Assembly: GCF_003313385.1 (NCBI RefSeq)
Contig: NZ_QMHN01000008.1
Coordinates: forward strand, 124,001 to 188,000
DNA length: 64,000 nucleotides
Direction of reading: 5' to 3'
Source: Pedobacter chitinilyticus
GTDB taxonomy: Bacteria; Bacteroidota; Bacteroidia; Sphingobacteriales; Sphingobacteriaceae
Below the pieces are notes generated by a model, which saw only the letters and a program-made list of their open reading frames with translations, was not told the DNA's origin and searched no databases. Position numbers and translations under genes: made by a program. Below are positions 1-64,000 of the stretch, one piece after another. Numbering within the stretch: the first letter of the stretch is position 1; every line of letters begins with the position of its first letter.

Positions 1-3000
1 AGTTTAGGCATATTTGGGGATATACCTGTTAGCTACTATAACGGACTTCCAAATATCTCAGTACCTCTTTTTAATATTCCTTTAAGTGGATTAGATTTTG
101 CCTGTGATTTAAATTATAGTGCCGATGGGTTAAAAATTTTCAATGAAAGCTCTTCAGTTGGGCTTCACTGGTCAATTAGCAATACGGCAATGATCACTAG
201 AAATTTGAGGTTATTGGATGATTTTTCCGCTAATGGATATTTTAAAGTACCTCCAGCCAATCGCACATTAGGAAGTGGAAAAGATCTCGAACCCGACATC
301 TTCAACTATTATATCAATGGCAGGTCTGGAAAATTTCTAATTGACTATTCAAGCTCTTCTTATATTATTCGTTTTATAGGGGGAACCGAAGATCTAAAAA
401 TAGAAATTATTAATGGCGATAATTTTAGAATTACTGATACTTACGGCAATATATATAGATTTGAAAAGAAAGAATATCAATCTCAAAAAACTGGATCTAG
501 TGCAACCGTAAATTATATCTCTGCTTGGTACCTCACCACTCTTGAAACGGTTAATAAGGATGTAATGACCATTGCTTATAAACAAAACACGCCAAAAATC
601 ATCCACGACTACTCCAGTAGTGTATCTTTAGCGGTCAATCCACCTTATACCGCACCAGATTGCGCATATCGCAGTGGCGGAGCTATCTATGAACTATTTG
701 CAAGCGGTTCTTCATCAACAAGCACACATACAGAAACCGATGAAATATTAGTTGATGAAATTTCTTACCGAGGAGGAAAAGTATCTTTTTCCTATATGTA
801 TAGGATAGATCTCCGCACCAATGGAACTCCTGCTTCTTCTTTAAACAATATAACCATTAGAAATAACCAAAATGCCATTATAAAATATATTGGTTTAGAT
901 TATTCTTATTTCTATTCGCCAGGAGGAGGATCAAATGCCATAAATACTAGGTTAAAATTAAATAAACTGTACGTAAATACGAATAGTAATGCCTACCACT
1001 TTATTTATAATGAGCAATCACAATTGCCACCAAAAACGAACACCTATGGTAAGTATTATGCGTCAAACCCTACATTGGGCTTATTAAAAAAACTTTACTA
1101 TCCTACTGGCGGTTATACAGAATTTGAATACGAAACACATATAGGCAGGTCCGATCAATATATGTTTTTAGAAAACAAAGGGGCAAGGATTTTACGTATC
1201 ATCAATAAAGAAATAGATAATAGCACGTTACAGGTTACCAGATTTGACTATACCAAGCCAAGCGGTAATGGTAGGGTCTCCAGTGGACTGGATCTTTCGC
1301 CCAGTTTGCATTCTTTCCCAAGCGCATCTTATGGCAACTGCGACGGCATTAATTTCATCTTTTATTATAGTAGAATTTTTTCAGAAAACATTTTGCCAAG
1401 CGAATATGGCAATCCAAACGGATATGATGAAGTAACGGTTTATCATGGAGAAAATGGAGAAAACGGCAAAAGTACTTATTATTACAGAAATGTTGTTGAC
1501 GTTTATCCTAATGGAATATTTCCTGGTGGCTATGGTGCAAGGGATGTAGGAAACGGAATGCTTCTTTCTGAAGAACATTATAAAAGGAAATCAGATGGTA
1601 CATTTATATCCATTTCTAAAAAAAATTTCGAGTATGAGGGCGTTGGACTAGCTACCATTTTAGGAGCCAAAATTATACAATCAGGATTATCATATTACCA
1701 CGTTTATACTGGTACTTATAGACCTATCAGTGAAAAAGAATATGTTTTTAATGAGAATGCTCATACTCTAGAGAAAGAAATGAGCTACGCTTACAATGGC
1801 TCTTATTTGCAACCAAAACAGATAACAACTACTTCAAGCAATGGTGATATCGTAAAGGTTATTAAACGTAATGCCTATGATATGGTGCAACTCGGGCAAT
1901 CTAATCCGTATCAGCAAATGGTTAATAATAATATGCTAGCTCAAATTGTGGAAGAAGAGAAGCAAGTTAATAACGTTATCTATTCTAAATCCACAACACA
2001 ATACAGTAATGGCTGGGCAGCAAATAGCAATTTAATTTTACCATCGATAGTAAAAACCCAATTTAAAACGGAACCCGCCGAAACTCGTGTACAGTACCAT
2101 AATTATGACAACGTCGGCAATCCGATGATGACAGCAATAGCCAATGACTTGCCTAAAAGCTATAAATGGGGCTATAACCAGAAATATTTAGTTGGGGAAT
2201 TTACCAATGCCAGCAGCGACGAATACTTCTTTGAAGATTTTGAAGGAAATGGCACCTTAACGGCCAACAGTACCAATAGTCATACAGGCAAAGGAGCTTA
2301 TTCTGGTTCAATAGCGTTATCGAATTTTTTCTCACCCTCATATAATGGCAAATCATACTTACTTTCTTATTTTTATTACGAAAATGATTCGTGGCATCAT
2401 CAACAAGTACCTTATAACGGACAAACGATATCGGGGACATTAGATAATATAATTATTTACCCTTCAAATGGCAAAGCATCAACTTATACTTATGAACCAG
2501 GCTTAGGCTTAAGCAGTTCTATTGATGTGAGCGGAAATACAACTTATTATGAATATGATTTCGCTTATAGGTTAAAAGCAGTACGTGATCAAAAAAAGCA
2601 TATTGTGAAAGCCTATGATTATAATTACGTACTATTTAGTTATTATAGCAATCAAAAATCAAAATATTTCACAAAAAACAATTGCACTGGGAATGATTCT
2701 GCCGCTCCAGTTCTTTTTGTTGTACCTAGTGGACAATTTACTTCAACAGTAAGCCAAGAGCATGCTGATTTATTGGCCGAAAACTACTTAAATGAAAATG
2801 GGCAAGCTTACGCAAATGCCAATGGTATTTGTACTCCAACGGCAACCTACGAAATTAGCTATAACGTCGACCCTTATTTTGGTGCTGTTAGTTATACCAT
2901 TACCAAGTCTTTTGACGATGGAAAACGTGCATTATGTAAGATTCGTATCCGTTATGATCCAATCAATATGGGCGGAGCTTTAACTGAAACAGTTTTAGAA

Positions 3001-3099
3001 ATTCAAATGGAAAATGGCATGTTAACTTACTCCGACTACATGCAAATCAATGCAGCAACAACTTGTGAGGTTGAAATACTTGAGATTATAGAAAATTAA
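1..3099 (+). CDS. RHS/YD-repeat module protein 1, 5'-truncated by window edge
   Basis: The frame is open from the first base, so the start codon lies upstream. An ATG at 190 is internal, because the residues before it (GDIPVSYYNGLPNISVPLF, then GLHWSISN) match the usual N-terminal block of Bacteroidota RHS-associated proteins, which describes a beta-rich shell opening. The body is rich in Tyr, Asn, Gly and Ser, with YD-like strands such as YYEYDFAYRLKAVRDQ near the end, and no catalytic motif is visible. The stop is 10 bp before the RHS-core gene on the same strand, so the two are probably cotranscribed and form a split RHS shell. In this family the first partner usually has a signal peptide, which would lie outside the window. 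Family membership is fairly sure; the mechanism is inferred. The DNA is AT-rich compared with the PUL at the other end. Confidence 0.75.
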   Translation, partial: SLGIFGDIPVSYYNGLPNISVPLFNIPLSGLDFACDLNYSADGLKIFNESSSVGLHWSISNTAMITRNLRLLDDFSANGYFKVPPANRTLGSGKDLEPDIFNYYINGRSGKFLIDYSSSSYIIRFIGGTEDLKIEIINGDNFRITDTYGNIYRFEKKEYQSQKTGSSATVNYISAWYLTTLETVNKDVMTIAYKQNTPKIIHDYSSSVSLAVNPPYTAPDCAYRSGGAIYELFASGSSSTSTHTETDEILVDEISYRGGKVSFSYMYRIDLRTNGTPASSLNNITIRNNQNAIIKYIGLDYSYFYSPGGGSNAINTRLKLNKLYVNTNSNAYHFIYNEQSQLPPKTNTYGKYYASNPTLGLLKKLYYPTGGYTEFEYETHIGRSDQYMFLENKGARILRIINKEIDNSTLQVTRFDYTKPSGNGRVSSGLDLSPSLHSFPSASYGNCDGINFIFYYSRIFSENILPSEYGNPNGYDEVTVYHGENGENGKSTYYYRNVVDVYPNGIFPGGYGARDVGNGMLLSEEHYKRKSDGTFISISKKNFEYEGVGLATILGAKIIQSGLSYYHVYTGTYRPISEKEYVFNENAHTLEKEMSYAYNGSYLQPKQITTTSSNGDIVKVIKRNAYDMVQLGQSNPYQQMVNNNMLAQIVEEEKQVNNVIYSKSTTQYSNGWAANSNLILPSIVKTQFKTEPAETRVQYHNYDNVGNPMMTAIANDLPKSYKWGYNQKYLVGEFTNASSDEYFFEDFEGNGTLTANSTNSHTGKGAYSGSIALSNFFSPSYNGKSYLLSYFYYENDSWHHQQVPYNGQTISGTLDNIIIYPSNGKASTYTYEPGLGLSSSIDVSGNTTYYEYDFAYRLKAVRDQKKHIVKAYDYNYVLFSYYSNQKSKYFTKNNCTGNDSAAPVLFVVPSGQFTSTVSQEHADLLAENYLNENGQAYANANGICTPTATYEISYNVDPYFGAVSYTITKSFDDGKRALCKIRIRYDPINMGGALTETVLEIQMENGMLTYSDYMQINAATTCEVEILEIIEN

Positions 3100-3109
3100 A
3101 CGTTCGAAA

Positions 3110-6100
3110 ATGAAAAGGCTCTTATTAAATTATTGCGTTTTAATCCTGACCTCGCTACAGTTTATTACTGTAGAACTTAAAGCACAAGCACAAATCATTC
3201 TTAATCAACCTAACCAAGGAGGAACCCATATCGCAACTGAAAGTATCGTTTTAGCTGATGGTTTTACCTCAGCAAATGGTTTTCATGCGTTAATAATACC
3301 AACATCCAATTGCATTCCTTTACAATCAACACCAACGATATCAAAGGCACATGTGATTACTTGGACTCCGCGAATATCAGGTCTTACCAATGTTTCAACT
3401 TTATCTTCACGTCCAATTTGCGAAGTCAATCAAAGTATTCAATACTTAGATGGTCTAGGCAGACCTTTACAATTAGTAGAGACAAGAGCAAACCCTGATG
3501 GATCAAAAGATTTAATTACGATTACAAATTATGATCAATTTGGTCGCGAAAAATTCAAATACCTCCCTTACACCGCTGGGGGAGTTCACGGTAGCTTCAG
3601 ACAGGATGCGTTAGTACCTTCTTCAGGTGTTCATGATTTTTATAATCCTCAAGGAAGCAGTGGCGATCAGCTTTCAAATGGAATACCTAGAATACCCTCC
3701 CCTTTCTCAGAAACACAATTTGAGGCTTCTACACTAAACCGAACTTTTCAGAAAGGTGGCCCTGGTGATCCTTGGCAATTAGCTTCAGGACATACCATAC
3801 GTAATGATTATTCTAGTAACAACCAAAAAACTAACCCAGTCCTTTCGGATTTTAGAGGAGCAAAGCTATTTAGAGCACAAATTCAAAGCAATACCGTTAC
3901 TAGGAACCTAACGGAGGATGGATGGTATCCTGAAGGTACATTAGCAGTTAATATTTCTAAAAATGAAAATTGGGTATCAGGTAGAGCAGGTACAGAAGAG
4001 GAATTTATTGACAGAGACGGAAGGATTATATTAAAAAGAACATGGGAATCAGAAACGTCTCCACTTTCTACCTATTATGTTTATGATGACCTTGGCAATT
4101 TATGTTTTGTATTAACACCAGGTAGTAATCCAGATGGTTCGACTGCCATAACTACTCAGGTATTGAACAATTTTTGCTTCCAGTATTCATATGATCATCG
4201 AAATAGACAGATTGAGAAACAAGTCCCAGGAAAAGGAAAGGAAGAAATTGTTTACAATAAGCTTGATCAAGTTGTGCTATCTCGTGATGCAGAACAGTTA
4301 GATAAAGGAAAATGGCTATTTAATAAATATGATGCTCAAGGCAGGTTAATAATTACGGGCATAGTAAGCTCGACTGCATCAAGAGAAGATTGGCAAAATG
4401 ATGTCAACAACCAGCTTACTCTTTTTGAAAAACGAGATGACACCAATGTAGCGAATACAAATACGGGATATAGTGATCAAACGCTACCGCTTCATTCTAC
4501 GACTAATTATCAAGTTAATCAATATTTAACCATTAGCTATTTTGATGACTATAATTTTTTCGGCAACAATTTTGGGCATCCACAAAGTGGGCAAAGATTA
4601 GATGTTCATGGATTAGCGACAGGAAACAAAACTAATGTACTAGGCACATCAAATATGCTCTTAGATGTTAACTACTATGATACATACGGCAGATTAGTGG
4701 AAACCAGATCTCAAAATTATGTTAATGGAAACGATATTGTTACCAGCGTATATAATTTTACAGGACAAACAGTATTAACAAAAAGAGTACACTCTGGCTA
4801 CAACAATCAATCCGTTAGCATTTCAAAAAGATATGAATACGATCATGTTGGAAGAAAAATTAATACTTATCAACGAATTGGAAATGAACAAAGCCCTGAA
4901 GTACTACTAGCTACCCTTATTTATAATGAACTTGGGCAAGTTAGGGAACAAATTCTTCACAACGGATTATATCCAATTAACTATACTTACAATTCCAGAG
5001 GATGGCTAAAAACAAAAACCTCTAGTTTATTTTCTTTTCAGCTAAAATATGAAGAAGGAAACACGCCCCAATATAATGGCAATATTAGTGAGCAAAACTG
5101 GGGAACTTCGTTAAACTATAACAGCAAATCATTTAGCTATACTTATGATCAGCTTAGTAGATTAATGACCGCTTCGTCACCTGGCATGAATGAAACAGTA
5201 CATGGTTACGATGCGATGAGCAATATGACAGGGCTTACTCGAGAAGGACAGTCTGGCACTTACCAGTACATTGGGAATAGACTGCAAAAGATCATTAATG
5301 GAGGCTTAGCTACCAACGAATATTACTATGATTTGAATGGTAATGTAACCACTGATGGAAGAATAAATAAATTAATTACATATAATATTCTCAATCTCCC
5401 TACTTCATATGGCTCAGGAATTAATTTCCTTTATGATGCCCAAGGTAAAAAATTACGAAAAACAAGTACAGATATAATTGATTATGTTGATGGAATTAGA
5501 TATCTCAATGGTGTTATTGAATTTGTAAGCACTGATTTTGGTGTAGCAAGAAAAAGTGGGTCAAATTATAGTTACGAATATTTCCTTGCAGATCACTTAG
5601 GAAACACACGAGCATCTATCCAATACAATCAAAATAATAATCAAATAGAAGCTTTCCAATATGAGAATTATTTCGCTTTTGGCCTCAGAAGTACTCCTTC
5701 TTTAGTTTCGGCTAATTCAACGCAGTTTCTTTATAATGGGAAGGAATTACAAGATGAATTAGGGCAGTACGACTACGGAGCCAGGTTTTATGACCCTGTT
5801 ATAGGCCGATGGAGTGTTATAGATCCGCTGGTTGAGCTTTATCAAGAGGATACCTCTCCTTATATCTATGTTTTAAATAACCCGATCAGACTAACCGATC
5901 CAGATGGCAGGTACCCTTTTCCTTATGATTCAGCGCTACCATTTTTAAATGGTGTGGGTAGAGGGATTGCGACGGGCTTTAAGGGAACGCTCTCATTTTT
6001 AAAAGAAGGAGCCTGGAAAGCTGAGACCTGGAAAGGAATGGGCAATTTATCCTTAGGTATGATGCTAAAAAATTCCCCTGGATCATATGCAAATTTAGCC

Positions 6101-6691
6101 GCTTTTGACGCCGCCTATGGTACAAATACCCTTAATGCCGTGCTTGGTTTTGAAAGCCAGATAGCTGGAGGAGTTGATAAATTCGTTAATGGTGATGCAG
6201 GACAGAAGGGAGAAGTGGTTGGCCAAGTGCTTTATGCCGTAGCAGAAAGCGTTGCACTCAGCAAAGGTGCTGGTGTTGTTAGCAACGGTATAAAAGCTGG
6301 AAAAACTCTTTCAAGTGCGATTAATGCCGCCGAAACTGTAACTAATACCATTAAAACAACAGAGGTTGTTAAGACCACAACTAAGGCTGCAGCTGCTCCC
6401 CTAAAAAATATAAGCGGAACTCTGGATAATGCTGCAAATTTGGCTAGAAATCAACATTACGGACCTAATAAAAATATTTTTAGAAGATTAGCTCAAAATG
6501 CTCAAGATGTACAAGCTTTAGCTGAAGCTGAAGCAGGAATGGGGCGTAACCTTAATTTAAAACTGGGTGACCCTAGATATCAAGGATGGGAAAAGTGGCA
6601 TCATAGTGTTGGGCCAAAAGGGAGCAAATCCGTTGTGCATTATTTGAGAGATCCTCAAACAGGATTTTTAACTGATTTTAAATTTAAATAG
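3110..6691 (+). CDS. RHS repeat-associated core protein with C-terminal polymorphic tip
   Basis: This 1193-residue protein has an N-terminal signal peptide (LNYCVLILTSLQFITVELKAQA) and a DUF6443-like block (SIQYLDGLGRPLQ, about residues 105-160). Many YD repeats follow, such as YDDLGNL, YDAQGRL and YDQLSRL. The RHS-associated core is at about 820-934 (ADHLGNTRAS, YDYGARFYDPVIGRWSVIDPL, NNPIRLTDPDGR). In RHS proteins the sequence after the core is a variable toxin tip. Here it runs from about 935 to 1193: a Gly/Ala-rich hydrophobic stretch, a Thr/Lys linker, and a compact end at about 1150-1193 (WEKWHHSVG, VVHYLRDPQTGFLTDFKFK). The Trp/His/Arg/Lys-rich end could be a small nuclease-like domain, but I cannot assign a named toxin family. 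A small gene follows 3 bp downstream, the usual place for an immunity gene. Confidence 0.88.
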   Translation: MKRLLLNYCVLILTSLQFITVELKAQAQIILNQPNQGGTHIATESIVLADGFTSANGFHALIIPTSNCIPLQSTPTISKAHVITWTPRISGLTNVSTLSSRPICEVNQSIQYLDGLGRPLQLVETRANPDGSKDLITITNYDQFGREKFKYLPYTAGGVHGSFRQDALVPSSGVHDFYNPQGSSGDQLSNGIPRIPSPFSETQFEASTLNRTFQKGGPGDPWQLASGHTIRNDYSSNNQKTNPVLSDFRGAKLFRAQIQSNTVTRNLTEDGWYPEGTLAVNISKNENWVSGRAGTEEEFIDRDGRIILKRTWESETSPLSTYYVYDDLGNLCFVLTPGSNPDGSTAITTQVLNNFCFQYSYDHRNRQIEKQVPGKGKEEIVYNKLDQVVLSRDAEQLDKGKWLFNKYDAQGRLIITGIVSSTASREDWQNDVNNQLTLFEKRDDTNVANTNTGYSDQTLPLHSTTNYQVNQYLTISYFDDYNFFGNNFGHPQSGQRLDVHGLATGNKTNVLGTSNMLLDVNYYDTYGRLVETRSQNYVNGNDIVTSVYNFTGQTVLTKRVHSGYNNQSVSISKRYEYDHVGRKINTYQRIGNEQSPEVLLATLIYNELGQVREQILHNGLYPINYTYNSRGWLKTKTSSLFSFQLKYEEGNTPQYNGNISEQNWGTSLNYNSKSFSYTYDQLSRLMTASSPGMNETVHGYDAMSNMTGLTREGQSGTYQYIGNRLQKIINGGLATNEYYYDLNGNVTTDGRINKLITYNILNLPTSYGSGINFLYDAQGKKLRKTSTDIIDYVDGIRYLNGVIEFVSTDFGVARKSGSNYSYEYFLADHLGNTRASIQYNQNNNQIEAFQYENYFAFGLRSTPSLVSANSTQFLYNGKELQDELGQYDYGARFYDPVIGRWSVIDPLVELYQEDTSPYIYVLNNPIRLTDPDGRYPFPYDSALPFLNGVGRGIATGFKGTLSFLKEGAWKAETWKGMGNLSLGMMLKNSPGSYANLAAFDAAYGTNTLNAVLGFESQIAGGVDKFVNGDAGQKGEVVGQVLYAVAESVALSKGAGVVSNGIKAGKTLSSAINAAETVTNTIKTTEVVKTTTKAAAAPLKNISGTLDNAANLARNQHYGPNKNIFRRLAQNAQDVQALAEAEAGMGRNLNLKLGDPRYQGWEKWHHSVGPKGSKSVVHYLRDPQTGFLTDFKFK

Positions 6692-6694
6692 TTT

Positions 6695-7111
6695 ATGAAA
6701 GTACTTTGTATCGCCGATTTAATTTCTTCTAAAAATAGTCCTCAATCAATAATAAATTGGGCAAATAATTCCGAATTAGAAATTACAGTTGGAAAAACAT
6801 ATACGGTATTCGCGATTTCAAAGTATTTTGATGTCTTGTTTTATTACATAATAAGCGACGAATCTAGCGAATATCCTTTAGCATACCCACATTATCTATT
6901 TGAAGTATACGATGAAAACATTTCGATTTTCTGGGATACTTCATATCTAAAAACGAAATCAATAGATACACTTGAAATTAAAAATGGTGATATAATTAGT
7001 TTCAAAGAATGGAGTGTTAAAGGTGAAAGATTTTATGAGAATTTACTTGAAGGAAATAGCGAAGAACTACGTATTTTCAAAAAATATCGTGATGATATGC
7101 TACGGGAATGA
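6695..7111 (+). CDS. Putative immunity protein for the RHS tip
   Basis: This is a 138-residue soluble, acidic protein without signal peptide or membrane segment (begins MKVLCIADLISSKNSPQ). The ATG is 3 bp after the stop of the RHS-core gene, so the genes are translationally close. I do not recognise the fold; the sequence alternates short beta-like strands (ITVGKTYTVFAIS, VLFYYIIS, LFEVYDENISIFWDT) and ends in a charged helix (EELRIFKKYRDDMLRE). Its position after a polymorphic RHS tip, its small size and its acidic character, opposite to the basic toxin end, fit an immunity protein. That role is inferred from context only. Confidence 0.7.
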   Translation: MKVLCIADLISSKNSPQSIINWANNSELEITVGKTYTVFAISKYFDVLFYYIISDESSEYPLAYPHYLFEVYDENISIFWDTSYLKTKSIDTLEIKNGDIISFKEWSVKGERFYENLLEGNSEELRIFKKYRDDMLRE

Positions 7112-7141
7112 ACTAGAAAAAGGATTATAAGTATTATTAAA

Positions 7142-7201
7142 ACTACCCAGACAGTAACAAACGTCATAAAAGCAGTAGAGATTGTTAATTATTCCACTTG
7201 A
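7142..7201 (+). pseudogene. Remnant of an RHS C-terminal linker
   Basis: Read from 7142, this stretch encodes TQTVTNVIKAVEIVN before a stop. It closely resembles ETVTNTIKTTEVVK of the intact RHS tip, encoded near 6330-6380. It lies 30 bp after the putative immunity gene and runs straight into the ogt pseudogene. It looks like a shard of a second, displaced RHS tip, as happens when tip cassettes are exchanged. The match is only about 15 codons, so the call is tentative. Confidence 0.5.
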
Positions 7202-7481
7202 CCATCAGGGAACTGATTTTCAATTAAGGGTGTGGCAAGCTTTATTGGATATTCCTTATGGACGGGTGAAAACCTATGGCGACTTGGCCCGATAGCTTGG
7301 GGACATTAAGGCTGTACGTGCCGTAGGTGGTGCATTGAACAAAAATCCTATTTCTATCATCGTACCCTATCATCGGGTGGTAGGTACTTCTGGAAAACTG
7401 GTAGGCTTTGCTGGTGGGGTTGCCAATAAAGCCATTTTACTTGATTTGGAGACTGCTCATACTACACCAAAGCTGTTCTAA
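7190..7481 (+). pseudogene. Truncated, inactivated copy of ogt (MGMT)
   Basis: This segment is a close nucleotide copy of the 3' half of the intact ogt gene at 9728-10237, corresponding to residues from about 74 to the C-terminus. The N-terminal half is missing. Two lesions are visible in the conserved frame. A Trp codon has become TAG (7293-7295), and the catalytic Cys of the PCHR motif has become Tyr (TAT at 7368-7370). Similarity continues a few bases beyond the stop. The copy therefore cannot act as an alkyltransferase. It is probably a repeat-mediated duplication that then decayed. Confidence 0.9.
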
Positions 7482-7558
7482 AAAGCCATTGTTTCGGAGA
7501 TTAATTCGTGGTACCTCCTTGCAATAACTATAAAAGGATTGGTATTGCCTAAGCAAAA

Positions 7559-7801
7559 CTAATTAATGGTAATTTCTACCAGTTCATTCTGTCCAAATTG
7601 GTAAAGGTGCACATCCAAATGCTGTCGGAAATTAACGATATCAATCATGTGATCACTCAGATCTACAATAATTTGATGAAAATCGACAAAGGGTTTAGCC
7701 AGCAGTACCAGTTTTCCATTGGCAGTAAAATCGGCCATTAATAAATAATCTTGGTAATAGGTTAGGATTTCGTTCCTAAAAGATTCTAAATGTTCAGTCA
7801 T
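7559..7801 (-). CDS. Small hypothetical protein
   Basis: The frame encodes 80 residues (starts MTEHLESFRNEILTYYQDYLL) with a believable protein composition: an amphipathic N-terminal helix, then short hydrophobic strands (GKLVLLAKPFVDFHQIIVDLSDHMIDIV), and no signal peptide or membrane segment. It runs opposite to the ogt pseudogene and to the following peptidase gene. I do not recognise a family, and no cofactor or metal motif stands out. It could be a genuine small conserved protein or a chance frame; the even hydrophobic pattern favours the former. Confidence 0.5.
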   Translation of the reverse strand: MTEHLESFRNEILTYYQDYLLMADFTANGKLVLLAKPFVDFHQIIVDLSDHMIDIVNFRQHLDVHLYQFGQNELVEITIN

Positions 7802-7861
7802 AGCATAATGTTTACGATTAGCATAACATCAGTTGACGAAAATTGTTTAGGGGTTAAAACA

Positions 7862-8160
7862 TGCTAGTAAACAATGAGCAAAAAACAATGACTAATCACC
7901 AATGACCAATGATTAATGATCAAACAATGGAGGAGATCCTTCGCTACCGAAGAGTCGGGACAGGTAATGCTATGGATGGCAAACATAGTTGGATAGCAAA
8001 GTCCAAAGATCTCTCCACTACGGTCGAGATGACGGGAGTAGGAATGGGATGTGCTAACCAATGAACCAGTAAACCAATGAACCAGTAAACCAGTACTCCA
8101 AAAAGATCCTTCGCTACCGAATAACTAACTACTAGCAACTAGCCACTAACCACTAAAAAA
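7862..8160. repeat. Interspersed repeat copy A plus simple 'accaatga' repeats
   Basis: This gap of about 416 bp holds one full copy (about 7933-8035) of a 100-bp dispersed element that begins GAGATCCTTCGCTACCGAA and ends CCACTACGGTCGAGATGAC. A partial left end lies at about 8105-8122. Around them are short degenerate direct repeats built from words such as aaccaatgaaccagta. Other copies lie at 9529-9656 and 10292-10677. Minus-strand frames across the element are not genes, because they are the same translated repeat in each copy. Confidence 0.85.
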
Positions 8161-8217
8161 ATTAACCATGCAACCTAAAATTGTTTTTATGCATCATTAA
8201 AGTATATTCGTAATGAC

Positions 8218-9315
8218 ATGAAAAAACTTATAGCCGTACTCGCTTTGTTTATCCCTTTGGTTTCATTTGCACAGCAATGTGATTGTGCCTTAAATCTCGA
8301 ATACACCATCACCCATGTAAAAGCAGACTATGCTGGTTTTAATGACAAAATCAAAAGTAACCAGCTAAAAACTTATGAAAAGTTTATTGCTTCTCTAAAA
8401 AAACGGGCCCTTGAAGCCAATAGTACCGATTCATGCTATGTATTGCTGAGAACATTTACCAATTATTTTAAAGACAACCATCTTCGTGTTCAGCTGGATT
8501 GGAGATACAAGAAAAAATATCCTGAATTGGCAAAGAAATTAAGCCAGCAGTTTGCTAAGCCAGTAACAGTGTTGCCATCAACGGAGAAATTGGACTGGAA
8601 AACCAGCTTCAGAATTTTGGATGACAAAACGATTTTGTTAAGATTGCCATCGTTTGAATGGAGTGAAAAGCAAGTGATTGATAGTTTGCTTAACAAATAC
8701 AAATCATCCTTGGAAACCCTGCCCCATTGGATCATCGATTTAAGAGGAAATACTGGCGGTACAGATTATGCTTTTAGCGGATTAATTCCCTACATCTATA
8801 GCGGTACGATCAAAATTAAACCCGACGAATATCGTTCCTCGAGAGAGAACATTAAAATATTAACCGAAAACCTAAAAGATGAAGAGCTTTCTCAAGCAGG
8901 AAAGGATTTTTTAGGGAAGCTAATTGATTTAATGAAGCAACATCCAAATCAGTTTGTAAACCCATCGGGAAAGGAAAGCTTTGACATCACACGCGACACA
9001 ATCTATCGATACCCAGCTAAAGTTGCGATTTTAATGGATAGAAACACGGCAAGTTCCGCAGAGTCGTTTCTATTGAGTGCAGTACAAAGCAAAAAAGTAA
9101 AATTGTATGGAGAGAATTCTGCAGGTACTTTAGATTATAACAATACCCAGTTTTTTGATATTCCATGTAAAGACTTCAATTTGGTGATCCCCATTGGGCG
9201 TTCAAAACGTCTTCCAAAAAACCCCATCGACAATATTGGGATGAAACCTACAGTAATTATTGATACCAAAGAAATGGACAAGGTTAATTATGTTAAGCAA
9301 GCGATGGAAAGGTAG
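8218..9315 (+). CDS. S41-family serine peptidase, exported
   Basis: This 365-residue protein has a clear signal peptide (MKKLIAVLALFIPLVSFAQ). The C-terminal half carries S41 (C-terminal processing/tricorn-like) peptidase features: the strand-turn WIIDLRGNTGGT at about 177-189, and the nucleophile segment RNTASSAESF at about 280-290, in which the first Ser of TASSAE would be catalytic. There is no obvious PDZ domain, which is common in Bacteroidota S41 proteins of this length. It should cleave peptides in the periplasm or at the cell surface. It stands alone between two repeat clusters. A TAnnTTTG-like box (tatattcg) lies just upstream of the ATG. The substrate is unknown. Confidence 0.85.
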   Translation: MKKLIAVLALFIPLVSFAQQCDCALNLEYTITHVKADYAGFNDKIKSNQLKTYEKFIASLKKRALEANSTDSCYVLLRTFTNYFKDNHLRVQLDWRYKKKYPELAKKLSQQFAKPVTVLPSTEKLDWKTSFRILDDKTILLRLPSFEWSEKQVIDSLLNKYKSSLETLPHWIIDLRGNTGGTDYAFSGLIPYIYSGTIKIKPDEYRSSRENIKILTENLKDEELSQAGKDFLGKLIDLMKQHPNQFVNPSGKESFDITRDTIYRYPAKVAILMDRNTASSAESFLLSAVQSKKVKLYGENSAGTLDYNNTQFFDIPCKDFNLVIPIGRSKRLPKNPIDNIGMKPTVIIDTKEMDKVNYVKQAMER

Positions 9316-9339
9316 TTTTACGCTCAAAAGCAATTAACC

Positions 9340-9727
9340 AATTAACGATTAAACAGATGGCCAATGAACAGTTCGAAGATTGTCCTATAGTTGAGATGAC
9401 GGTAGTAGGAACGGGAAAACCATTAATAGAACGTCATTCCCGTAAAAACAGAAATCTTAAAAGCCTTAAGATCCCCGCATAAGCGAGGATGACGATGTAG
9501 GAATGAGCAAATGAACTAATGAACAAATAGAGATCCTTCGCTACCGAATGGTCGGTACAGGTAGCGCTCTGGATGACAGGCATGGTTGGACAGCAAAGTT
9601 CAAAAATTTTACTTCGTAGCTGCTTCGCGGTCTCTGCTACGGTCGAGATAACGGGAATAGGAACAAGATGTGCTAACCAATGAACCAATGACCAATGAAC
9701 TAATAAACCAATAAACTAACCAAAAAA
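9340..9727. repeat. Interspersed repeats between S41 peptidase and ogt
   Basis: The gap holds a short hairpin-type repeat at about 9433-9497 (inverted words around 'ccccgcataagcgagga'). It also holds copy C of the 100-bp element at about 9529-9656, which carries an extra segment of about 20 bp near its right end. Simple aaccaatgaac-type repeats follow up to the ogt start. No gene is credible here. Confidence 0.8.
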
Positions 9728-10237
9728 ATGAACACCCAGCCACTCTTTTACAAAGATATCCCTTCGCCAGTTGGACACATTAGGCTGATCACTAGCGATA
9801 AAGGTTTGGTGGCTATCCTATGGGAAGGTGAAGATTATCGCAGAACTAAGTTACCTACACCGCAATTACTTCCTGAGCATCCTATATTGCTGCAAACTGA
9901 ACAACAATTAGAGGAATATTTTAAACTGGAGCGTCGTGAGTTTGATATTCCGCTTGACCTTCAAGGAACTGATTTTCAACTAAGGGTATGGCAGGCTTTA
10001 TTGGATATTCCTTATGGACGTGTGAAAACCTATGGCGACTTGGCTCGATGGCTTGGCGACATTAAGGCTGTACGTGCCGTGGGTGGTGCATTGAACAAAA
10101 ACCCTATTTCTATCATCGTTCCCTGTCATCGGGTAGTAGGTACTTCTGGAAAACTGGTAGGCTTTGCTGGTGGAGTGGCCAATAAAGCCATTTTACTTGA
10201 TTTGGAAACTGCTCACACTACGCCAAAGCTGTTTTGA
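9728..10237 (+). CDS. ogt: Methylated-DNA--[protein]-cysteine S-methyltransferase
   Basis: This 169-residue protein repairs O6-alkylguanine (and O4-alkylthymine) by moving the alkyl group to its own cysteine. The C-terminal DNA-binding and catalytic domain is complete: VWQALLDIPYGRVKTYGDLA (helix-turn-helix) and the active-site motif IIVPCHRVVG with Cys133, followed by GKLVGFAGG. The N-terminal part (about 1-75) is the usual small ribonuclease-H-like domain. The length is typical of an Ogt-type enzyme with no Ada fusion. A partial, inactivated duplicate lies about 2.5 kb upstream. The gene is flanked on both sides by interspersed repeats. Confidence 0.95.
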   Translation: MNTQPLFYKDIPSPVGHIRLITSDKGLVAILWEGEDYRRTKLPTPQLLPEHPILLQTEQQLEEYFKLERREFDIPLDLQGTDFQLRVWQALLDIPYGRVKTYGDLARWLGDIKAVRAVGGALNKNPISIIVPCHRVVGTSGKLVGFAGGVANKAILLDLETAHTTPKLF

Positions 10238-10291
10238 AAAGCCAATACTTCAGACATTGCTACGAAGTAAATCTCCAATAGAGGCACAAAT

Positions 10292-10690
10292 GAGATCCTT
10301 CACTACCGAATGGTCGGTACAGGTGCGCTCTGGATGAAAGGCATGGTTGGATAGCAAAGTTCAAAGATCTCTCCACTACGGTCGAGATGACGATAATAGG
10401 AACGGATTGAACTAACAAATGAAACAATCAATAGAGATCCTTCGCTAAAGAATGGTCGGTACAGGTAGCGCTCTGGATGACAGGCATGGTTGGATAGCAA
10501 AGTTCAAAGATCTCTCCACTACGGTCGAGATGACGATAATAGGAACGGATTGAACTAACAAATGAAACAATCAATAGAGATCCTTCGATACCGAATGGTC
10601 GGTACACGTGCACTCTGGATGACAGGCATGGTTGGATAGCAAAGTTCAAAGATCTCTCCGCTACGGTCGAGATGACGGGAATAGGAACGG
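10292..10690. repeat. Tandem array of three 142-bp units of the dispersed element
   Basis: Units begin at about 10292, 10434 and 10576, exactly 142 bp apart. Each has a 102-bp element (GAGATCCTTCGCTACCGAA to CCACTACGGTCGAGATGAC) followed by a 40-bp spacer of near-identical sequence (gataataggaacggattgaa and onward). The third unit lacks the full spacer. Within the right part, ATCTC and GAGAT can pair as a short hairpin. Minus-strand frames across the units read the same peptide (HLDRSGEIFELCYPTMPVIQ) and are repeat translations, not genes. Confidence 0.9.
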
Positions 10691-10704
10691 ATGAACTAAC
10701 TGGT

Positions 10705-11060
10705 TTCTGCTACTGCTCCCAAGCACTCCTCTCTCCCTCACAGGGAGAGCCGAAGCGGAGCGAGCTCATTGATGCTAAAACACAATAAATAGCTATCAAT
10801 ATATACCGATAGGCAGAGAGGGTATTTATCCGTCATACCCAAATCGATTGGATATCGTAATACCATCATAAGTTTTTATGTGTTTTAGGATTCCCGCCTA
10901 CGCGGTAATGACGATCAAGCAAAGGAAAGTTTAAAATGCTACAAACCTCCCTAGCTCTCTCCGTTTCAAGGAGAGGGAATTGGATAGTGCTTATCTTTAG
11001 CTCGTCTATAAATAGGGATAGTTTTTCGTTAAAAGAAAAGGAATTGGACAGTAACAACGC
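10705..11060. repeat. Hairpin-rich interspersed repeat (second family)
   Basis: The segment strings together short inverted repeats: CTCTCCCtcacaGGGAGAG, GATTCCCGCctacGCGGtaat, and a CTCTCCgtttcaaGGAGAG block followed by ggaattggatagtgc. Similar strings occur at 29035-29310 and 31640-31965, sometimes in a different order. This is a REP-like dispersed family unlike the 142-bp unit. No coding capacity is seen. Confidence 0.75.
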
Positions 11061-11063
11061 ACA

Positions 11064-11105
11064 AAACCCACCAAACTATTCAAAAGAATAGCTACAGGTG
11101 GGTTT
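11064..11105 (-). terminator. Two-stem hairpin, probable operon terminator
   Basis: The outer arms AAACCCACC (11064-11072) and GGTGGGTTT (11097-11105) pair perfectly. An inner hairpin CTATTC-aaaa-GAATAG lies between them. The site is 30 bp past the stop of the small minus-strand gene at 11135. It probably ends the long minus-strand operon. Confidence 0.6.
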
Positions 11106-11134
11106 AAGGGTGCGAGTATTAGATTTTAATATGA

Positions 11135-11377
11135 TTATAGCTTTGTTTTCCGCTTTCTGTTTCGCAACTCCGCAGCTACTTTAATACGGATGATGGACTG
11201 AACTTCATTGTAAAGCACGGCACTCTGCTCTGCTTTGCTCAACATATTGTTGGCACGTTCATAAGCCTGTTGTAGTTCGTGTAGTACTTCACGCCAGCTT
11301 GAACTTTCTTCTTCGCTTAGCACTACCAAACCGTCAACCAGTCTTTTGTGTATTGCCCTGTCTATTCCTATTGCCAA
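11135..11377 (-). CDS. Small helical hypothetical protein
   Basis: This is an 80-residue charged, helical protein (starts MAIGIDRAIHKRLVDGLVVL, ends AELRNRKRKTKL). It has no signal peptide or membrane span. A heptad-like region (WREVLHELQQAYERANNMLSK) suggests a coiled coil. It follows the IPT/NHL lipoprotein gene by 56 bp on the same strand, with a hairpin between them (11397-11428) and a terminator-like structure just behind. It is either the last gene of the operon or a separate short unit. Function unknown. Confidence 0.5.
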   Translation of the reverse strand: MAIGIDRAIHKRLVDGLVVLSEEESSSWREVLHELQQAYERANNMLSKAEQSAVLYNEVQSIIRIKVAAELRNRKRKTKL

Positions 11378-11396
11378 AACACTCCTTCATCAGGTT

Positions 11397-11428
11397 CCAA
11401 AGCGCCTATCAAAAAGACAGGCGTTTGG
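11397..11428 (-). terminator. Hairpin between IPT/NHL gene and small gene
   Basis: On the minus strand CCAAACGCCTGTC pairs with GATAGGCGCTTTGG around a ttttt loop, with one mismatch and one bulge. It starts 5 bp after the stop of the IPT/NHL lipoprotein gene. There is no classical U-tract after the stem, so it could act as a partial terminator or an RNA-stabilising 3' end. Confidence 0.45.
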
Positions 11429-11433
11429 AGGTT

Positions 11434-13608
11434 TTATTTTAAAAAGATCTTTCTTACTGCTTTATTTCCAGCATCAAGAATATAGATGTTTCCATCTTTA
11501 TCTACCGCGATATCGGCTGTTTGACCAAGTCTAGCTGTTGCCAAAGTACCGTCTGCAAATCCCATAGTAGTTTTTAACACCGTAGAAACTGTCCTCGTTG
11601 GAATATCTACCTCTCTAATGGCAAAATTAAACGTATCGCCAACATATATTTTGTTGTCATAAATAGCAATACCTCCGTTAATTCCATTAAAGAGCGCATT
11701 ACTACCTACGCCGTCGGAATAACCTCCCTCAGAATATCCCGCCCAGGAGTCTATTTTAGTTCCTGTTGGGGTAATTCTAACAATGCCATTATTGCTATTA
11801 AGCGCTTGATCTGGAAAATATAGATTTCCATTGGCATCCACCGCAGGCTTACTTGCCACCCAAGTTGGCCCGCCAATTTTACTATACGATCCAATTACGT
11901 TCACTTTATTCATTCCTAGCGCAAAACCATTGATGTTTACATAAAGGTTACCTGCCTCATCAATGGCCATTTTACCTGGAGCAAAACCAGAAACATAAAT
12001 TGTGTTTTGCCCAGATGGAGTAATTTTACGGATATGATTGGCTCCTAAATCACCTACATAAATATTGTTTTGTTTATCGACAAGGATACTGAAAGGATTA
12101 ACAAAGGTGATGTTTGTACCATTGGATTGTAAGGTGCTTACCGTACCATCGGGAGCAATTTTTTTGACTACCTTGTTTTGCGGGTCGGTTACATATACAT
12201 TGTTATTTTGATCAACTGCAATTCCTGTCATATTAGCCCCAAAAACAGCACTTGATGGACCACCCGCAAGGGTAATTACGCCCGCTCTTTTGAAAGGTGA
12301 AGGTGCTAACGCTTCTTCGCTACCTACTACTACCTTTAATTGGCCTGTACTTAAATTTGCTGGTGCATCAAGTACCAAGGTGTTTTCGGTAGCTGTTTTA
12401 ACCGTGGCTAATACGCCATTAAAATAAACTCGGTTGTTGGCCGCTGTAGTGCTAAAGCCAGAGCCTTTAATGGTAACCGTGGTACCTGCCAAACCATTAT
12501 CTGGGCTTACGGATTGGATACCCAAATTTTGGTCCTTAAACTGCGGGCCGTTGGTCGGTTGGTCATTCACTACTACCCTTACCGTTCCCGACCCTGTTCC
12601 TCCAGGAATCACTAGCTTGATTTGAGTGGCAGAAGCAGCGGTAATAGGCACCAATACATCATTGATATATACTTTATTCTCGTCTATATTTGCACTGAAC
12701 AAAGCGCCGGTAATGGTCATTTCGGCTCCTCTTGGCCCACTTAATGGTGTAACCACGTCAATAGCAGGTGGTGCTACTACGGTAAAGGTTGGGCCAGTAG
12801 TTTTTTGACCGTTAATGTTTACAGATAAAGGCCCTGTACTTACACCATCAGGGGCAGTTACGGTTAATTCGTTAGTGGTTGCCGCTATTACGGTTGCCAG
12901 TTTACCATTAAAATCAACCACGTTACCTACCGCTAAGGTTTCAAAACCTTCACCTTTGATGACTACTTTGGTGTTTTTTCCACCAGTTAAGGGCTTAATG
13001 CTGTGAATGGCCTGATAGGTAAAGTTTTGTCCAGTTGATTCCATGCCATTTACTTTCACCACAATGGGACCAAAACCAGCATCAGCAGGAACTTCGGCCA
13101 CAATCATGATGTCGGATACACTGACCACCAAGGCAGGTTTGCCATTTACCATTACGGTAGCGGGACCTTTTAAACTGCTAAATCCCGTACCAGTGATTCT
13201 GATTTGTGAACCCGCAGGGCCATTGGCTGGAGATACTTGGGTAACGCTCAATGCTTGATAGGTGTACTGACCAACCTCATAAGTTTTATCGCCATGTTTT
13301 ACACTCAGGTTGCCACTGCTGGCACCATCAGGCATACGTACTACCAATGCCTTGGCGGTAGCACTAATGACTTCGGCAGTTTTACCCGAAATGGTCGCGC
13401 TGTATTCGCCTAGTGAAGTTCCAAAACCTTCGCCTTCTATGGTAACCAAGGTGCCAGCATTACCACTATTAGGGTAATAACTGGTAATTTTAAAAGGTAC
13501 TGGTGGGATTTCGTTTTTGTCTTTTTTACAAGCGGCCAAACTCATGACCAATAGCAGCATGATCCCAATGCTTGCCTGTATGTTTACTTTAATCCTTTTC
13601 ATATTCAT
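11434..13608 (-). CDS. IPT/TIG and NHL-repeat lipoprotein
   Basis: This 724-residue lipoprotein has a lipobox LLVMSLAAC at about 19-27 followed by KKDKNE. Five IPT/TIG (immunoglobulin-like) domains follow, roughly at 40-117, 119-198, 200-277, 280-357 and 365-440. Each has the pattern SPxxGxAGtxVTIxGxGF and ends in xxGxFTV-like strands. The C-terminal half (about 445-724) is an NHL-type beta-propeller with repeats such as GIAVDQNNNVYVTDPQNKVVKKI and ADIAVDKDGNIYILDAGNKAVRKI. It is probably surface exposed and binds a glycan or protein. It sits 11 bp after the Oar-like receptor gene, so it likely works with that receptor. The ligand is unknown. Confidence 0.88.
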   Translation of the reverse strand: MNMKRIKVNIQASIGIMLLLVMSLAACKKDKNEIPPVPFKITSYYPNSGNAGTLVTIEGEGFGTSLGEYSATISGKTAEVISATAKALVVRMPDGASSGNLSVKHGDKTYEVGQYTYQALSVTQVSPANGPAGSQIRITGTGFSSLKGPATVMVNGKPALVVSVSDIMIVAEVPADAGFGPIVVKVNGMESTGQNFTYQAIHSIKPLTGGKNTKVVIKGEGFETLAVGNVVDFNGKLATVIAATTNELTVTAPDGVSTGPLSVNINGQKTTGPTFTVVAPPAIDVVTPLSGPRGAEMTITGALFSANIDENKVYINDVLVPITAASATQIKLVIPGGTGSGTVRVVVNDQPTNGPQFKDQNLGIQSVSPDNGLAGTTVTIKGSGFSTTAANNRVYFNGVLATVKTATENTLVLDAPANLSTGQLKVVVGSEEALAPSPFKRAGVITLAGGPSSAVFGANMTGIAVDQNNNVYVTDPQNKVVKKIAPDGTVSTLQSNGTNITFVNPFSILVDKQNNIYVGDLGANHIRKITPSGQNTIYVSGFAPGKMAIDEAGNLYVNINGFALGMNKVNVIGSYSKIGGPTWVASKPAVDANGNLYFPDQALNSNNGIVRITPTGTKIDSWAGYSEGGYSDGVGSNALFNGINGGIAIYDNKIYVGDTFNFAIREVDIPTRTVSTVLKTTMGFADGTLATARLGQTADIAVDKDGNIYILDAGNKAVRKIFLK

Positions 13609-13619
13609 GATAGGTTGGG

Positions 13620-16600
13620 TTAAAAGGTATATCTTAATCCGAATTGCATTTGCGCTCTTGACGCAAAATAGTCGGTACTGTAAGGCTTGCCAGGATTATT
13701 GAAGGTAAATACTGGATAGTTGCCTGCATTTTGCTGTGGTGGAAAAAGCACTGGTGTTAGCCCCACACTGCTGGTTGAGTTAAAGGTATTGGGCGAAAAA
13801 TATTGGATTCCCCAATCCTTGTTAATGAAGTTAGTTAAGTTGGTGACATCAACCGTGAGGCTAACTGATTGTGCTTTGTTTTTGCTTACCAATAATTCGT
13901 GGGCAATATGTAAATCGGCTTGTATGTTCCAAGGGGTGCGACCTTGGTTACGCTCTGTAAATTGGCCTCTTCTACTGCTCAAGTATTGGTTTCCATCAAC
14001 AAACTGGTTAAAGGCAGCTGCCTGTTGAGCAGCAGTTTGTCCTGCAACATCCTTAAAGTAGCGAACAGCTTCTTCTCTGGTGGGAATATAGGCCAATGAA
14101 ACTTGCTGTGGCAAGCCTTGAATACTGTTGTTTACAATACCATAGCTGAATGGGCTTCCCGATTGTGCACTGAAAAACAGGTTAATGCTGGTTTTGCCCG
14201 CATTTTTCCATTCGTAGCTGTAACCTAGAGTAGTGACAATCCTGTGCCTTACATCAAAATTGCTATAGGCCAAACCTGGGTTATTAGGCACCAATGCTTG
14301 ATTTAACTGCCAATTACTTTCCATAGAGTTACGTACACCGTTGCTCAAATCCTTCGATTGTCCGTAAGTATAAGAGGTACTTAGGTTCAATTTTTTGAAG
14401 AAGTTTTTGGCAATAGTTCCTGTAATGCTGTAACGATAGCCTTCGCTAGTATTGCTCAATAGGTAAATGTTAGAGAAACGGTTGTCTACCGAACCATTGT
14501 AAACGGGTTGCTGTTTGTTTTTGTCGTAGCCGTAGTACAGTGGATTATCCTGCGTGTTTAACTGTTGGAAAAGTACATCTTTAATGTTTTTAGTGTACAT
14601 CCCTTCTAAGGTAAAACGCCATTCGTTAGCGGCTTCATAGTCAATACCCAAGCTGGTACGCAATACCTGTGGCATTACAAAACCGTTGTCAACAAGGTCA
14701 ACTTGCGTACGCCCGCTATTTGGGTTATTGATTACTGCGCCATTTTGTTCAATGAAATTTCCAATGCCGTTTTGGCTTGGTCTGATGGCATCACTACCAG
14801 GCACAAAAGGTTTTTGATCGGCACGTTGATCAAAAGCGCCATAGGTATCGCCAGTATTGTAATAGGCATAGGCGAGCCATGCAAATGGAATACGACCTGT
14901 AAATAAACCAACCCCACCTCTGAAAATCAGTTTCTGATCGCCAAGGGCATCGTACCTAAACCCAAGACGTGGCGATAGCTGTATTTTGTTGAGGAAACTG
15001 TTGTTGATTCGGCTCAATGGTGTGTAGCTGTAGGTGGAACCGAAGTTTACGTCGGCATTAACGCTACGGATTTTATCACTTAGTGTTGGCATGTTAGGTA
15101 AATGAGCAATGTCGGCCCTTAAACCTGGAGTAATTTTTAATTTATCGCTCACCCTAATTTCGTCCTGTACGTATAAGCTGTACATGTTTACGTTGAAATC
15201 CGCAGCAGGATTATTCAAAATATAATCGCGGGTGTTGTTGGTATAATTATAACTTCCCCTTACACGATAAGGATTGTTGGCAATAAAGTCTTCGATGTTG
15301 AGGTAATCTACACGGCCATTCCATGCGTTCACAAAACCATAACCAATGTTGTACAGCTCATTATGCGTACCTATTAAAAGTTTGTGCCGTCCTTTAACCC
15401 AATTCAAGTTGGCAGTAAACTCCCAAGTTTTTTGCTTCATGTTAAAAATGCTGGCTTCCCTATCAGTTCCCAAATAAATGGTACTTCCTGGGGTACGCCC
15501 CATAATTTGTACTTGTGGCAGGCTTGGATCACTTAAGGGATTACGGCTATCGCTCACTTGGGTATAGCCCACTACGATATTTCCAGAAAGTTGATTGTTA
15601 AAACGGCTTTTCAGCTCGGCAACAGTACTGCTTTGGTTATTTTTTTGCTCAAAAGCCATGCTGCTGAAACGGAAATCTTGCTGGTCGCGGTCCATGTGCG
15701 TGGCCTTGCTAAAGATGGTGTTATTACGCACCGCCAATTGGTGTTTATCGTTGATGTTCCAATCTACCCTGTTAAAGAATTTTTGCGACTTGCTCCAGTT
15801 GGTGTAAACGCCCGCAGTACCCACATCAAAAATACTTCCGTAACGACTTTTGGCAATATTGGCAATGCTTTGTGCATCGGCCGTGCTTAAAATGTGACTG
15901 GTTTCGGCAGTACCCACCATGAGTTGGGTTGGATCTTGCCGACGGGTAATTTCCTCATTACTGAAGAAAAATAGCTTATTCTTGATGATGGGAAAACCGA
16001 TACGGAAACCCGCTTGATAATCATAGAAATCAGTATTCATCTTACCCAAACTCCCTACCCTATCTTTACCAGTAATGGCGGCATTACGACCAAAGCCGTA
16101 AACGGAACCACTTACTTTGTTGGTACCACTACGGGTTACAGCATTTACCGAACCGCCCGTAAAGTTACCAATCTTCACATCGAAAGGCGCTAGGTATACC
16201 TGCATGTCTTCAATGGCATCCAAGGATAGCGGATTGGTTCTGGTGCTGCTTCCTGCCATGCCCGATGTACCTGTTTGTCCGCCCAAAGATGGACTAAAAC
16301 CAATGGCATCGTTGTTAATGGCGCCATCAATGGTGACGTTGTTGTAACGGAAGTTGGTACCACCAAAACTGTTATCGCGGCTACCTTGTGGCGTTAGGCG
16401 GGTAATGTCAGTAATGCTACGGTTCAAAGTAGGCATGTTCTTCACCTGATCGGCACTGATGTTTTTACCAGCGCCATAGGTATTGGCTCTTTGGCCCGAA
16501 CCTGCTTTACCTGCAATGGTTACGGTACTCAATTGTTGTGCATTGTCCTGCAAAATGAAATTGAGCTGTTGCGCACCGCCAAGTCTAATGGTAATGTCGT

Positions 16601-16931
16601 CACGCACTTCGTTTTTCATCCCCGTTAGGGAAACCGTTAGGTGGTAAGGGCCGCCTATCCTTAGGTTATTAAGGAAGTAACGTCCATCAGCATCCGCCGC
16701 CACGGCATACTTAGTGCCCGATGGGGTGTGTATGGCCACAATGGTAGCACCTGGCAAGGGCTGCTGCTGCGCATCTTTTACCTGCCCTGTGATGGCACCA
16801 CTGGTTTCTTGCGCCCTAACGCTCAAATGGCTACCAAGTACCAAGCTAAATAAAGCAATCAGCAAACGCCAATGGCTATGATCATGCTTTATATGTATCT
16901 TTTTTTTCATTTGTTTTAATTTTATAGGCAA
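13620..16931 (-). CDS. Oar-like TonB-dependent receptor
   Basis: This 1103-residue outer-membrane receptor starts at 16931. An internal ATG at 16910 (MKKKIHIKHD) is the more likely start, since it gives a normal signal peptide ending SVRAQ. A carboxypeptidase-regulatory-like domain (about 46-128, SGAITGQVKDAQQQPLPGATIV) precedes the plug (about 150-265; PTLNRSITDITRLTPQ, FRYNNVTIDGA). The beta-barrel ends in an aromatic residue (FGLRYTF), as outer-membrane barrels do. Oar-like receptors lack a SusD partner. It is preceded by a structured element at 16930-16985 and followed by the IPT/NHL lipoprotein gene. It probably imports a peptide or other large ligand, which is not predictable here. Confidence 0.92.
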   Translation of the reverse strand: MPIKLKQMKKKIHIKHDHSHWRLLIALFSLVLGSHLSVRAQETSGAITGQVKDAQQQPLPGATIVAIHTPSGTKYAVAADADGRYFLNNLRIGGPYHLTVSLTGMKNEVRDDITIRLGGAQQLNFILQDNAQQLSTVTIAGKAGSGQRANTYGAGKNISADQVKNMPTLNRSITDITRLTPQGSRDNSFGGTNFRYNNVTIDGAINNDAIGFSPSLGGQTGTSGMAGSSTRTNPLSLDAIEDMQVYLAPFDVKIGNFTGGSVNAVTRSGTNKVSGSVYGFGRNAAITGKDRVGSLGKMNTDFYDYQAGFRIGFPIIKNKLFFFSNEEITRRQDPTQLMVGTAETSHILSTADAQSIANIAKSRYGSIFDVGTAGVYTNWSKSQKFFNRVDWNINDKHQLAVRNNTIFSKATHMDRDQQDFRFSSMAFEQKNNQSSTVAELKSRFNNQLSGNIVVGYTQVSDSRNPLSDPSLPQVQIMGRTPGSTIYLGTDREASIFNMKQKTWEFTANLNWVKGRHKLLIGTHNELYNIGYGFVNAWNGRVDYLNIEDFIANNPYRVRGSYNYTNNTRDYILNNPAADFNVNMYSLYVQDEIRVSDKLKITPGLRADIAHLPNMPTLSDKIRSVNADVNFGSTYSYTPLSRINNSFLNKIQLSPRLGFRYDALGDQKLIFRGGVGLFTGRIPFAWLAYAYYNTGDTYGAFDQRADQKPFVPGSDAIRPSQNGIGNFIEQNGAVINNPNSGRTQVDLVDNGFVMPQVLRTSLGIDYEAANEWRFTLEGMYTKNIKDVLFQQLNTQDNPLYYGYDKNKQQPVYNGSVDNRFSNIYLLSNTSEGYRYSITGTIAKNFFKKLNLSTSYTYGQSKDLSNGVRNSMESNWQLNQALVPNNPGLAYSNFDVRHRIVTTLGYSYEWKNAGKTSINLFFSAQSGSPFSYGIVNNSIQGLPQQVSLAYIPTREEAVRYFKDVAGQTAAQQAAAFNQFVDGNQYLSSRRGQFTERNQGRTPWNIQADLHIAHELLVSKNKAQSVSLTVDVTNLTNFINKDWGIQYFSPNTFNSTSSVGLTPVLFPPQQNAGNYPVFTFNNPGKPYSTDYFASRAQMQFGLRYTF

Positions 16932-16985
16932 AAAGGCAGTGCTACCAACCCCAGTGGGTTCGTCAAATTATCTCCCTGCCTTTTT
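16930..16985 (-). ncRNA. Structured RNA or attenuator element before the Oar-like receptor
   Basis: The outer arms AAAAAGGCAG and CTGCCTTTTT (16930-16939 and 16976-16985) pair perfectly. They enclose a hairpin AACCC-ACTG-GGGTT (about 16947-16960, minus strand) flanked by unpaired segments. It lies between the FAS1 gene and the start of the receptor gene and overlaps that start by a base or two. Read as RNA it has a closing stem ending in U residues, so it may be a terminator/attenuator or a conserved structured element. It is not a riboswitch class that I can name. Confidence 0.5.
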
Positions 16986-17001
16986 GATCATGGTTATCTT
17001 C

Positions 17002-18000
17002 CTATTGTGTTAATCGTAAACCAGTATCGATAATGTGCAATACGCCGTTTCCTGTAAGGATATCCCTTTTTGACAGGTTCACATCGGCGGTATTTCCAAT
17101 GCCTCGTAAGCTGATGCTGGTAAAACCACCTGTTGAATTGGGTTCGGTGATTAGTTTAACATTGATGCTGTTGCCATCTATCATACTTTGCTTAGCGGTA
17201 TTTGTGGGTCCAGTACTCAAAATATAATCGTACACAAATCGCCTATCTGCTACAATGTGGTAATCTACCAATCGCTTTAGTTCAGCTACATCAGTTTGAT
17301 TAATTTGTTGAATACTTTGATAGCCTAAGGCCTGCATGGCACTATTGGTGGGTGCAAAAATGGTATAAGGACCTTTACCGTTCAGTTTCTCTAAAACGCC
17401 AGAGGCCTTTAAGGCTTGGGCAAAAAGGGTTAAACTGCTTTCGGCCGCAATGGCATCACCAATCAAATCGTGCAGGTAAGGCGTTAATACCCGATCAATC
17501 ACCTGCACCAATCCGTTTGATGCGGTAATGTTTTTTGATAGGATTTTTGAACCATTGATGGTTAGCACTGTATCTGTTCCCTTTACCCAATGCGTGGCAT
17601 AAAGCTTTCCGCCACGTGAGCGCAACTCCTGATTAAATAGAAAGGGTAATTTATTGAGTTCATATTTACCGTCTAAGGTGTGATAGTTAGCAATACGTGC
17701 AATGGTGGTGGCATTAGCCGCTAATACGCCCACGGCACCATTGTAGCCAGCTTTGGTAAATGCGGCATCTGAAGGAGCCAATAAGGTATATGGACCCGCT
17801 CCCTGTTGCAATTCTTTATCGAGGGTGCTTCTTCTTAATGCGGCATTAAAAGCAGAAAGGTTAAAATTATCTGCCACCACCATATTAATCTTGTTTTGAT
17901 CGAATTCACTAGCGTCTTTATCCTTACGACAAGAAATAGCCAAGGATGCCAGCAGGAATAAGGCTATCAATTTTAGGTTATGCTTAGAATGAAATCTCAT
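17002..18000 (-). CDS. FAS1 (fasciclin) lipoprotein A
   Basis: This protein has two FAS1 domains. The frame extends up to 18087, but the start at 18000 (MRFHSKHNLKLIALFLLASLAISC) is better: it gives a lipoprotein signal and avoids overlap with the upstream gene, whose stop is only 1-2 bp away. Domain 1 contains AGPYTLLAPSDAAFTKAG and SNGLVQVIDRVLTPY. Domain 2 contains KGPYTIFAPTNSAMQALG and GNGVLHIIDTGL. These are the H1 and H2 motifs of FAS1. The mature protein (about 310 residues) is likely anchored to the outer membrane and mediates adhesion or ligand capture. It is the third of three consecutive FAS1 genes. Confidence 0.9.
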   Translation of the reverse strand: MRFHSKHNLKLIALFLLASLAISCRKDKDASEFDQNKINMVVADNFNLSAFNAALRRSTLDKELQQGAGPYTLLAPSDAAFTKAGYNGAVGVLAANATTIARIANYHTLDGKYELNKLPFLFNQELRSRGGKLYATHWVKGTDTVLTINGSKILSKNITASNGLVQVIDRVLTPYLHDLIGDAIAAESSLTLFAQALKASGVLEKLNGKGPYTIFAPTNSAMQALGYQSIQQINQTDVAELKRLVDYHIVADRRFVYDYILSTGPTNTAKQSMIDGNSINVKLITEPNSTGGFTSISLRGIGNTADVNLSKRDILTGNGVLHIIDTGLRLTQ

Positions 18001-18001
18001 A

Positions 18002-19333
18002 TTAATGGAATTTAAAGCCCTTGGGAATAAGTAAATGATCAACCGCATGGATGGGACCGTTGAGGGTATTGATGTCTGTTTGAACAACGTTGGCCGCTGG
18101 AAAGGTGCTATCTTTTATTTTTAACTGTACAGCAGTTCCATTTACAGAAAAACCAAAGGGCATTTTATAGGCATAAGCAATTTGTGCCGTACCGCCAATA
18201 TTTACGTAATATTCACTCAGAAATTCTGGGCGTAAATCGTTGCTGTAAAACATGGTACTATTTGCCGCTGCCAAACCATAGCTAGGATCTCGGGGCCCAA
18301 ACATTCTTCCCCAGTTATAGTGATAGTTAAATAGCGTATCGGTGGGAAAATTACCTTCTGGCGAAAAGCTCATGTCGTCAAAACGGACATTATTATGCTC
18401 ATTAAACCTCATCACATCTGCCACCGACTGGAAACCTGCATTTTTAAAAGCTTCATCGGTTGGAGCAAACAAAGTATTCATCGTAATATTTGGCCCAATA
18501 AATCCTTGGTAAATAGGCCTATTGATACCACCCCAGAAATCTCCAAAGAAATCACGTTGTTTATACATGTCCTTAATTTCATCTGGACTTGGTTTATAGC
18601 CAAACCACATTTCCATTTCCGTTGATACTTTATCTAGGTACAGTTCATCGCAAGCCTTTAAAACGCCCACAAATATGCTGAACCTGGCATCGGCCTCTAA
18701 CGTTTCTTTAAATGTTTTGGTAGGTCTTTCTACCGCTTTGCTGATGAAATAAACCGCTCCGTTGGTTGCAGGCTGGTAATTAAGTTTTCCTACTGATTTG
18801 CCATAAATCAACAGTTCATCGCCTTTTGTTGCCAAATACAATCTATGGAAGTACAAATCGTAAGTCTGTCCGTTGTTCAAGTTACTTTCATAAAACGGCA
18901 TGTAAAGATCTTTTTGCTCCAATAAGGTTTTTAGTGGGATGCTATATGCACCTAATTGTTCTTTACGCAGCACTTTATTACTGGTGTAAAACATCAATAA
19001 ACTGTCTACGTCGTTCACAGCCATTTGGGCAATACTGGCGTTGGTAATACCTGCAGCGGTAAGGGCAGCATCATCTGGCACAAAAACCGTGAACTGTGTA
19101 TTTTTACCCATAGCCTCCAATCTTGCCTTCATGGTGCTTTTTTGCCAAGCCGCATAAAATATCTTAGCTGGAGAGGCCGACAACAATTGTTCGATACTTT
19201 GAGTGGCATCGCTTTGATAAGGTACCTGAGCCCCCTCTGGATCAGGCATAAATTCGGATTTTCGGCATGCGGTTATCATCATTACCGATAACAATAAGAA
19301 TGAAATGATGCTCGTATTTTTTATATTCCTCAT
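18002..19333 (-). CDS. FAS1 (fasciclin) lipoprotein B
   Basis: This 443-residue lipoprotein (MRNIKNTSIISFLLLSVMMITACRKSEF) has a FAS1 domain at about 45-210 (NTQFTVFVPDDAALTAAGI, GAVYFISKAVERP). A second, looser one with large insertions covers about 220-440 (MNTLFAPTDEAFKNAGF, GPIHAVDHLLIPKGF). The middle has an insertion rich in Trp, Tyr and Phe (DFFGDFWGGINRPIYQGF). Spacing to both neighbours is a few bases, which supports cotranscription and a shared complex with FAS1 A and C. Confidence 0.88.
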   Translation of the reverse strand: MRNIKNTSIISFLLLSVMMITACRKSEFMPDPEGAQVPYQSDATQSIEQLLSASPAKIFYAAWQKSTMKARLEAMGKNTQFTVFVPDDAALTAAGITNASIAQMAVNDVDSLLMFYTSNKVLRKEQLGAYSIPLKTLLEQKDLYMPFYESNLNNGQTYDLYFHRLYLATKGDELLIYGKSVGKLNYQPATNGAVYFISKAVERPTKTFKETLEADARFSIFVGVLKACDELYLDKVSTEMEMWFGYKPSPDEIKDMYKQRDFFGDFWGGINRPIYQGFIGPNITMNTLFAPTDEAFKNAGFQSVADVMRFNEHNNVRFDDMSFSPEGNFPTDTLFNYHYNWGRMFGPRDPSYGLAAANSTMFYSNDLRPEFLSEYYVNIGGTAQIAYAYKMPFGFSVNGTAVQLKIKDSTFPAANVVQTDINTLNGPIHAVDHLLIPKGFKFH

Positions 19334-19338
19334 GTTAT

Positions 19339-20388
19339 TTATTGTTTAATAGATTGTTGTGGCGTTAAAAGACCACTTTCTAAGTGATGAATAACTCCAT
19401 TACTGCATAAATTGTCCATTTTGGACTGCACATAGTATTCTACTGACTTAATGGGGGTGGCAAACAGCTCGTTGCTAGGTTTAACTATTAAACGATAGTA
19501 GAGATTTTGAGGATAAGCCACGAGTACACTAAACTGCATGTAGTGTTTGTTATCCTTTAAATAATAGCTGTAATCTCCCCTACCACTAATGATTCGGAGC
19601 GCTTCAGAATCTGAAATAAAGAAGTGCCTATTGTACATTAAATAAGCGCCAAAAAGAAGATCACCATTGTAGTTATCCTTGTTTAAAGCAGCTAATGAAG
19701 CTGATGTAATCCCAATGCTTGCCAATGCTGCATTGCTAGGTGCAAAAACGGTGAAGGGTCCTGCTTGCGCCAATTGATCCCAAAGACCAAATTTTTTCAG
19801 TCCTTCTATAAATACACTATACTCGGCTCTTTTTTCTAACCATTGTTGCGTTGTGACCTTAAAATTAGGCTTCATCATTTTTTCAATCACATGTAGCACA
19901 CCATTAGAAAGTATGACGTCTTTTCTTGTGGCATAGGCTCCGCTAAAGAAAAGCTTGTTTTCTTTATATTGTCCTGAGCCTAAGGTGGTGTAGAGTTCCG
20001 AGCCTTCCAAAGTAGGATAACGTACATCTACACCATCTGTCGGAACGTCCGCCAGCATTAATTTACGAGGCATGATATGGTAAGAAATGACTTTCTTTAG
20101 GCTATCCACATTCATTTTATCAAAATCAGAAGGACTAAATATGCCAAGCTCATTAAAGGCCAAATCATTAGGCACCAACACCGTAAATGGCCCCGCACCG
20201 TTCAATTGTTCGGCCAAACCTGTTTTTTTTAAGGCTGCGCTAAACAAGGTCATTTCGTAGTTATTTTTGATGAAGTCTGTAGCGGGACGGATATTTTCAT
20301 TAGGCACCGTTACGGTTAAATCATCGTGTTTACAGGCTGCCATACCGCATACCAGCATAGCCAACACCAATATTTTTAAATGTTTCAT
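19339..20388 (-). CDS. FAS1 (fasciclin) lipoprotein C
   Basis: This 349-residue lipoprotein has signal and lipobox MKHLKILVLAMLVCGMAAC. Two FAS1 domains are visible: about 39-180 (AGPFTVLVPNDLAFNELGI, SNGVLHVIEKMMKPNF) and about 185-345 (AGPFTVFAPSNAALASIGI, SNGVIHHLESGL). It is the first of the three FAS1 genes, 11 bp after the preceding lipoprotein gene. Repeated FAS1 duplication within one operon suggests paralogues that diversified to contact the same receptor or ligand. Confidence 0.9.
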   Translation of the reverse strand: MKHLKILVLAMLVCGMAACKHDDLTVTVPNENIRPATDFIKNNYEMTLFSAALKKTGLAEQLNGAGPFTVLVPNDLAFNELGIFSPSDFDKMNVDSLKKVISYHIMPRKLMLADVPTDGVDVRYPTLEGSELYTTLGSGQYKENKLFFSGAYATRKDVILSNGVLHVIEKMMKPNFKVTTQQWLEKRAEYSVFIEGLKKFGLWDQLAQAGPFTVFAPSNAALASIGITSASLAALNKDNYNGDLLFGAYLMYNRHFFISDSEALRIISGRGDYSYYLKDNKHYMQFSVLVAYPQNLYYRLIVKPSNELFATPIKSVEYYVQSKMDNLCSNGVIHHLESGLLTPQQSIKQ

Positions 20389-20399
20389 TTCTCCGTGTT

Positions 20400-21599
20400 T
20401 TAATAAATTGGTGGTGCGTATTTACGTTGAATGGTAGTGAGGTAAATTCTACCGTTAACCACCTCTAGCGTATTTACGGTGGCAAAAGTCCTAGGGTTAT
20501 CTTTTCCAGAATGTACGTTGACCAACAAATTGGGTAGCACCGTGCCGTTTTCATTACTCTGTAAGCTTACCTTGCCATTTAATACACAGTTGACCACGGC
20601 CCAGTTACTTCCAGTGTTTATCTGACTGTCGTGTATTGGATTGTTGGAGATATCCATCCCTGGCAATAGAAACTCAAACCTTTGCCAAATATCCGTGACC
20701 ACACCGTTAGCTTTACTGCTGCTCCAAAGTGGGAAGCTTACATAAGGACTAACTGTTGCTTCAGTATTGTTTCGTTTTACATTGGTCAAGTATTTTCCTT
20801 TATACCCTGGCACGGTTAAGCCACGATGGTTAAGGTTACTTTGGCTTTCGTAAAGAGATACATAAACATTCATATCATCTTTGATGCCTCCCTTAAAACT
20901 CTTTAAAGCAAAATCATCGTCTTTAAACTGATCGTCAGCTTGCCAAAAGCCTTTGGCGCTCATGTTATAGAAGTTCACATAAACCAGCGAATCTGACAAT
21001 GGAAGCTTATAGAAGTTTTCATGTCTGAGTAAAACCCCGCTTGTTTTCTTCTCGAAATCTTTCTGTAAGAGGTGAAGCGTGTATACTTCTTTACTGGTTA
21101 AATTAATGGTAGTATCAACCAAAATATCCTTTTTAAGATGCGTTTCTAATTGAAAAAAAGGAATGGTGTTTTTGGGGCGATAAGCAAATACTACCCTCAA
21201 TTTGCCCGAAGGCACCTGTGCCCAACTGCTCAGGTCGAAACCATTTAATATTGGTCCCACCAATACATTTTCTTTTCCTGGGTACTCTGGGTTATTTACC
21301 GAAGTACTGTTTCCAATATGTGAAGGGTAAGGCGGCGCATAAGCGTCTCTTTTATCCAAGAAATCGCCCACAATTTCTGCTCCAGTTAAATTACCATTGG
21401 CATCGGTAGTTGGGTTAATCAACATACAGAAAAATGGCACCTTGTCATCTTTAGTACCTAAGGTTTGTACATAGTTGAGGTTATTGAACACACGCAGATA
21501 GGCAGGTTGATCTATTTTGGTATAATCAACCTTCCTGCATCCCGTAGCAATTACCATAGCCAATAGGCTTAAATAAATACTTAAAATCTGTTTCTTCAT
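20400..21599 (-). CDS. Surface lipoprotein, possibly DUF4397-related
   Basis: This 399-residue lipoprotein (MKKQILSIYLSLLAMVIATGC) begins with a DUF4397-like strand pattern (AYLRVFNNLNYVQTLG). The rest is beta-rich with no catalytic motif. The stop of the upstream gene and this start overlap by one base (TAATG on the minus strand), so translation is coupled. The context (receptor, lipoproteins, FAS1 proteins) suggests a cell-surface accessory of the STN-type receptor. I cannot assign a specific function. Confidence 0.7.
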   Translation of the reverse strand: MKKQILSIYLSLLAMVIATGCRKVDYTKIDQPAYLRVFNNLNYVQTLGTKDDKVPFFCMLINPTTDANGNLTGAEIVGDFLDKRDAYAPPYPSHIGNSTSVNNPEYPGKENVLVGPILNGFDLSSWAQVPSGKLRVVFAYRPKNTIPFFQLETHLKKDILVDTTINLTSKEVYTLHLLQKDFEKKTSGVLLRHENFYKLPLSDSLVYVNFYNMSAKGFWQADDQFKDDDFALKSFKGGIKDDMNVYVSLYESQSNLNHRGLTVPGYKGKYLTNVKRNNTEATVSPYVSFPLWSSSKANGVVTDIWQRFEFLLPGMDISNNPIHDSQINTGSNWAVVNCVLNGKVSLQSNENGTVLPNLLVNVHSGKDNPRTFATVNTLEVVNGRIYLTTIQRKYAPPIY

Positions 21600-23314
21600 T
21601 ACTTGGTATGTTTAATAATGATCATTTTGGCCTTGTTTGCAGATGTAGCATTTGTGCTAGTCCCTATCAATGCCACCGTGTACACGCCAGGTTCATCTAC
21701 AGGCAAGCCTTTGTTTGGCTTTTGATATAAGGCTTTGTTGGCAATAAAGGAGTCGTGTGTAAGGGTTTCGATATCATTTGCCCAAGTACCTGGCACTACA
21801 TTTGGCTTAGACCTGTAAGCTAAAATGTTGTAAGCTTCTCCAGTAGCAAAACCACTAATATAAGGCTGTTCAAAAACAGGCAATCCAGGTTGTATATTCA
21901 CTACTGCATTGGAATTGTATTGTCCGTTATCAAACGTGAAGGTGATGTAAGGATTCCCTATCGAAAGATTGAGGAAGCGCTTAGAAAAGAAGAACTTTTT
22001 AGCCTGTCGAGCATAAGTAGCATCATCCGTAGGCCCCATAAATGAGGTTCCACTTAAATCGTTAGCGACCAATAACAACTTTGCCTTACCCGTTTGATCT
22101 GGATGCAACCAAGCCGTATAGTTTTGAGAAGGGCGAAGTTCTTGCGTTGAAGTAGCCAACACATTTCCTGAAGCATCTAAAGCTTCAACGGTGTAATTGC
22201 CTTTAATCAAATTGGCATAATCGCTTCCACTGCCGTAAGCAATATTATTGGACAGTAGTTTTCCGTTTACCCTTAAACCCATCACTTGTCCAGCCATGGC
22301 ATTAGCTGCCTGCAACCTGAAATAGGTTTGATTTGCTGGGGCGCTCACATCTGTAATTACCCTAAAAGCATTTTGATAAAGGAAAGAGTTGTTGCCAATA
22401 TCATCTACCAAATAATCAAAACGTTGTGGTGCTACCAAAATGGTGTACACGCCACCTGGCTGATAAGTTTGTATGGGTGCATATACCTGATGGCTCACTT
22501 TGTAATAATCCTTTGGAATACTAGAGGTAGCTGGATCAATGAGTCCTAGCGAATAATCTTCGCTACTGCCTGGCGAAGGCAATTGTTTGCCATCTTGCAA
22601 TAACACTCTAAACTGGTAAGTGCCATATGGCAGTTCTACATATTCAGAAACTTTGGCTGCCGCAGTAATGTTATTGGTGGCATTGTTCACTAATGTTCCG
22701 TCAGCAAAGGCTAAAGAAACTGGCCCACGTAAATCTTCTTGCGGCCCACTTAAACCATAGGCGGGATTATTGATGTTTGCTGAGAGGTTAACTATTCTGA
22801 TTTTAAAATGATCAGGCTTAGATGGCGAGGCCACTCCTCTAGGAATCGCTACCACTTCCGACTGTCCGTTGGTATAGCGTGTAGGCATCAACACATAGTC
22901 TGTTGGCGTGTTGTAATCGTTTTTAGCCACCATGCTAATATCAAAATTGCCATTGGTTTCGTTGATGTTTCTGACTCCAAACTTTAATGTTGCTGTTTCT
23001 TGTTGGCTAAACAAATTTTGCGGTACCGACCAAGTTTGTCCTAATCTTCCGTCAGTTGGAAAATAAGAGGTACCTGGATATTTATAGCTATCTGGGCCTG
23101 TGGACGGACGAACAATAAAACTTGTTAAACTATCACCATTGGCTACCACTTGGTTAAATCCCGCAAAGTTAATGATGCGAACATTAGAATTCACGCGGTT
23201 TTCTGTCAGTATCCTATTGTCTACCTTGGTGTCTATCTTGTCTTTTTTACAAGCTTGCGCTAATAGCGTGAGGCAAAAGCACAGACTTAAAATTTTATAA
23301 CTTAATGTTCTCAT
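21599..23314 (-). CDS. DUF4397-domain-like lipoprotein
   Basis: This is a 571-residue lipoprotein (lipobox LTLLAQAC followed by KKDKID). It has DUF4397-like features: SNVRIINFAGFNQVV at the N-terminus, then repeats of the type VSEYVELPYGTYQFRVLLQDG, KGNYTVEALDASGNVLATSTQELRPSQNYTAWL and DEPGVYTVALIGTS. These all belong to the beta-sandwich seen in Bacteroidota surface lipoproteins. Start and stop codons overlap the neighbouring genes by one base on each side, so this gene is tightly coupled to the STN receptor upstream. It may take the ligand-holding role that SusD has in Sus systems; that role is inference. Confidence 0.75.
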   Translation of the reverse strand: MRTLSYKILSLCFCLTLLAQACKKDKIDTKVDNRILTENRVNSNVRIINFAGFNQVVANGDSLTSFIVRPSTGPDSYKYPGTSYFPTDGRLGQTWSVPQNLFSQQETATLKFGVRNINETNGNFDISMVAKNDYNTPTDYVLMPTRYTNGQSEVVAIPRGVASPSKPDHFKIRIVNLSANINNPAYGLSGPQEDLRGPVSLAFADGTLVNNATNNITAAAKVSEYVELPYGTYQFRVLLQDGKQLPSPGSSEDYSLGLIDPATSSIPKDYYKVSHQVYAPIQTYQPGGVYTILVAPQRFDYLVDDIGNNSFLYQNAFRVITDVSAPANQTYFRLQAANAMAGQVMGLRVNGKLLSNNIAYGSGSDYANLIKGNYTVEALDASGNVLATSTQELRPSQNYTAWLHPDQTGKAKLLLVANDLSGTSFMGPTDDATYARQAKKFFFSKRFLNLSIGNPYITFTFDNGQYNSNAVVNIQPGLPVFEQPYISGFATGEAYNILAYRSKPNVVPGTWANDIETLTHDSFIANKALYQKPNKGLPVDEPGVYTVALIGTSTNATSANKAKMIIIKHTK

Positions 23315-26300
23315 TATTTAAACAGGTTATAGGTAAAGCCTACCATGATTTCGGCACCTCGTTTGAAACTACGGTTGATATACTCATTACCATACCATTT
23401 TCCTCCAGTTTCCGGATTGGCGTAAACTGTTTTAATTGCTGGGTTAAGAATGTTTTTAGCGTATCCCTTAAACAATATCTTTTTATTGATGCGTTGGCTG
23501 AAAACGAGATCCAATACGGGTACTGGTTGGCTGTACAAATCGGGTTCACCCGTAAGATTGATCTGTACCAAACGCTCGCCTACCATATTAAAGGTTGCCG
23601 TAAGGTCAGTTCCAGACTTCTCGTTGTTATAGTTTAACCAAGCGTTTATGGAATAAGGTGCCTGCTCAAAAAGTGGGCTATTTTTAGGGGTATATCTATC
23701 TAAAGAACGGCTAGCCTCATATCTGGCAGGGGTCTTTTTGATATCGCTTTGCGCCAACAATAGGTTGGATCCAATGTAGAAGTTCTTTAAAGGATCGAAC
23801 ATTGTTCCAAGGTTTTTCACTACTTCCAACTCAATTCCCCAAACACGACCAATATTAGGGTCATTTTGAAACTGAATGGTTGGAAACTCTGGATAGGTTG
23901 CTGCTAACCCCGCTGTTTTTAAACTAAACACCTTTACCAATTGGTTTTCGATGCGTTTTCCGAAAGCAGAAATGGCCAACACTTCTCCTTTTGCAGGGAA
24001 CCATTCCCATCTGAAATCGAGGTTTTGGGTTTGCTGGTTCACCAAGTTTGGATTTCCAACGACCAAGCCCATTTGAAAGGCATCAAATTCGAAAACGTTG
24101 GTAATTTCTCTGAGCTCTGGTCTAGCCAAAGTAGAGTTATAGGCCGCACGGAAATTCATGTTATCCTTTAAGGTATAGGTGGCATTTACGGAGTAAAATG
24201 GTTTATAATCCGTTTGATATACCGAGTTAGGATTAATAGGATTTAAAGGCACGCCACTATTGCCTGCTGTTAAAGCAGGGTCCAAGAAAACACCTGCGGT
24301 ATCAACGCTAGAACCAATATTGGTCATTTCGAAACGTACCCCACCAGTTAGGCGTAGCTTTTCGGTCAGTTTCAAATCCAGCATTCCGTAAAAAGCATTG
24401 GTTTCGTAATAACCTTTATAGTTGTTTGGTGATTTTTGACTGTTGTAAAGAAATCCACCAATAGGCATCATTCCCTCACCTTGTCCAGCACCCGGAACTT
24501 TCACACCGATGATTTCATTGCTCACCAAGCGGTCTAAATTTCCTTGTACGTCATACAACGGCACTGCCTTGTTGCTGGTAAAGTTAGATCCTGGCAAGAA
24601 AAGCTGGTTTTCTGTAAAGGTTCTCTCTCTGAAAAGATAGTTAGCACCTGTTTTTAATTGCTGAACCTGTCCAAAAAGCTTAAACGGAATGCTTAAATCA
24701 GCCTTGTAGTTATAGTTATCTTCTTCAAGGTTACGCCATCTTCGGCCGTTAGGTTCGGCTTGGATAATGCCATAGCTACCAAAACCATTTACATAACCCG
24801 AAGTTAGGGCATATAAATGCGGGCTATAAGTAGGTACACTAGGAGTATTTCCTGCGCCTACTACAGGTCGGTTATACCAACCACCACCTCTAGGGGTATA
24901 GTCTGCCAAACTAGCAAAGCGAAAATCGGGATCATTTTGTTTTGAATTGGAAGTGGCTACGTTATAGCTTAAACGTGGCGACAACTCGCTTTGCAATAAC
25001 TTGTGTTCGCCTTGTAAGTTAAAGGTATTGAGGTTACGGAAAGTTTGTTTAAGCGAATAAGTGGTACTGGCTACCTCTCCTGGCAACCCCGTATATTCGT
25101 ATCTTCCATTCAGGTGCGTAGCCTTGGTTTCGCCACCCCAACTGCCCAGGTACTGCATACTGATTTCGTGACGAGGGTTGAAACGATAAGTAAGCCCTGC
25201 CAAAGTACCATAGTTAAGGGTTTCGGTCCCCGTATTTTCCTTATAGGTTTGATATTTACCCATGTAAAGGCTGTTAGGGGTAATATAGTTAGGGATATTA
25301 CGGAAGCTATACACATCTGGATTTCCAGTAACTACACCTTGGTATATACTGTATTGTGTTAAATCGCCACCGTTGATATCGGTAATTCTTCTATAATAGT
25401 TACCTCCCAGAATTAATCCCAAAGTGTGCTTTTTAAACATCTTGTAACTGTTGCCATAGGTGGCAGAGTACAATTGGTTTAAGGGTGCTTTTTTGTATTG
25501 GGTAGTCATCACTGGATCAAAGCTTTGCATAATGCGATTGACACGGTTGACTTCTTGGTAGGCATTAGGACTATAATTGCTATTGGCTACCATATTTTGG
25601 ATGGAGCTTAAACCGCCTGGGTATTGCTTTGCAAGGTTTTTGAAATCTTGCGACAGGTTTTTATCGTTGATTTTTGTACCTAGTACGCCCATATCGCTGT
25701 TCCAAAAACTATTGTACTGGCCACTCATGCCTACATTGGAGTTCAGTCCTGTTTGTGCAATAATTTCAAAGGTTTCCTTTTCGGGCACCGATTTGGTTTT
25801 CAATTCCACAATCCCCGCAGCTGCATCAGCAGGCTTATCTGGCGCTACTGTTTTATAAATGGTGATGTTATCTAAAAGAGATGCTGGAACCAAATCCAAA
25901 GGAATAGCACTCCTATCTGGATCTGAAGAAGCCAAACGCACACCGTTTAATTGTCCAATGACGCTTCTATCGCCCAACCCACGGATGGCCACATATTTAT
26001 CATCGGTTACCGTTACCCCCGAAACACGTTGTAAAGCCTGCGTGGTGGTGATACTGGCCGTACGCTCAATCATTTGCGCCGAGATGGCATCCTGTACAAT
26101 GGCGGAGTTTTTACGTTCGTCCAATACTGATACATCTGTGCTGGCTCGTCTGCGTGCCTGCACCACTACTTCGCCTAAGGTTGTAGAAGAGGCGTTTAAT
26201 GAAATGGTAAGGTTTTTGGTATTGGCATCAACCTTTATTTCTCGGGTTTCGTAACCGATATAGGAAATGACCAAAGTGGCACCCCCTTCTGGTATGGTCA

Positions 26301-26874
26301 ATTTGAACTTACCATCGGCATCTGTAGATACGGCATTGTTGGTGCCTTTAATTTTAATACCTACACCTATTAAGGTTTCTTTGGTTTTGGCATCTATCAC
26401 CGTACCTGCAATCACAATTGGCACAGGTTTTTTAGTGATGACCACATAGCCTTCTACCACTTTATATTGAAGGTTGGTATGAGCTAAAACCAAGTTCAAA
26501 GCCTCTGCCACGGTAATTTCCGTGTTCAAGCTGATTTTTTTGGAGATGCTTTCCAAGAGCTCAACCTGTGCATTAATTTGTACTTTACTTTGTTTTTCAA
26601 TAGTAGCTAAACTATTGCCTAGTGTGGCATTATCCAGCTTTAGCTTAATTTTTTGGTTTAAATTTTGACCGAGTGCACTATTAGCCAAAAGTACTCCAAC
26701 ACAGGCAAGCTTGATAGCTATCAGAAGAAACGAGCACTTCATATAGAAATAAATTTTATCTGCGGGCAGATGGTCTTTAAGCACCCGACGGTATTTCTTT
26801 CGTATACGGAGGACCAGGGTTGTTAACTGCCTCACATATCGAGAAGAAATATGCAGGTGTAATAATTTTTGCAT
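23314..26874 (-). CDS. TonB-dependent receptor with STN (sigma-signalling) domain
   Basis: This is an outer-membrane transducer and transporter of 1186 residues. The N-terminal 44 residues before M45 are basic; the signal peptide MKCSFLLIAIKLACVGVLLANSALGQ starts there (ATG at 26742), so the true start may be 26742. An STN domain (about 75-147; LGNSLATIEKQSKVQIN, YVVITKKP) contacts the anti-sigma factor. It is followed by a carboxypeptidase-like domain (about 155-235), a plug with the signature RRRASTDVSVLDER and VAIRGLGDRSVIGQLNGV, and the barrel. It lies directly after the FecR gene, giving a complete signalling cascade. No SusD gene follows; the lipoprotein genes come next. Confidence 0.92.
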   Translation of the reverse strand: MQKLLHLHISSRYVRQLTTLVLRIRKKYRRVLKDHLPADKIYFYMKCSFLLIAIKLACVGVLLANSALGQNLNQKIKLKLDNATLGNSLATIEKQSKVQINAQVELLESISKKISLNTEITVAEALNLVLAHTNLQYKVVEGYVVITKKPVPIVIAGTVIDAKTKETLIGVGIKIKGTNNAVSTDADGKFKLTIPEGGATLVISYIGYETREIKVDANTKNLTISLNASSTTLGEVVVQARRRASTDVSVLDERKNSAIVQDAISAQMIERTASITTTQALQRVSGVTVTDDKYVAIRGLGDRSVIGQLNGVRLASSDPDRSAIPLDLVPASLLDNITIYKTVAPDKPADAAAGIVELKTKSVPEKETFEIIAQTGLNSNVGMSGQYNSFWNSDMGVLGTKINDKNLSQDFKNLAKQYPGGLSSIQNMVANSNYSPNAYQEVNRVNRIMQSFDPVMTTQYKKAPLNQLYSATYGNSYKMFKKHTLGLILGGNYYRRITDINGGDLTQYSIYQGVVTGNPDVYSFRNIPNYITPNSLYMGKYQTYKENTGTETLNYGTLAGLTYRFNPRHEISMQYLGSWGGETKATHLNGRYEYTGLPGEVASTTYSLKQTFRNLNTFNLQGEHKLLQSELSPRLSYNVATSNSKQNDPDFRFASLADYTPRGGGWYNRPVVGAGNTPSVPTYSPHLYALTSGYVNGFGSYGIIQAEPNGRRWRNLEEDNYNYKADLSIPFKLFGQVQQLKTGANYLFRERTFTENQLFLPGSNFTSNKAVPLYDVQGNLDRLVSNEIIGVKVPGAGQGEGMMPIGGFLYNSQKSPNNYKGYYETNAFYGMLDLKLTEKLRLTGGVRFEMTNIGSSVDTAGVFLDPALTAGNSGVPLNPINPNSVYQTDYKPFYSVNATYTLKDNMNFRAAYNSTLARPELREITNVFEFDAFQMGLVVGNPNLVNQQTQNLDFRWEWFPAKGEVLAISAFGKRIENQLVKVFSLKTAGLAATYPEFPTIQFQNDPNIGRVWGIELEVVKNLGTMFDPLKNFYIGSNLLLAQSDIKKTPARYEASRSLDRYTPKNSPLFEQAPYSINAWLNYNNEKSGTDLTATFNMVGERLVQINLTGEPDLYSQPVPVLDLVFSQRINKKILFKGYAKNILNPAIKTVYANPETGGKWYGNEYINRSFKRGAEIMVGFTYNLFK

Positions 26875-26929
26875 ATTTTTGATCGTTATGGTTTTTCGCC
26901 TTTGGCGGATATCTATTAACTTAATCTTG

Positions 26930-26998
26930 AGGTTGTGTGTCGTCGAAAAGCAAGCAACCTAAAGCATTGGCGTCCTCCTCAAAAGGGAGGGCGTTTTA
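26930..26998. other. Inverted repeats between FecR and receptor genes
   Basis: Two structures lie in the 142-bp gap: AGGTTG and CAACCT arms at 26930 and 26955, and GGCGTCCTCC facing GGGAGGGCG at about 26969-26993. The T-run after the second lies on the plus strand, where no gene ends. They could be mRNA structures that set receptor expression below that of the FecR gene. Low certainty. Confidence 0.35.
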
Positions 26999-27016
26999 TT
27001 TTGGTAGTCGAGATAT

Positions 27017-28060
27017 TTACATAGTTTTCCTTTCCTTGTTATTAATATGGATTTCCTTTCCATTGATCTGATAGTGGAAATCGCCAGCTACACTTAAAAT
27101 ATTCATGATTTTTACGATGGAGATATTGGTGGTAAGATTCACTTTAATCAATCTTTTAGCCAAAGTAGGATTAACAATTTCAATGTTAACGTTGTACCAT
27201 CGCTCTAAAATTTTGGCAATGTCGGCCAGTTTGGTTTCATCAAAATGAAGCTTGCCATCTTTCCAACCTGTTACCTCTGTTACGTCAACATTGGCCAATA
27301 CCTTCTTAGCGGTATTTTCGTTCCAAGTCACCATTTCCCCTGGCAACAACATGGCTATCGGCTGTATTTGGTGGTTAATATGTCTATCAACCCTTACTTT
27401 TCCAGTACTTACCAATACTTTAATAGGCTGCCCAGCAAAAGCATCAATTTTAAAGGAGGTTCCTAATACTTGGGTACTGATATTTCCTGTATGGATAATG
27501 AATGGCTTTTTGGGATTTTTGGTCACTTCAAAAAATGCTTCACCTTCCAATGCTACTTCTCTGATATTACTTGCAAACTTTTTAGCGAAGCGTATTTTAC
27601 TCATTGCGCCTAAGTAAACAATAGAACTATCAGGCAAAATGATTTGGGTACGCTGCCCCTTGGGGTTCTGCATTTCGGTAAAAGCAAATGTTTGCTCAAC
27701 AGTAGTCTCCTTTTTTGAACTTACTTGCCAAAAAGCAACGCCTAAAATCAATACTAACCATACCGCAGCGTAACGCCAAAATTGATTATGCTGATAAAAA
27801 GGTTTTATTTGGGGTGTAGGTGCCGAAGCGTCCTCGAAAATCCGTTGATCTAACATTTGTTTCCAACGTTGTTGTTGTTGAGATGTAGCGTTATTTTGTT
27901 GCGGATTTATTTGGTGTGCCCATTCTTCGTCCCATATTTGGTCGAAAAGCTGTTGAGCATCATCCTTCTTTAGTATAGCCCTTACTTGTTTCAATTCTTC
28001 TGGACTGCATTGTCCATCCAAATACTTTTTAATCAAGGCTTTTTGGTTTTCTAAACTCAT
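27017..28060 (-). CDS. FecR-family anti-sigma factor
   Basis: This 347-residue inner-membrane protein has a cytoplasmic N-terminal part (about 1-92) that would bind the sigma factor. One membrane span follows (about 94-113, FWRYAAVWLVLILGVAFW). The periplasmic FecR domain (about 125-225) contains IILPDSSIVYLGAMSKI, GEAFFEVTKNPKKPFIIHT and VLGTSFKI. The C-terminal DUF4974/STN-like domain (about 265-340) is typical of Bacteroidota FecR proteins. It lies between the ECF sigma gene and the STN receptor gene, the classic order for receptor-triggered release of sigma. Confidence 0.93.
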   Translation of the reverse strand: MSLENQKALIKKYLDGQCSPEELKQVRAILKKDDAQQLFDQIWDEEWAHQINPQQNNATSQQQQRWKQMLDQRIFEDASAPTPQIKPFYQHNQFWRYAAVWLVLILGVAFWQVSSKKETTVEQTFAFTEMQNPKGQRTQIILPDSSIVYLGAMSKIRFAKKFASNIREVALEGEAFFEVTKNPKKPFIIHTGNISTQVLGTSFKIDAFAGQPIKVLVSTGKVRVDRHINHQIQPIAMLLPGEMVTWNENTAKKVLANVDVTEVTGWKDGKLHFDETKLADIAKILERWYNVNIEIVNPTLAKRLIKVNLTTNISIVKIMNILSVAGDFHYQINGKEIHINNKERKTM

Positions 28061-28155
28061 TTGTTCTATCCTTCATTAATAAAGACACCAGTTTTAAAGG
28101 GATAGGGTGAGTGGGAAATGAAAAAAAGTTTTGCTTCGCTATTGAGCTTTATTTT

Positions 28156-28308
28156 AGCCACAAATACACAGATAATATTTGGTTAGAAAATAGGCATTGC
28201 AAGGCTTGGTAACAATTTGCAAATAAGATTGAAGCTATTAACTAAAATAAGATAAATAATAATCGACAAATCATTGATGAGCTAAAAATCATCTGTGCAT
28301 CTGTGGCT
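28156..28308. repeat. Inverted repeat pair between FecR and sigma genes
   Basis: AGCCACAAATACACAGAT (28156-28173) and ATCTGTGCATCTGTGGCT (28291-28308) are inverted near-copies about 117 bp apart. The right arm ends 5 bp before the sigma gene stop (minus strand). It could act as a terminator-like structure behind the sigma gene. A similar arm occurs widely in Bacteroidota genomes, to my general knowledge. Confidence 0.5.
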
Positions 28309-28313
28309 GTTAT

Positions 28314-28907
28314 CTATTTTAAGAAATAGCATACAAGGAAGGCCAAGGTAATATCTACATGTTCCTGCATGTTTTCCCTCAGGTATTTTAAAGAAACCAA
28401 CATTTGGCTTTTAATGGTATTGATAGATAACCCCATCTTTTCGGCAATTTGCGGATAGGTCAATTGTTCTTCCCTACTTAATTGGAAAATCTTTTTGCGT
28501 TGAGGGCTTAGCTGCTCCAATTTTAATTGGTACAAGTGCTCCAGTTCTTTGTAGGCCATTTGTTCGTCCACCGCATCTTTAGCATGTTCAAGTTCACCTA
28601 AACTGTCAATATCTACTGTAGCCAACTGCTTTTTGCGGATATGATTGAACAGGGTATTCTTCATCGCTGCAAAGAGGTAGTTTTTAACCTCACCTTTAAT
28701 TTGTATTTCGGCACGTCGGCGCCAAATGTTGTGCATTACATCCATGGCTAGTTCTTCAGCCACTTCGGTTTGCTTAAGGTAATGAAGTGAAAACTTGTAC
28801 AGGGATTCGAAGTAACGGGCAAATAATTCATTGAACGCCCTAAGGTTATCCTCACTGCATTCCTGCATCAATAACGTATCGGAAAGTTTCGTATAATCTT
28901 TGCTCAT
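28314..28907 (-). CDS. ECF (sigma-70 family) RNA polymerase sigma factor
   Basis: This is a 197-residue ECF sigma factor. Region 2 includes FNELFARYFESLYKFSLHYLKQTEVAEELAMDVMHNIWRRR. Region 4 is near 125-175, with LSPQRKKIFQLSREEQLTYPQIAEKMGLSINTIKSQMLVSLKYLRE as the helix-turn-helix. Regions 1.1 and 3 are absent, as expected. It starts the minus-strand locus and should direct transcription of the receptor/FAS1 operon when FecR is released by the STN receptor. A TAATTTTG box (28929-28936, minus strand) lies about 22 bp before the ATG and could be its promoter. Confidence 0.93.
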   Translation of the reverse strand: MSKDYTKLSDTLLMQECSEDNLRAFNELFARYFESLYKFSLHYLKQTEVAEELAMDVMHNIWRRRAEIQIKGEVKNYLFAAMKNTLFNHIRKKQLATVDIDSLGELEHAKDAVDEQMAYKELEHLYQLKLEQLSPQRKKIFQLSREEQLTYPQIAEKMGLSINTIKSQMLVSLKYLRENMQEHVDITLAFLVCYFLK

Positions 28908-28928
28908 CTGCCGTAAATGCTACGATGC

Positions 28929-28936
28929 CAAAATTA
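28929..28936 (-). promoter_or_regulatory. Possible TAnnTTTG promoter box for the sigma factor gene
   Basis: The minus-strand sequence TAATTTTG fits the Bacteroidota -7 box. A TTG-like -33 box is only partly present (TTT at 19-bp spacing). Placement before the ATG is reasonable. Evidence is weak on its own. Confidence 0.35.
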
Positions 28937-29034
28937 TCTTCCCAAAACTTACTTTAAATTACCCTTATATTAACTTATGGTAAAATGATAGGGTTTGTTT
29001 TTTAAAACTTAGGAAGTTTGTAACTCTCATCGTT

Positions 29035-29310
29035 CGTCATTCCAGCCTACGAGGAAATAATGTGGTGAAAGGTAATGTAACACGTAACAAACCTCTCTCT
29101 AACTTTCTCCTTGAAAAGTAGAGAGAATTGGATAGTGCTAACAAATATATAACTACAAACTTTCAAGTATATGCACAAATCTTTCCCAAGTCCTCGTCTC
29201 TCTCTACTAGGGAGAACCGAAGCGTAGCGAGCTCATTTATGCCAAAACACAATAACATATTTATCAATAGATGCCGACAGGCAGAGAGAGGGTCTACTTC
29301 GTAAGTCAAA
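29035..29310. repeat. Hairpin-rich interspersed repeat, second copy
   Basis: The segment contains the same building blocks as 10705-11060: a CTCTCTctaactttctcc / ggaattggatagtgc block, gagccgaagc-like sequence (gagaaccgaagcgtagcgagctc), and a gcagagagagggtc block. The order is changed and words are altered. It occupies most of the 488-bp gap between the sigma gene and the AraC gene. No gene is visible. Confidence 0.7.
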
Positions 29311-29383
29311 TCTATTCAACTCCCCAATAATGTAAACCTCCTGTCATTAATCTCAATCCATCAACAAAGTGTATTGATTTTCT

Positions 29384-29391
29384 TAACTTTG
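29384..29391 (+). promoter_or_regulatory. TAnnTTTG box directly before the AraC gene
   Basis: TAACTTTG ends 4 bp before the ATG at 29396. If used as the -7 box, transcription would start on or beside the ATG and give a leaderless mRNA. No convincing TTG lies 19 bp upstream. Confidence 0.4.
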
Positions 29392-29395
29392 ATCA

Positions 29396-30274
29396 ATGGC
29401 AGCAAAAACGCAACGTTCCGTATCTAAATTTAACAACGAGCTTAAATTAAAAGGCTTTAATGTATGGGAGCTAAACGATGATTGTAATGCGACAAGGGTT
29501 TACAGTCGAAAGGACTTCTATAAAATCTGCCTTTCTACTGGAAGCAGTACCATTCACTATGCCGATAAAAGCTTTGACGCCAATGATACCGTATTGTTTT
29601 TTGGAAACCCACATGTTCCCTACTCATGGGAAACACGCTCACCCAACTATACTGGTTATGCTTGCTTATTTTCAGAAGATTTCCTAAAACTCTCCGAACG
29701 TTCAGAAAGCTTATTACAATCGCCTTTCTTTAAAATTGGTGGCACCCCCATCCTGAACATTAGTCAAACACAACGGGAGTTTTTGAATACCATTTTCCAA
29801 AAAATGATTGAGGAACAGCAAACAGACTACTTTTACAAAGATGATCTGATGCGCAATTATATTCACCTCATCATTCACGAAGCACTTAAATTACAGCCTT
29901 CAGAAAGTTTCGATCAGCATAAAAATGCCTTATCAAGGATTGCTTCGGTTTTTCTCGAATTGCTAGAACGACAGTTCCCAATTGAAACACCAGACCGTCC
30001 ATTATTGCTCAATACTGCACAAGCTTATTCGAGCAGCTTAGCCATACATGTGAATTACCTGAACCGTGCCGTAAAAGAAACGACAGGTAAATCGACCACT
30101 ACACACATTACCGAACGCATTGCCCGCGAAGCAAGGGCCTTGTTGCAACATACGGATTGGAATATTGCCGAAATTGCTTATGCCCTAGGTTTCGAATACC
30201 CTACCTATTTCAACAACTTCTTTAAAAAGATGACAGGAACCAACCCATCGACCTTTTGCGAGAGTATGGTTTGA
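29396..30274 (+). CDS. AraC-family transcriptional regulator
   Basis: This 292-residue regulator has an N-terminal cupin-like sensing part (about 20-110; KDFYKICLSTGSSTIHYADKSF, NDTVLFFGNPHVPYSWE) and a C-terminal AraC helix-turn-helix at about 190-290. The latter contains LAIHVNYLNRAVKETTGKSTTTHITERIAREARALLQHTDWNIAEIAYALGFEYPTYFNNFFKKMTGTNPSTF. It is followed 226 bp downstream by an alcohol dehydrogenase gene. It is clearly paralogous to the protein at 46812-47711 (shared RDFYKI, YHY/HYADK, NPxVPY, NYIxxxIH and the HTH), whose neighbour is also an oxidoreductase. The effector is unknown. Confidence 0.92.
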   Translation: MAAKTQRSVSKFNNELKLKGFNVWELNDDCNATRVYSRKDFYKICLSTGSSTIHYADKSFDANDTVLFFGNPHVPYSWETRSPNYTGYACLFSEDFLKLSERSESLLQSPFFKIGGTPILNISQTQREFLNTIFQKMIEEQQTDYFYKDDLMRNYIHLIIHEALKLQPSESFDQHKNALSRIASVFLELLERQFPIETPDRPLLLNTAQAYSSSLAIHVNYLNRAVKETTGKSTTTHITERIAREARALLQHTDWNIAEIAYALGFEYPTYFNNFFKKMTGTNPSTFCESMV

Positions 30275-30500
30275 AATTCTTAATAATTGGTTTGAAGATT
30301 ATAAACTATCAAGACTACAATGCACGAACTTTGTGGTATTAAAATCTAGACAGACTTAAATATCCTATTAGCACAAAGATTCACAATAATCATTTTGTAC
30401 TCCAATGGCGACATCAACAATGGTTCAATGGCTAATGTTATTAAGTACGGCTAAACTTTAATAAATTAGAATTACAAACCCCAAAACAAAAATAATAATC

Positions 30501-31559
30501 ATGAATACAATCAACGTAAAAGCGTATGGTACCGAGGCTGCCGACGCTCCATTACAAGGCCTCAGTATTCCACGGAGAGAAGTAGCTGCCCATGATGTAA
30601 AAATCGAAATTCTTTACTGCGGCGTATGTCACTCTGATTTACACACTGCTAGAAACGAATGGCATAATACCATTTATCCAAATGTACCTGGACACGAAGT
30701 TGTGGGAAAGGTAGTAAGTGTAGGTAACCACGTTAAAAAATTCAAAGTAGGTGATACAGTCGGTATCGGTTGTATCGTTGATTCGTGCCGTGAGTGCCAA
30801 TATTGTAACGAAGGATTAGAACAGTTTTGCGAACCTGGTATGACAGGCACCTACAATTCTCCTGATAAATATTTGCCAAATGTTCAAACTTATGGTGGTT
30901 ATTCTGAGAGCATTGTAGTTGATGAAAACTATGTATTGAGCATTCCAGAAAACCTTGACCTGGCGGCTACCGCACCTTTATTGTGTGCTGGAATTACCAC
31001 TTACTCGCCTTTGAAACACTGGAACGTAGGTCCAGGTAAAAACGTAGGGATTGTAGGGATTGGTGGCTTGGGCCACATGGGTATTAAAATTGCCAAAGCC
31101 ATGGGTGCTCACGTAGTCGCTTTCACTACTTCAGAAAGTAAGTTTAAAGAAGCACAACGTTTGGGCGCTGATGAGGTAGTACTTTCTACCGATGCAGCAC
31201 AAATGAATAAATTCAGAGGTAAATTGCACTTCATTTTGGATGCAGTATCTGCCGAACACGATATCAATGCTTACTTAGGCTTACTTCGTGTAGATGGTTC
31301 ATTAGCTTTGGTTGGTGCTCCTGAACAACCACTACCAGTAGCAGCCTTTAGTGTGATCTTAGGCCGTAAAAGTTTTGCAGGTTCTATGATTGGTGGTATT
31401 GCTGAAACGCAAGAGATGCTTGATTTCTGTGGCAAACACAACATTACTGCCGACATCGAAATGATTGACATGAACCAAATCAATGAAGCTTATGACCGCT
31501 TGTTAAAAGGTGACATCAAATATCGCTTTGTGATTGATATGGCTTCATTAAAAAACTAA
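30501..31559 (+). CDS. Zinc-dependent NAD(P)-dependent alcohol dehydrogenase
   Basis: This 352-residue medium-chain dehydrogenase of the cinnamyl-alcohol/YahK type catalyses aldehyde-alcohol conversion. The catalytic zinc site is formed by CGVCHSD (about 37-43) and GHEVVG (about 66-71). The structural zinc lobe is CRECQYCNEGLEQFC (about 97-111). The Rossmann fingerprint is GIVGIGGLGHMGIKIAKAMG (about 180-199). It probably prefers NADP(H), a family trait. The AraC regulator upstream is a likely controller. A strong terminator follows at 31581. Confidence 0.93.
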   Translation: MNTINVKAYGTEAADAPLQGLSIPRREVAAHDVKIEILYCGVCHSDLHTARNEWHNTIYPNVPGHEVVGKVVSVGNHVKKFKVGDTVGIGCIVDSCRECQYCNEGLEQFCEPGMTGTYNSPDKYLPNVQTYGGYSESIVVDENYVLSIPENLDLAATAPLLCAGITTYSPLKHWNVGPGKNVGIVGIGGLGHMGIKIAKAMGAHVVAFTTSESKFKEAQRLGADEVVLSTDAAQMNKFRGKLHFILDAVSAEHDINAYLGLLRVDGSLALVGAPEQPLPVAAFSVILGRKSFAGSMIGGIAETQEMLDFCGKHNITADIEMIDMNQINEAYDRLLKGDIKYRFVIDMASLKN

Positions 31560-31580
31560 CGAACGTCCATTGTCAATATA

Positions 31581-31616
31581 AAGCTTCGACCATATGATGG
31601 TCGAAGCTTTTTTGTT
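31581..31616 (+). terminator. Rho-independent terminator of the alcohol dehydrogenase gene
   Basis: AAGCTTCGACCA and TGGTCGAAGCTT pair perfectly around a 4-base loop (tatga region), followed by TTTTTGTTTTT. It begins 22 bp after the stop codon. Confidence 0.9.
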
Positions 31617-31639
31617 TTTATGGTAGACTGGCTAAAACG

Positions 31640-31965
31640 TACAAACTTCCCTAAGCACTGCTCTCTCCCTTTTAGGGAGAGATGCCAATAGGCAGAGAGG
31701 GTTTATCCGTCATGCCCAACTCGATTGGGCATCGTAATGCATTAGTAGACTTTTAAGATTCCCGCCTACGCGGGAATGACGCACCAGTGAAAGTAACTGC
31801 AAAATGAAACAATCCTCTTTAACTTTCTCCTTAAAAAGGATAAAGAACAGGCAGTAGTATTGAGCTCCTTAAAAGTCGCAAGAAATGAGTAAGAACAAAC
31901 TTTTCCAAGCATTCCTCTCTCTCTCAGGGAGAGATCCCGATCTTTTCGGGAGAGAGGGTTTCAAA
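31640..31965. repeat. Hairpin-rich interspersed repeat, third copy
   Basis: Several hairpins follow one another: CTCTCCC-tttta-GGGAGAG, GCCCAA-ctcga-TTGGGC (31714-31730), ATTCCCGC-ctac-GCGGGAAT (31758-31777), and a late block with atcccgatcttttcgggag. It fills the gap between the dehydrogenase terminator and the efflux adaptor stop. These blocks recur at 10705-11060 and 29035-29310. Confidence 0.75.
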
Positions 31966-31974
31966 GCTCACTAC

Positions 31975-33105
31975 TTACTCCTCATCACTAGTATTTTTCA
32001 ATTTCATCAACAACGAATAAGCTCCTTTTACGACCACTTGTTTGCCTTTCAAATCGGCAGTAATGGCGGTTTTACCCTCTGAGGTTTCCCCTACCTGCAC
32101 TTCATGCATCATAAATTTACGAGCGGCTATTTCAACAAATACATAATCCTTATTTTCGAAACTTACCACTGCATCCTCTGGCAAGAACTGAACCTTTTGA
32201 TTTTTGAATTGCAGTTCAGCATTCATGTACATGCCTGGTACTAGGTTTTTATCATATTTTTCAAAATGGCAATGCACTTCGCTATTACCCCCTTCGCCTA
32301 CATTATGACTTACTAAAATCACCTTCGTTTCGTATTTCACCTCTGGCTTCACGTTGGTAAAGGCAATCACTCGCTGACCAATATTAATTTGGTGTAGGTC
32401 TTTCTCAAAAATAGTGAGGTTCAAATGGATATCACTTGGGTTAATCAATTCGAAAATCACATCCGATGGGGTCACATACTTGCCAATATTCACATTCACT
32501 TTACTTACATAGCCATTAATTGGCGAATAGATATTGATTGATTTGGAAATCTTACCTTCATTAAGCTGTGCCGCATTGATATTGATCAGCTTTAACTTTT
32601 CTGTTAGTGCCATTTGCTCCACTTTCAAGTTTTTGTATTCTGTTTCTGCTTGCTGAAGGGTTTTATCGCTATTCGCTTTGCTCAAATTAAGTTCTCTTTG
32701 GCGAGCAAGCTCTTTACTGGCGTAACTTAATTTGTTACTGATGTTCAGATAATCTTGTTGCATTTGGATATACTGTGGATCTTCCATCACGGCTATCACC
32801 TGTCCTTTGCTCACATGTGTACCTGGAAGCATTTTGGTGGTTTTAAGGTAGCCTCCTAAGGGAATACTCACCGACACCAAGTTTTGAGGGGGTACATCTA
32901 TTTTACCTTGTAGCTTTAAGGTTTCATTGATTTCGCCGTAAGCCACTGCACCAGTTTTCAGGTTAATGTGCTTTGCCTGCTCGGGCGTTAAGCTTACTTC
33001 ATTTTCGTTCATTGGAACTTTGGCTTCTTCTTTGGTTTCGCTGCTACTGCTACAGGCAAACATCATGCTGATGGCTAAGGCTCCTAAATATAATGGGTAC
33101 TTCAT
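31975..33105 (-). CDS. Efflux RND periplasmic adaptor (CusB/CzcB-type), lipoprotein
   Basis: This 376-residue membrane-fusion protein has lipobox MKYPLYLGALAISMMFAC followed by SSSSETK. A barrel-sandwich motif (LVSVSIPLGGYLKTTKMLPGTHVSKGQVIAVMEDPQYIQ) and a long alpha-hairpin (QQDYLNISNKLSYASKELARQRELNLSKANSDKTLQQAETEYKNL) precede the second half-barrel motif (YSPINGYVSKVNVNIGKYVTPSDVIFELIN). It links the pump in the inner membrane to an outer-membrane channel. It starts 1 bp after the stop of the pump gene in the same operon, so they form one tripartite metal efflux system. No His-rich metal site is evident. Metal specificity (Cu, Ag, Co, Zn or Cd) is not readable. Confidence 0.92.
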   Translation of the reverse strand: MKYPLYLGALAISMMFACSSSSETKEEAKVPMNENEVSLTPEQAKHINLKTGAVAYGEINETLKLQGKIDVPPQNLVSVSIPLGGYLKTTKMLPGTHVSKGQVIAVMEDPQYIQMQQDYLNISNKLSYASKELARQRELNLSKANSDKTLQQAETEYKNLKVEQMALTEKLKLININAAQLNEGKISKSINIYSPINGYVSKVNVNIGKYVTPSDVIFELINPSDIHLNLTIFEKDLHQINIGQRVIAFTNVKPEVKYETKVILVSHNVGEGGNSEVHCHFEKYDKNLVPGMYMNAELQFKNQKVQFLPEDAVVSFENKDYVFVEIAARKFMMHEVQVGETSEGKTAITADLKGKQVVVKGAYSLLMKLKNTSDEE

Positions 33106-33106
33106 G

Positions 33107-36100
33107 TTATTGCGCTAAAAGGTAATTAAGTTCTGTAATGCTTTTGTTCAACTGTTGGATGGCTTCAAAATAACTCTCCTTAATGGCGATGGCCTGGTTG
33201 TTCAACATCGTCCATTCTAAGTAATTGATTTCTCCGTTCTGTAATTGTTTATTTAAAGTAGTGGTAATTTCCTTGGCCGTTTTCAATCCGTCTTTTTCAA
33301 GTCCACCTACGATATCCAACTGTTGCTGATATTGTACATAAACTGCTTTTAAATTGGTATTGACCTGCCTGCTGGCATTTTCGGTTTCCGATTTTCGATA
33401 TTCCTGATAAACCTTGGCCGATTTAATCTTGTTACGCTGCGAACTACCAAACAAGGGAATACTTAAACCCAGCTGGAAGGATTGGAAACGGTCGTTTTGA
33501 TCAAATTTGATATCGTCCCTTAATGTGGTATTGTTATAACCTACATTAAATTCGGGCAATAGTTTAGCCTGTTCCGCTTTGGTACTTGCCAATGCAACTT
33601 TCTCTTCCTGCTGCTGAAGTTTAATTAAAGGATGACTTGTCCAGTTTAGGGTATCTGCAAAAGTAATGTCAGCCCTCAAATGTCTAGCCTGTGGCTTCAA
33701 CAACATTGGGGTATTGATTAAAAAGGCCAATTGCTGTTGTAGGGTCAACTCCTGTATCTGTAAGTTTTTCAGTTTGGTGCTTACCTGCAATAATTGGTTT
33801 TCGGCACTAGCCCTTTCCAGCAAATTACTTTCGCCACTCTTTAACCTCAGCTCTGCCAAATGCCTTAACTTTCTATAAGAACTATCGGCTTGCTGGTAAA
33901 GCTTTTGTTGTTGTGCTACCACTAGCAAATCATAAAACACCTGCGTAGTAATTTTAGTAAGTTCTGCTTTGCTCAGCTCCTTCTGTAACAATGCGGTCTT
34001 CCACTCTTCCAATAATTTATTCTTTTGTCGTGCATACACATTAGGCAGGCTAAAGCTTTGATTAACGCTCAATTTATTATCTACCAAATTACTGTTGAAC
34101 TTGCCATATTCGCCACTAATGTTCAAGGGAGCAATCGTGGTAGCAGTTTTACTCAATTGCTGACTATAATCTGCTCTTAGCTGGCTACTCTTTAAACTGA
34201 TATTGTTTTTGTACAAGCTATCCAAAGTGGCTTTTAGCGTAATACTTTGCTGGGCATTGGCCGAAGAAAATCCAAAACAAACCAATAGTATGGTCAGTGC
34301 TTTAAGATGCTTCTTTTTTCTTTTCAAACCCTTTTCAAAACTCACATATAAAATAGGAAGTACAAATAGAGTCAGCAAAGTGGCAATCATTAAGCCACCA
34401 ATCACTACAGTTGCCAAAGGCCTTTGCACCGAAGCACCCGCACCATTACTAATGGCCATAGGCAAGAAACCTAAAGAAGCCACGAAAGCCGTCATCAGCA
34501 CTGGTCTCAATCTGGTTTTAGTTCCTTCTAACACTACTTTTTTCATATCCTGTTCTCCAGTTTTTTTAATGTTGTTGAACTCGGCAACCAGTACAATCCC
34601 ATTTAATACTGCGATACCAAATAGGGCAATAAAACCAACTCCTGCACTGATACTAAAAGGCAAGCCACGCAAAGCCAACAAGAATATTCCACCAATAGCA
34701 GATAATGGAATGGCCGTATAAATGAGCAAACCATACTTGATAGAACCAAAGGCGAAGTAAAGCAATAGAAAAATCAGGATGAGCGATACAGGCACGGCAA
34801 TCATCAACCTTGATTTTGCTTCGTTAAGGTTTTCGAAGGAACCACCGTAGGTGATGCTGTAGCCCGTCGGCAATTTAATTTCGGCATTTACCTTTTCCTG
34901 CAGTTCATTCACAATGCTTTCTACATCACGACCGTTCACATTGAAACCTACCAAAATACGTCGTTTGGTATCTTCCCGTTGGATTTGACTAGGACTATTT
35001 ACCAAAGCAACGGAGGCTACTTGCGCTAAAGGAATTTGCTTACCATAGGGCGTTGGTATCAGCAGGTTTTGTACATCTTTAATGCTTTTACGTTTATCGT
35101 TCTGTAGACGTACTACCAAATCAAAACGTTTCTCGCCTTCAAACACCAATCCTGTGCTTTGTCCAGCAAATGCGGTATTGATATTTCTATTAATATCGGC
35201 AATGTTTAAACCGTATTGGGCAATGGCTGCTCGGTTATGTTGGATCACAATTTGAGGCGTTCCAGAAATTTGTTCTACATAAATTTCGGTTGCGCCTTGT
35301 ACCTTTTTCACCAAGTTACCCAGTTTTTTAGAGTATAGTGCCAGGGTATCAAAATCCTCCCCAAAAATCTTACACACCACATCTTGCCTAGCCCCTGTCA
35401 TCAGCTCATTAAAACGCATTTGTACGGGAAACTGGAAACTGGTAGTTACCCCTGGAATCTCGCTAGCCGCTGCTCCCATCTTCTCCGACAATTCTTCGAA
35501 AGTCTTGGCCGAAGTCCACTCGCTTTTAGGTTTCAGGTTAATGATCATATCCCCCATATCCATTGGCAATGGTTCCGTAGGCACCTCGCTACTTCCTATT
35601 TTGGCTACAATGTTCTTGACCTCTGGAAATCTGGCTTTAAGGATACCTGCTACCTTTTGCACATTTTCAATGGTGGTATTCAAATTACTGCCCGAAAGCA
35701 CCCTCGTTTCTACCGCGTAATCTCCTTCTTCAATGGATGGAATAAACTCTCCTCCTAAATTAGACAGGATCACCACCGCAGCCACAAACAAGGCCAACAC
35801 TACACCAATCACCATTTTTGGGATACCCAATACTTTACGAAGCATTTTGGAGTAGCTGTTCTCCACCTTGGCCATTACCTTATCAGAAATATTAGGTGCA
35901 GTTTTGATTTTCTTGCTCAAAAACAAGCTAGATACCATTGGAATGTAGGTTAACGAAAGGATAAAGGCACCCAACAGCGCAAAAGCAACGGTTTGTGCCA
36001 TCGGTTTAAACATCTTCCCTTCAATGCCCTGCAAACTAAAAATAGGCAAGTACACAATGAGGATAATGATTTGGCCAAACACAGCGCTGTTCATCATTTT

Positions 36101-37438
36101 AGACGAAGCACTTTTCACTTCCAGATCCATCTCATTTTGTTTCAGGATGGATAGGCCTGCAAACTTTTTACTATGACTGAGTTGGTGCATTACCGCTTCC
36201 ACAATGATCACCGCCCCATCTACAATTAAACCAAAATCCAAGGCCCCCAAACTCATAAGGTTGCCACTTACGCCAAATATGTTCATCATGATGATGGCAA
36301 ACAACATGGATAGAGGAATTACCGAGGCGACAATAAAGCCTGCCCTAAAATTGCCTAGGAAGATTACCAGTACAAACACTACAATCAATGCGCCTTCCAA
36401 CAAATTGGTCTCTACCGTTTTAATGGCGTTGTTTACCATACTGGTACGATCCAAGAAAGGCACAATCTCTACGCCCTCGGGCAGGGTTTGCTCTATTTGT
36501 TTGATTTTGGCTTTGATGTCATCAATCACCACATTGCTGTTGGCGCCTTTCAGCATCATTACAATGGCACCCGAAACTTCGCCTTCATTGTTAAAGGTTA
36601 ATGCGCCATACCTAGTGGCATAACCGATTTCGATATTCGCTACATCTCTAATCAGCAAGGGTGTTGAACCTTGATTATTTCTAACCACAATGTTCTCGAT
36701 GTCTTCCTTACCGCCAATCAAACCTTCACTTCTGATGTAAAGTACCGTAGATTGTTTTTCGATATAAGCACCTCCTGTATTCTGATTATTACTTTCCAGG
36801 GCATCAAAAATATCACTGATGGTTACCTTGTGCGCCACCAACTTATTAGGGTCAATGGTCACTTGGTACTGCTTCAACTTACCACCGAAACTGCTTACTT
36901 CGGCTACACCTTTAACACCCAGTAGTTGTCGTCTAATGATCCAGTCTTGAATGGTACGCAGCTCGGTAATGTCGTATCGTTTTTCGTAACCTTTTTTGGG
37001 TTTTACGGCATATTGGTAAATTTCACCTAAGCCTGTGGAGATAGGTCCCATCTCTGGTTTTCCTATTCCCTGTGGAATTTGCTCCTGCACTACCAATAAT
37101 CGTTCGGCCACTTGTTGTCGGGCCCAGTAAACATCTACATCATCATTAAAAACAAGGGTAACGAGGGAAAGTCCAAAACGGCTGTAGCTCCTAATTTCCT
37201 TAATTCCAGCAATGTTGCTATTGGCCTGTTCCACAGGAAAAGTCACCAATCTTTCGATATCGGTAGCACCATAGGAAGGTGCCGTAGTAATGATCTGTAC
37301 CTGATTATTGGTAATATCGGGCACGGCATCAATGGGTAATTTGGTCAGCTCAAAGCTTCCATATATGATAAGGCTAATGGTAAATAGCCCAATAATGAGT
37401 TTATTCTTAATAGAAAACTCAATAATTCTATTCAGCAT
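33107..37438 (-). CDS. CusA/CzcA-type heavy-metal efflux pump fused to TolC-like channel
   Basis: This single frame of 1443 residues has two parts. Residues 1 to about 1035 are an HME-type RND pump (12 transmembrane segments; NNQVQIITTAPSYGATDIERLVTFPVE at the N-terminus; acidic residues in DFGLIVDGAVIIVEAV of the fourth helix). The protein then has a second hydrophobic signal-like segment (about 1040-1057, LKALTILLVCFGFSSANAQ) followed by an outer-membrane efflux (TolC/CzcC-like) domain to the end, rich in coiled-coil segments (LRLKSGESNLLERASAENQLLQVSTKLKNLQIQEL). Such fusions are known in Bacteroidota. Cleavage after the second signal would free the channel. The preceding small gene and the following adaptor gene complete the operon. 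Confidence 0.9.
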   Translation of the reverse strand: MLNRIIEFSIKNKLIIGLFTISLIIYGSFELTKLPIDAVPDITNNQVQIITTAPSYGATDIERLVTFPVEQANSNIAGIKEIRSYSRFGLSLVTLVFNDDVDVYWARQQVAERLLVVQEQIPQGIGKPEMGPISTGLGEIYQYAVKPKKGYEKRYDITELRTIQDWIIRRQLLGVKGVAEVSSFGGKLKQYQVTIDPNKLVAHKVTISDIFDALESNNQNTGGAYIEKQSTVLYIRSEGLIGGKEDIENIVVRNNQGSTPLLIRDVANIEIGYATRYGALTFNNEGEVSGAIVMMLKGANSNVVIDDIKAKIKQIEQTLPEGVEIVPFLDRTSMVNNAIKTVETNLLEGALIVVFVLVIFLGNFRAGFIVASVIPLSMLFAIIMMNIFGVSGNLMSLGALDFGLIVDGAVIIVEAVMHQLSHSKKFAGLSILKQNEMDLEVKSASSKMMNSAVFGQIIILIVYLPIFSLQGIEGKMFKPMAQTVAFALLGAFILSLTYIPMVSSLFLSKKIKTAPNISDKVMAKVENSYSKMLRKVLGIPKMVIGVVLALFVAAVVILSNLGGEFIPSIEEGDYAVETRVLSGSNLNTTIENVQKVAGILKARFPEVKNIVAKIGSSEVPTEPLPMDMGDMIINLKPKSEWTSAKTFEELSEKMGAAASEIPGVTTSFQFPVQMRFNELMTGARQDVVCKIFGEDFDTLALYSKKLGNLVKKVQGATEIYVEQISGTPQIVIQHNRAAIAQYGLNIADINRNINTAFAGQSTGLVFEGEKRFDLVVRLQNDKRKSIKDVQNLLIPTPYGKQIPLAQVASVALVNSPSQIQREDTKRRILVGFNVNGRDVESIVNELQEKVNAEIKLPTGYSITYGGSFENLNEAKSRLMIAVPVSLILIFLLLYFAFGSIKYGLLIYTAIPLSAIGGIFLLALRGLPFSISAGVGFIALFGIAVLNGIVLVAEFNNIKKTGEQDMKKVVLEGTKTRLRPVLMTAFVASLGFLPMAISNGAGASVQRPLATVVIGGLMIATLLTLFVLPILYVSFEKGLKRKKKHLKALTILLVCFGFSSANAQQSITLKATLDSLYKNNISLKSSQLRADYSQQLSKTATTIAPLNISGEYGKFNSNLVDNKLSVNQSFSLPNVYARQKNKLLEEWKTALLQKELSKAELTKITTQVFYDLLVVAQQQKLYQQADSSYRKLRHLAELRLKSGESNLLERASAENQLLQVSTKLKNLQIQELTLQQQLAFLINTPMLLKPQARHLRADITFADTLNWTSHPLIKLQQQEEKVALASTKAEQAKLLPEFNVGYNNTTLRDDIKFDQNDRFQSFQLGLSIPLFGSSQRNKIKSAKVYQEYRKSETENASRQVNTNLKAVYVQYQQQLDIVGGLEKDGLKTAKEITTTLNKQLQNGEINYLEWTMLNNQAIAIKESYFEAIQQLNKSITELNYLLAQ

Positions 37439-37498
37439 GAAAAATGGGGATAATCGTTTCTAATTAATCATTACGACCTTACAAAGGCCGTTCAAGTA

Positions 37499-37960
37499 TT
37501 AAGAAAGGATTACAGATTTTGGCGGTTGCCAAATTTTTCCAGCATAGGCCGAATTTGGAACATGATCATTGTTGATCAAGATTTTTTGTTTGGGCAGTAT
37601 TTGATAGACCTTTTTAAGGCTCAGGCCAAAAGAAGGTGGCAACGCAGGACTTAAGGCATTAGTCGCCGAAAGACCATGTGTTTTAAAAGGAAGCTGGTTG
37701 TCTCTTGCTTCGTCGTTGTCCGTATGGGGAATATCGTTATAGTGATGTTCCAGGTATGCGAAGAAAGTAATGTTACTATCTAGGTTTTTATGCTCGAAAT
37801 AATGCTGAAAGAGCACAGGCAGCTTGGCCAACTCCTGTAATTCAGTAGAGGAAAGCAGATATAAGCTAAGCAGCAGTATGTGAAGGGCTCTTTTCAACGC
37901 CCCAAAATTAGCCAAATGAGGCAAAAATGCAATGGTTGGTAGCCAATTGTTACATAACAC
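37499..37960 (-). CDS. Small His-rich accessory protein of the metal efflux operon
   Basis: The frame encodes 153 residues. The N-terminal 20 or so may be non-coding, since the likely membrane or signal segment LKRALHILLLSLYLLSS begins inside. The middle is a conserved-looking pattern: ELAKLPVLFQHYFEHKNLDSNITFFAYLEHHYNDIPHTDNDEARDNQLPFKTH. It is acidic and His-rich. Proteins of this kind often precede Bacteroidota cusA-type genes, to my knowledge, and may handle metal at the inner-membrane surface. It is 60 bp before the pump gene. Function is inferred only from context. Confidence 0.55.
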   Translation of the reverse strand: MLCNNWLPTIAFLPHLANFGALKRALHILLLSLYLLSSTELQELAKLPVLFQHYFEHKNLDSNITFFAYLEHHYNDIPHTDNDEARDNQLPFKTHGLSATNALSPALPPSFGLSLKKVYQILPKQKILINNDHVPNSAYAGKIWQPPKSVILS

Positions 37961-37962
37961 TG

Positions 37963-38946
37963 TTAGTTTTGAACGTCGATATTTTTACTTTCCACCACAA
38001 ACCCGGGATTGTTGCTCACTTGATATTGGAGACTCAACTGGTACCTTCCTGCTTGCATATTTGGCTTTACAGATTTTAACAAGGTTAAGGAGCTATCATT
38101 AAGCCCAAGCTTAAAGCCTTTGTAAATAGTGATTTCTGTATGATAGCATAACCTTTCACCTTGTGCCAATTCAACTTCTAACGCTATTTTTTCAAAAAGC
38201 TCTTGATTAGCATTAGTTCTTTTATTGAGTTCAGCCATACCTAATTGATCAAACTTGATCAACGTTTTTAGCTCTTCCAAATCCTTACGCCCTTGTTTAC
38301 ATAAAGCAACCTTAATTTGGTTGGGCAGGTATAATGCCTTATTGCCTAGTTGGCGCTCAAAATTCATCATGACACTTACTTGAGGTTCTTTAAAAAGTGC
38401 CAGATTCATGGTTTCGCTCAATACAATATCAACATCGTAATTCTTTAACACATAACTTGTAGCATCTACTAACTTTGATTCTTTCACATAAGGTAACAGA
38501 TCCAATCTTTTCATGAGATCTTGTAGTTTCGCATAACTATTCTGATTGATTTCTAATAAAGTAAACTGCACTTCAGTAGGTTGAAATGTGAGCATGATGG
38601 GTAAGGCAAGTGCTGCAAACGGCCCCGTTCCTGCATACAATACGTGTACTGTTCTTTTTTCATTGCACTGTATATCTCTAATAGCCTGCGCCAAAGCCTT
38701 TGCAAAACGTTGCGTTCTAAAAACTTCCTTCACACAAGTAGCTGCCCACCATGTACCTATGGCATTTCCTTTTTCGGTTTCTATGTGCTCCTTTTCTTTT
38801 TCATCGTCTGGATCAATCTCCAACATTTCAAATAATAATTGGTGGTACTTTGAAATTGCTGGCGCAAGTGATTCATGAAAATCTCCCTCCTTTAAAATAT
38901 CTTGAGCAACCGAGCGTAGCTGTTCCTTAAATTCGAATTCGAGCAT
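37963..38946 (-). CDS. PRMT-like SAM-dependent methyltransferase
   Basis: This 327-residue cytoplasmic protein has a class I methyltransferase motif I, VHVLYAGTGPFAALALP (about 101-117), and an acidic residue ending the next strand (FTLLEINQN, Glu132). It also has a segment DIVLSETMNLALFKEPQ (about 173-189) that resembles the double-glutamate loop of protein arginine methyltransferases (Glu178 and Glu187). The rest is beta-rich, like a substrate-binding barrel. The substrate is unknown. It is head-to-head with the SIR2-like gene and just before the metal efflux operon on the same strand (2 bp from the small gene stop). It could belong to either group; the divergent partner deserves attention. 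Confidence 0.65.
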   Translation of the reverse strand: MLEFEFKEQLRSVAQDILKEGDFHESLAPAISKYHQLLFEMLEIDPDDEKEKEHIETEKGNAIGTWWAATCVKEVFRTQRFAKALAQAIRDIQCNEKRTVHVLYAGTGPFAALALPIMLTFQPTEVQFTLLEINQNSYAKLQDLMKRLDLLPYVKESKLVDATSYVLKNYDVDIVLSETMNLALFKEPQVSVMMNFERQLGNKALYLPNQIKVALCKQGRKDLEELKTLIKFDQLGMAELNKRTNANQELFEKIALEVELAQGERLCYHTEITIYKGFKLGLNDSSLTLLKSVKPNMQAGRYQLSLQYQVSNNPGFVVESKNIDVQN

Positions 38947-39052
38947 TAAAAATTCTTCTATGATTGAGTTTTAAAGCTACAAATAAAAAGCGTTTGGCCT
39001 ACTGTCTTTTTTTAATAGAAATAATATCTTCGCTTTACTCAAATGAGCCAAG

Positions 39053-39934
39053 ATGAAAGATATTGCACTGCTGATTGGAAACGACATCAATAATATTTCT
39101 CCAGGAATTAGCTGGGCAGATTTACTTCAAAAGATTACCGATTTTTGCAAGGTATCAGACAAGGTGACCATCCATAAGGAAAAACCTTTCCCCATGCTTT
39201 ATGAAGAGATTTTTTTAGCCGCCATCAAAAACAAGCTGATTGAGGAGAAAGATTTAAAAACTTTCATTGCCACAAACGTTGCAAAGATTGATCAAAACGA
39301 CATTCATCATCAAATTAGCGCATTGTCTGCGGCCAATGTAATGACCACCAATTACGATTATACGCTTCAGGGCACCAACTTGCTTAAAAATACAGGTGTA
39401 GTGGCTGAGCGTCTGTACAGTGTTTTCAGAAGAAATGAATTAAACGGTACTAACTACTGGCATTTACATGGTGAAGCTAATCACCCCATGTCCATTAACT
39501 TAGGTTTTGAGCATTACTGTGGACAGTTGCAAAACATGCGCAACTATGTGGTAACGGGTACTGACTATGTGAGCTCGACCGTCACCAAAGCACCCTTATT
39601 GAAAAGATTGCAATCTAAAAAGCCTTTGGTCAATCAGTCATGGATTGACTTATTCTTTACCAAAGACATCTTCATTTTTGGCTTGGCACTTGATTTTATC
39701 GAAACTGATCTTTGGTGGTTACTGACTTTTAGGGCCCGCAGCAAGTTCTATAAAAACAAAATTTCCATCACCAATAAAATCTACTATTACATCCCCGTAG
39801 AATATATTGTGCTATCGCAATACAAGCTCGATTTGCTAAAAGTGAATGATGTAGAGGTGATAGTGATTAAAGGTAATAGCAAATTGAACTATTACGAAAG
39901 GGTACTTGAAAGCATCGATGAGCTATCCGATTAA
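39053..39934 (+). CDS. SIR2-like NAD-binding protein
   Basis: This is a 293-residue soluble protein with SIR2-family hallmarks. The nucleotide-binding start is IALLIGNDINN (the GAG/GND loop). The catalytic-region motif is TTNYDYT (Asn100), then YWHLHGE with candidate catalytic His137/His139, and IFGLALDFIETDLWW near the end. There are no zinc-finger cysteines, so it is not a deacetylase-type sirtuin. Proteins of this SIR2 type often act as NADase effectors in anti-phage systems (ThsA, DSR and related). Here there is no obvious second defence component, though a methyltransferase-like gene is divergent at 106 bp. The NADase activity is inference. Confidence 0.8.
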   Translation: MKDIALLIGNDINNISPGISWADLLQKITDFCKVSDKVTIHKEKPFPMLYEEIFLAAIKNKLIEEKDLKTFIATNVAKIDQNDIHHQISALSAANVMTTNYDYTLQGTNLLKNTGVVAERLYSVFRRNELNGTNYWHLHGEANHPMSINLGFEHYCGQLQNMRNYVVTGTDYVSSTVTKAPLLKRLQSKKPLVNQSWIDLFFTKDIFIFGLALDFIETDLWWLLTFRARSKFYKNKISITNKIYYYIPVEYIVLSQYKLDLLKVNDVEVIVIKGNSKLNYYERVLESIDELSD

Positions 39935-39952
39935 TTACCACGACACATCATC

Positions 39953-40150
39953 TTACCTTCGGTTCATCGCCCTAATCAACCTTTCATTCCGTCTGTCTGC
40001 CCTTGAGTTTTGCAAAGAGATGACCGCCCAAACTGCCGCAGGAATCCAACCAATTAAAGTAATTTGTAAGATCAAACAAATGATCCCTGTAATGATTCTA
40101 CCTCTAAGGATGAATGAAATAAATGGGAAAAAGATGGCTATTAACGTCAT
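39953..40150 (-). CDS. YqaE/Pmp3-family small membrane protein
   Basis: This 65-residue protein has two predicted membrane spans: LIAIFFPFISFILRG and ITGIICLILQITLIGWIPAAVWAVI. The second has the Pmp3-like tail LLGWIPxxxWA. It ends in a basic tail (RADRRNERLIRAMNRR). Pmp3/YqaE proteins are stress-related membrane proteolipids. It is convergent with the SIR2-like gene, whose stop is 18 bp away. Conserved hydrophobicity and the GWIPAAVWA block make it a real gene and not a shadow of the plus-strand frame. Confidence 0.7.
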   Translation of the reverse strand: MTLIAIFFPFISFILRGRIITGIICLILQITLIGWIPAAVWAVISLQNSRADRRNERLIRAMNRR

Positions 40151-40467
40151 TGTTGTTTCTATATCTTTTTAGATGATCTTAACTATTGCCGTTATTAGAG
40201 CAAATAAAGCGCATTATGTTTCACCAAAATCACATTAAACTTTTTAAAGTTACAAATTACTGTTGCTTCATTAACACCTCTTTTGTTGAGAAATTATTCA
40301 ATTAATTTAGAGAGGCTTTTGTTCTTAAAACTTGTAGCTGTAGATAACCTAAACACCTCCGTTTTTAAAAAATTAGGATTTTAAGACTTACGAAGTCTAA
40401 CATAAAGTTAACCTGACGCATGCACCAAGTTAATCTACACTTAATATGTGTCTGCTAATTTTGCGCT
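40151..40467. other. Gap before the alkaline phosphatase gene
   Basis: No gene is visible. A short palindrome AGACTTACGAAGTCT (40384-40398) belongs to the family found at 41870-41910. A TAATTTTG box (40456-40463) lies just before the phosphatase ATG. Confidence 0.5.
40456..40463 (+). promoter_or_regulatory. TAnnTTTG box before alkaline phosphatase
   Basis: TAATTTTG is a perfect -7 box ending 4 bp before the ATG, implying a leaderless or near-leaderless transcript. The -33 TTG is not clear at the standard spacing. Confidence 0.4.
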
Positions 40468-41871
40468 ATGATTAGAAGAGACTTTCTTAAAACTGGCACG
40501 CTATCCGCTTTGGGTATTTCTTTACTAAGTGCTACCGAAACATTTGGGCAATTATTCGCACCAGATGAAAGGGCAGTTGGCAGCGCTAAAAACATTATCT
40601 TTTTGGTAAGTGATGGCATGAGCAATGGCACCCTAACGATGGCGAATTTATTGTCTCAACGCATGTATGGACGAGAAAGCAAATGGATTTCACTCTACCG
40701 TGAAAATAAAGTGGTAAGGGCTTTCATGGATACTGCTTCTGCCGATTCTATGGTGACGGATTCCGCAGCCTCTAGCTCAGCTTGGGGAGGTGGTGTAAGG
40801 GTTAACAATGGCAGCTTAAATGTGAATGCTGATGGCTCATTTAACACGCCAATTTTACAGAAGTTTAAATCCGCAGGTAAAAAGGTAGGCTGTGTCACTA
40901 CGGTTCCCATTACCCATGCTACACCAGCAGGCTTCTGCATTTGTAATAAATCTAGAAGTGACCAAAATGGCATTGCTTTACAATATTTGCCACTTAGGTT
41001 CGATGTAATGATGGGTGGAGGCGACAAATACTTTAACCCATCTAAAAGGAAAGATAAAGTAGACGTGTATAGTCAATTTGAGAAAGCAGATTATCAATTG
41101 GCTAAAACAAAACAACAAATGCAGGCCCTAGATCATCAAAAACCAGTACTTGCGGTATTTGACAATGATGCTTTACCTTTTAGTGTAGATTATGCTCACG
41201 ATCAAAAACTCCAGAATACCATTCCTACCTTGTCGGAAATGACCGTAAAGGCTATTGACTTGATGAAAGACCACGCGGAAGGTTTTGTGCTACAGGTAGA
41301 AGGCGGAAAAGTAGATTGGGCAGCCCATTCTAACGATACCCCAGGTTTGTTATTTGATCAACTAGAATTTGATTTGGCAGTGGAAAAAGCCATTGAGTTT
41401 GCAGAAAAGGACAGAAATACCTTGGTAATTATCACTACTGACCATGGAAATGGCAATCCAGGACTTTTTGGCGAGGAAAACGCTGATCAGAAGTTTGACT
41501 TGTTCCAAAAGTTTAAGCATAGTAATGATTGGGTGTTGAATAGCATCAAGCCTAATGATACCGCAGCAAACCTCATTGCCATGATTAATGATGCGCAGGG
41601 TTATACCATTACCAATGAGCAGGCAAAAGACATTTTAACACATTATCAAAAACTAGACGGTGGCGGATTGTACAACGTCCGTAAGCTACCTTTCGAACGA
41701 TTTGGAAAAATCCAAAGCGAATATACTTCGGTCAACTGGGGTTCGATGGAACACTCTGCGGACTATGTGGAATTGGCTGCTTTTGGTCCTGGTAGTACTT
41801 TAATGAATCCATTTGTACGCAATACAGAGCTGCATAACCTAATGCTAAATGCAGCGGGTGTAAAGGTTTAA
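40468..41871 (+). CDS. Alkaline phosphatase (PhoA superfamily), Tat-exported
   Basis: This 467-residue protein begins with a Tat-type signal (MIRRDFLKTGTLSALGISLL). The phosphatase core is intact: metal ligand Asp49 in FLVSDGM, nucleophile Ser99 in VTDSAASSSAW (phosphoserine motif), THATPAGF, then VEGGKVDWAAHSND, TTDHGNGN and EHSADYV, the two-metal site residues in order. It hydrolyses phosphate monoesters in the periplasm. It follows the TAnnTTTG box closely and is flanked downstream by two palindromes that separate it from a convergent gene. No Pho-type regulator is near. Confidence 0.93.
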   Translation: MIRRDFLKTGTLSALGISLLSATETFGQLFAPDERAVGSAKNIIFLVSDGMSNGTLTMANLLSQRMYGRESKWISLYRENKVVRAFMDTASADSMVTDSAASSSAWGGGVRVNNGSLNVNADGSFNTPILQKFKSAGKKVGCVTTVPITHATPAGFCICNKSRSDQNGIALQYLPLRFDVMMGGGDKYFNPSKRKDKVDVYSQFEKADYQLAKTKQQMQALDHQKPVLAVFDNDALPFSVDYAHDQKLQNTIPTLSEMTVKAIDLMKDHAEGFVLQVEGGKVDWAAHSNDTPGLLFDQLEFDLAVEKAIEFAEKDRNTLVIITTDHGNGNPGLFGEENADQKFDLFQKFKHSNDWVLNSIKPNDTAANLIAMINDAQGYTITNEQAKDILTHYQKLDGGGLYNVRKLPFERFGKIQSEYTSVNWGSMEHSADYVELAAFGPGSTLMNPFVRNTELHNLMLNAAGVKV

Positions 41872-41910
41872 ATAGACTTACGAAGTTTAGAAAACTTCAT
41901 AAGTCTATTT
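41870..41910. terminator. Palindromic hairpin after alkaline phosphatase (family 1)
   Basis: AAATAGACTTACGAAGTTT faces AAAACTTCATAAGTCTATTT with one mismatch and a 2-base centre. The first bases overlap the stop codon. Sister copies are at 42975-43008 and 43270-43302. It lies between convergent genes and can act in both directions. Confidence 0.7.
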
Positions 41911-41923
41911 AGCCAGCAACAAA

Positions 41924-41955
41924 AAACCTCGTAGGTTTTAAAACCTACGAGGTTT
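41924..41955. terminator. Perfect 32-bp palindrome between convergent genes
   Basis: AAACCTCGTAGGTTTT is followed directly by its reverse complement AAAACCTACGAGGTTT. It is 10 bp before the stop of the gene at 41966 and probably serves as its terminator and that of the phosphatase gene. Confidence 0.8.
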
Positions 41956-41965
41956 GAAATATCCA

Positions 41966-42700
41966 CTATCCTTCTGACGCTAGATATGCTTCTTTACCTG
42001 CATATTTGGATAGCTTTTTGAACCTATTATGATATTTTGTACGTTCGACAAAACGATTTTTCCAACGGTAGCTTCGCCCATAGCTAAGCAAATTGATCCG
42101 TGGTCCGAGATGGTTTACGTCAATATGAGTTTCTATGTAACCTAACTCTCTTTCTAAATCAAGATCCTTCATTTTCACATGGGTAACCATATGAGGAGCT
42201 ATTTTTAGTACATAGCGCCAAGGTTCCGTGAGCACGTATCTAATTTCATTACACTTTGTTTTTATATCGAAAATTTCTACTTGGGTAAAGCAGGTTTTTT
42301 CTTCATCGGTTAAGGCCACCCTATTTACTTTCCAGCTGTGAGTAGAAAAATCTCGCAACAATTGCTGTTTTATTTCGTATCCATAACGTTTTTTTCTCCG
42401 TTTCTTCTTTTTAAATGTTTTGTCATAATGAAATTGTATTGTATTTATTTTAGGCAATAACGCTTCATAAAACTGAGCGCTAGCACTACGTTTAACATCA
42501 TCTCTCAACACAAAAAGTCGCTTCCAACCTCTCTGATAAGGTTGTTGTAATGGAACCATTGGCAAACTCATTTGTTGCTGATAAAGTTCTTCACGTCTTT
42601 TTTGTAACTTTATTAATTGTTTATCTCGATCTGTTTTAACGATTCGTTTTTTCTGTCTTGCCGATCTAATACGGCAGTTCCATTGATGGGTGTCCATCAC
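41966..42700 (-). CDS. Basic hypothetical protein
   Basis: The frame encodes 244 residues, very rich in Lys and Arg (KKKKRRKKRYGYEIKQQLL and the C-terminal YRWKNRFVERTKYHNRFKKLSKYAGKEA). It has no signal peptide, no membrane span and no motif I recognise. Central strands look ordered (VNRVALTDEEKTCFTQVEIFDI, EPWRYVLKIAPHMVTHVKM). The strong positive charge hints at nucleic-acid or ribosome binding, but that is a guess. It is convergent with the phosphatase gene and has a clean start and stop. The upstream gap of about 950 bp is unusually long. Confidence 0.6.
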   Translation of the reverse strand: MMDTHQWNCRIRSARQKKRIVKTDRDKQLIKLQKRREELYQQQMSLPMVPLQQPYQRGWKRLFVLRDDVKRSASAQFYEALLPKINTIQFHYDKTFKKKKRRKKRYGYEIKQQLLRDFSTHSWKVNRVALTDEEKTCFTQVEIFDIKTKCNEIRYVLTEPWRYVLKIAPHMVTHVKMKDLDLERELGYIETHIDVNHLGPRINLLSYGRSYRWKNRFVERTKYHNRFKKLSKYAGKEAYLASEG

Positions 42701-42974
42701 TTTTCATTTTAATTTTCTTAGCTTGATTTCGGATCACAATTCGTCCTTAATGAGGATATACCCTTTTTCAATGCTCACAAAATTCCTATGAAGTGGAACA
42801 GATAAACCAACAGTTGATTTATACCGTCACTTAATTTTAAAAACAAAAAGGAATTACTGCCTACTAGGCAATGAACAAAGGGGTTATATGTAGCGGTATG
42901 CTGTCATGATATCTTGATATTAAAAAGATGAATAAATCAAGAACTGATGCAAAGGTAATAAATATGGGAATATA

Positions 42975-43008
42975 TAGACTTACGAAGTTTAGAAAACTTC
43001 ATAAGTCT
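42975..43008. repeat. Palindromic hairpin, family 1, second copy
   Basis: TAGACTTACGAAGTTT and AAAACTTCATAAGTCT are inverted with one mismatch and a 2-base centre. Same family as 41870-41910, with no gene end nearby, so this copy is unlikely to be just a terminator. Confidence 0.7.
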
Positions 43009-43256
43009 TATTTTGGCCATTAACGAACAAGCACTTCCAGCTTAAAGGTTAACTAGGCAAAAAGCAAAACTGGAAATTTGGAATAAGTATTCGAAATCTT
43101 AAAGCATCTAAAATTAGCGAAGAATTCATGCCATGATGTATTGCAGCATAGCCTATTTATCAAGGCGCCAATTACAGAAATAGTACCGACGATGGATGGA
43201 CGGAGGACCGACGGTAGACCGACGGTGGACGAGTACACCCAAAACACTCAGATAAT

Positions 43257-43442
43257 CTAGTGTTTAAACAGACTTACGAAGTTTCGAAAACTTAGTAAGT
43301 CTACTTGGCTTGCAGTGAATTTGCGCTTCAAAAAATAAACTACCTCATGATACTTATTCTTTTTACCTCGCCAGCGCCACATTAAAAAACCAGTAATAGG
43401 AAGCGATGCAGCCACTAATCCTGCTGTACAAAATTGAACCAT
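43257..43442 (-). pseudogene. C-terminal remnant of a PepSY-type membrane protein
   Basis: The 61-residue frame starts with a transmembrane segment resembling the last helix of PepSY-associated membrane proteins (TAGLVAASLPITGFLMWRWRGKKNK). That helix normally closes a 370-residue or longer protein. Here nothing precedes it except a few plausible upstream codons. Signal-like starts and the rest of the protein are absent. I take it as a truncated remnant; a short intact gene is less likely. A palindrome lies right at its 3' end. Confidence 0.45.
43270..43302. repeat. Palindromic hairpin, family 1, third copy
   Basis: AGACTTACGAAGTTT and AAAACTTAGTAAGTCT are inverted around a 2-base centre (cg). 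It lies directly inside the end of the PepSY remnant. Confidence 0.7.
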
Positions 43443-43652
43443 TTCCGAACGAAAACGAACCCTCCCACCTATAGTTTGTAAGTAGCTTTATCAATACCAA
43501 AGGAGATACCTCTCTGTAACCAAGTATTAACCAACCATTTCAACTACAGCAAAAGTTAAAATGGTGTAGCTAGCCGCTCCTTTCCGAACCTCTTTTGGGT
43601 ACAACAACATTGAATTCATAGAATTGCTAACCAAATATTTAATGTTAAGACC

Positions 43653-45644
43653 ATGAGAAAACTAAACTGTATGAAACTGGGTAAGGTCGCCCTAACGGCA
43701 TTCATATGCCTTCACGCCATTTCTTGCTCTAAAAATCCTGAAAAAGAATTGCTAGACTCCGCTAGTATTGACGCCCTCAAAAGAGCAGACGTTAACATTG
43801 CCGCCATTCCTGGCAACGTAGTGATTACTCCTACTTACAACAGCACTACTTTTTTACGCAACCCGTTAAATGGCTGGGTAATGTACGGCCGACGAGATGC
43901 AACTGATACCTATTGGGACTCTGAATTTTTTGTACCCCAATTGGGCACCAACGTTAAAGCCATTGACTATGCTTCCGCCTGTTATATCCGAACCAGCTGG
44001 AGATCGCTAAATCCAAGTCCTGGGGTTTATACTTGGCGAGACCTCAATTCGCAAATGGGTAAACTGATCAACGGGGTTAAAACCAGAGGGTTGCCTATCG
44101 CCTTCCGTATTGTAGTAGATGGACGGGACCAGGGTGAAAATACCCCTGCTTTTGTGTTCGATGCCGGAGCTGCTTATTGGCTGTCTAATCCTGCAGTCAC
44201 TTCACAAAAAACTCCTTTCCCTCAAGATCCAATTTTTAGGCAGCATTATACGACGTTTATTGAAGAACTAGCTAAGGATTTCAATGATCCAGTCGTGACT
44301 TCATTTATGGATGCCTATGGTTTGGGCAAATGGGGAGAAGCACACAATGTAGTTTATGCGGCTCCAGGAACTTTAACCGCTGCACAAACAGAAACAGCTA
44401 AAGAAGAAACTTTAGATTGGTTTATGGCATTATACAACAGAACTTTCACCAAAATACCACTGGTAATGAACTATCACCGGCTCATTGGACATCCCACCAG
44501 TTGGGGTGCGGTAAATGCCAATAGCGATATGTTACTCACCAAAGCCATTAACCAAGGGTATAGCCTCAGACATGATGCTTTTGCCATGACCGACTATTAT
44601 CAGACTTGGGAAAGAACATTTGCAGCAACCTGGAAACATAAACGTCCAATTATTATGGAAGGTGGATGGATTACCACAGGCACACATCGCTACTGGATAG
44701 ACTCAAGTAACAATTACAGAGAAGGTCATCCTGAAGATGTAAGGCAAGGTGAGTTTGATACATCGGCCGAGGCGGCAGTAAATATGATGGATTTCCGTGT
44801 GGGCGAAGTGGCTTCTTGGTTCCAAAACAGCTTCAATTTGGTACAACGCTTTAATGCCGAAGGCGGTTACCGTTTATATCCCGATGAGGTTTCTTTACCC
44901 AATACCATTACGACAGGAGCCATAGCAAACTTAAGCCATCGCTGGAAAAATATGGGTTGGGGTTATTGTCCTAACAATATTCCTCAATGGAATTATAAAT
45001 ACAGAGTTGCCTTTGCTATCCTAGATGCTGCAGGAGCGGTCAAAAAACTATTTATAGATAATGTGAGCGATCCTTCTAAATGGATTAAAAACAATCCTGT
45101 TGCTTACAACCTCACCACCACAGCCGTAGATTTAACCCCTGCAGCCTATACATGGGCCGTAGCTATTATTGATAAAACCAATGCCAACAAACCAGGTATA
45201 CAGCTAGCCGTTACTGGCAATTTTTCTAACGGATGGTTGAAACTTGGCAATTTACAGGTAACTCCTCCAATTGGACAAAGCGTTAAATTAAAAGGTCCTA
45301 ACAACCAATTTGTATCAGGAGAGAACGGCTTAAATCCAATGATGTGTGATCGTCCAACCGCATCAACTTGGGAAACTTTTACGATTGTTGATGCCGGAGG
45401 CGGAAAAGTGGCACTCAGAAGCATGAACAAATACGTATCTTCTGAAAACGGCGCCACAACAGGCATCACCTGCAATCGAACGACCATCAGCGATTGGGAA
45501 AAATTCGACTGGATAGTAAACACTAACGGCACCATTTCATTAAGAGGAAATAACGGCAAATACATTTCCTCAGAAAACGGGCAATCGGTAATGAAATGCA
45601 ACAGAACTACCATTGCTGGCTGGGAAACTTTTACGCTAAACTAG
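43653..45644 (+). CDS. DUF4832-like surface lipoprotein with C-terminal beta-trefoil
   Basis: This 663-residue lipoprotein has a signal and lipobox ending AISC (about 20-26) followed by SKNPEKE. The N-terminal catalytic-like region has the DUF4832/DUF4874 pattern (NPLNGWVMYGRRDA, YIRTSWRSLNPSPGVYTWRDLN), which resembles a TIM-barrel glycoside hydrolase. Residues about 540-663 form three repeated units with the signatures FVSGENG, YVSSENG and YISSENG, each followed by a C-R-T-T-W motif. This is a beta-trefoil like fascin or ricin-type carbohydrate binders. It is probably an exported glycan-active enzyme. It stands alone with a strong terminator (45661). Confidence 0.75.
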   Translation: MRKLNCMKLGKVALTAFICLHAISCSKNPEKELLDSASIDALKRADVNIAAIPGNVVITPTYNSTTFLRNPLNGWVMYGRRDATDTYWDSEFFVPQLGTNVKAIDYASACYIRTSWRSLNPSPGVYTWRDLNSQMGKLINGVKTRGLPIAFRIVVDGRDQGENTPAFVFDAGAAYWLSNPAVTSQKTPFPQDPIFRQHYTTFIEELAKDFNDPVVTSFMDAYGLGKWGEAHNVVYAAPGTLTAAQTETAKEETLDWFMALYNRTFTKIPLVMNYHRLIGHPTSWGAVNANSDMLLTKAINQGYSLRHDAFAMTDYYQTWERTFAATWKHKRPIIMEGGWITTGTHRYWIDSSNNYREGHPEDVRQGEFDTSAEAAVNMMDFRVGEVASWFQNSFNLVQRFNAEGGYRLYPDEVSLPNTITTGAIANLSHRWKNMGWGYCPNNIPQWNYKYRVAFAILDAAGAVKKLFIDNVSDPSKWIKNNPVAYNLTTTAVDLTPAAYTWAVAIIDKTNANKPGIQLAVTGNFSNGWLKLGNLQVTPPIGQSVKLKGPNNQFVSGENGLNPMMCDRPTASTWETFTIVDAGGGKVALRSMNKYVSSENGATTGITCNRTTISDWEKFDWIVNTNGTISLRGNNGKYISSENGQSVMKCNRTTIAGWETFTLN

Positions 45645-45660
45645 CTTTCATCGCTAATAA

Positions 45661-45697
45661 CCAAAAGCCCTTAGATTAAATGGTCTAAGGGCTTTGG
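45661..45697 (+). terminator. Terminator after the DUF4832-like gene
   Basis: CCAAAAGCCCTTAGA faces TCTAAGGGCTTTGG around a short loop, followed by TTTGAG. It starts 16 bp past the stop. Confidence 0.85.
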
Positions 45698-45854
45698 TTT
45701 GAGAAAGACTACTTTCTCTAATTATTCGTTATCCAATGTAATATTTTGGCGTCATCTACCCTACTAAGCGATACTATTTTCAATCAAGCTTAAATTGTTT
45801 GAATTTTGCAATTATCTGTTTGAGTTGTGCTAACTATAGGGCTACGCATTGCCC

Positions 45855-45862
45855 CAACTTTG
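45855..45862 (+). promoter_or_regulatory. Possible -7 box before the SDR gene
   Basis: CAACTTTG differs from TAnnTTTG by one base and lies 21 bp before the ATG. The -33 element is not clear. Confidence 0.3.
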
Positions 45863-45883
45863 TACTAACAAAAAACAAGAGCA

Positions 45884-46726
45884 ATGAAAACAAGAAAAAC
45901 TTGGTTAATTACTGGTGCCTCAAAAGGACTAGGATTAACCTTAGCAAAACAATTATTAGCACGAGGCTATCAAGTAGCAGCCACTTCCCGCGATATTCAA
46001 AGTTTAGAAACTGCCTTGGGAAATGCAACAGCTCAATTTCTTCCTTTAGCCATGGACTTGACTAATGAAACCGATGTTGCGGCCAACATTCAAAAAGCCA
46101 TCAAGCATTTTGGCACCATCGATGTAGTGGTGAACAATGCAGGCTATGGGCTAATTGGCGGTTTAGAAGAACTGACTAGTGATGAAGCAAAAGCAAATTT
46201 TGAGGTCAACGTATTTGGCACTTTGAACGTCATCAGAAATGTAATGCCTCACCTTAGGGAGAACAACAATGGCCATATCTTTAACATTAGTTCCATTGGC
46301 GGTTATCATGGTGGTTTTCCAGCCTTTGGCATCTATTGCGCCACTAAATTTGCCGTAAGCGGATTAACAGAATCACTATCGCACGAGGTGAAACCTTTCG
46401 GTATCAATGTCACCTTAGTGCTACCTGGTTATTTCCGTACCAATTTCCTGAGCGAGGGTTCCATAGTTAAACCTAAAACAGAAATAGCTGCTTACCAAAA
46501 TGTCAGAGCGGTACAACAAAATCACTTAGAACAAATTAATACCAACCAACCTGGAGATCCAGAAAAAGCAGCAGCCGTAATGATTGCGGTAGCTGTGCAG
46601 GCAGACCCAGCCTTACATTTATTCCTTGGTGCGGATGCCTATCAATTGGCAAAAGACAAGATAGAGCTGGTACAAAACGACCTAGCTACTTTTGAAAGTT
46701 TAGCGACTCGAACCTCTTTTGAATAA
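45884..46726 (+). CDS. Short-chain dehydrogenase/reductase (SDR)
   Basis: This 280-residue cytoplasmic NAD(P)-dependent oxidoreductase has glycine motif TGASKGLGL near the N-terminus (about 9-17), NNAGYGL (about 85-91), catalytic Ser in ISSIGGYHGGF and the YCATKF motif with Tyr and Lys (about 152-157). These are all hallmarks of classical SDRs. The substrate is unknown. It is followed by a strong terminator and then by an AraC regulator paralogous to the one beside the alcohol dehydrogenase gene, suggesting a repeated oxidoreductase-AraC module. Confidence 0.93.
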   Translation: MKTRKTWLITGASKGLGLTLAKQLLARGYQVAATSRDIQSLETALGNATAQFLPLAMDLTNETDVAANIQKAIKHFGTIDVVVNNAGYGLIGGLEELTSDEAKANFEVNVFGTLNVIRNVMPHLRENNNGHIFNISSIGGYHGGFPAFGIYCATKFAVSGLTESLSHEVKPFGINVTLVLPGYFRTNFLSEGSIVKPKTEIAAYQNVRAVQQNHLEQINTNQPGDPEKAAAVMIAVAVQADPALHLFLGADAYQLAKDKIELVQNDLATFESLATRTSFE

Positions 46727-46733
46727 TGAACTC

Positions 46734-46773
46734 AAAAGGTCGCTCAGGCATTGCTCTAGAGCGACCTTTTTTT
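46734..46773 (+). terminator. Terminator after the SDR gene
   Basis: AAAAGGTCGCTC and GAGCGACCTTTTTTT pair around a 13-base loop and end in a T-run, 8 bp past the stop of the SDR gene. Confidence 0.92.
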
Positions 46774-46811
46774 GAGCTTAAAATCAATTGAAAATGTTTT
46801 AATTTTACAAA

Positions 46812-47711
46812 ATGGAACCGTTAGAAACCCTAGAAGATTTTTATGACCGTAAACTCAACCAAAAACGGGAAGGCCTCAATACGGTCCTTGGGCACTTCAA
46901 CGTATTCCGTCTAGAAGACTGCAATGCCCCTGGAAAACCACCCGTACAGTATACCCGCAGAGACTTCTATAAAATCTCTTTCATGCGTGGTCGCCACCTT
47001 TACCATTATGGCGATAAAACGCTGGAAGTAGATGGCACTACCCTATTGTTCTTCAATCCGCAGGTGCCATACACCTTTGAACCGTTAACCGAAGATGTGA
47101 CTGGCTATTTCTGTATTTTTAAGGATGCTTTCTTTGCCGAACACCTCCGCGGAAGTCTAAAAGACTTGCCGATGTATGCCGTCAACGGTAAACCAGCTTA
47201 CGTACTTGACCAACAACAGGAAAAGAATTTTAGTCAAATCTTCGAAAAGATGCTGGATGAAATCAATTCTGACTATGCATTTAAATTCGACCTCATCCGT
47301 AACTATATCATGGAAATGATCCATGGTGCGCTCAAATTACAACCTACAGAAAACCTTTACCAACATACGGATGCCAATGCTAGGATCACCGCCGTATTTA
47401 ACGAACTCCTAGAGAGACAGTTCCCCATCGAGACTCGCTCCCAACAGTTCAGCTTACGATCGGCCAAAGACTTTGCTGAAAAACTGAACATCCATCCCAA
47501 CCACCTCAACCGAGCTGTTAAAACAACTACGGGAAAGACCACAACCCTTCACATTGCCCAGCGCTTGGTGACAGAAGCCATTGCCCTTTTGAAACATACA
47601 GATTGGAATATTTCTGAAATCAGCTATACCCTAGGCTTTGAACAACCCGCCCACTTTTCTAACTTCTTTAAAAAACAGACCAAGATAGCCCCACGGGCTT
47701 ACAGAAATTGA
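46812..47711 (+). CDS. AraC-family transcriptional regulator, paralogue of the one at 29396
   Basis: This 299-residue regulator has an N-terminal cupin-like sensing part (VQYTRRDFYKISFMRGRHLYHYGDKTL, NPQVPYTFE). The C-terminal helix-turn-helix (about 205-299) contains LNIHPNHLNRAVKTTTGKTTTLHIAQRLVTEAIALLKHTDWNISEISYTLGFEQPAHFSNFFKKQTKIAPRAYR. It matches the first AraC protein along its whole length. It is placed after the SDR gene and its terminator, so it has its own promoter. Ligand unknown. Confidence 0.92.
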   Translation: MEPLETLEDFYDRKLNQKREGLNTVLGHFNVFRLEDCNAPGKPPVQYTRRDFYKISFMRGRHLYHYGDKTLEVDGTTLLFFNPQVPYTFEPLTEDVTGYFCIFKDAFFAEHLRGSLKDLPMYAVNGKPAYVLDQQQEKNFSQIFEKMLDEINSDYAFKFDLIRNYIMEMIHGALKLQPTENLYQHTDANARITAVFNELLERQFPIETRSQQFSLRSAKDFAEKLNIHPNHLNRAVKTTTGKTTTLHIAQRLVTEAIALLKHTDWNISEISYTLGFEQPAHFSNFFKKQTKIAPRAYRN

Positions 47712-47979
47712 TTGTGATATTTGATATAAGTAAAACTAATAAAGTTTAAAAAATTGAGAATTCAAAAAGATGACTTCCAAAGGAAGGTTTTGAGTTTCCT
47801 TAAATGATTTTTCAAGAAAAATTTGCTGCACTTATATATTAAAATTTTAACACGCTAATTTTTTCCAAAATACATCATAATCTATTCGGGGATGATCGAT
47901 ACGAATATTTTTTCTAATCATATATACTCCAATATGGAGTAACCGAAAAATTCCTTAAAAATATTTCAAATTTTATTTA

Positions 47980-47993
47980 TGCAATCGATTGCA
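47980..47993. promoter_or_regulatory. Operator-like palindrome at the susC promoter
   Basis: TGCAATCGATTGCA is a perfect 14-bp palindrome. Its right half supplies the TTG of the predicted -33 element. A near-identical one (TGCAACCGATTGCA) lies on the xylB promoter. The site has the size and symmetry of LacI-family operators, and the LacI-type gene at 60447 is the likely binder. Confidence 0.65.
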
Positions 47994-48018
47994 ATTTTAA
48001 AATATTTACTTAACTTTA
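47989..48018 (+). promoter_or_regulatory. Predicted promoter of susC
   Basis: TTG (47989-47991), a 19-bp spacer, then TAACTTTA (48011-48018), which is one base off TAnnTTTG. Spacing is that of the Bacteroidota primary sigma consensus. Transcription would start near 48025. Confidence 0.55.
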
Positions 48019-48057
48019 GTCTATAGATGTTAGATTTTGATCCGTTAAAATCACCAA

Positions 48058-48104
48058 CTATTCACCTACCAACAATTAAAATCAAGTAGTTGAATAGCTT
48101 TTTA
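48058..48104 (+). other. Terminator-like hairpin in the susC leader
   Basis: CTATTC and CTAC (48058-48069) face GTAG and GAATAG (48086-48097) with small internal mismatches, followed by CTTTTTA. It sits about 35-80 nt after the predicted start site and could act as an attenuator. Confidence 0.4.
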
Positions 48105-48169
48105 CAGATGAAATTTTAATACAAATATTACGTGAACAATCGCGTAGATTAATAACCAAACATACACCT

Positions 48170-48310
48170 ATGATAAAAGTAAGCTTAACATTAATGGGCT
48201 TTGCCATTCCTATAAATGGCAACTATCCTCTACAAAGAAATCTCCTTAACAAACTAGCATTTACGCAATTTTATTCGCCCCTGCGATATCAATTACCAAT
48301 TGATAACTAA
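48170..48310 (+). other. Small open frame in the susC leader
   Basis: ATG at 48170 opens a 46-codon frame (MIKVSLTLMGFAIPINGNYP to PIDN). It has no recognisable domain and no clear ribosome site. It could be a leader peptide or chance. Confidence 0.2.
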
Positions 48311-48526
48311 TCGACATCTATAGGCAACTGTCAGTTTTTTCAATTGCGATATCACCAAAGAAGTTGCGTTAAGGAAAGCTTTTCGAAACCAATCGTTTTA
48401 TTTTTCATACTGGTAGCATACTATGGCTGTTAATTTAATGGTGCTATAAGTTTTAACCGAATAATATTTAACGAAGAGAGTGCAAAGAATTTAATCAAAT
48501 CAGATACAAACCTTAAATCAAAAATT

Positions 48527-51500
48527 ATGAAAAACACCAACATGAGTTCAGAGGACTTAACATCTCATGTGAAGTCCGCACTGCTCATACTTTTTATTTT
48601 TCTAAGCAGTTTGGCAAACGCCAAATCCATGGAAATGAAATCGTATGAGTCAGAACCAAATGATGCTATTTTCAAGAATGCATCAACACTTAATTTTTTT
48701 CAACAGACAAAAGTGGTCAAGGGTACAGTTAAGGATGAAAATGGGCAACCATTGGTTGGCGTAAATATCACTGTAAAAAACAAGAGCCTTGGAACTACTA
48801 CCGACACTGCAGGTAACTTCAGCATCAATATACAAAGCAACCAAGAGACACTTGTGTTTACACTGATAGGATACGCTACTAAGGAATTACTGGCTCGAGG
48901 TGGCACAACCCTTAGCATTACAATGACAGAGCAGGAAAATTCATTGAGTAGCATTGTTGTAATTGGGTATGGAACTGCCCTCAAAAGAGATATTACAGGT
49001 GCAATTACAAAGGTTAGCGGCAAAACAGTATCAGAAACGCCGGCCGTTAATATTGCTAATGCTTTGCAAGGTCGCGTAGCCGGCTTACAAGTCACCAGCA
49101 ATGGAAGCCCTGGTGCATCTCCCATCGTTAGAATCAGGGGTATCAGCTCCATTTCATTTGCTTCGGATCCTTTATATGTAGTCGATGGATTTCCTACAGG
49201 AGACTTATCCGCTATAGACACCCGGGATATTGAATCGGTGGATGTTTTAAAAGATGCCGCAGCCGCAGCCATTTATGGTTCGAGGGCAACCAATGGGGTA
49301 ATTATGATTACAACAAAAAGAGGGCACTCAGGTGAGCGTATAGGCGTATCATTAGATTCGTACGTGGGTTTTCAAGCAGTAACAAAAAGACTGGATTTAC
49401 TTGATACCGAAGGCATTAAAAAATATGCCTTAGCTTACCGTGGCAACCTGCCTGGAAGATTATTGCCACCTGAAGTAGACAAACCTATTTACGCTGGTGC
49501 AACGCAGACTTATGGCCAAACCAATACCGACTGGCAGGATGCATACTTTAGAAAAGGAATGATTACCCAGCATAATATAGCGCTGAATGGAGGAAATGAC
49601 GTTTCACATTTTTATACATCAGCAGGATATATGGACCAACGCGGTACCTCACCCGCAGTAGGCTATAAACGATACAATTTCAGGTTAAATTCTGAGCACA
49701 ATATTGGTAGACGATTTACATTTGGCCAAAACTTGTATACCGCTTTTACCAATCAGCAATATGATAATAACGAAACCGGATCAAGAACCAATCTGGTAAA
49801 TGTAATCAGAAACTTTCCATTTATGCCGATATATGACCCTACTTCTATTGGTGGCTACCGTGGTGTAAATAGCGTGTTAGATGGTGGCGATCCGACCAAT
49901 CCGGTAGAAGATGCTGAACTCAAAAACCCAGGTACACGTAGTGGCACAAAAATTCTGGGCAATGCCTATCTTGAAGTAAAATTGCTGGAGTCACTAAAAT
50001 TCAGGTCTACATTCGGAGTAGACTATGCTAACCAACTTGATTACCGTTTTTCTCCAATATTTAACAATAATGGTACAATTGCCGGATCAAATGCTATTGT
50101 AGCGACCATTACTAACAACAGATCTATTTCTTCTGTACTTCTATATACACAGCAATTGACATTTGATAAATATTTTGGTCAACACCATATTAATGCAACT
50201 GCAGTAGTAGAGCAGCAAAATCAGAAAATAAGAACAGAAAACGGAAGCGGTCAGCAACCTTCCAATGATTTAAAGACACTAAATAATGCAAGTAACATTG
50301 CCCTCCAAACGCTTTATGGTGAGAATTTCTTGTTCTCTGCCTTGGGCCGTATCAATTATAATTTTGGAAGTAAATACCTGTTTAGTGCGGCCATTCGCCG
50401 TGATGGATTATCTGTTTGGGCACCGGGAAAAAAATGGGCCACTTTCCCTTCTGCATCAATAGGTTGGAGAATAGATCAGGAAGAATTTATGAAATCTCAA
50501 AAATTCATATCTGAACTAAAAGTACGGGCTGGTTATGGCATTACAGGGTTAAATGGTACTGTATTAGGTAATACACCATGGCTCGTGTCAGTAAATGCAA
50601 ACAGTTCGCTCTATCCTTTTGGTAATAATGCCAATGCAGGATCCGGATCATCAATTCAACGACTGGGCAATACAGACCTGGAATGGGAAAAAACCAAACA
50701 ACTCAATATTGGATTAGATCTTGGCATATTGAAGAATGACCTTACCTTATCGGTAGATTATTTTAAACGCAAAACAGATAACCTGATTCTGAACGTGCCG
50801 CTTCCGCCATCAGTAGGATATCTGAACAGCAATGTATTGCAAAACGTTGGAGCCATGGATAACAGTGGTTTAGAAATGCAGTTGGGTTATATCCAAAGAA
50901 CAGGAGCATTTAAATGGAATGCCAGCGTAAATGTATCCATTATAACCAACAAAGTAACGCGTATGGCGACAGGAGTAGCAAATATCGAGGCTGGTGGCGA
51001 TGCCGATTTCGGTGCTGAAAACATAACCAGAACCGAAGTAGGACAAGCAATACAGTCTTTTTATGGGTATGTAACCGAGGGATTATTTCAAAATGCAGCT
51101 GATGTAGCCAGCCATGCCAAGCAAAGAGACGGAACTGCGCCTGGCGACATTAAATTTGCCGATTTAAATCAGGATGGAGTTATTGATAGCCAGGACCGCA
51201 CATTTTTGGGTAGCTTTTTACCAAAATTCTCTTACGGCATAAATCTTGGCGCCAGCTATAAGAATTTTGATCTATCTCTATTCTTCCAGGGTGTTCAAGG
51301 TAATAAAATCTTTAATGCTTCAAGAGTAATTACAGAAGGTATGGTTCGTTTCTTCAACGCTGGTACTCAGGTACTAAACGCCTGGACACCAACTAACACC
51401 AATACAAATATTCCGAGAGCTGCATCGGGTGATCCGAATCAAAATTCAAGACCATCCGATCGATTTATAGAAGACGGATCTTTCTTACGATTAAAAAATA

Positions 51501-51733
51501 TAATATTAGCTTATAACCTACCTCAAAGTGCATTACCCGCTTTTGTTAAAAATACAGTAAGAAATATACGTTTATACGTTTCATCTCAAAACCTGTTTAC
51601 AATTACCAAATACACAGGTTATGATCCTGAGGTAGGAAACCGCACACCGGGGTCTTCATTAACCAATGGGATTGATTTTGCTGTATATCCGCAGCCTAAA
51701 TCCTTCCAGTTTGGTTTACAGGCTAATTTTTAA
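48527..51733 (+). CDS. susC: SusC/RagA-like TonB-dependent outer-membrane receptor
   Basis: This 1068-residue receptor imports oligosaccharides through the outer membrane with SusD. A signal peptide (SALLILFIFLSSLANA) is followed by a carboxypeptidase-like domain (about 63-134; VVKGTVKDENGQPLVGVNITVKN), the SusC-specific linker VVIGYGT (144-150), and the plug (about 150-280; PLYVVDGF, GVIMITTKRG). The large barrel ends with a short aromatic terminus. It is the first gene of the xylose-polysaccharide locus, with susD 37 bp downstream. The promoter at 47989-48018 and the operator-like palindrome place it under the nearby LacI-type regulator. The substrate is inferred to be a xylose-containing glycan from the neighbouring genes. 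Confidence 0.93.
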   Translation: MKNTNMSSEDLTSHVKSALLILFIFLSSLANAKSMEMKSYESEPNDAIFKNASTLNFFQQTKVVKGTVKDENGQPLVGVNITVKNKSLGTTTDTAGNFSINIQSNQETLVFTLIGYATKELLARGGTTLSITMTEQENSLSSIVVIGYGTALKRDITGAITKVSGKTVSETPAVNIANALQGRVAGLQVTSNGSPGASPIVRIRGISSISFASDPLYVVDGFPTGDLSAIDTRDIESVDVLKDAAAAAIYGSRATNGVIMITTKRGHSGERIGVSLDSYVGFQAVTKRLDLLDTEGIKKYALAYRGNLPGRLLPPEVDKPIYAGATQTYGQTNTDWQDAYFRKGMITQHNIALNGGNDVSHFYTSAGYMDQRGTSPAVGYKRYNFRLNSEHNIGRRFTFGQNLYTAFTNQQYDNNETGSRTNLVNVIRNFPFMPIYDPTSIGGYRGVNSVLDGGDPTNPVEDAELKNPGTRSGTKILGNAYLEVKLLESLKFRSTFGVDYANQLDYRFSPIFNNNGTIAGSNAIVATITNNRSISSVLLYTQQLTFDKYFGQHHINATAVVEQQNQKIRTENGSGQQPSNDLKTLNNASNIALQTLYGENFLFSALGRINYNFGSKYLFSAAIRRDGLSVWAPGKKWATFPSASIGWRIDQEEFMKSQKFISELKVRAGYGITGLNGTVLGNTPWLVSVNANSSLYPFGNNANAGSGSSIQRLGNTDLEWEKTKQLNIGLDLGILKNDLTLSVDYFKRKTDNLILNVPLPPSVGYLNSNVLQNVGAMDNSGLEMQLGYIQRTGAFKWNASVNVSIITNKVTRMATGVANIEAGGDADFGAENITRTEVGQAIQSFYGYVTEGLFQNAADVASHAKQRDGTAPGDIKFADLNQDGVIDSQDRTFLGSFLPKFSYGINLGASYKNFDLSLFFQGVQGNKIFNASRVITEGMVRFFNAGTQVLNAWTPTNTNTNIPRAASGDPNQNSRPSDRFIEDGSFLRLKNIILAYNLPQSALPAFVKNTVRNIRLYVSSQNLFTITKYTGYDPEVGNRTPGSSLTNGIDFAVYPQPKSFQFGLQANF

Positions 51734-51770
51734 TCATATTCAATGCAGAAAAAAATTAAATCATATCATT

Positions 51771-53300
51771 ATGAAACGAAATAAAAGTAAAATATTGATT
51801 GCAGGTATCCTTTGCCTGGCAGTATATACATCGTGTAAAAAACAATTAAACGTATTAGATATAAACAGTCCAACCACAACAAACTATTTTAAAACGGCTT
51901 CGGAGCTACAAAATGGCGTGAATGCAGCCTATTCTACGCTTCGGTCTGCCAGTCTTGCTGCAAGAGAATGGTACTTTTTGCATGATATGCGTGGCGGAGA
52001 AACTGCTTCAGGCGGTCCGCAACTGGAAGCTCCCAGGGCCGAACTATTACAACAGACCAACGGAGCACCTTCCAACTTTGTGATAACTATGGCCTGGAAT
52101 GGTTATTATCAAATTATCAACAGGACCAATATGGTTATTAGCAGAGGCCCATCAATAACAGACAATATTGCGCTAAGAGATCAGGTTGTAAATGAAGCAA
52201 AATTTTTAAGAGCATGGGCTTATTTCGAACTGGTAACGCAATGGGGAGAAGTTCCCTTATATACAGCTCCAGTTGTATCGGCAACAGATTATAAAGGCAA
52301 AAGCCCGGTTGCCGAAATTTACGGCCTTATTATCGCAGATCTTACTTCGGCTGCTGCCGGGTTGCCTGCAACAGCATCAGAACTGGGACGTGCAACAAGC
52401 GGTGCAGCCAACACCTTACTTGGAAAAGTACTCATCCAAAAGGGTAACGAGTATGATGCGGCTAAAACTGCCCTTTTAAAAGTATATGGCAAATACACGC
52501 TGGTTGATAATTATTCCGATAATTTTGATGGTGATGTGATGGTAAACGGACAAAAAGTAACAGATGGTCACGAATTTAACAGTGAGTCGATTTTTGAGAT
52601 CCCGTTTATGGATAAGGGTGACAATAACTTTAACTGGGGATATAATGGAGAGGGTGTTGCAAGTGGCATAAGTACCATCCGCAACCAGGAATTTGGTATT
52701 GTATGGGGCAATATAGTGCCATCTAAACTTTATCTGGAAGAATTTGAGGCGAATGATCCCCGTTATAAGTTTTCGGTATATGAAGAAGGAGATATGATGC
52801 TTACTTATGGTGGAACAAGGCCAGGTACTCCGTTCACAGCCGACAACATGAATGTAGCCACCAGTACAAGAAACGGGGTTACCAAAAAACGTATATTTAA
52901 AAAGTATGTAATACTCGACTGGGATAATTCTGGCTATCATCCTGGAGGTATTAACCAGCGTGTACTACGTTATGCAGAGGTATTGCTTTTACTGGCAGAA
53001 TGTGAAATCGAGTTGCCTAACGGAAGCCTATCATTGGCAAAAAAATACATAGATGAAGTTCGTTCGCGCAAAAGTGTAAACATGCCTGGAGTTTCCTTCT
53101 CTTCAAAAAATCAGGCCATAAGGGCACTGATGCATGAACGAATGGTTGAGTTGGGCATTGAAGAAGTAAACAACATAGACATGCTCAGGTGGAGAGCCAG
53201 AGGATACTACCCATCTATAATGGCAGATCCAAGAGCTGGGCAACAGAATCTGCTACCAATACCTTCTTCAGAGACAAGTACTAATCCCATGATTAAATAA
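51771..53300 (+). CDS. susD: SusD/RagB-like outer-membrane lipoprotein
   Basis: The frame opens at 51666, but 51771 is the better start: MKRNKSKILIAGILCLAVYTSC is a lipoprotein signal, and the earlier codons overlap susC. The mature protein has SusD features: a helical TPR-like base (ELQNGVNAAYSTLRSASLAAREWYFLHDMRGGETA) and typical SusD blocks ACLFLRAWAYFELVTQWGEVPL and RYAEVLLLLAECEIE near the C-terminus. It ends in LLPIPSSETSTNPMIK, a few residues shorter than the usual LLPIP-to-end of SusD proteins. It captures glycans on the surface and hands them to SusC. Confidence 0.92.
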   Translation: MKRNKSKILIAGILCLAVYTSCKKQLNVLDINSPTTTNYFKTASELQNGVNAAYSTLRSASLAAREWYFLHDMRGGETASGGPQLEAPRAELLQQTNGAPSNFVITMAWNGYYQIINRTNMVISRGPSITDNIALRDQVVNEAKFLRAWAYFELVTQWGEVPLYTAPVVSATDYKGKSPVAEIYGLIIADLTSAAAGLPATASELGRATSGAANTLLGKVLIQKGNEYDAAKTALLKVYGKYTLVDNYSDNFDGDVMVNGQKVTDGHEFNSESIFEIPFMDKGDNNFNWGYNGEGVASGISTIRNQEFGIVWGNIVPSKLYLEEFEANDPRYKFSVYEEGDMMLTYGGTRPGTPFTADNMNVATSTRNGVTKKRIFKKYVILDWDNSGYHPGGINQRVLRYAEVLLLLAECEIELPNGSLSLAKKYIDEVRSRKSVNMPGVSFSSKNQAIRALMHERMVELGIEEVNNIDMLRWRARGYYPSIMADPRAGQQNLLPIPSSETSTNPMIK

Positions 53301-53464
53301 ATGGTTTATTACATGGGCAACATTTGTCGAGTGTAACGCAATAAAGCATACAGCAAAAACGGTTATAGACTGTCTTTATTGGCTAAGGTTTTTCTGTGAC
53401 GGAAACACGCGAATGAATGTAGCGATACGGGAGCTGAAACCCCAAAAATGGTTAACAAGGTCGT

Positions 53465-53513
53465 ATCCCTCAACTATGCAACTCTACGAACTGCATTTTT
53501 ATAGTTGAGGGAT
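53465..53513. repeat. Long inverted repeat after susD
   Basis: ATCCCTCAACTAT faces ATAGTTGAGGGAT with a 23-base centre that itself has short arms (TGCA region). It is 165 bp past the susD stop and 31 bp before the susC remnant. There is no T-run. It could be a terminator or a scar of rearrangement. Between 53301 and 53464 nothing is recognised. Confidence 0.5.
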
Positions 53514-53543
53514 ATTGATAGATATTAAAATTTATCAAATTGT

Positions 53544-54096
53544 ATGAACAAAACTTTTCTTTACTGGCTGCTTGCCAACTGCTTTTGATGAATGATGATA
53601 CCTGTGGCACATGCCCAGCAAAAAAGTGTTATTAAAGGGACTATAACGGATTCCTACATCAACCGCTTTCAAACGCATCTATTTCAATTAAAGGTACCCT
53701 GACGAAACAAGATGGAAAGTTTTAGTACTGAAACATCTGCCAGCAGGAATACTGATCGTTTCTTATGCAGGGTTTGAAACAAAAGAAATTCCATTTTCCA
53801 GGAATGCCGAATTGCTTATTCAGCTTCTGCCCAAACAAACGGTCACTTCAGATGAGGTAGTTGTTATCGGCTACGGAACTGCCCGAAAAAAAGATGTGAC
53901 AGGAGCCGTCTCCAATTTGTCTGCAAAGGATTTTAATACTGGCACTATAAGTAATCCCATGCAACAATTGGCAGGAAAAGTTTCTGGATTAACCGTTACA
54001 CAGCCTACTGGGAACCCCAATCAAAACGTCACTATACGCTTACGGGGGCAAACCTCGCTCACTGGTAACCAATCTCCGAGATATTTTTTCCAGTAG
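53544..54096 (+). pseudogene. Decayed N-terminal fragment of a second susC
   Basis: ATG at 53544 opens MNKTFLYWLLANCF, a typical SusC signal peptide, followed by stops and frameshifts. A carboxypeptidase-like part survives in pieces (IKGTITDS; NASISIKGT in another frame; HLPAGILIVSYAGFETKEIPF in a third). From 53812 the frame encodes LLPKQTVTSDEVVVIGYGTARKKDVTGAVSNL and the plug beginning (GKVSGLTVTQPTGNPNQNVTIRLRGQTSLTG), then breaks off. The plug remainder, barrel and any susD partner are gone. The GH43 gene begins 34 bp further on. Confidence 0.85.
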
Positions 54097-54130
54097 TTCT
54101 GCTGAACAGAATTTAATTAAAAGAGACTTT

Positions 54131-55870
54131 ATGAACAAAATAGCTATTACGATCATTTCCTGTTGTTTTTTTTCCATCGCAGTCTTCGGGCAGAAAAATG
54201 CTACCTGGTGCAACCCCCTTAACCTTAACTATCGTTTCAGTTACGATGGATTGGGTTATCGCGAAGCGGCAGACCCTACGCTTCACCTGTACAAGGGCAG
54301 CTATTTTTTGTATGCATCAAAATCAGGAGGTTACTGGTATTCGAATAATCTGTTAAACTGGACCTTCAGACCCTCTAAAACCCTGCCAACAGAAGATTAT
54401 GCGCCCACCGTAGAAACCATTAACGACACGGTATTTTTTATAGCCTCAACAGAGGGTGTTAATATTTCGCACACCCGTAATATTTACTACAACACTAATC
54501 CCAAAGAAGACAACTGGAAGATATACCGCGAAGAATTTCCGATCACAACAACCGATCCAGCATTGTTTAAAGATGACGACGGCAAGGTCTACTTTTATTA
54601 CGGATGCTCTAATGTAAATCCCATTATGGGCGTACAGGTTGACCCTAAACGCCAATTTGATACCGTAGGAACGCCGGCAGTACTGATCAAACATAATATT
54701 AAAGAACACGGCTGGGAAGAGCCCGGCGAAGAAAACAACAAGGGCCATAACGGCTGGAACGAAGGAGCCTGGATGAATAAGTATAAGGGTAAATATTATT
54801 TGCAATATGCTGCGCCCGGTACAGAGTTTAAAGGCTATGCCGATGGCGTATATGTATCGGATAAGCCCCTGGGCCCTTTTACCTACATGCCCAATAGCCC
54901 ATTTTCGTATAAACCGCGTGGCTTTGCAAACGGAGCAGGACATGGCAGTACTTTTAAAGACAAATATGGCAACTACTGGCATGCAGGAACAATCACGGTA
55001 TCTATCCGCCACATGTTTGAAAGAAGGGTAGGTTTATTTCCTGCTTTTTTTGATAAGGATGGGGAACTTCATTGTATTACGGCTTTTGGCGACTACCCCA
55101 CCATGATGCCTGCCCGGAAAATGGATTTTGAAAAAGAAAGTCTTTTTACCGGCTGGATGCTGCTCTCTTATAAAAAACCGGTTACCGCCTCCTCTTCCCT
55201 GCCCGACCATGCACCCGAACTGGCTGTGAACGAAGAGATACGTGACTGGTGGAGTGCACAAACAGGCAATAAAGGTGAGTGGTTTCAGGTGGATCTGCAA
55301 AAGCTCAACACCGTTAATGCCCTGCAGGTAAATTTTGCCGACCAGGATGCCATGTTGAAAGCACAGGATAGCTACATACCCTACCAGTTTATGATCGAAT
55401 CTTCCGTTGACGGGAAAACCTGGAAACCTCTGGTAGATAAATCTAAAAACAGGGTAGATGTTGTCCACGATTACATGGTTTTACCCCAGCCTGTTAAAAC
55501 CCGTTTTTTACGGATCACTAATATATCGACGCCTGCGGGGAAATTTTCAATATCAGGTTTTCGGGTGTTTGGAAAGGGAATTGGCAACAAACCTTCCGTT
55601 GTTCAGTCGGTAAATGTAAATCGGGATAAAACTGACGACAGGAGATGTAAACTACAATGGATGCCTGTTAAAGACGCCACGGGTTACATGGTGTATTATG
55701 GCAATGATCCTGGAAAGTTATTTCATTCCATCATGGTTTATGATGATCATGAGCTGCATATTCCATCGCTCAATAAAGGCGTACCCTATTATTTCAGGGT
55801 GGATGCTTTTAACGAGAATGGTATTGCAAAAGGCAAGCAGGTATATTCTTCTGCTCCAACTAAATTTTAG
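54131..55870 (+). CDS. GH43-like hydrolase with F5/8 (discoidin) and Fn3-like domains
   Basis: This 579-residue exported enzyme has signal peptide MNKIAITIISCCFFSIAVFGQ. A five-bladed propeller of the GH43/GH117-like type covers about 40-330, with Asp48 in EAADPTL as likely base, TTTDPALFKDDDG (about 140) and WNEGAW (about 215) as the acid region. A discoidin-like F5/8 domain (about 350-480; WWSAQTGNKGEWFQVDLQKLNTVNALQVNF, RFLRITNI) and an Fn3-like end (about 490-579; KLQWMPVKDATGYMVYYG) follow. It is the first of three hydrolase genes in a row and likely removes xylose or arabinose side groups. Base composition is richer in G+C than the upstream DNA. Confidence 0.82.
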   Translation: MNKIAITIISCCFFSIAVFGQKNATWCNPLNLNYRFSYDGLGYREAADPTLHLYKGSYFLYASKSGGYWYSNNLLNWTFRPSKTLPTEDYAPTVETINDTVFFIASTEGVNISHTRNIYYNTNPKEDNWKIYREEFPITTTDPALFKDDDGKVYFYYGCSNVNPIMGVQVDPKRQFDTVGTPAVLIKHNIKEHGWEEPGEENNKGHNGWNEGAWMNKYKGKYYLQYAAPGTEFKGYADGVYVSDKPLGPFTYMPNSPFSYKPRGFANGAGHGSTFKDKYGNYWHAGTITVSIRHMFERRVGLFPAFFDKDGELHCITAFGDYPTMMPARKMDFEKESLFTGWMLLSYKKPVTASSSLPDHAPELAVNEEIRDWWSAQTGNKGEWFQVDLQKLNTVNALQVNFADQDAMLKAQDSYIPYQFMIESSVDGKTWKPLVDKSKNRVDVVHDYMVLPQPVKTRFLRITNISTPAGKFSISGFRVFGKGIGNKPSVVQSVNVNRDKTDDRRCKLQWMPVKDATGYMVYYGNDPGKLFHSIMVYDDHELHIPSLNKGVPYYFRVDAFNENGIAKGKQVYSSAPTKF

Positions 55871-55905
55871 CCTTTTTTACGGGTTTAGCAAATAAAATAT
55901 AATAG

Positions 55906-58338
55906 ATGATCAGTAAAGTAACTAAATATACACATGTGAAAAAGAAAATATTTTTAATAACAGCATGCCTAATTGTACTTGTAAAAGTCAGCTACGGTCA
56001 ACAGGCACAACGTATCAGCGAAACAGTTATACAAACAGATGCCATGCGGGTTACACTCCAGTTTTATTCCCCAAGCATAGTGCGGGTTATTAAAACCAAA
56101 CAGAGTGACCTCCATGAACCTGCTGTCAATTTCTCCATTGTAGCATTACCCAAAAAAGTAATGGTCAAAAAAACAGCAGAAGCCAGTCAACTGGTGTTTC
56201 ATACAGATAGCCTGACAGTAAAAGTAAATAAAGTTAATGCCTCCGTGAGCTTTTTGCGTAAGCAGAAAGTATTGTTGAAAGAGGATGCCTTGGTACAACC
56301 TCAATTTGGCCCCTTAACGAACAAACAGGATACATACCGCATAAAACAAGGTTTTGTGCTAGAACCAGATGAAGCTATTTATGGCCTGGGCCAGCACCAG
56401 GAAGGCACCATGAACCAGCGAAACCATGTACAACCGATCTACCAGAATAATATGGAAATAGCCATGCCGGTATTGCAGTCGATAAAAGGTTACGGTATTT
56501 TATGGAATAACGAATCCCCCACCCTGTTTGCCGATACGCTTTCCCAAACCTATTTCCTGTCTGATAAAGGTCAAGCGGTAGATTACTTTTTTATTTGGGG
56601 TGGCCACTCCGATGCGGTAGTTGCTGGCATCCGCGAACTGAGCGGACGTTCTCCCCTGCTGCCAAAGTGGGCCTTTGGTTTTGCGCAGAGCAGAGAACGT
56701 TACAAAAGCCAGGAGGAAGTGGTAGATGTAGTAAAAGAATATCGTAAGCGTGGTGTCCCGCTTGACTGTATTGTACAGGACTGGCAATACTGGGGTACCG
56801 ATTTTAAAGATTGGAACGCGCTCCGTTTTGATAATCCCGCCTATAACAAAGCTGAGGAAATGATCAAAAAAGTACATGACCTGAATGCGAAGATCATCAT
56901 CTCCGTTTGGCCGTCTTTCGGGCCTAATACCGCCATCTATAAAGCACTGGATAGTGCTGGCTTTTTATATAAAGACCGGGTTCCTGATTTCCCGAAAGAA
57001 GGCCGCGTTTATAACGCTTTTAATAAAGATGCCCAGCAATTAGTATGGGACCACATGAACCGGAACATTTTTTCCAAAGGAATGGATGGCTGGTGGCTGG
57101 ACGCTACTGAACCTTTTGAAAAATATGACCTGAACATATCAGCCAAAGCCACTTTCAAACAGTTGGATCCCCTATTTAAAAATACCGGCGATACCGTATT
57201 TGCAGTAGCTAATAGCTACCCTTTGTACACCATTGGCGGCGTGGTGGACCAACAGCGTAAAGAAACCGCTGCACGCAGGCCATTTGTGTTGACAAGATCA
57301 GGCTATATTGGCCAGCAGCGCTACGGTTCCATTGTTTGGTCGGGCGATATTATCAGCTCCTGGGAAGTGATGAAGAACCAGATCTCAGGTGCGCTGAACC
57401 TGGGGTTGAGCGGTATGCCCTACTGGAATGCAGACATCGGGGGTTTTTACAGTGCTCCCCATTTCCCGCAGGGACATACAGACCCAGCGTTTCGGGAATT
57501 GGTGGTACGATGGATCCAATTCGGTGCTTTTACGGCTTTGATGCGGCTGCACGGAACAAATACGCCCAGAGAGATCTACCAGTATGGCGAAAAAGGGCAA
57601 TGGGCTTATGATGCCATTGAAAAATTCATTCACCTTCGCTACCGCTTATTGCCCTACACCTATTCCACTTCGTACCAGGTAATGAAGGCCCATGCTTCGC
57701 TGATGCGACCACTATTTGCCGACTACAAAGACGATAAGCTTACACACAATATCAATGACCAGTTTTTATATGGGCAGTCTTTTTTGATTGCCCCTGTAGT
57801 GGAATCACAATACGTAAAAACGGCAACCAAACCCCATCTGGAAGATTTTTCCAGGACGGGATCCCGCAATGTTTACCTCCCAAAAGGGAACAATTGGATT
57901 GATTTCTGGAACGGAAAAAAGCTGCCTGGCGGTCAATTGACACAGAAACAAACACCGATTGATATGATGCCTATTTATGTAAAAGCGGGCGCTATTGTTC
58001 CGTTAGGAGATTTTAAACAATACAGTGACGAGAAGAAAGATTCCATCATGGAAATACGAATTTATCCTGGTGCTGACGGACATTTTGTACTGTATGAAGA
58101 TGAGGGAGATAACCATAACTACGAAAAGGGTAAGTTTTCAACGATAGACTTTAAATGGGACGATAAGAATCGTAAACTTCTTATAGGAGCGATGAAAGGA
58201 AGCTACGATGGCATGTTGAAAAAAAGGCTGTTCCATATCGTGCTGGTGGGTGAGGATCGCGGAACAGGAATCAATCCATCTCGTAAAATAAACCGAACTG
58301 TTGAATATAGTGGTAAGGCTGCTCAAATAGCATTGTAA
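55906..58338 (+). CDS. Glycoside hydrolase family 31 alpha-xylosidase-like enzyme
   Basis: This 810-residue exported enzyme has a signal peptide ending VSYGQ. It has the GH31 organisation: an N-terminal beta-sandwich (about 30-240), a TIM barrel (about 245-590) and C-terminal beta-domains. The catalytic nucleophile is Asp399 in GWWLDATEP, and the acid/base is Asp481 in VWSGDI. The motif with LDATEP, and the neighbouring xylose genes, suggest alpha-xylosidase; alpha-glucosidase is not excluded. It would remove xylose from xyloglucan or related oligosaccharides. It starts 35 bp after the GH43 gene stop in the same operon. Confidence 0.87.
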   Translation: MISKVTKYTHVKKKIFLITACLIVLVKVSYGQQAQRISETVIQTDAMRVTLQFYSPSIVRVIKTKQSDLHEPAVNFSIVALPKKVMVKKTAEASQLVFHTDSLTVKVNKVNASVSFLRKQKVLLKEDALVQPQFGPLTNKQDTYRIKQGFVLEPDEAIYGLGQHQEGTMNQRNHVQPIYQNNMEIAMPVLQSIKGYGILWNNESPTLFADTLSQTYFLSDKGQAVDYFFIWGGHSDAVVAGIRELSGRSPLLPKWAFGFAQSRERYKSQEEVVDVVKEYRKRGVPLDCIVQDWQYWGTDFKDWNALRFDNPAYNKAEEMIKKVHDLNAKIIISVWPSFGPNTAIYKALDSAGFLYKDRVPDFPKEGRVYNAFNKDAQQLVWDHMNRNIFSKGMDGWWLDATEPFEKYDLNISAKATFKQLDPLFKNTGDTVFAVANSYPLYTIGGVVDQQRKETAARRPFVLTRSGYIGQQRYGSIVWSGDIISSWEVMKNQISGALNLGLSGMPYWNADIGGFYSAPHFPQGHTDPAFRELVVRWIQFGAFTALMRLHGTNTPREIYQYGEKGQWAYDAIEKFIHLRYRLLPYTYSTSYQVMKAHASLMRPLFADYKDDKLTHNINDQFLYGQSFLIAPVVESQYVKTATKPHLEDFSRTGSRNVYLPKGNNWIDFWNGKKLPGGQLTQKQTPIDMMPIYVKAGAIVPLGDFKQYSDEKKDSIMEIRIYPGADGHFVLYEDEGDNHNYEKGKFSTIDFKWDDKNRKLLIGAMKGSYDGMLKKRLFHIVLVGEDRGTGINPSRKINRTVEYSGKAAQIAL

Positions 58339-58469
58339 GCATTGGCTAGTGCCTGGAATGTTTTATAAAGTAACTATGTTATCCTTAATATAGGTATATA
58401 GCGTTCCGGGGCAAGCCTGCTTAGTAAAAATCCCGCCGTCAATAGCACCAAAAGTAATTTATAAATAAT

Positions 58470-60254
58470 ATGTTATCACACAAAAATATTATAAAACTAT
58501 GCACAGTAGGTCATCCAGAAGATGGCCAGCTTGCAAATATACCGGGTATGAAGGATGACCATAAAATCAAAAAGCGGGCAGGTAATTTGCGTTACAGCCT
58601 GCTCTTGTGCTGTTTATTGATACAATGGACACTTTCATCTGCACTGCATGCACAGATAAAGAACCCTGTGCTGGCAGGTTTTTACCCCGATCCCAGTATC
58701 TGTAGGGTTGGCAGCGATTACTATATCGTCAATTCTACTTTCGCTTACTTTCCAGGGCTACCGGTTTTTCATAGCAAAGACCTGGTTAACTGGCAGCAGA
58801 TAGGAAATGCGATCGACCGAACAGAACAGCTCAGCCTGCAGGGTGTTGGCGTGTCGAGAGGCCTTTGGGCACCCGCCATCAAGCACCACAATGGCATTTT
58901 CTATATTACCTGCACCTACATAGATAGGGGTAGCTTCGTAATTACCGCAAAAAACCCCGCAGGCCCCTGGAGCAATCCGATATGGTTAAAAGGCGTATCT
59001 GGAATTGATCCGTCACTTTTCTTTGATACAGATGGGCGGATGTTTGCCGTGTACAATGCTCCCCCTCCAGGTGGCAAAAGCCTGTATCATGGTCATTCCT
59101 CCATTCGTATGCATCAGCTGGATCCAGTAACCTTTCAGCAAACGGGGGAAGAAAAACTGCTGGTTAGCGGCGGATCGGATATCACTAAAAAGCCGATATG
59201 GGTAGAAGGGCCTCATATATTTAAGAAGGGTAATTTCTATTATCTGTTATGCGCAGAAGGCGGAACAGAATACAATCATTCAGCGGTAATTTTCAGAAGC
59301 AGAAATATAGAAGGGCCCTATGAATCTTTTGCAGGCAATCCTATTTTAACACAACGTCACCTCGATAAAACACGTAATAACCCCATTACCAGTACAGGTC
59401 ACGCCAGTTTTGTAGAAACACCCGAAGGCGCCTGGTATACGGTATTCCTGGGCTGCAGGCCTTATACCGACGACAATTATAATACGGGCAGGGAAACTTT
59501 CCTGCTTCCCTTTACCTGGAAAGACGGATGGCCTTATATCCTGGATAAAGATACCGCTGTACCCTACTATGTACCCATGAAAACCAAACATAAAATTACA
59601 GGTAATGTATTTAACGGCAATTATACCTATACCGATAATTTTTCTTCGAAACAACTGAACAAACGATTCGAGCTTTTAAGAACTCCATCATCACAATGGC
59701 ACCAATTGGATGGTAAAGGATTAAAGCTACAGCTACAAACAGAAACAGTATCTGGAAAGGGAAATCCTTCGTTTATCGGTTTCCGACAAGCGCATTTAAC
59801 AGGTGAAGCCACCACTAAGCTGCTGTTTAAACCTCTAAAGGAAAATGAAAAAGCGGGACTGCTGATCTTCCAGAATGAAGACTTCTATTATTTTCTCTGT
59901 CAGTCGGTAAAAAACGGCAAACCGGTTGTTGAATTGTACAAAAGCTCAGGAAAAACAGGCGTAGCAAAAGATTCGTTATTGGCGAGCGCACCTATAAGCT
60001 TGGCAATGGGAACAACGTTTCAATTAAAAATCGAGGCCAACGGCAACCATTATGATTTTTATTATAGCCAGGAAGAAGACAAATGGAAGCTTTTACAAGG
60101 AAAGGTAGATGCGAACTTTCTGAGCACCACTACGGCGGGAGGTTTTGTAGGCGCCTTTTATGCGATGTACGCCACCTCGTCAGGCATGCCCTCAACCAAC
60201 CATGCAGTGTTTAAGAAATTCAGTTATAAAGGAGACGATGACACTTTTAAATGA
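58470..60254 (+). CDS. GH43 beta-xylosidase / arabinofuranosidase-like enzyme
   Basis: This 594-residue enzyme may truly start at 58548 (MKDDHKIKKRAGN), which gives a signal peptide ending LHAQ. The GH43 propeller has the base Asp74 in GFYPDPSI, the pKa-modulating Asp in GIDPSLFFDTDG, and the acid Glu in WVEGPHIFKK. A concanavalin-like C-terminal domain (about 410-590; YTDNFSSKQLNKRFELLRTP, KAGLLIFQNEDFYYFLC) is typical of beta-xylosidases of this family. It should release xylose from xylo-oligosaccharides. It is the last hydrolase of the row, followed by a 190-bp gap before the LacI-type gene. Confidence 0.9.
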   Translation: MLSHKNIIKLCTVGHPEDGQLANIPGMKDDHKIKKRAGNLRYSLLLCCLLIQWTLSSALHAQIKNPVLAGFYPDPSICRVGSDYYIVNSTFAYFPGLPVFHSKDLVNWQQIGNAIDRTEQLSLQGVGVSRGLWAPAIKHHNGIFYITCTYIDRGSFVITAKNPAGPWSNPIWLKGVSGIDPSLFFDTDGRMFAVYNAPPPGGKSLYHGHSSIRMHQLDPVTFQQTGEEKLLVSGGSDITKKPIWVEGPHIFKKGNFYYLLCAEGGTEYNHSAVIFRSRNIEGPYESFAGNPILTQRHLDKTRNNPITSTGHASFVETPEGAWYTVFLGCRPYTDDNYNTGRETFLLPFTWKDGWPYILDKDTAVPYYVPMKTKHKITGNVFNGNYTYTDNFSSKQLNKRFELLRTPSSQWHQLDGKGLKLQLQTETVSGKGNPSFIGFRQAHLTGEATTKLLFKPLKENEKAGLLIFQNEDFYYFLCQSVKNGKPVVELYKSSGKTGVAKDSLLASAPISLAMGTTFQLKIEANGNHYDFYYSQEEDKWKLLQGKVDANFLSTTTAGGFVGAFYAMYATSSGMPSTNHAVFKKFSYKGDDDTFK

Positions 60255-60446
60255 GATAAATAAAAGATGTGTAGACTTTGTCCTGCAACAACTACTATTT
60301 TTTCGGGGGAAATAAAAGGCATCCTAGCATAAGACAATTTTGATGGTGTAGGAGTATTATTCGGATAAACTGCTCAATGGAATCTACAGGTATTATACGT
60401 CCATTATTGTTGTTCTTTTGTTTTTTTTAGTTAGTTTGCAGGTATT

Positions 60447-61466
60447 ATGTCTGGCCAGAAAAAGAAAACTACGATTTACGATATTGCGAAAGAGTTGAAT
60501 ATTACTGTTTCTACTGTTTCTAGAGCATTAAGTGGCTTTCCAGCGATTAGTGATACCACTAGACAGGCAGTAATTGAGACTGCGAAACGACTTAACTACA
60601 GTCCTAATAAACTGGCTTCTGCTTTAAAATCTGGACAAACGCATATCATTGGTGTTATTGTACCCAGCTTACAAGCACACTTCTTTGCTTCTATCATACA
60701 CAGTATTGAAAAAGGATTAAAAGGCAGTGGCTATCGTGTCATTCTTTATCAGTCTAATGAGTCGCTTATTTCAGAGATCAACGGTGTAAAGACCTTGCTA
60801 GAAGCTCAAGTGGATGGTATCATGGCTTCCCTTTCTTTGGAAACCGACAATGTAGATCACTTTTCAGAGGTTATCAAACAAAATAAACCGCTGATATTAT
60901 TCGACCGTGTACATGAAAAGCTAGACGTGCCAAAAGTAATACTTGATGATTTTAAAGCAGGCTATACAGCTACGCAGCATCTTATAGATCAGGGATACAA
61001 AAATATTGCCTACCTAACCACTATCCATCAGATCCCAATTTTTAGCGAAAGACTAAAAGGTTATAAAGCTGCATTGGCTGATAATGATTTACCCTTGAAT
61101 GAGGAAAATATCATTTTCGGTGGTTTGTCAATTAAAGACGGTAGATTTGGTGTAGGTAAACTTATGCGTCTGGAACATAAACCCGATGCCATCATTGCAG
61201 CCGACGATTTTACTGCTCTAGGTGCAATTAAAAAGCTGAAGGAAATTGATCAGGTTCCGCCAAAAATTGGTGTTATTGGCTTTGCGAACGAAGCTTTTTC
61301 AGCTTACATCACCCCCACCCTATCTACCATAGATCAGCACCCTAATCAAATGGGAACAGAATGTGTAAAGCTTTTTCTAGATATGATCAAAGACAAATCT
61401 GCTCATAATACCAGTACAGTTATAATCGAGCCTTCTCTGATGGAAAGACAATCCACTTTATCTTAA
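60447..61466 (+). CDS. LacI-family transcriptional regulator
   Basis: This is a 339-residue repressor-type regulator. The N-terminal helix-turn-helix (about 8-55) is TTIYDIAKELNITVSTVSRALSGFPAISDTTRQAVIETAKRLNYSPN. The periplasmic-binding-like sensor (about 65-335) has IIGVIVPSLQAHFFASIIHSIE, LILFDRV, AIIAADDFTALGAIKKL and GVIGFANEAFSAY. It lies between the hydrolases and xylB. Palindromes that match a typical LacI operator lie at the susC and xylB promoters. It most likely senses xylose, a xylo-oligosaccharide or a phosphorylated intermediate. The direction of control (repression) is inferred from operator position. Confidence 0.92.
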   Translation: MSGQKKKTTIYDIAKELNITVSTVSRALSGFPAISDTTRQAVIETAKRLNYSPNKLASALKSGQTHIIGVIVPSLQAHFFASIIHSIEKGLKGSGYRVILYQSNESLISEINGVKTLLEAQVDGIMASLSLETDNVDHFSEVIKQNKPLILFDRVHEKLDVPKVILDDFKAGYTATQHLIDQGYKNIAYLTTIHQIPIFSERLKGYKAALADNDLPLNEENIIFGGLSIKDGRFGVGKLMRLEHKPDAIIAADDFTALGAIKKLKEIDQVPPKIGVIGFANEAFSAYITPTLSTIDQHPNQMGTECVKLFLDMIKDKSAHNTSTVIIEPSLMERQSTLS

Positions 61467-61494
61467 TCAATCAAAATTCTTTTAATAAAAAAAT

Positions 61495-61524
61495 TTGTTG
61501 CTATCGATTTAACATATATCTTTA
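61495..61524 (+). promoter_or_regulatory. Predicted promoter of xylB
   Basis: TTG (61495-61497), a 19-bp spacer and TATCTTTA (61517-61524) match the Bacteroidota promoter form TTG-N19-TAnnTTTG with one base off. The start site would be near 61531, inside the operator palindrome, with a leader of about 30 bp. Confidence 0.6.
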
Positions 61525-61540
61525 TGCAACCGATTGCATA
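61523..61540. promoter_or_regulatory. Operator-like palindrome at xylB promoter
   Basis: TATGCAACCGATTGCATA is an 18-bp palindrome with one mismatch pair. Its core matches the palindrome at 47980-47993. It covers the predicted transcription start, as a repressor site would. Confidence 0.7.
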
Positions 61541-61561
61541 AAATAAAACCAAATTAAACAC

Positions 61562-63055
61562 ATGTATCTATTAGGTATTGATATAGGAACTTCTTCGATA
61601 AAAGTTGCAGTGGTAGATGCTACTACACAGAAAAATATAGCAAGAGTTCAGTATCCAGAAGAGGAAACCCCTATCAAATCACCCATGCCTGGATGGGCAG
61701 AACAATCTCCTATGGATTGGTGGCACAATACACAGCAGGCCATTTTGAAAATAAATGCCTTCGGTCTATTCAATCCAAAAGATATCAAAGCCATTGGCAT
61801 CAGTTATCAAATGCATGGATTGGTAACCGTTGGAAAAAATCAAGAGGTATTAAGGGATTCGATTATATGGTGCGATAGCAGATCCGTAAATTTAGGCAAC
61901 CGAGCATTTGATAGTATAGGCCATGAAAGATGCCTATCTGCGCTGCTTAATTCTCCAGGGAATTTTACAGCTTCTAAACTGGCGTGGGTAAAGGAAAATG
62001 AGCCTTATGTCTATGACAAGATTGACAAAATTATGCTTCCTGGAGATTTCATTGCCATGAAGCTCACTGGAGAAATCACGACTAGTATTTCGGCACTTTC
62101 CGAAGGGATTTTTTGGGATTTTCAAAAAAATAAAATCTCCGAAGATGTAATGAACCACTTTGGCTTCGACAAAAAAGTAATACCTGAAATCAAGCCTTTA
62201 TTCTCTATACACGGCCAATTAAAAGATGAAGTAGCAGGAATATTAGGGTTAACCGCAGGAATTCCCATTGCATACAAAGCGGGAGATCAGCCAAACAATG
62301 CTTTATCTCTAAATGTGCTTCGACCTGGGGAAGTGGCAGCAACAGCCGGGACTTCAGGGGTAATTTACGGTGTAAGTGATCGATTAACCTACGATAAACT
62401 TTCAAGAGTTAATACTTTTGCACACGTTAATTATAGTGTAGACCATCCAAGAACAGGCGTATTGCTTTGTATTAATGGCACAGGTAGCATGTACCGATGG
62501 GCCAAGCATACTTTTGCTCCCTATTTAAACTACAATGAACTAAACCATATCGCTTCCCAAGCTCCACTTGGAAGTGAGGCGCTAAAGGCGTTGCCTTTTG
62601 GCAATGGTGCAGAACGTATGTTAAACAATGTTTACACAGGAGCTCAGTTTATCGGCATAGATCTTAACGTTCATCAACAATCCCATATTTTCAGAGCCGT
62701 ACAAGAAAGCATCGCTTTCGCTTTTCGATATGGTTTAGATATCATGTGTGAAAATGAAGTACAACCAAAAATAATCAAGGCTGGCTGGGCCAATCTGTTT
62801 TTAAGCGACTTGTTTGCACAAACCTTTGTTGATGTCACAAATGTACCCGTTGAACTTTACGAAAATGATGGAAGCGTAGGCGCCGCTTTAGGTGCGGGGA
62901 TTGGTGCAGGTATTTTTAGCAACCCCGAAGAGGCTTTTAACGGTCAAACTATTAAAAAATATATCGAACCTAAAAATACAAAGGCGTACGAGCCAATTTA
63001 TCAGGATTGGAAAGAAATACTTGAATTTAACTTAAAACAATCTAAAAATAATTAA
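61562..63055 (+). CDS. xylB: Xylulokinase (FGGY family)
   Basis: This 497-residue cytoplasmic kinase phosphorylates D-xylulose to xylulose 5-phosphate with ATP. The N-terminal FGGY half starts with [15 protein letters not shown] and has SYQMHGLV and [10 protein letters not shown]. The second half has [15 protein letters not shown] (about 259-273), [11 protein letters not shown] and the tail [16 protein letters not shown]. All fit XylB and its usual length. It lies 2 bp before the xylose isomerase gene and after the LacI-type regulator, with a predicted promoter and operator of its own. It finishes the route from xylose to the pentose phosphate pathway. Confidence 0.95.
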
Positions 63056-63057
63056 AA

Positions 63058-64000
63058 ATGACAAAAATAGTAAAAGGAGAAAGGGAATTTTTTGGTGGTA
63101 TTACACAAATTAAATATGAGGGTTTGGAAAGTGACAATCCTCTCGCATTTAGATGGTACGATCAGGATAAGGTGATTGCTGGCAAAACAATGAAACAGCA
63201 CTTCAAGTTTGCCTGCGCCTATTGGCATTCATTTAATGGGAATGGTGGCGATCCATTTGGCGGACCAACACATATCTTCCCGTGGGATACGAAATCTGAT
63301 GCTGTTGAACGCGCTAAGGACAAAATGGACGCTGCTTTTGAATTTATTACCAAAATGCAGTTGCCTTATTACTGTTTTCATGATGTAGACTTAGTGGATT
63401 ATACAGATAACATTGCAGAAAACGAGCGTCGTTTACAAGCTATCGTCGATTATGCGAAGTCTAAACAGTCCGAAAGCGGTGTAAAACTCCTTTGGGGTAC
63501 GGCCAATTTGTTCAGTCATAAACGTTACATGAACGGAGCAGCTACCAATCCTGATTTTCACGTGCTGGCTCATGGCGGAGCACAGGTTAAAGCGGCCTTA
63601 GATGCGACGATTGCATTAGGTGGCGAGAATTATGTATTTTGGGGAGGAAGAGAAGGCTACATGAGCTTGTTGAACACCAACATGAAACGAGAACAAGAGC
63701 ACTTGGCTCTCTTTTTACATGCCGCTAAAGATTATGCACGGAAAAACGGATTCAAAGGTACTTTCTTCATCGAACCAAAACCATGTGAACCCTCTAAACA
63801 TCAATATGATTATGATGCAGCGACAGTCAAATCGTTCTTACAACAATATGGTTTGTTGGAAGATTTCAAACTGAATTTAGAAGTAAACCATGCTACTTTA
63901 GCCGGTCATACCTTTCAACACGAATTGCAAGTAGCAGTTGATAACGGTTTATTAGGATCCATTGATGCCAATCGTGGTGATTATCAAAACGGATGGGACA
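63058..64000 (+). CDS. xylA: Xylose isomerase, 3'-truncated by window edge
   Basis: The frame opens at ATG 63058 ([20 protein letters not shown]) and runs to the window end without a stop, covering about 314 residues of a protein that is usually about 440. The N-terminal sequence [22 protein letters not shown] matches XylA. The catalytic His-Asp region is FHDVDLVD. The metal-binding Glu is in [33 protein letters not shown] and GSIDANRGD continue the pattern. It converts D-xylose to D-xylulose for XylB. It follows xylB by 2 bp in the same operon. Confidence 0.95.

Follow-up and report, generated by a model that had tools for sequence, protein, structure and literature searches.

A sigma/FecR-linked receptor operon of Pedobacter chitinilyticus with three FAS1 lipoproteins and without SusC or SusD

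Organization of the operon

In the window analyzed here, a stretch of 64,000 nt from the soil bacterium Pedobacter chitinilyticus, ten minus-strand genes (11434–28907) make up one operon, encoding in order an ECF sigma factor, FecR, a TonB-dependent receptor with an STN domain (TBDR1), two lipoproteins (LpA and LpB), three FAS1 lipoproteins (FAS1a, FAS1b and FAS1c), an Oar-like receptor and a TIG/NHL lipoprotein. The operon thus combines six lipoproteins, three of them FAS1 proteins, and two receptors with its own sigma/FecR pair. The spacing is −1 bp at both TBDR1/LpA and LpA/LpB, and the gaps are 11 bp at LpB/FAS1a, 5 bp at FAS1a/FAS1b and 11 bp at Oar/TIG-NHL, with wider gaps in the 5' part (253 bp for sigma/FecR and 142 bp for FecR/TBDR1). 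A preliminary description had placed all genes from the sigma factor to a small helical protein on one strand, mostly with overlaps or very small gaps. The named genes are indeed present on the same strand and tightly packed from the receptor on, but the two 5' gaps are wider and the small ORF falls outside the unit. Neither 40 other genomes nor the relatives of the locus contain a relative of this 80-residue ORF (11135–11377), which was rejected as an operon subunit, and the unit therefore stops at 11434.

The proposal of a single regulated unit is supported, with the sigma, FecR, receptor and lipoprotein genes on one strand and their order kept in relatives. No FAS1-specific promoter stands out in the sequence that would suggest transcription of these genes apart from the sigma factor, and sigma-70-like matches inside the operon number 43 against 44.8, the chance level. 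The adjoining genes in the window are ordinary, and Pfam identifies no carbohydrate-active enzyme in the operon or in the five window neighbors searched. Counting against an uptake role, no substrate-specific enzyme was found in the unit or among its window neighbors, so that the role is argued from receptor homology.

The TBDR1 receptor

SusCD is the standard example of a surface uptake complex in Bacteroidota. TBDR1 (23314–26874, minus strand) carries an STN domain, which at 27.3 bits lies slightly below the Pfam cut-off of 28.4, followed by CarbopepD_reg_2, plug and barrel domains; M45 is invariant in the alignment and is a possible start. Against the SusC model TIGR04056, TBDR1 scores 80.7 bits (cut-off 368), over residues 154–290 only, and the NCBIfam search found no TIGR04057 signature in it, whereas control SusC proteins reach 745.7 bits (locus L071) and 612.3 bits (L038), both with the signature. 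TBDR1 instead resembles the TIGR01782-type receptors of the Xanthomonas/Caulobacter type, aligning with almost the entire model at 223.7 bits, yet it stays below the cut-off of 310 and differs by its added STN and CarboxypepD_reg-like domains and its train of lipoproteins. A receptor lacking a SusD partner, as first suggested, is borne out: no operon gene has a SusD match in Pfam, while control SusD proteins are detected in L071, L079 and L039, and LpA, at the SusD position, is predicted to be nearly all-beta. By these model matches, the operon is not a SusCD system, its receptor not being a SusC and SusD being absent.

The lipoproteins and the Oar-like receptor

LpA (21599–23314, minus strand) has a lipobox cysteine and matches DUF4397 at 50.7 bits (Pfam cut-off 30.6); its AlphaFold model has a mean pLDDT of 68.6. 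LpB (20400–21599, minus strand) is an orphan with no Pfam or NCBIfam match, mostly beta in a low-confidence AlphaFold model (pLDDT 58.4), with Cys21 and Lys23 unchanged across 16 sequences. We rejected LpA and LpB as clear homologues, since the profile comparison aligns the N-terminus alone (38% probability); LpB has no DUF4397 match. The top structural match of both proteins is the extracellular domain of mammalian PepT1/PepT2, with TM-scores of about 0.1–0.2 by query length, and the LpB search gave no match below an E-value of 0.001; the match was not taken as a guide to function, and in these predicted models the resemblance would be only a beta-sandwich likeness, not evidence for peptides. 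A PDB sequence search returned three matches only for LpA (E near 0.7–0.8) and none for LpB or Oar. LpB was found in 2 of 394 evenly drawn genomes (its own and G308), so that a wide spread in the phylum was rejected, and in 10 of 59 genomes of the relatives set (its own included), all of the same genus; none was found on plasmids or viruses.

Each FAS1 lipoprotein contains two fasciclin stretches and forms its own clade, monophyletic for each position (16/16): FAS1a (19339–20388; support 0.96), FAS1b (18002–19333; 0.95) and FAS1c (17002–18000, open frame from 18087; 0.99), all on the minus strand. Their Pfam Fasciclin scores of 109.6, 58.5 and 144.3 bits (cut-off 22) place them in the family. 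FAS1b evolves faster than the other seven structural genes (median pairwise identity 45.5%). The start of FAS1c is probably the ATG at 18000 rather than the TTG at 18087, because a signal peptide and the lipobox SLAISC follow from it, and an 86-bp overlap thereby disappears. Across the six lipoprotein families, most members have K and acidic residues after the lipobox cysteine.

For the Oar-like outer-membrane receptor (13620–16910, open frame from 16931, minus strand), the ATG at 16910 is the probable start. The protein shows the N-terminal CarboxypepD_reg extension (PF13620) and Oar-type barrel (PF25183; OMP_b-brl_4, 149.8 bits) of the Oar subclass; Pfam does not list the plug PF07715, and by profile comparison the CarboxypepD_reg and plug region aligns with TBDR1 with a probability of 86.5%. 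Elsewhere in the same genome, a second Oar gene adjoins a gene for an astacin-family metallopeptidase. Genome G201 has overlapping genes for an Oar and a DUF4397 lipoprotein, with a FAS1 gene downstream, a set rejected as a general rule, as the search found this DUF4397 lipoprotein at full length in G201 only. The last conserved gene of the operon (11434–13608, minus strand) encodes a lipobox-bearing protein with IPT repeats (TIG, 183 bits) and an NHL propeller.

The signaling module

The ECF sigma factor (28314–28907, minus strand) belongs to the Bacteroidota family TIGR02985 (131.9 bits, cut-off 126.4) and has the Pfam sigma70 r2 and r4 domains; by eye, a TAnnTTTG-like element is seen in the aligned stretch upstream of its gene in the loci compared. 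FecR (27017–28060, minus strand; Pfam FecR and FecR_C) is a predicted anti-sigma factor. The FecR-receptor gap holds a predicted hairpin of 11 pairs (26969–26995), and seven Pedobacter loci together predict a stem there, in which 2 of 7 predicted pairs are changed on both sides. An adjacent and matched ECF sigma factor, FecR and STN receptor are the hallmark of FecI-FecR-FecA-type surface signaling, and all three are found here.

FecR identity follows STN identity across loci (Mantel r 0.93, and 0.91 as a partial correlation on the barrel; 0 of 2,000 permutations, which take related loci as exchangeable). With the barrel controlled, the partial correlations of FecR with LpA, LpB and FAS1a are 0.06, 0.05 and 0.15, FAS1a not being clearly tied, and a weak one of 0.24 persists with FAS1b (17 of 2,000 permutations). 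Most Sphingobacterium loci share 21–29% identity with the window in STN and 28–31% in FecR, as against 81–90% in plug and barrel. Judged by these pairwise identities, sigma, FecR and the STN domain are one module varying together.

Conservation and co-inheritance

Other Pedobacter and Sphingobacterium, as well as the more distant Pseudoflavitalea and G308, show the operon order, and every further locus whose sequence covers the core has TBDR1-LpA-LpB-FAS1a-FAS1b-FAS1c; gene order kept across loci argues that the arrangement is not due to chance. Oar-TIG/NHL follows the core wherever the sequence reaches, except in L038 and L039 (core and TIG/NHL retained, Oar absent), and in L059 and L040 (a TIG/NHL match seen in neither; Oar present in L059, four FAS1 genes in L040). 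Core gene trees show 0–2 supported conflicting splits per pair, and up to four with Oar. Near-concordant core trees and monophyletic FAS1 positions are expected for subunits of one complex, in agreement with the earlier suggestion that the lipoproteins are receptor partners. The second receptor is likewise present, following FAS1c, but its tie to the core is looser than the first description implied. G029 has three cassettes. In one of them (L060), each of the six core genes is closest to its counterparts in the foreign loci L066/L067 and not to those in the sister cassettes. Taken as sequences, the operon is composed of three modules: sigma/FecR/STN; the barrel with LpA, LpB and FAS1a–c; and a partly independent Oar.

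Comparison with known systems

SusCD/RagAB loci under sigma/FecR control share the ECF sigma factor, FecR and an STN receptor with a CarboxypepD_reg-like domain followed by surface lipoproteins, but the operon replaces SusC with another receptor, has DUF4397, orphan and FAS1 lipoproteins instead of SusD, and lacks glycan-degrading enzymes. FAS1-SusC-SusD-FAS1-FAS1 cassettes (L071, L072, L073, L077, L078) similarly join an outer-membrane receptor and several FAS1 genes on one strand, yet they contain a true SusC and SusD and longer FAS1 proteins, those of L071 and L072 falling outside the FAS1a/b/c clades. PUS III of Flavobacterium johnsoniae, in the excerpted account (PMC8115612), is an induced, phosphate-regulated cluster with a protease and a phosphodiesterase; it too combines a sigma factor and a regulator resembling FecR with a TBDT/SusC-like receptor and hypothetical lipoproteins, whereas that excerpt mentions no FAS1 or DUF4397 gene. 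The operon Oar shares Oar-type architecture with an N-terminal CarboxypepD_reg domain with Oar of Myxococcus xanthus (PMC6434023), but lies downstream of FAS1 lipoprotein genes and has no plug detected by Pfam. Among the open-licence papers searched, a collection omitting most subscription papers, we found no described counterpart. The operon seems to be related to the phylum's nutrient-uptake machines without being catalogued among them.

Proposed function and alternatives

With gene content, gene order, the lack of SusC and SusD, lipoprotein signals, sigma-FecR-STN co-variation and the joint inheritance of the barrel and five lipoproteins computed, we infer a physical complex, an import direction, an induction logic and a role for Oar. 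The operon would, rather probably, serve as a self-inducing outer-membrane capture and uptake system, SusCD-like in role and built without SusC or SusD. TBDR1 would bind a ligand at the cell surface, and its STN domain would pass occupancy to FecR, which would activate the cognate sigma factor and raise operon transcription. LpA, LpB and the three FAS1 proteins may form the part that captures the ligand, gathered around the TBDR1 barrel or on top of it, and would take the place of SusD with its accessory binders; TIG/NHL may be a further surface-binding lipoprotein, and Oar a second, replaceable outer-membrane pore for the same substrate. More tentatively, the operon could define a distinct class of Bacteroidota capture machine, a non-SusC receptor with five fixed lipoproteins (two beta-rich, three non-interchangeable FAS1) to which signaling heads and accessory pores attach as exchangeable modules. 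If SusCD has such a conserved, duplicated alternative, with three FAS1 subunits dedicated to it, Bacteroidota fasciclin proteins would gain a testable role, and sigma/FecR/STN co-variation apart from the transport part would offer a natural experiment on the re-wiring of surface-signaling modules.

A surface adhesion complex, in which FAS1, TIG and DUF4397 lipoproteins form an adhesive layer, sigma/FecR/STN sets expression and the receptors anchor or sense without import, would fit the description of fasciclin domains as cell-adhesion domains (cited in PMC7661554), the six lipoproteins in a unit without an enzyme, the weak remote structural matches of LpA to Bacteroides fimbrial/adhesion proteins, and the faster divergence of the lipoproteins than of the receptors. 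We consider it unlikely, however: co-inheritance ties five lipoproteins to the barrel of TBDR1 and not to the signaling part, and by pairwise identities TBDR1 is among the two best conserved structural proteins, a conservation that a mere anchor would not need. It is similarly improbable that two adjacent units, the sigma/FecR/TBDR1 core and, independent of it, a pair made of Oar and TIG/NHL, travel together without working together; the Oar tree conflicts, TIG/NHL without Oar in L038/L039 and Oar without a TIG/NHL match in L059 speak for this, but in all other loci reaching there Oar comes immediately after the final FAS1 gene, with short gaps, and Oar and TBDR1 pairwise identities correlate at 0.97. 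A secretion or surface-display unit, in which Oar exports a protein or helps the lipoproteins reach the surface, is very unlikely: M. xanthus needs Oar to secrete the protease PopC (PMC6434023), and the astacin-family neighbor and the G201 gene set point the same way, yet none of the unit's genes was identified as coding for exported cargo, and the absence of Oar from L038/L039 with the core kept, together with tree conflict beyond the core-core level, argues that Oar is not needed for the core.

The protein-secretion role of Oar in Myxococcus (PMC6434023) was also counted against the import reading. Under the capture and uptake reading, a peptide or protein ligand is slightly favored, a weak lead that comes from a SusC gene directly after TIG/NHL in L038 and L039, accompanied in L039 by SusD and Peptidase_Mx1.

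Gene content and layout of the operon

Ten genes on the minus strand, running from 28907 down to 11434, make up the operon, which encodes an ECF sigma factor (sigma), an anti-sigma factor (FecR), a TonB-dependent receptor with STN (TBDR1), a DUF4397 lipoprotein (LpA), an orphan lipoprotein (LpB), three fasciclin lipoproteins (FAS1a, FAS1b and FAS1c), an Oar-like outer-membrane receptor (Oar) and a lipoprotein with IPT repeats and an NHL propeller (TIG/NHL). This unit bears out all main points of the preliminary description, a sigma/FecR/STN-receptor operon with a DUF4397-like protein and three FAS1 lipoproteins in place of SusD; an ORF of 80 amino acids at 11135-11377, also counted there as a member, is excluded because no relatives were found among 40 other genomes or in the cassette-bearing loci. 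Intergenic gaps from TBDR1 through FAS1b and between Oar and TIG/NHL range from -1 to 11 bp. With FAS1c and Oar starting at the ATGs at 18000 and 16910, respectively, as suggested by our reading of their signal peptides, the other gaps are 1 and 91 bp, and wider gaps lie between sigma and FecR (253 bp) and between FecR and TBDR1 (142 bp). Upstream of sigma, a seven-locus alignment contains a TAnnTTTG-like element, read by eye as a putative Bacteroidota housekeeping promoter, and a stem predicted from seven loci in the FecR-TBDR1 gap has both-sided changes at 2 of 7 pairs. All flanking genes lie on the plus strand: those at one end encode an AraC-type regulator and an alcohol dehydrogenase, and the opposite flank carries genes for an O6-methylguanine methyltransferase and an S41 peptidase. 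By eye, the intergenic stretch 10300-10800 holds several imperfect repeats of a segment in which CATCTCGACCGTAG and GAGAGATCTTTGAACTTTGC occur.

TBDR1 comprises STN (27.3 bits, cut-off 28.4), CarbopepD_reg_2, Plug and TonB barrel domains. Its top NCBIfam model is TIGR01782 (223.7 bits, under that model's cut-off of 310), and it scores 80.7 bits against the SusC/RagA model (cut-off 368), to which two genuine SusCs, used as controls, score 745.7 and 612.3 bits. LpA, which occupies the usual place of SusD, has a single DUF4397 domain; outside the signal helix, AlphaFold (mean pLDDT 68.6) predicts an almost entirely beta structure. LpB has no match in Pfam or NCBIfam; its predicted structure is of low quality (pLDDT 58.4), and both this model and the two structure searches are weak. 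FAS1a, FAS1b and FAS1c each contain two Fasciclin stretches. In each of the six lipoprotein families, the lipobox is followed in most members by lysine and acidic residues, which would fit a surface-export signal known for Bacteroidota.

By analogy, the operon would work like a SusCD locus, yet it has neither of the two defining features of such a locus, SusC and SusD. FAS1 loci with true SusCD (L071 and others) differ in that their FAS1 proteins (L071, L072) fall outside the cassette's three clades. A recurrent separate cassette, in which a long FAS1 gene precedes SusC-like, SusD-like and one or two further FAS1 genes, is found in L071, L072, L073, L077 and L078; only in L071 did family searches confirm the SusC and SusD genes. 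No published description of the gene set studied here was found in the open-licence literature searched.

A co-varying signalling unit and a concordant core

FecR identity follows that of sigma (Mantel r 0.90, partial on barrel 0.89; 0/2000 permutations) and STN (0.93, partial 0.91; 0/2000) and is tied much more loosely to the barrel (0.45), and with the barrel controlled there is no tie to LpA (0.06) or LpB (0.05), little to FAS1a (0.15) and a weak one to FAS1b (0.24; 17/2000), these permutation results not being probabilities, as the loci compared are kin. In most Sphingobacterium loci, STN is 21-29% identical to that of the window, whereas plug and barrel are 81-90% identical. Judging from the co-variation and this contrast, sigma, FecR and STN appear to be replaced, or to diverge, as a single unit.

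Gene trees of 17 loci give 0-2 well-supported split conflicts per pair among TBDR1 (minus its signalling part), LpA, LpB and FAS1a-c. FAS1a, FAS1b and FAS1c form three separate clades with 16/16 members each, the distant L040 and L058 included. The three genes are thus distinct partners of long standing rather than products of recent duplication. Oar stands apart as a third module, its tree having more conflicts (1-4 splits). In L059, Oar is 77-80% identical to Pedobacter copies, whereas LpA and FAS1 are only about 30-43% identical to their counterparts in the same loci; no TIG/NHL match was seen there. Over 153 locus pairs with all eight structural genes present, the receptors change most slowly and most surface lipoproteins faster, the median identities being 72.7% (TBDR1), 72.0% (Oar), 68.0% (LpB), 57.4% (FAS1c), 55.7% (TIG/NHL), 53.2% (LpA), 51.9% (FAS1a) and 45.5% (FAS1b).

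Proposed mechanism and ligand

Most likely, the surface receptor would sense a ligand and signal from STN through FecR to sigma, inducing the operon, while LpA, LpB and the FAS1 proteins would serve the receptor by capturing its ligand. The signalling step would follow the established FecI/FecR/FecA scheme, backed by the co-variation here, and co-inheritance suggests a lipoprotein-barrel complex. A metallopeptidase beside SusCD in L039 and peptidase genes near related receptors elsewhere in the own genome give a weak hint that the ligand may be a peptide or protein. A role in secretion is conceivable, since PopC secretion in Myxococcus depends on Oar (PMC6434023).

Distribution and exceptions

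A FAS1a search in which each species was represented by a single genome yielded 20 loci, from Sphingobacterium, Pedobacter and one Pseudoflavitalea, with the same gene order in nearly all. LpB searches added loci, several coinciding with places already in that scan; within the set of relatives, 36 genomes belong to the same genus as the window and 10 of them (own genome counted) have LpB, which occurs in 2 of 394 in an even draw across the phylum, the own genome and G308. G029 carries three copies of the cassette, and G032 two side by side. L038 and L039 are without Oar, and a SusC gene directly follows TIG/NHL (about 15600-20980), succeeded in L039 by SusD and Peptidase_Mx1. L040 has four FAS1 genes, and a TIG/NHL match is absent from the stretch examined. 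In L033 (Sphingobacterium multivorum NCTC11343, 13426-18962), Oar and TIG/NHL are each spread over several frames, owing either to genuine frameshifts or to sequencing error.

Related genes also occur in other arrangements. L080 (G201; 7134-14524, minus) has Oar, a DUF4397-like lipoprotein and FAS1 consecutively, then a gene bearing SBP_bac_3 and SLT domains. In the own genome, L091 (C2:1364500-1384000) holds two adjoining sigma/FecR/TIGR01782-like receptor sets; a purple acid phosphatase-like gene accompanies one of them, and two small orphan proteins the other. L093 (C9:56000-75000; 6110-10666, minus), also in the own genome, has a second Oar gene, which scores 751 bits against the Oar profile of the cassette. 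After it, on that strand, comes a gene for an astacin-family metallopeptidase, an arrangement that recalls Oar/protease secretion in Myxococcus.
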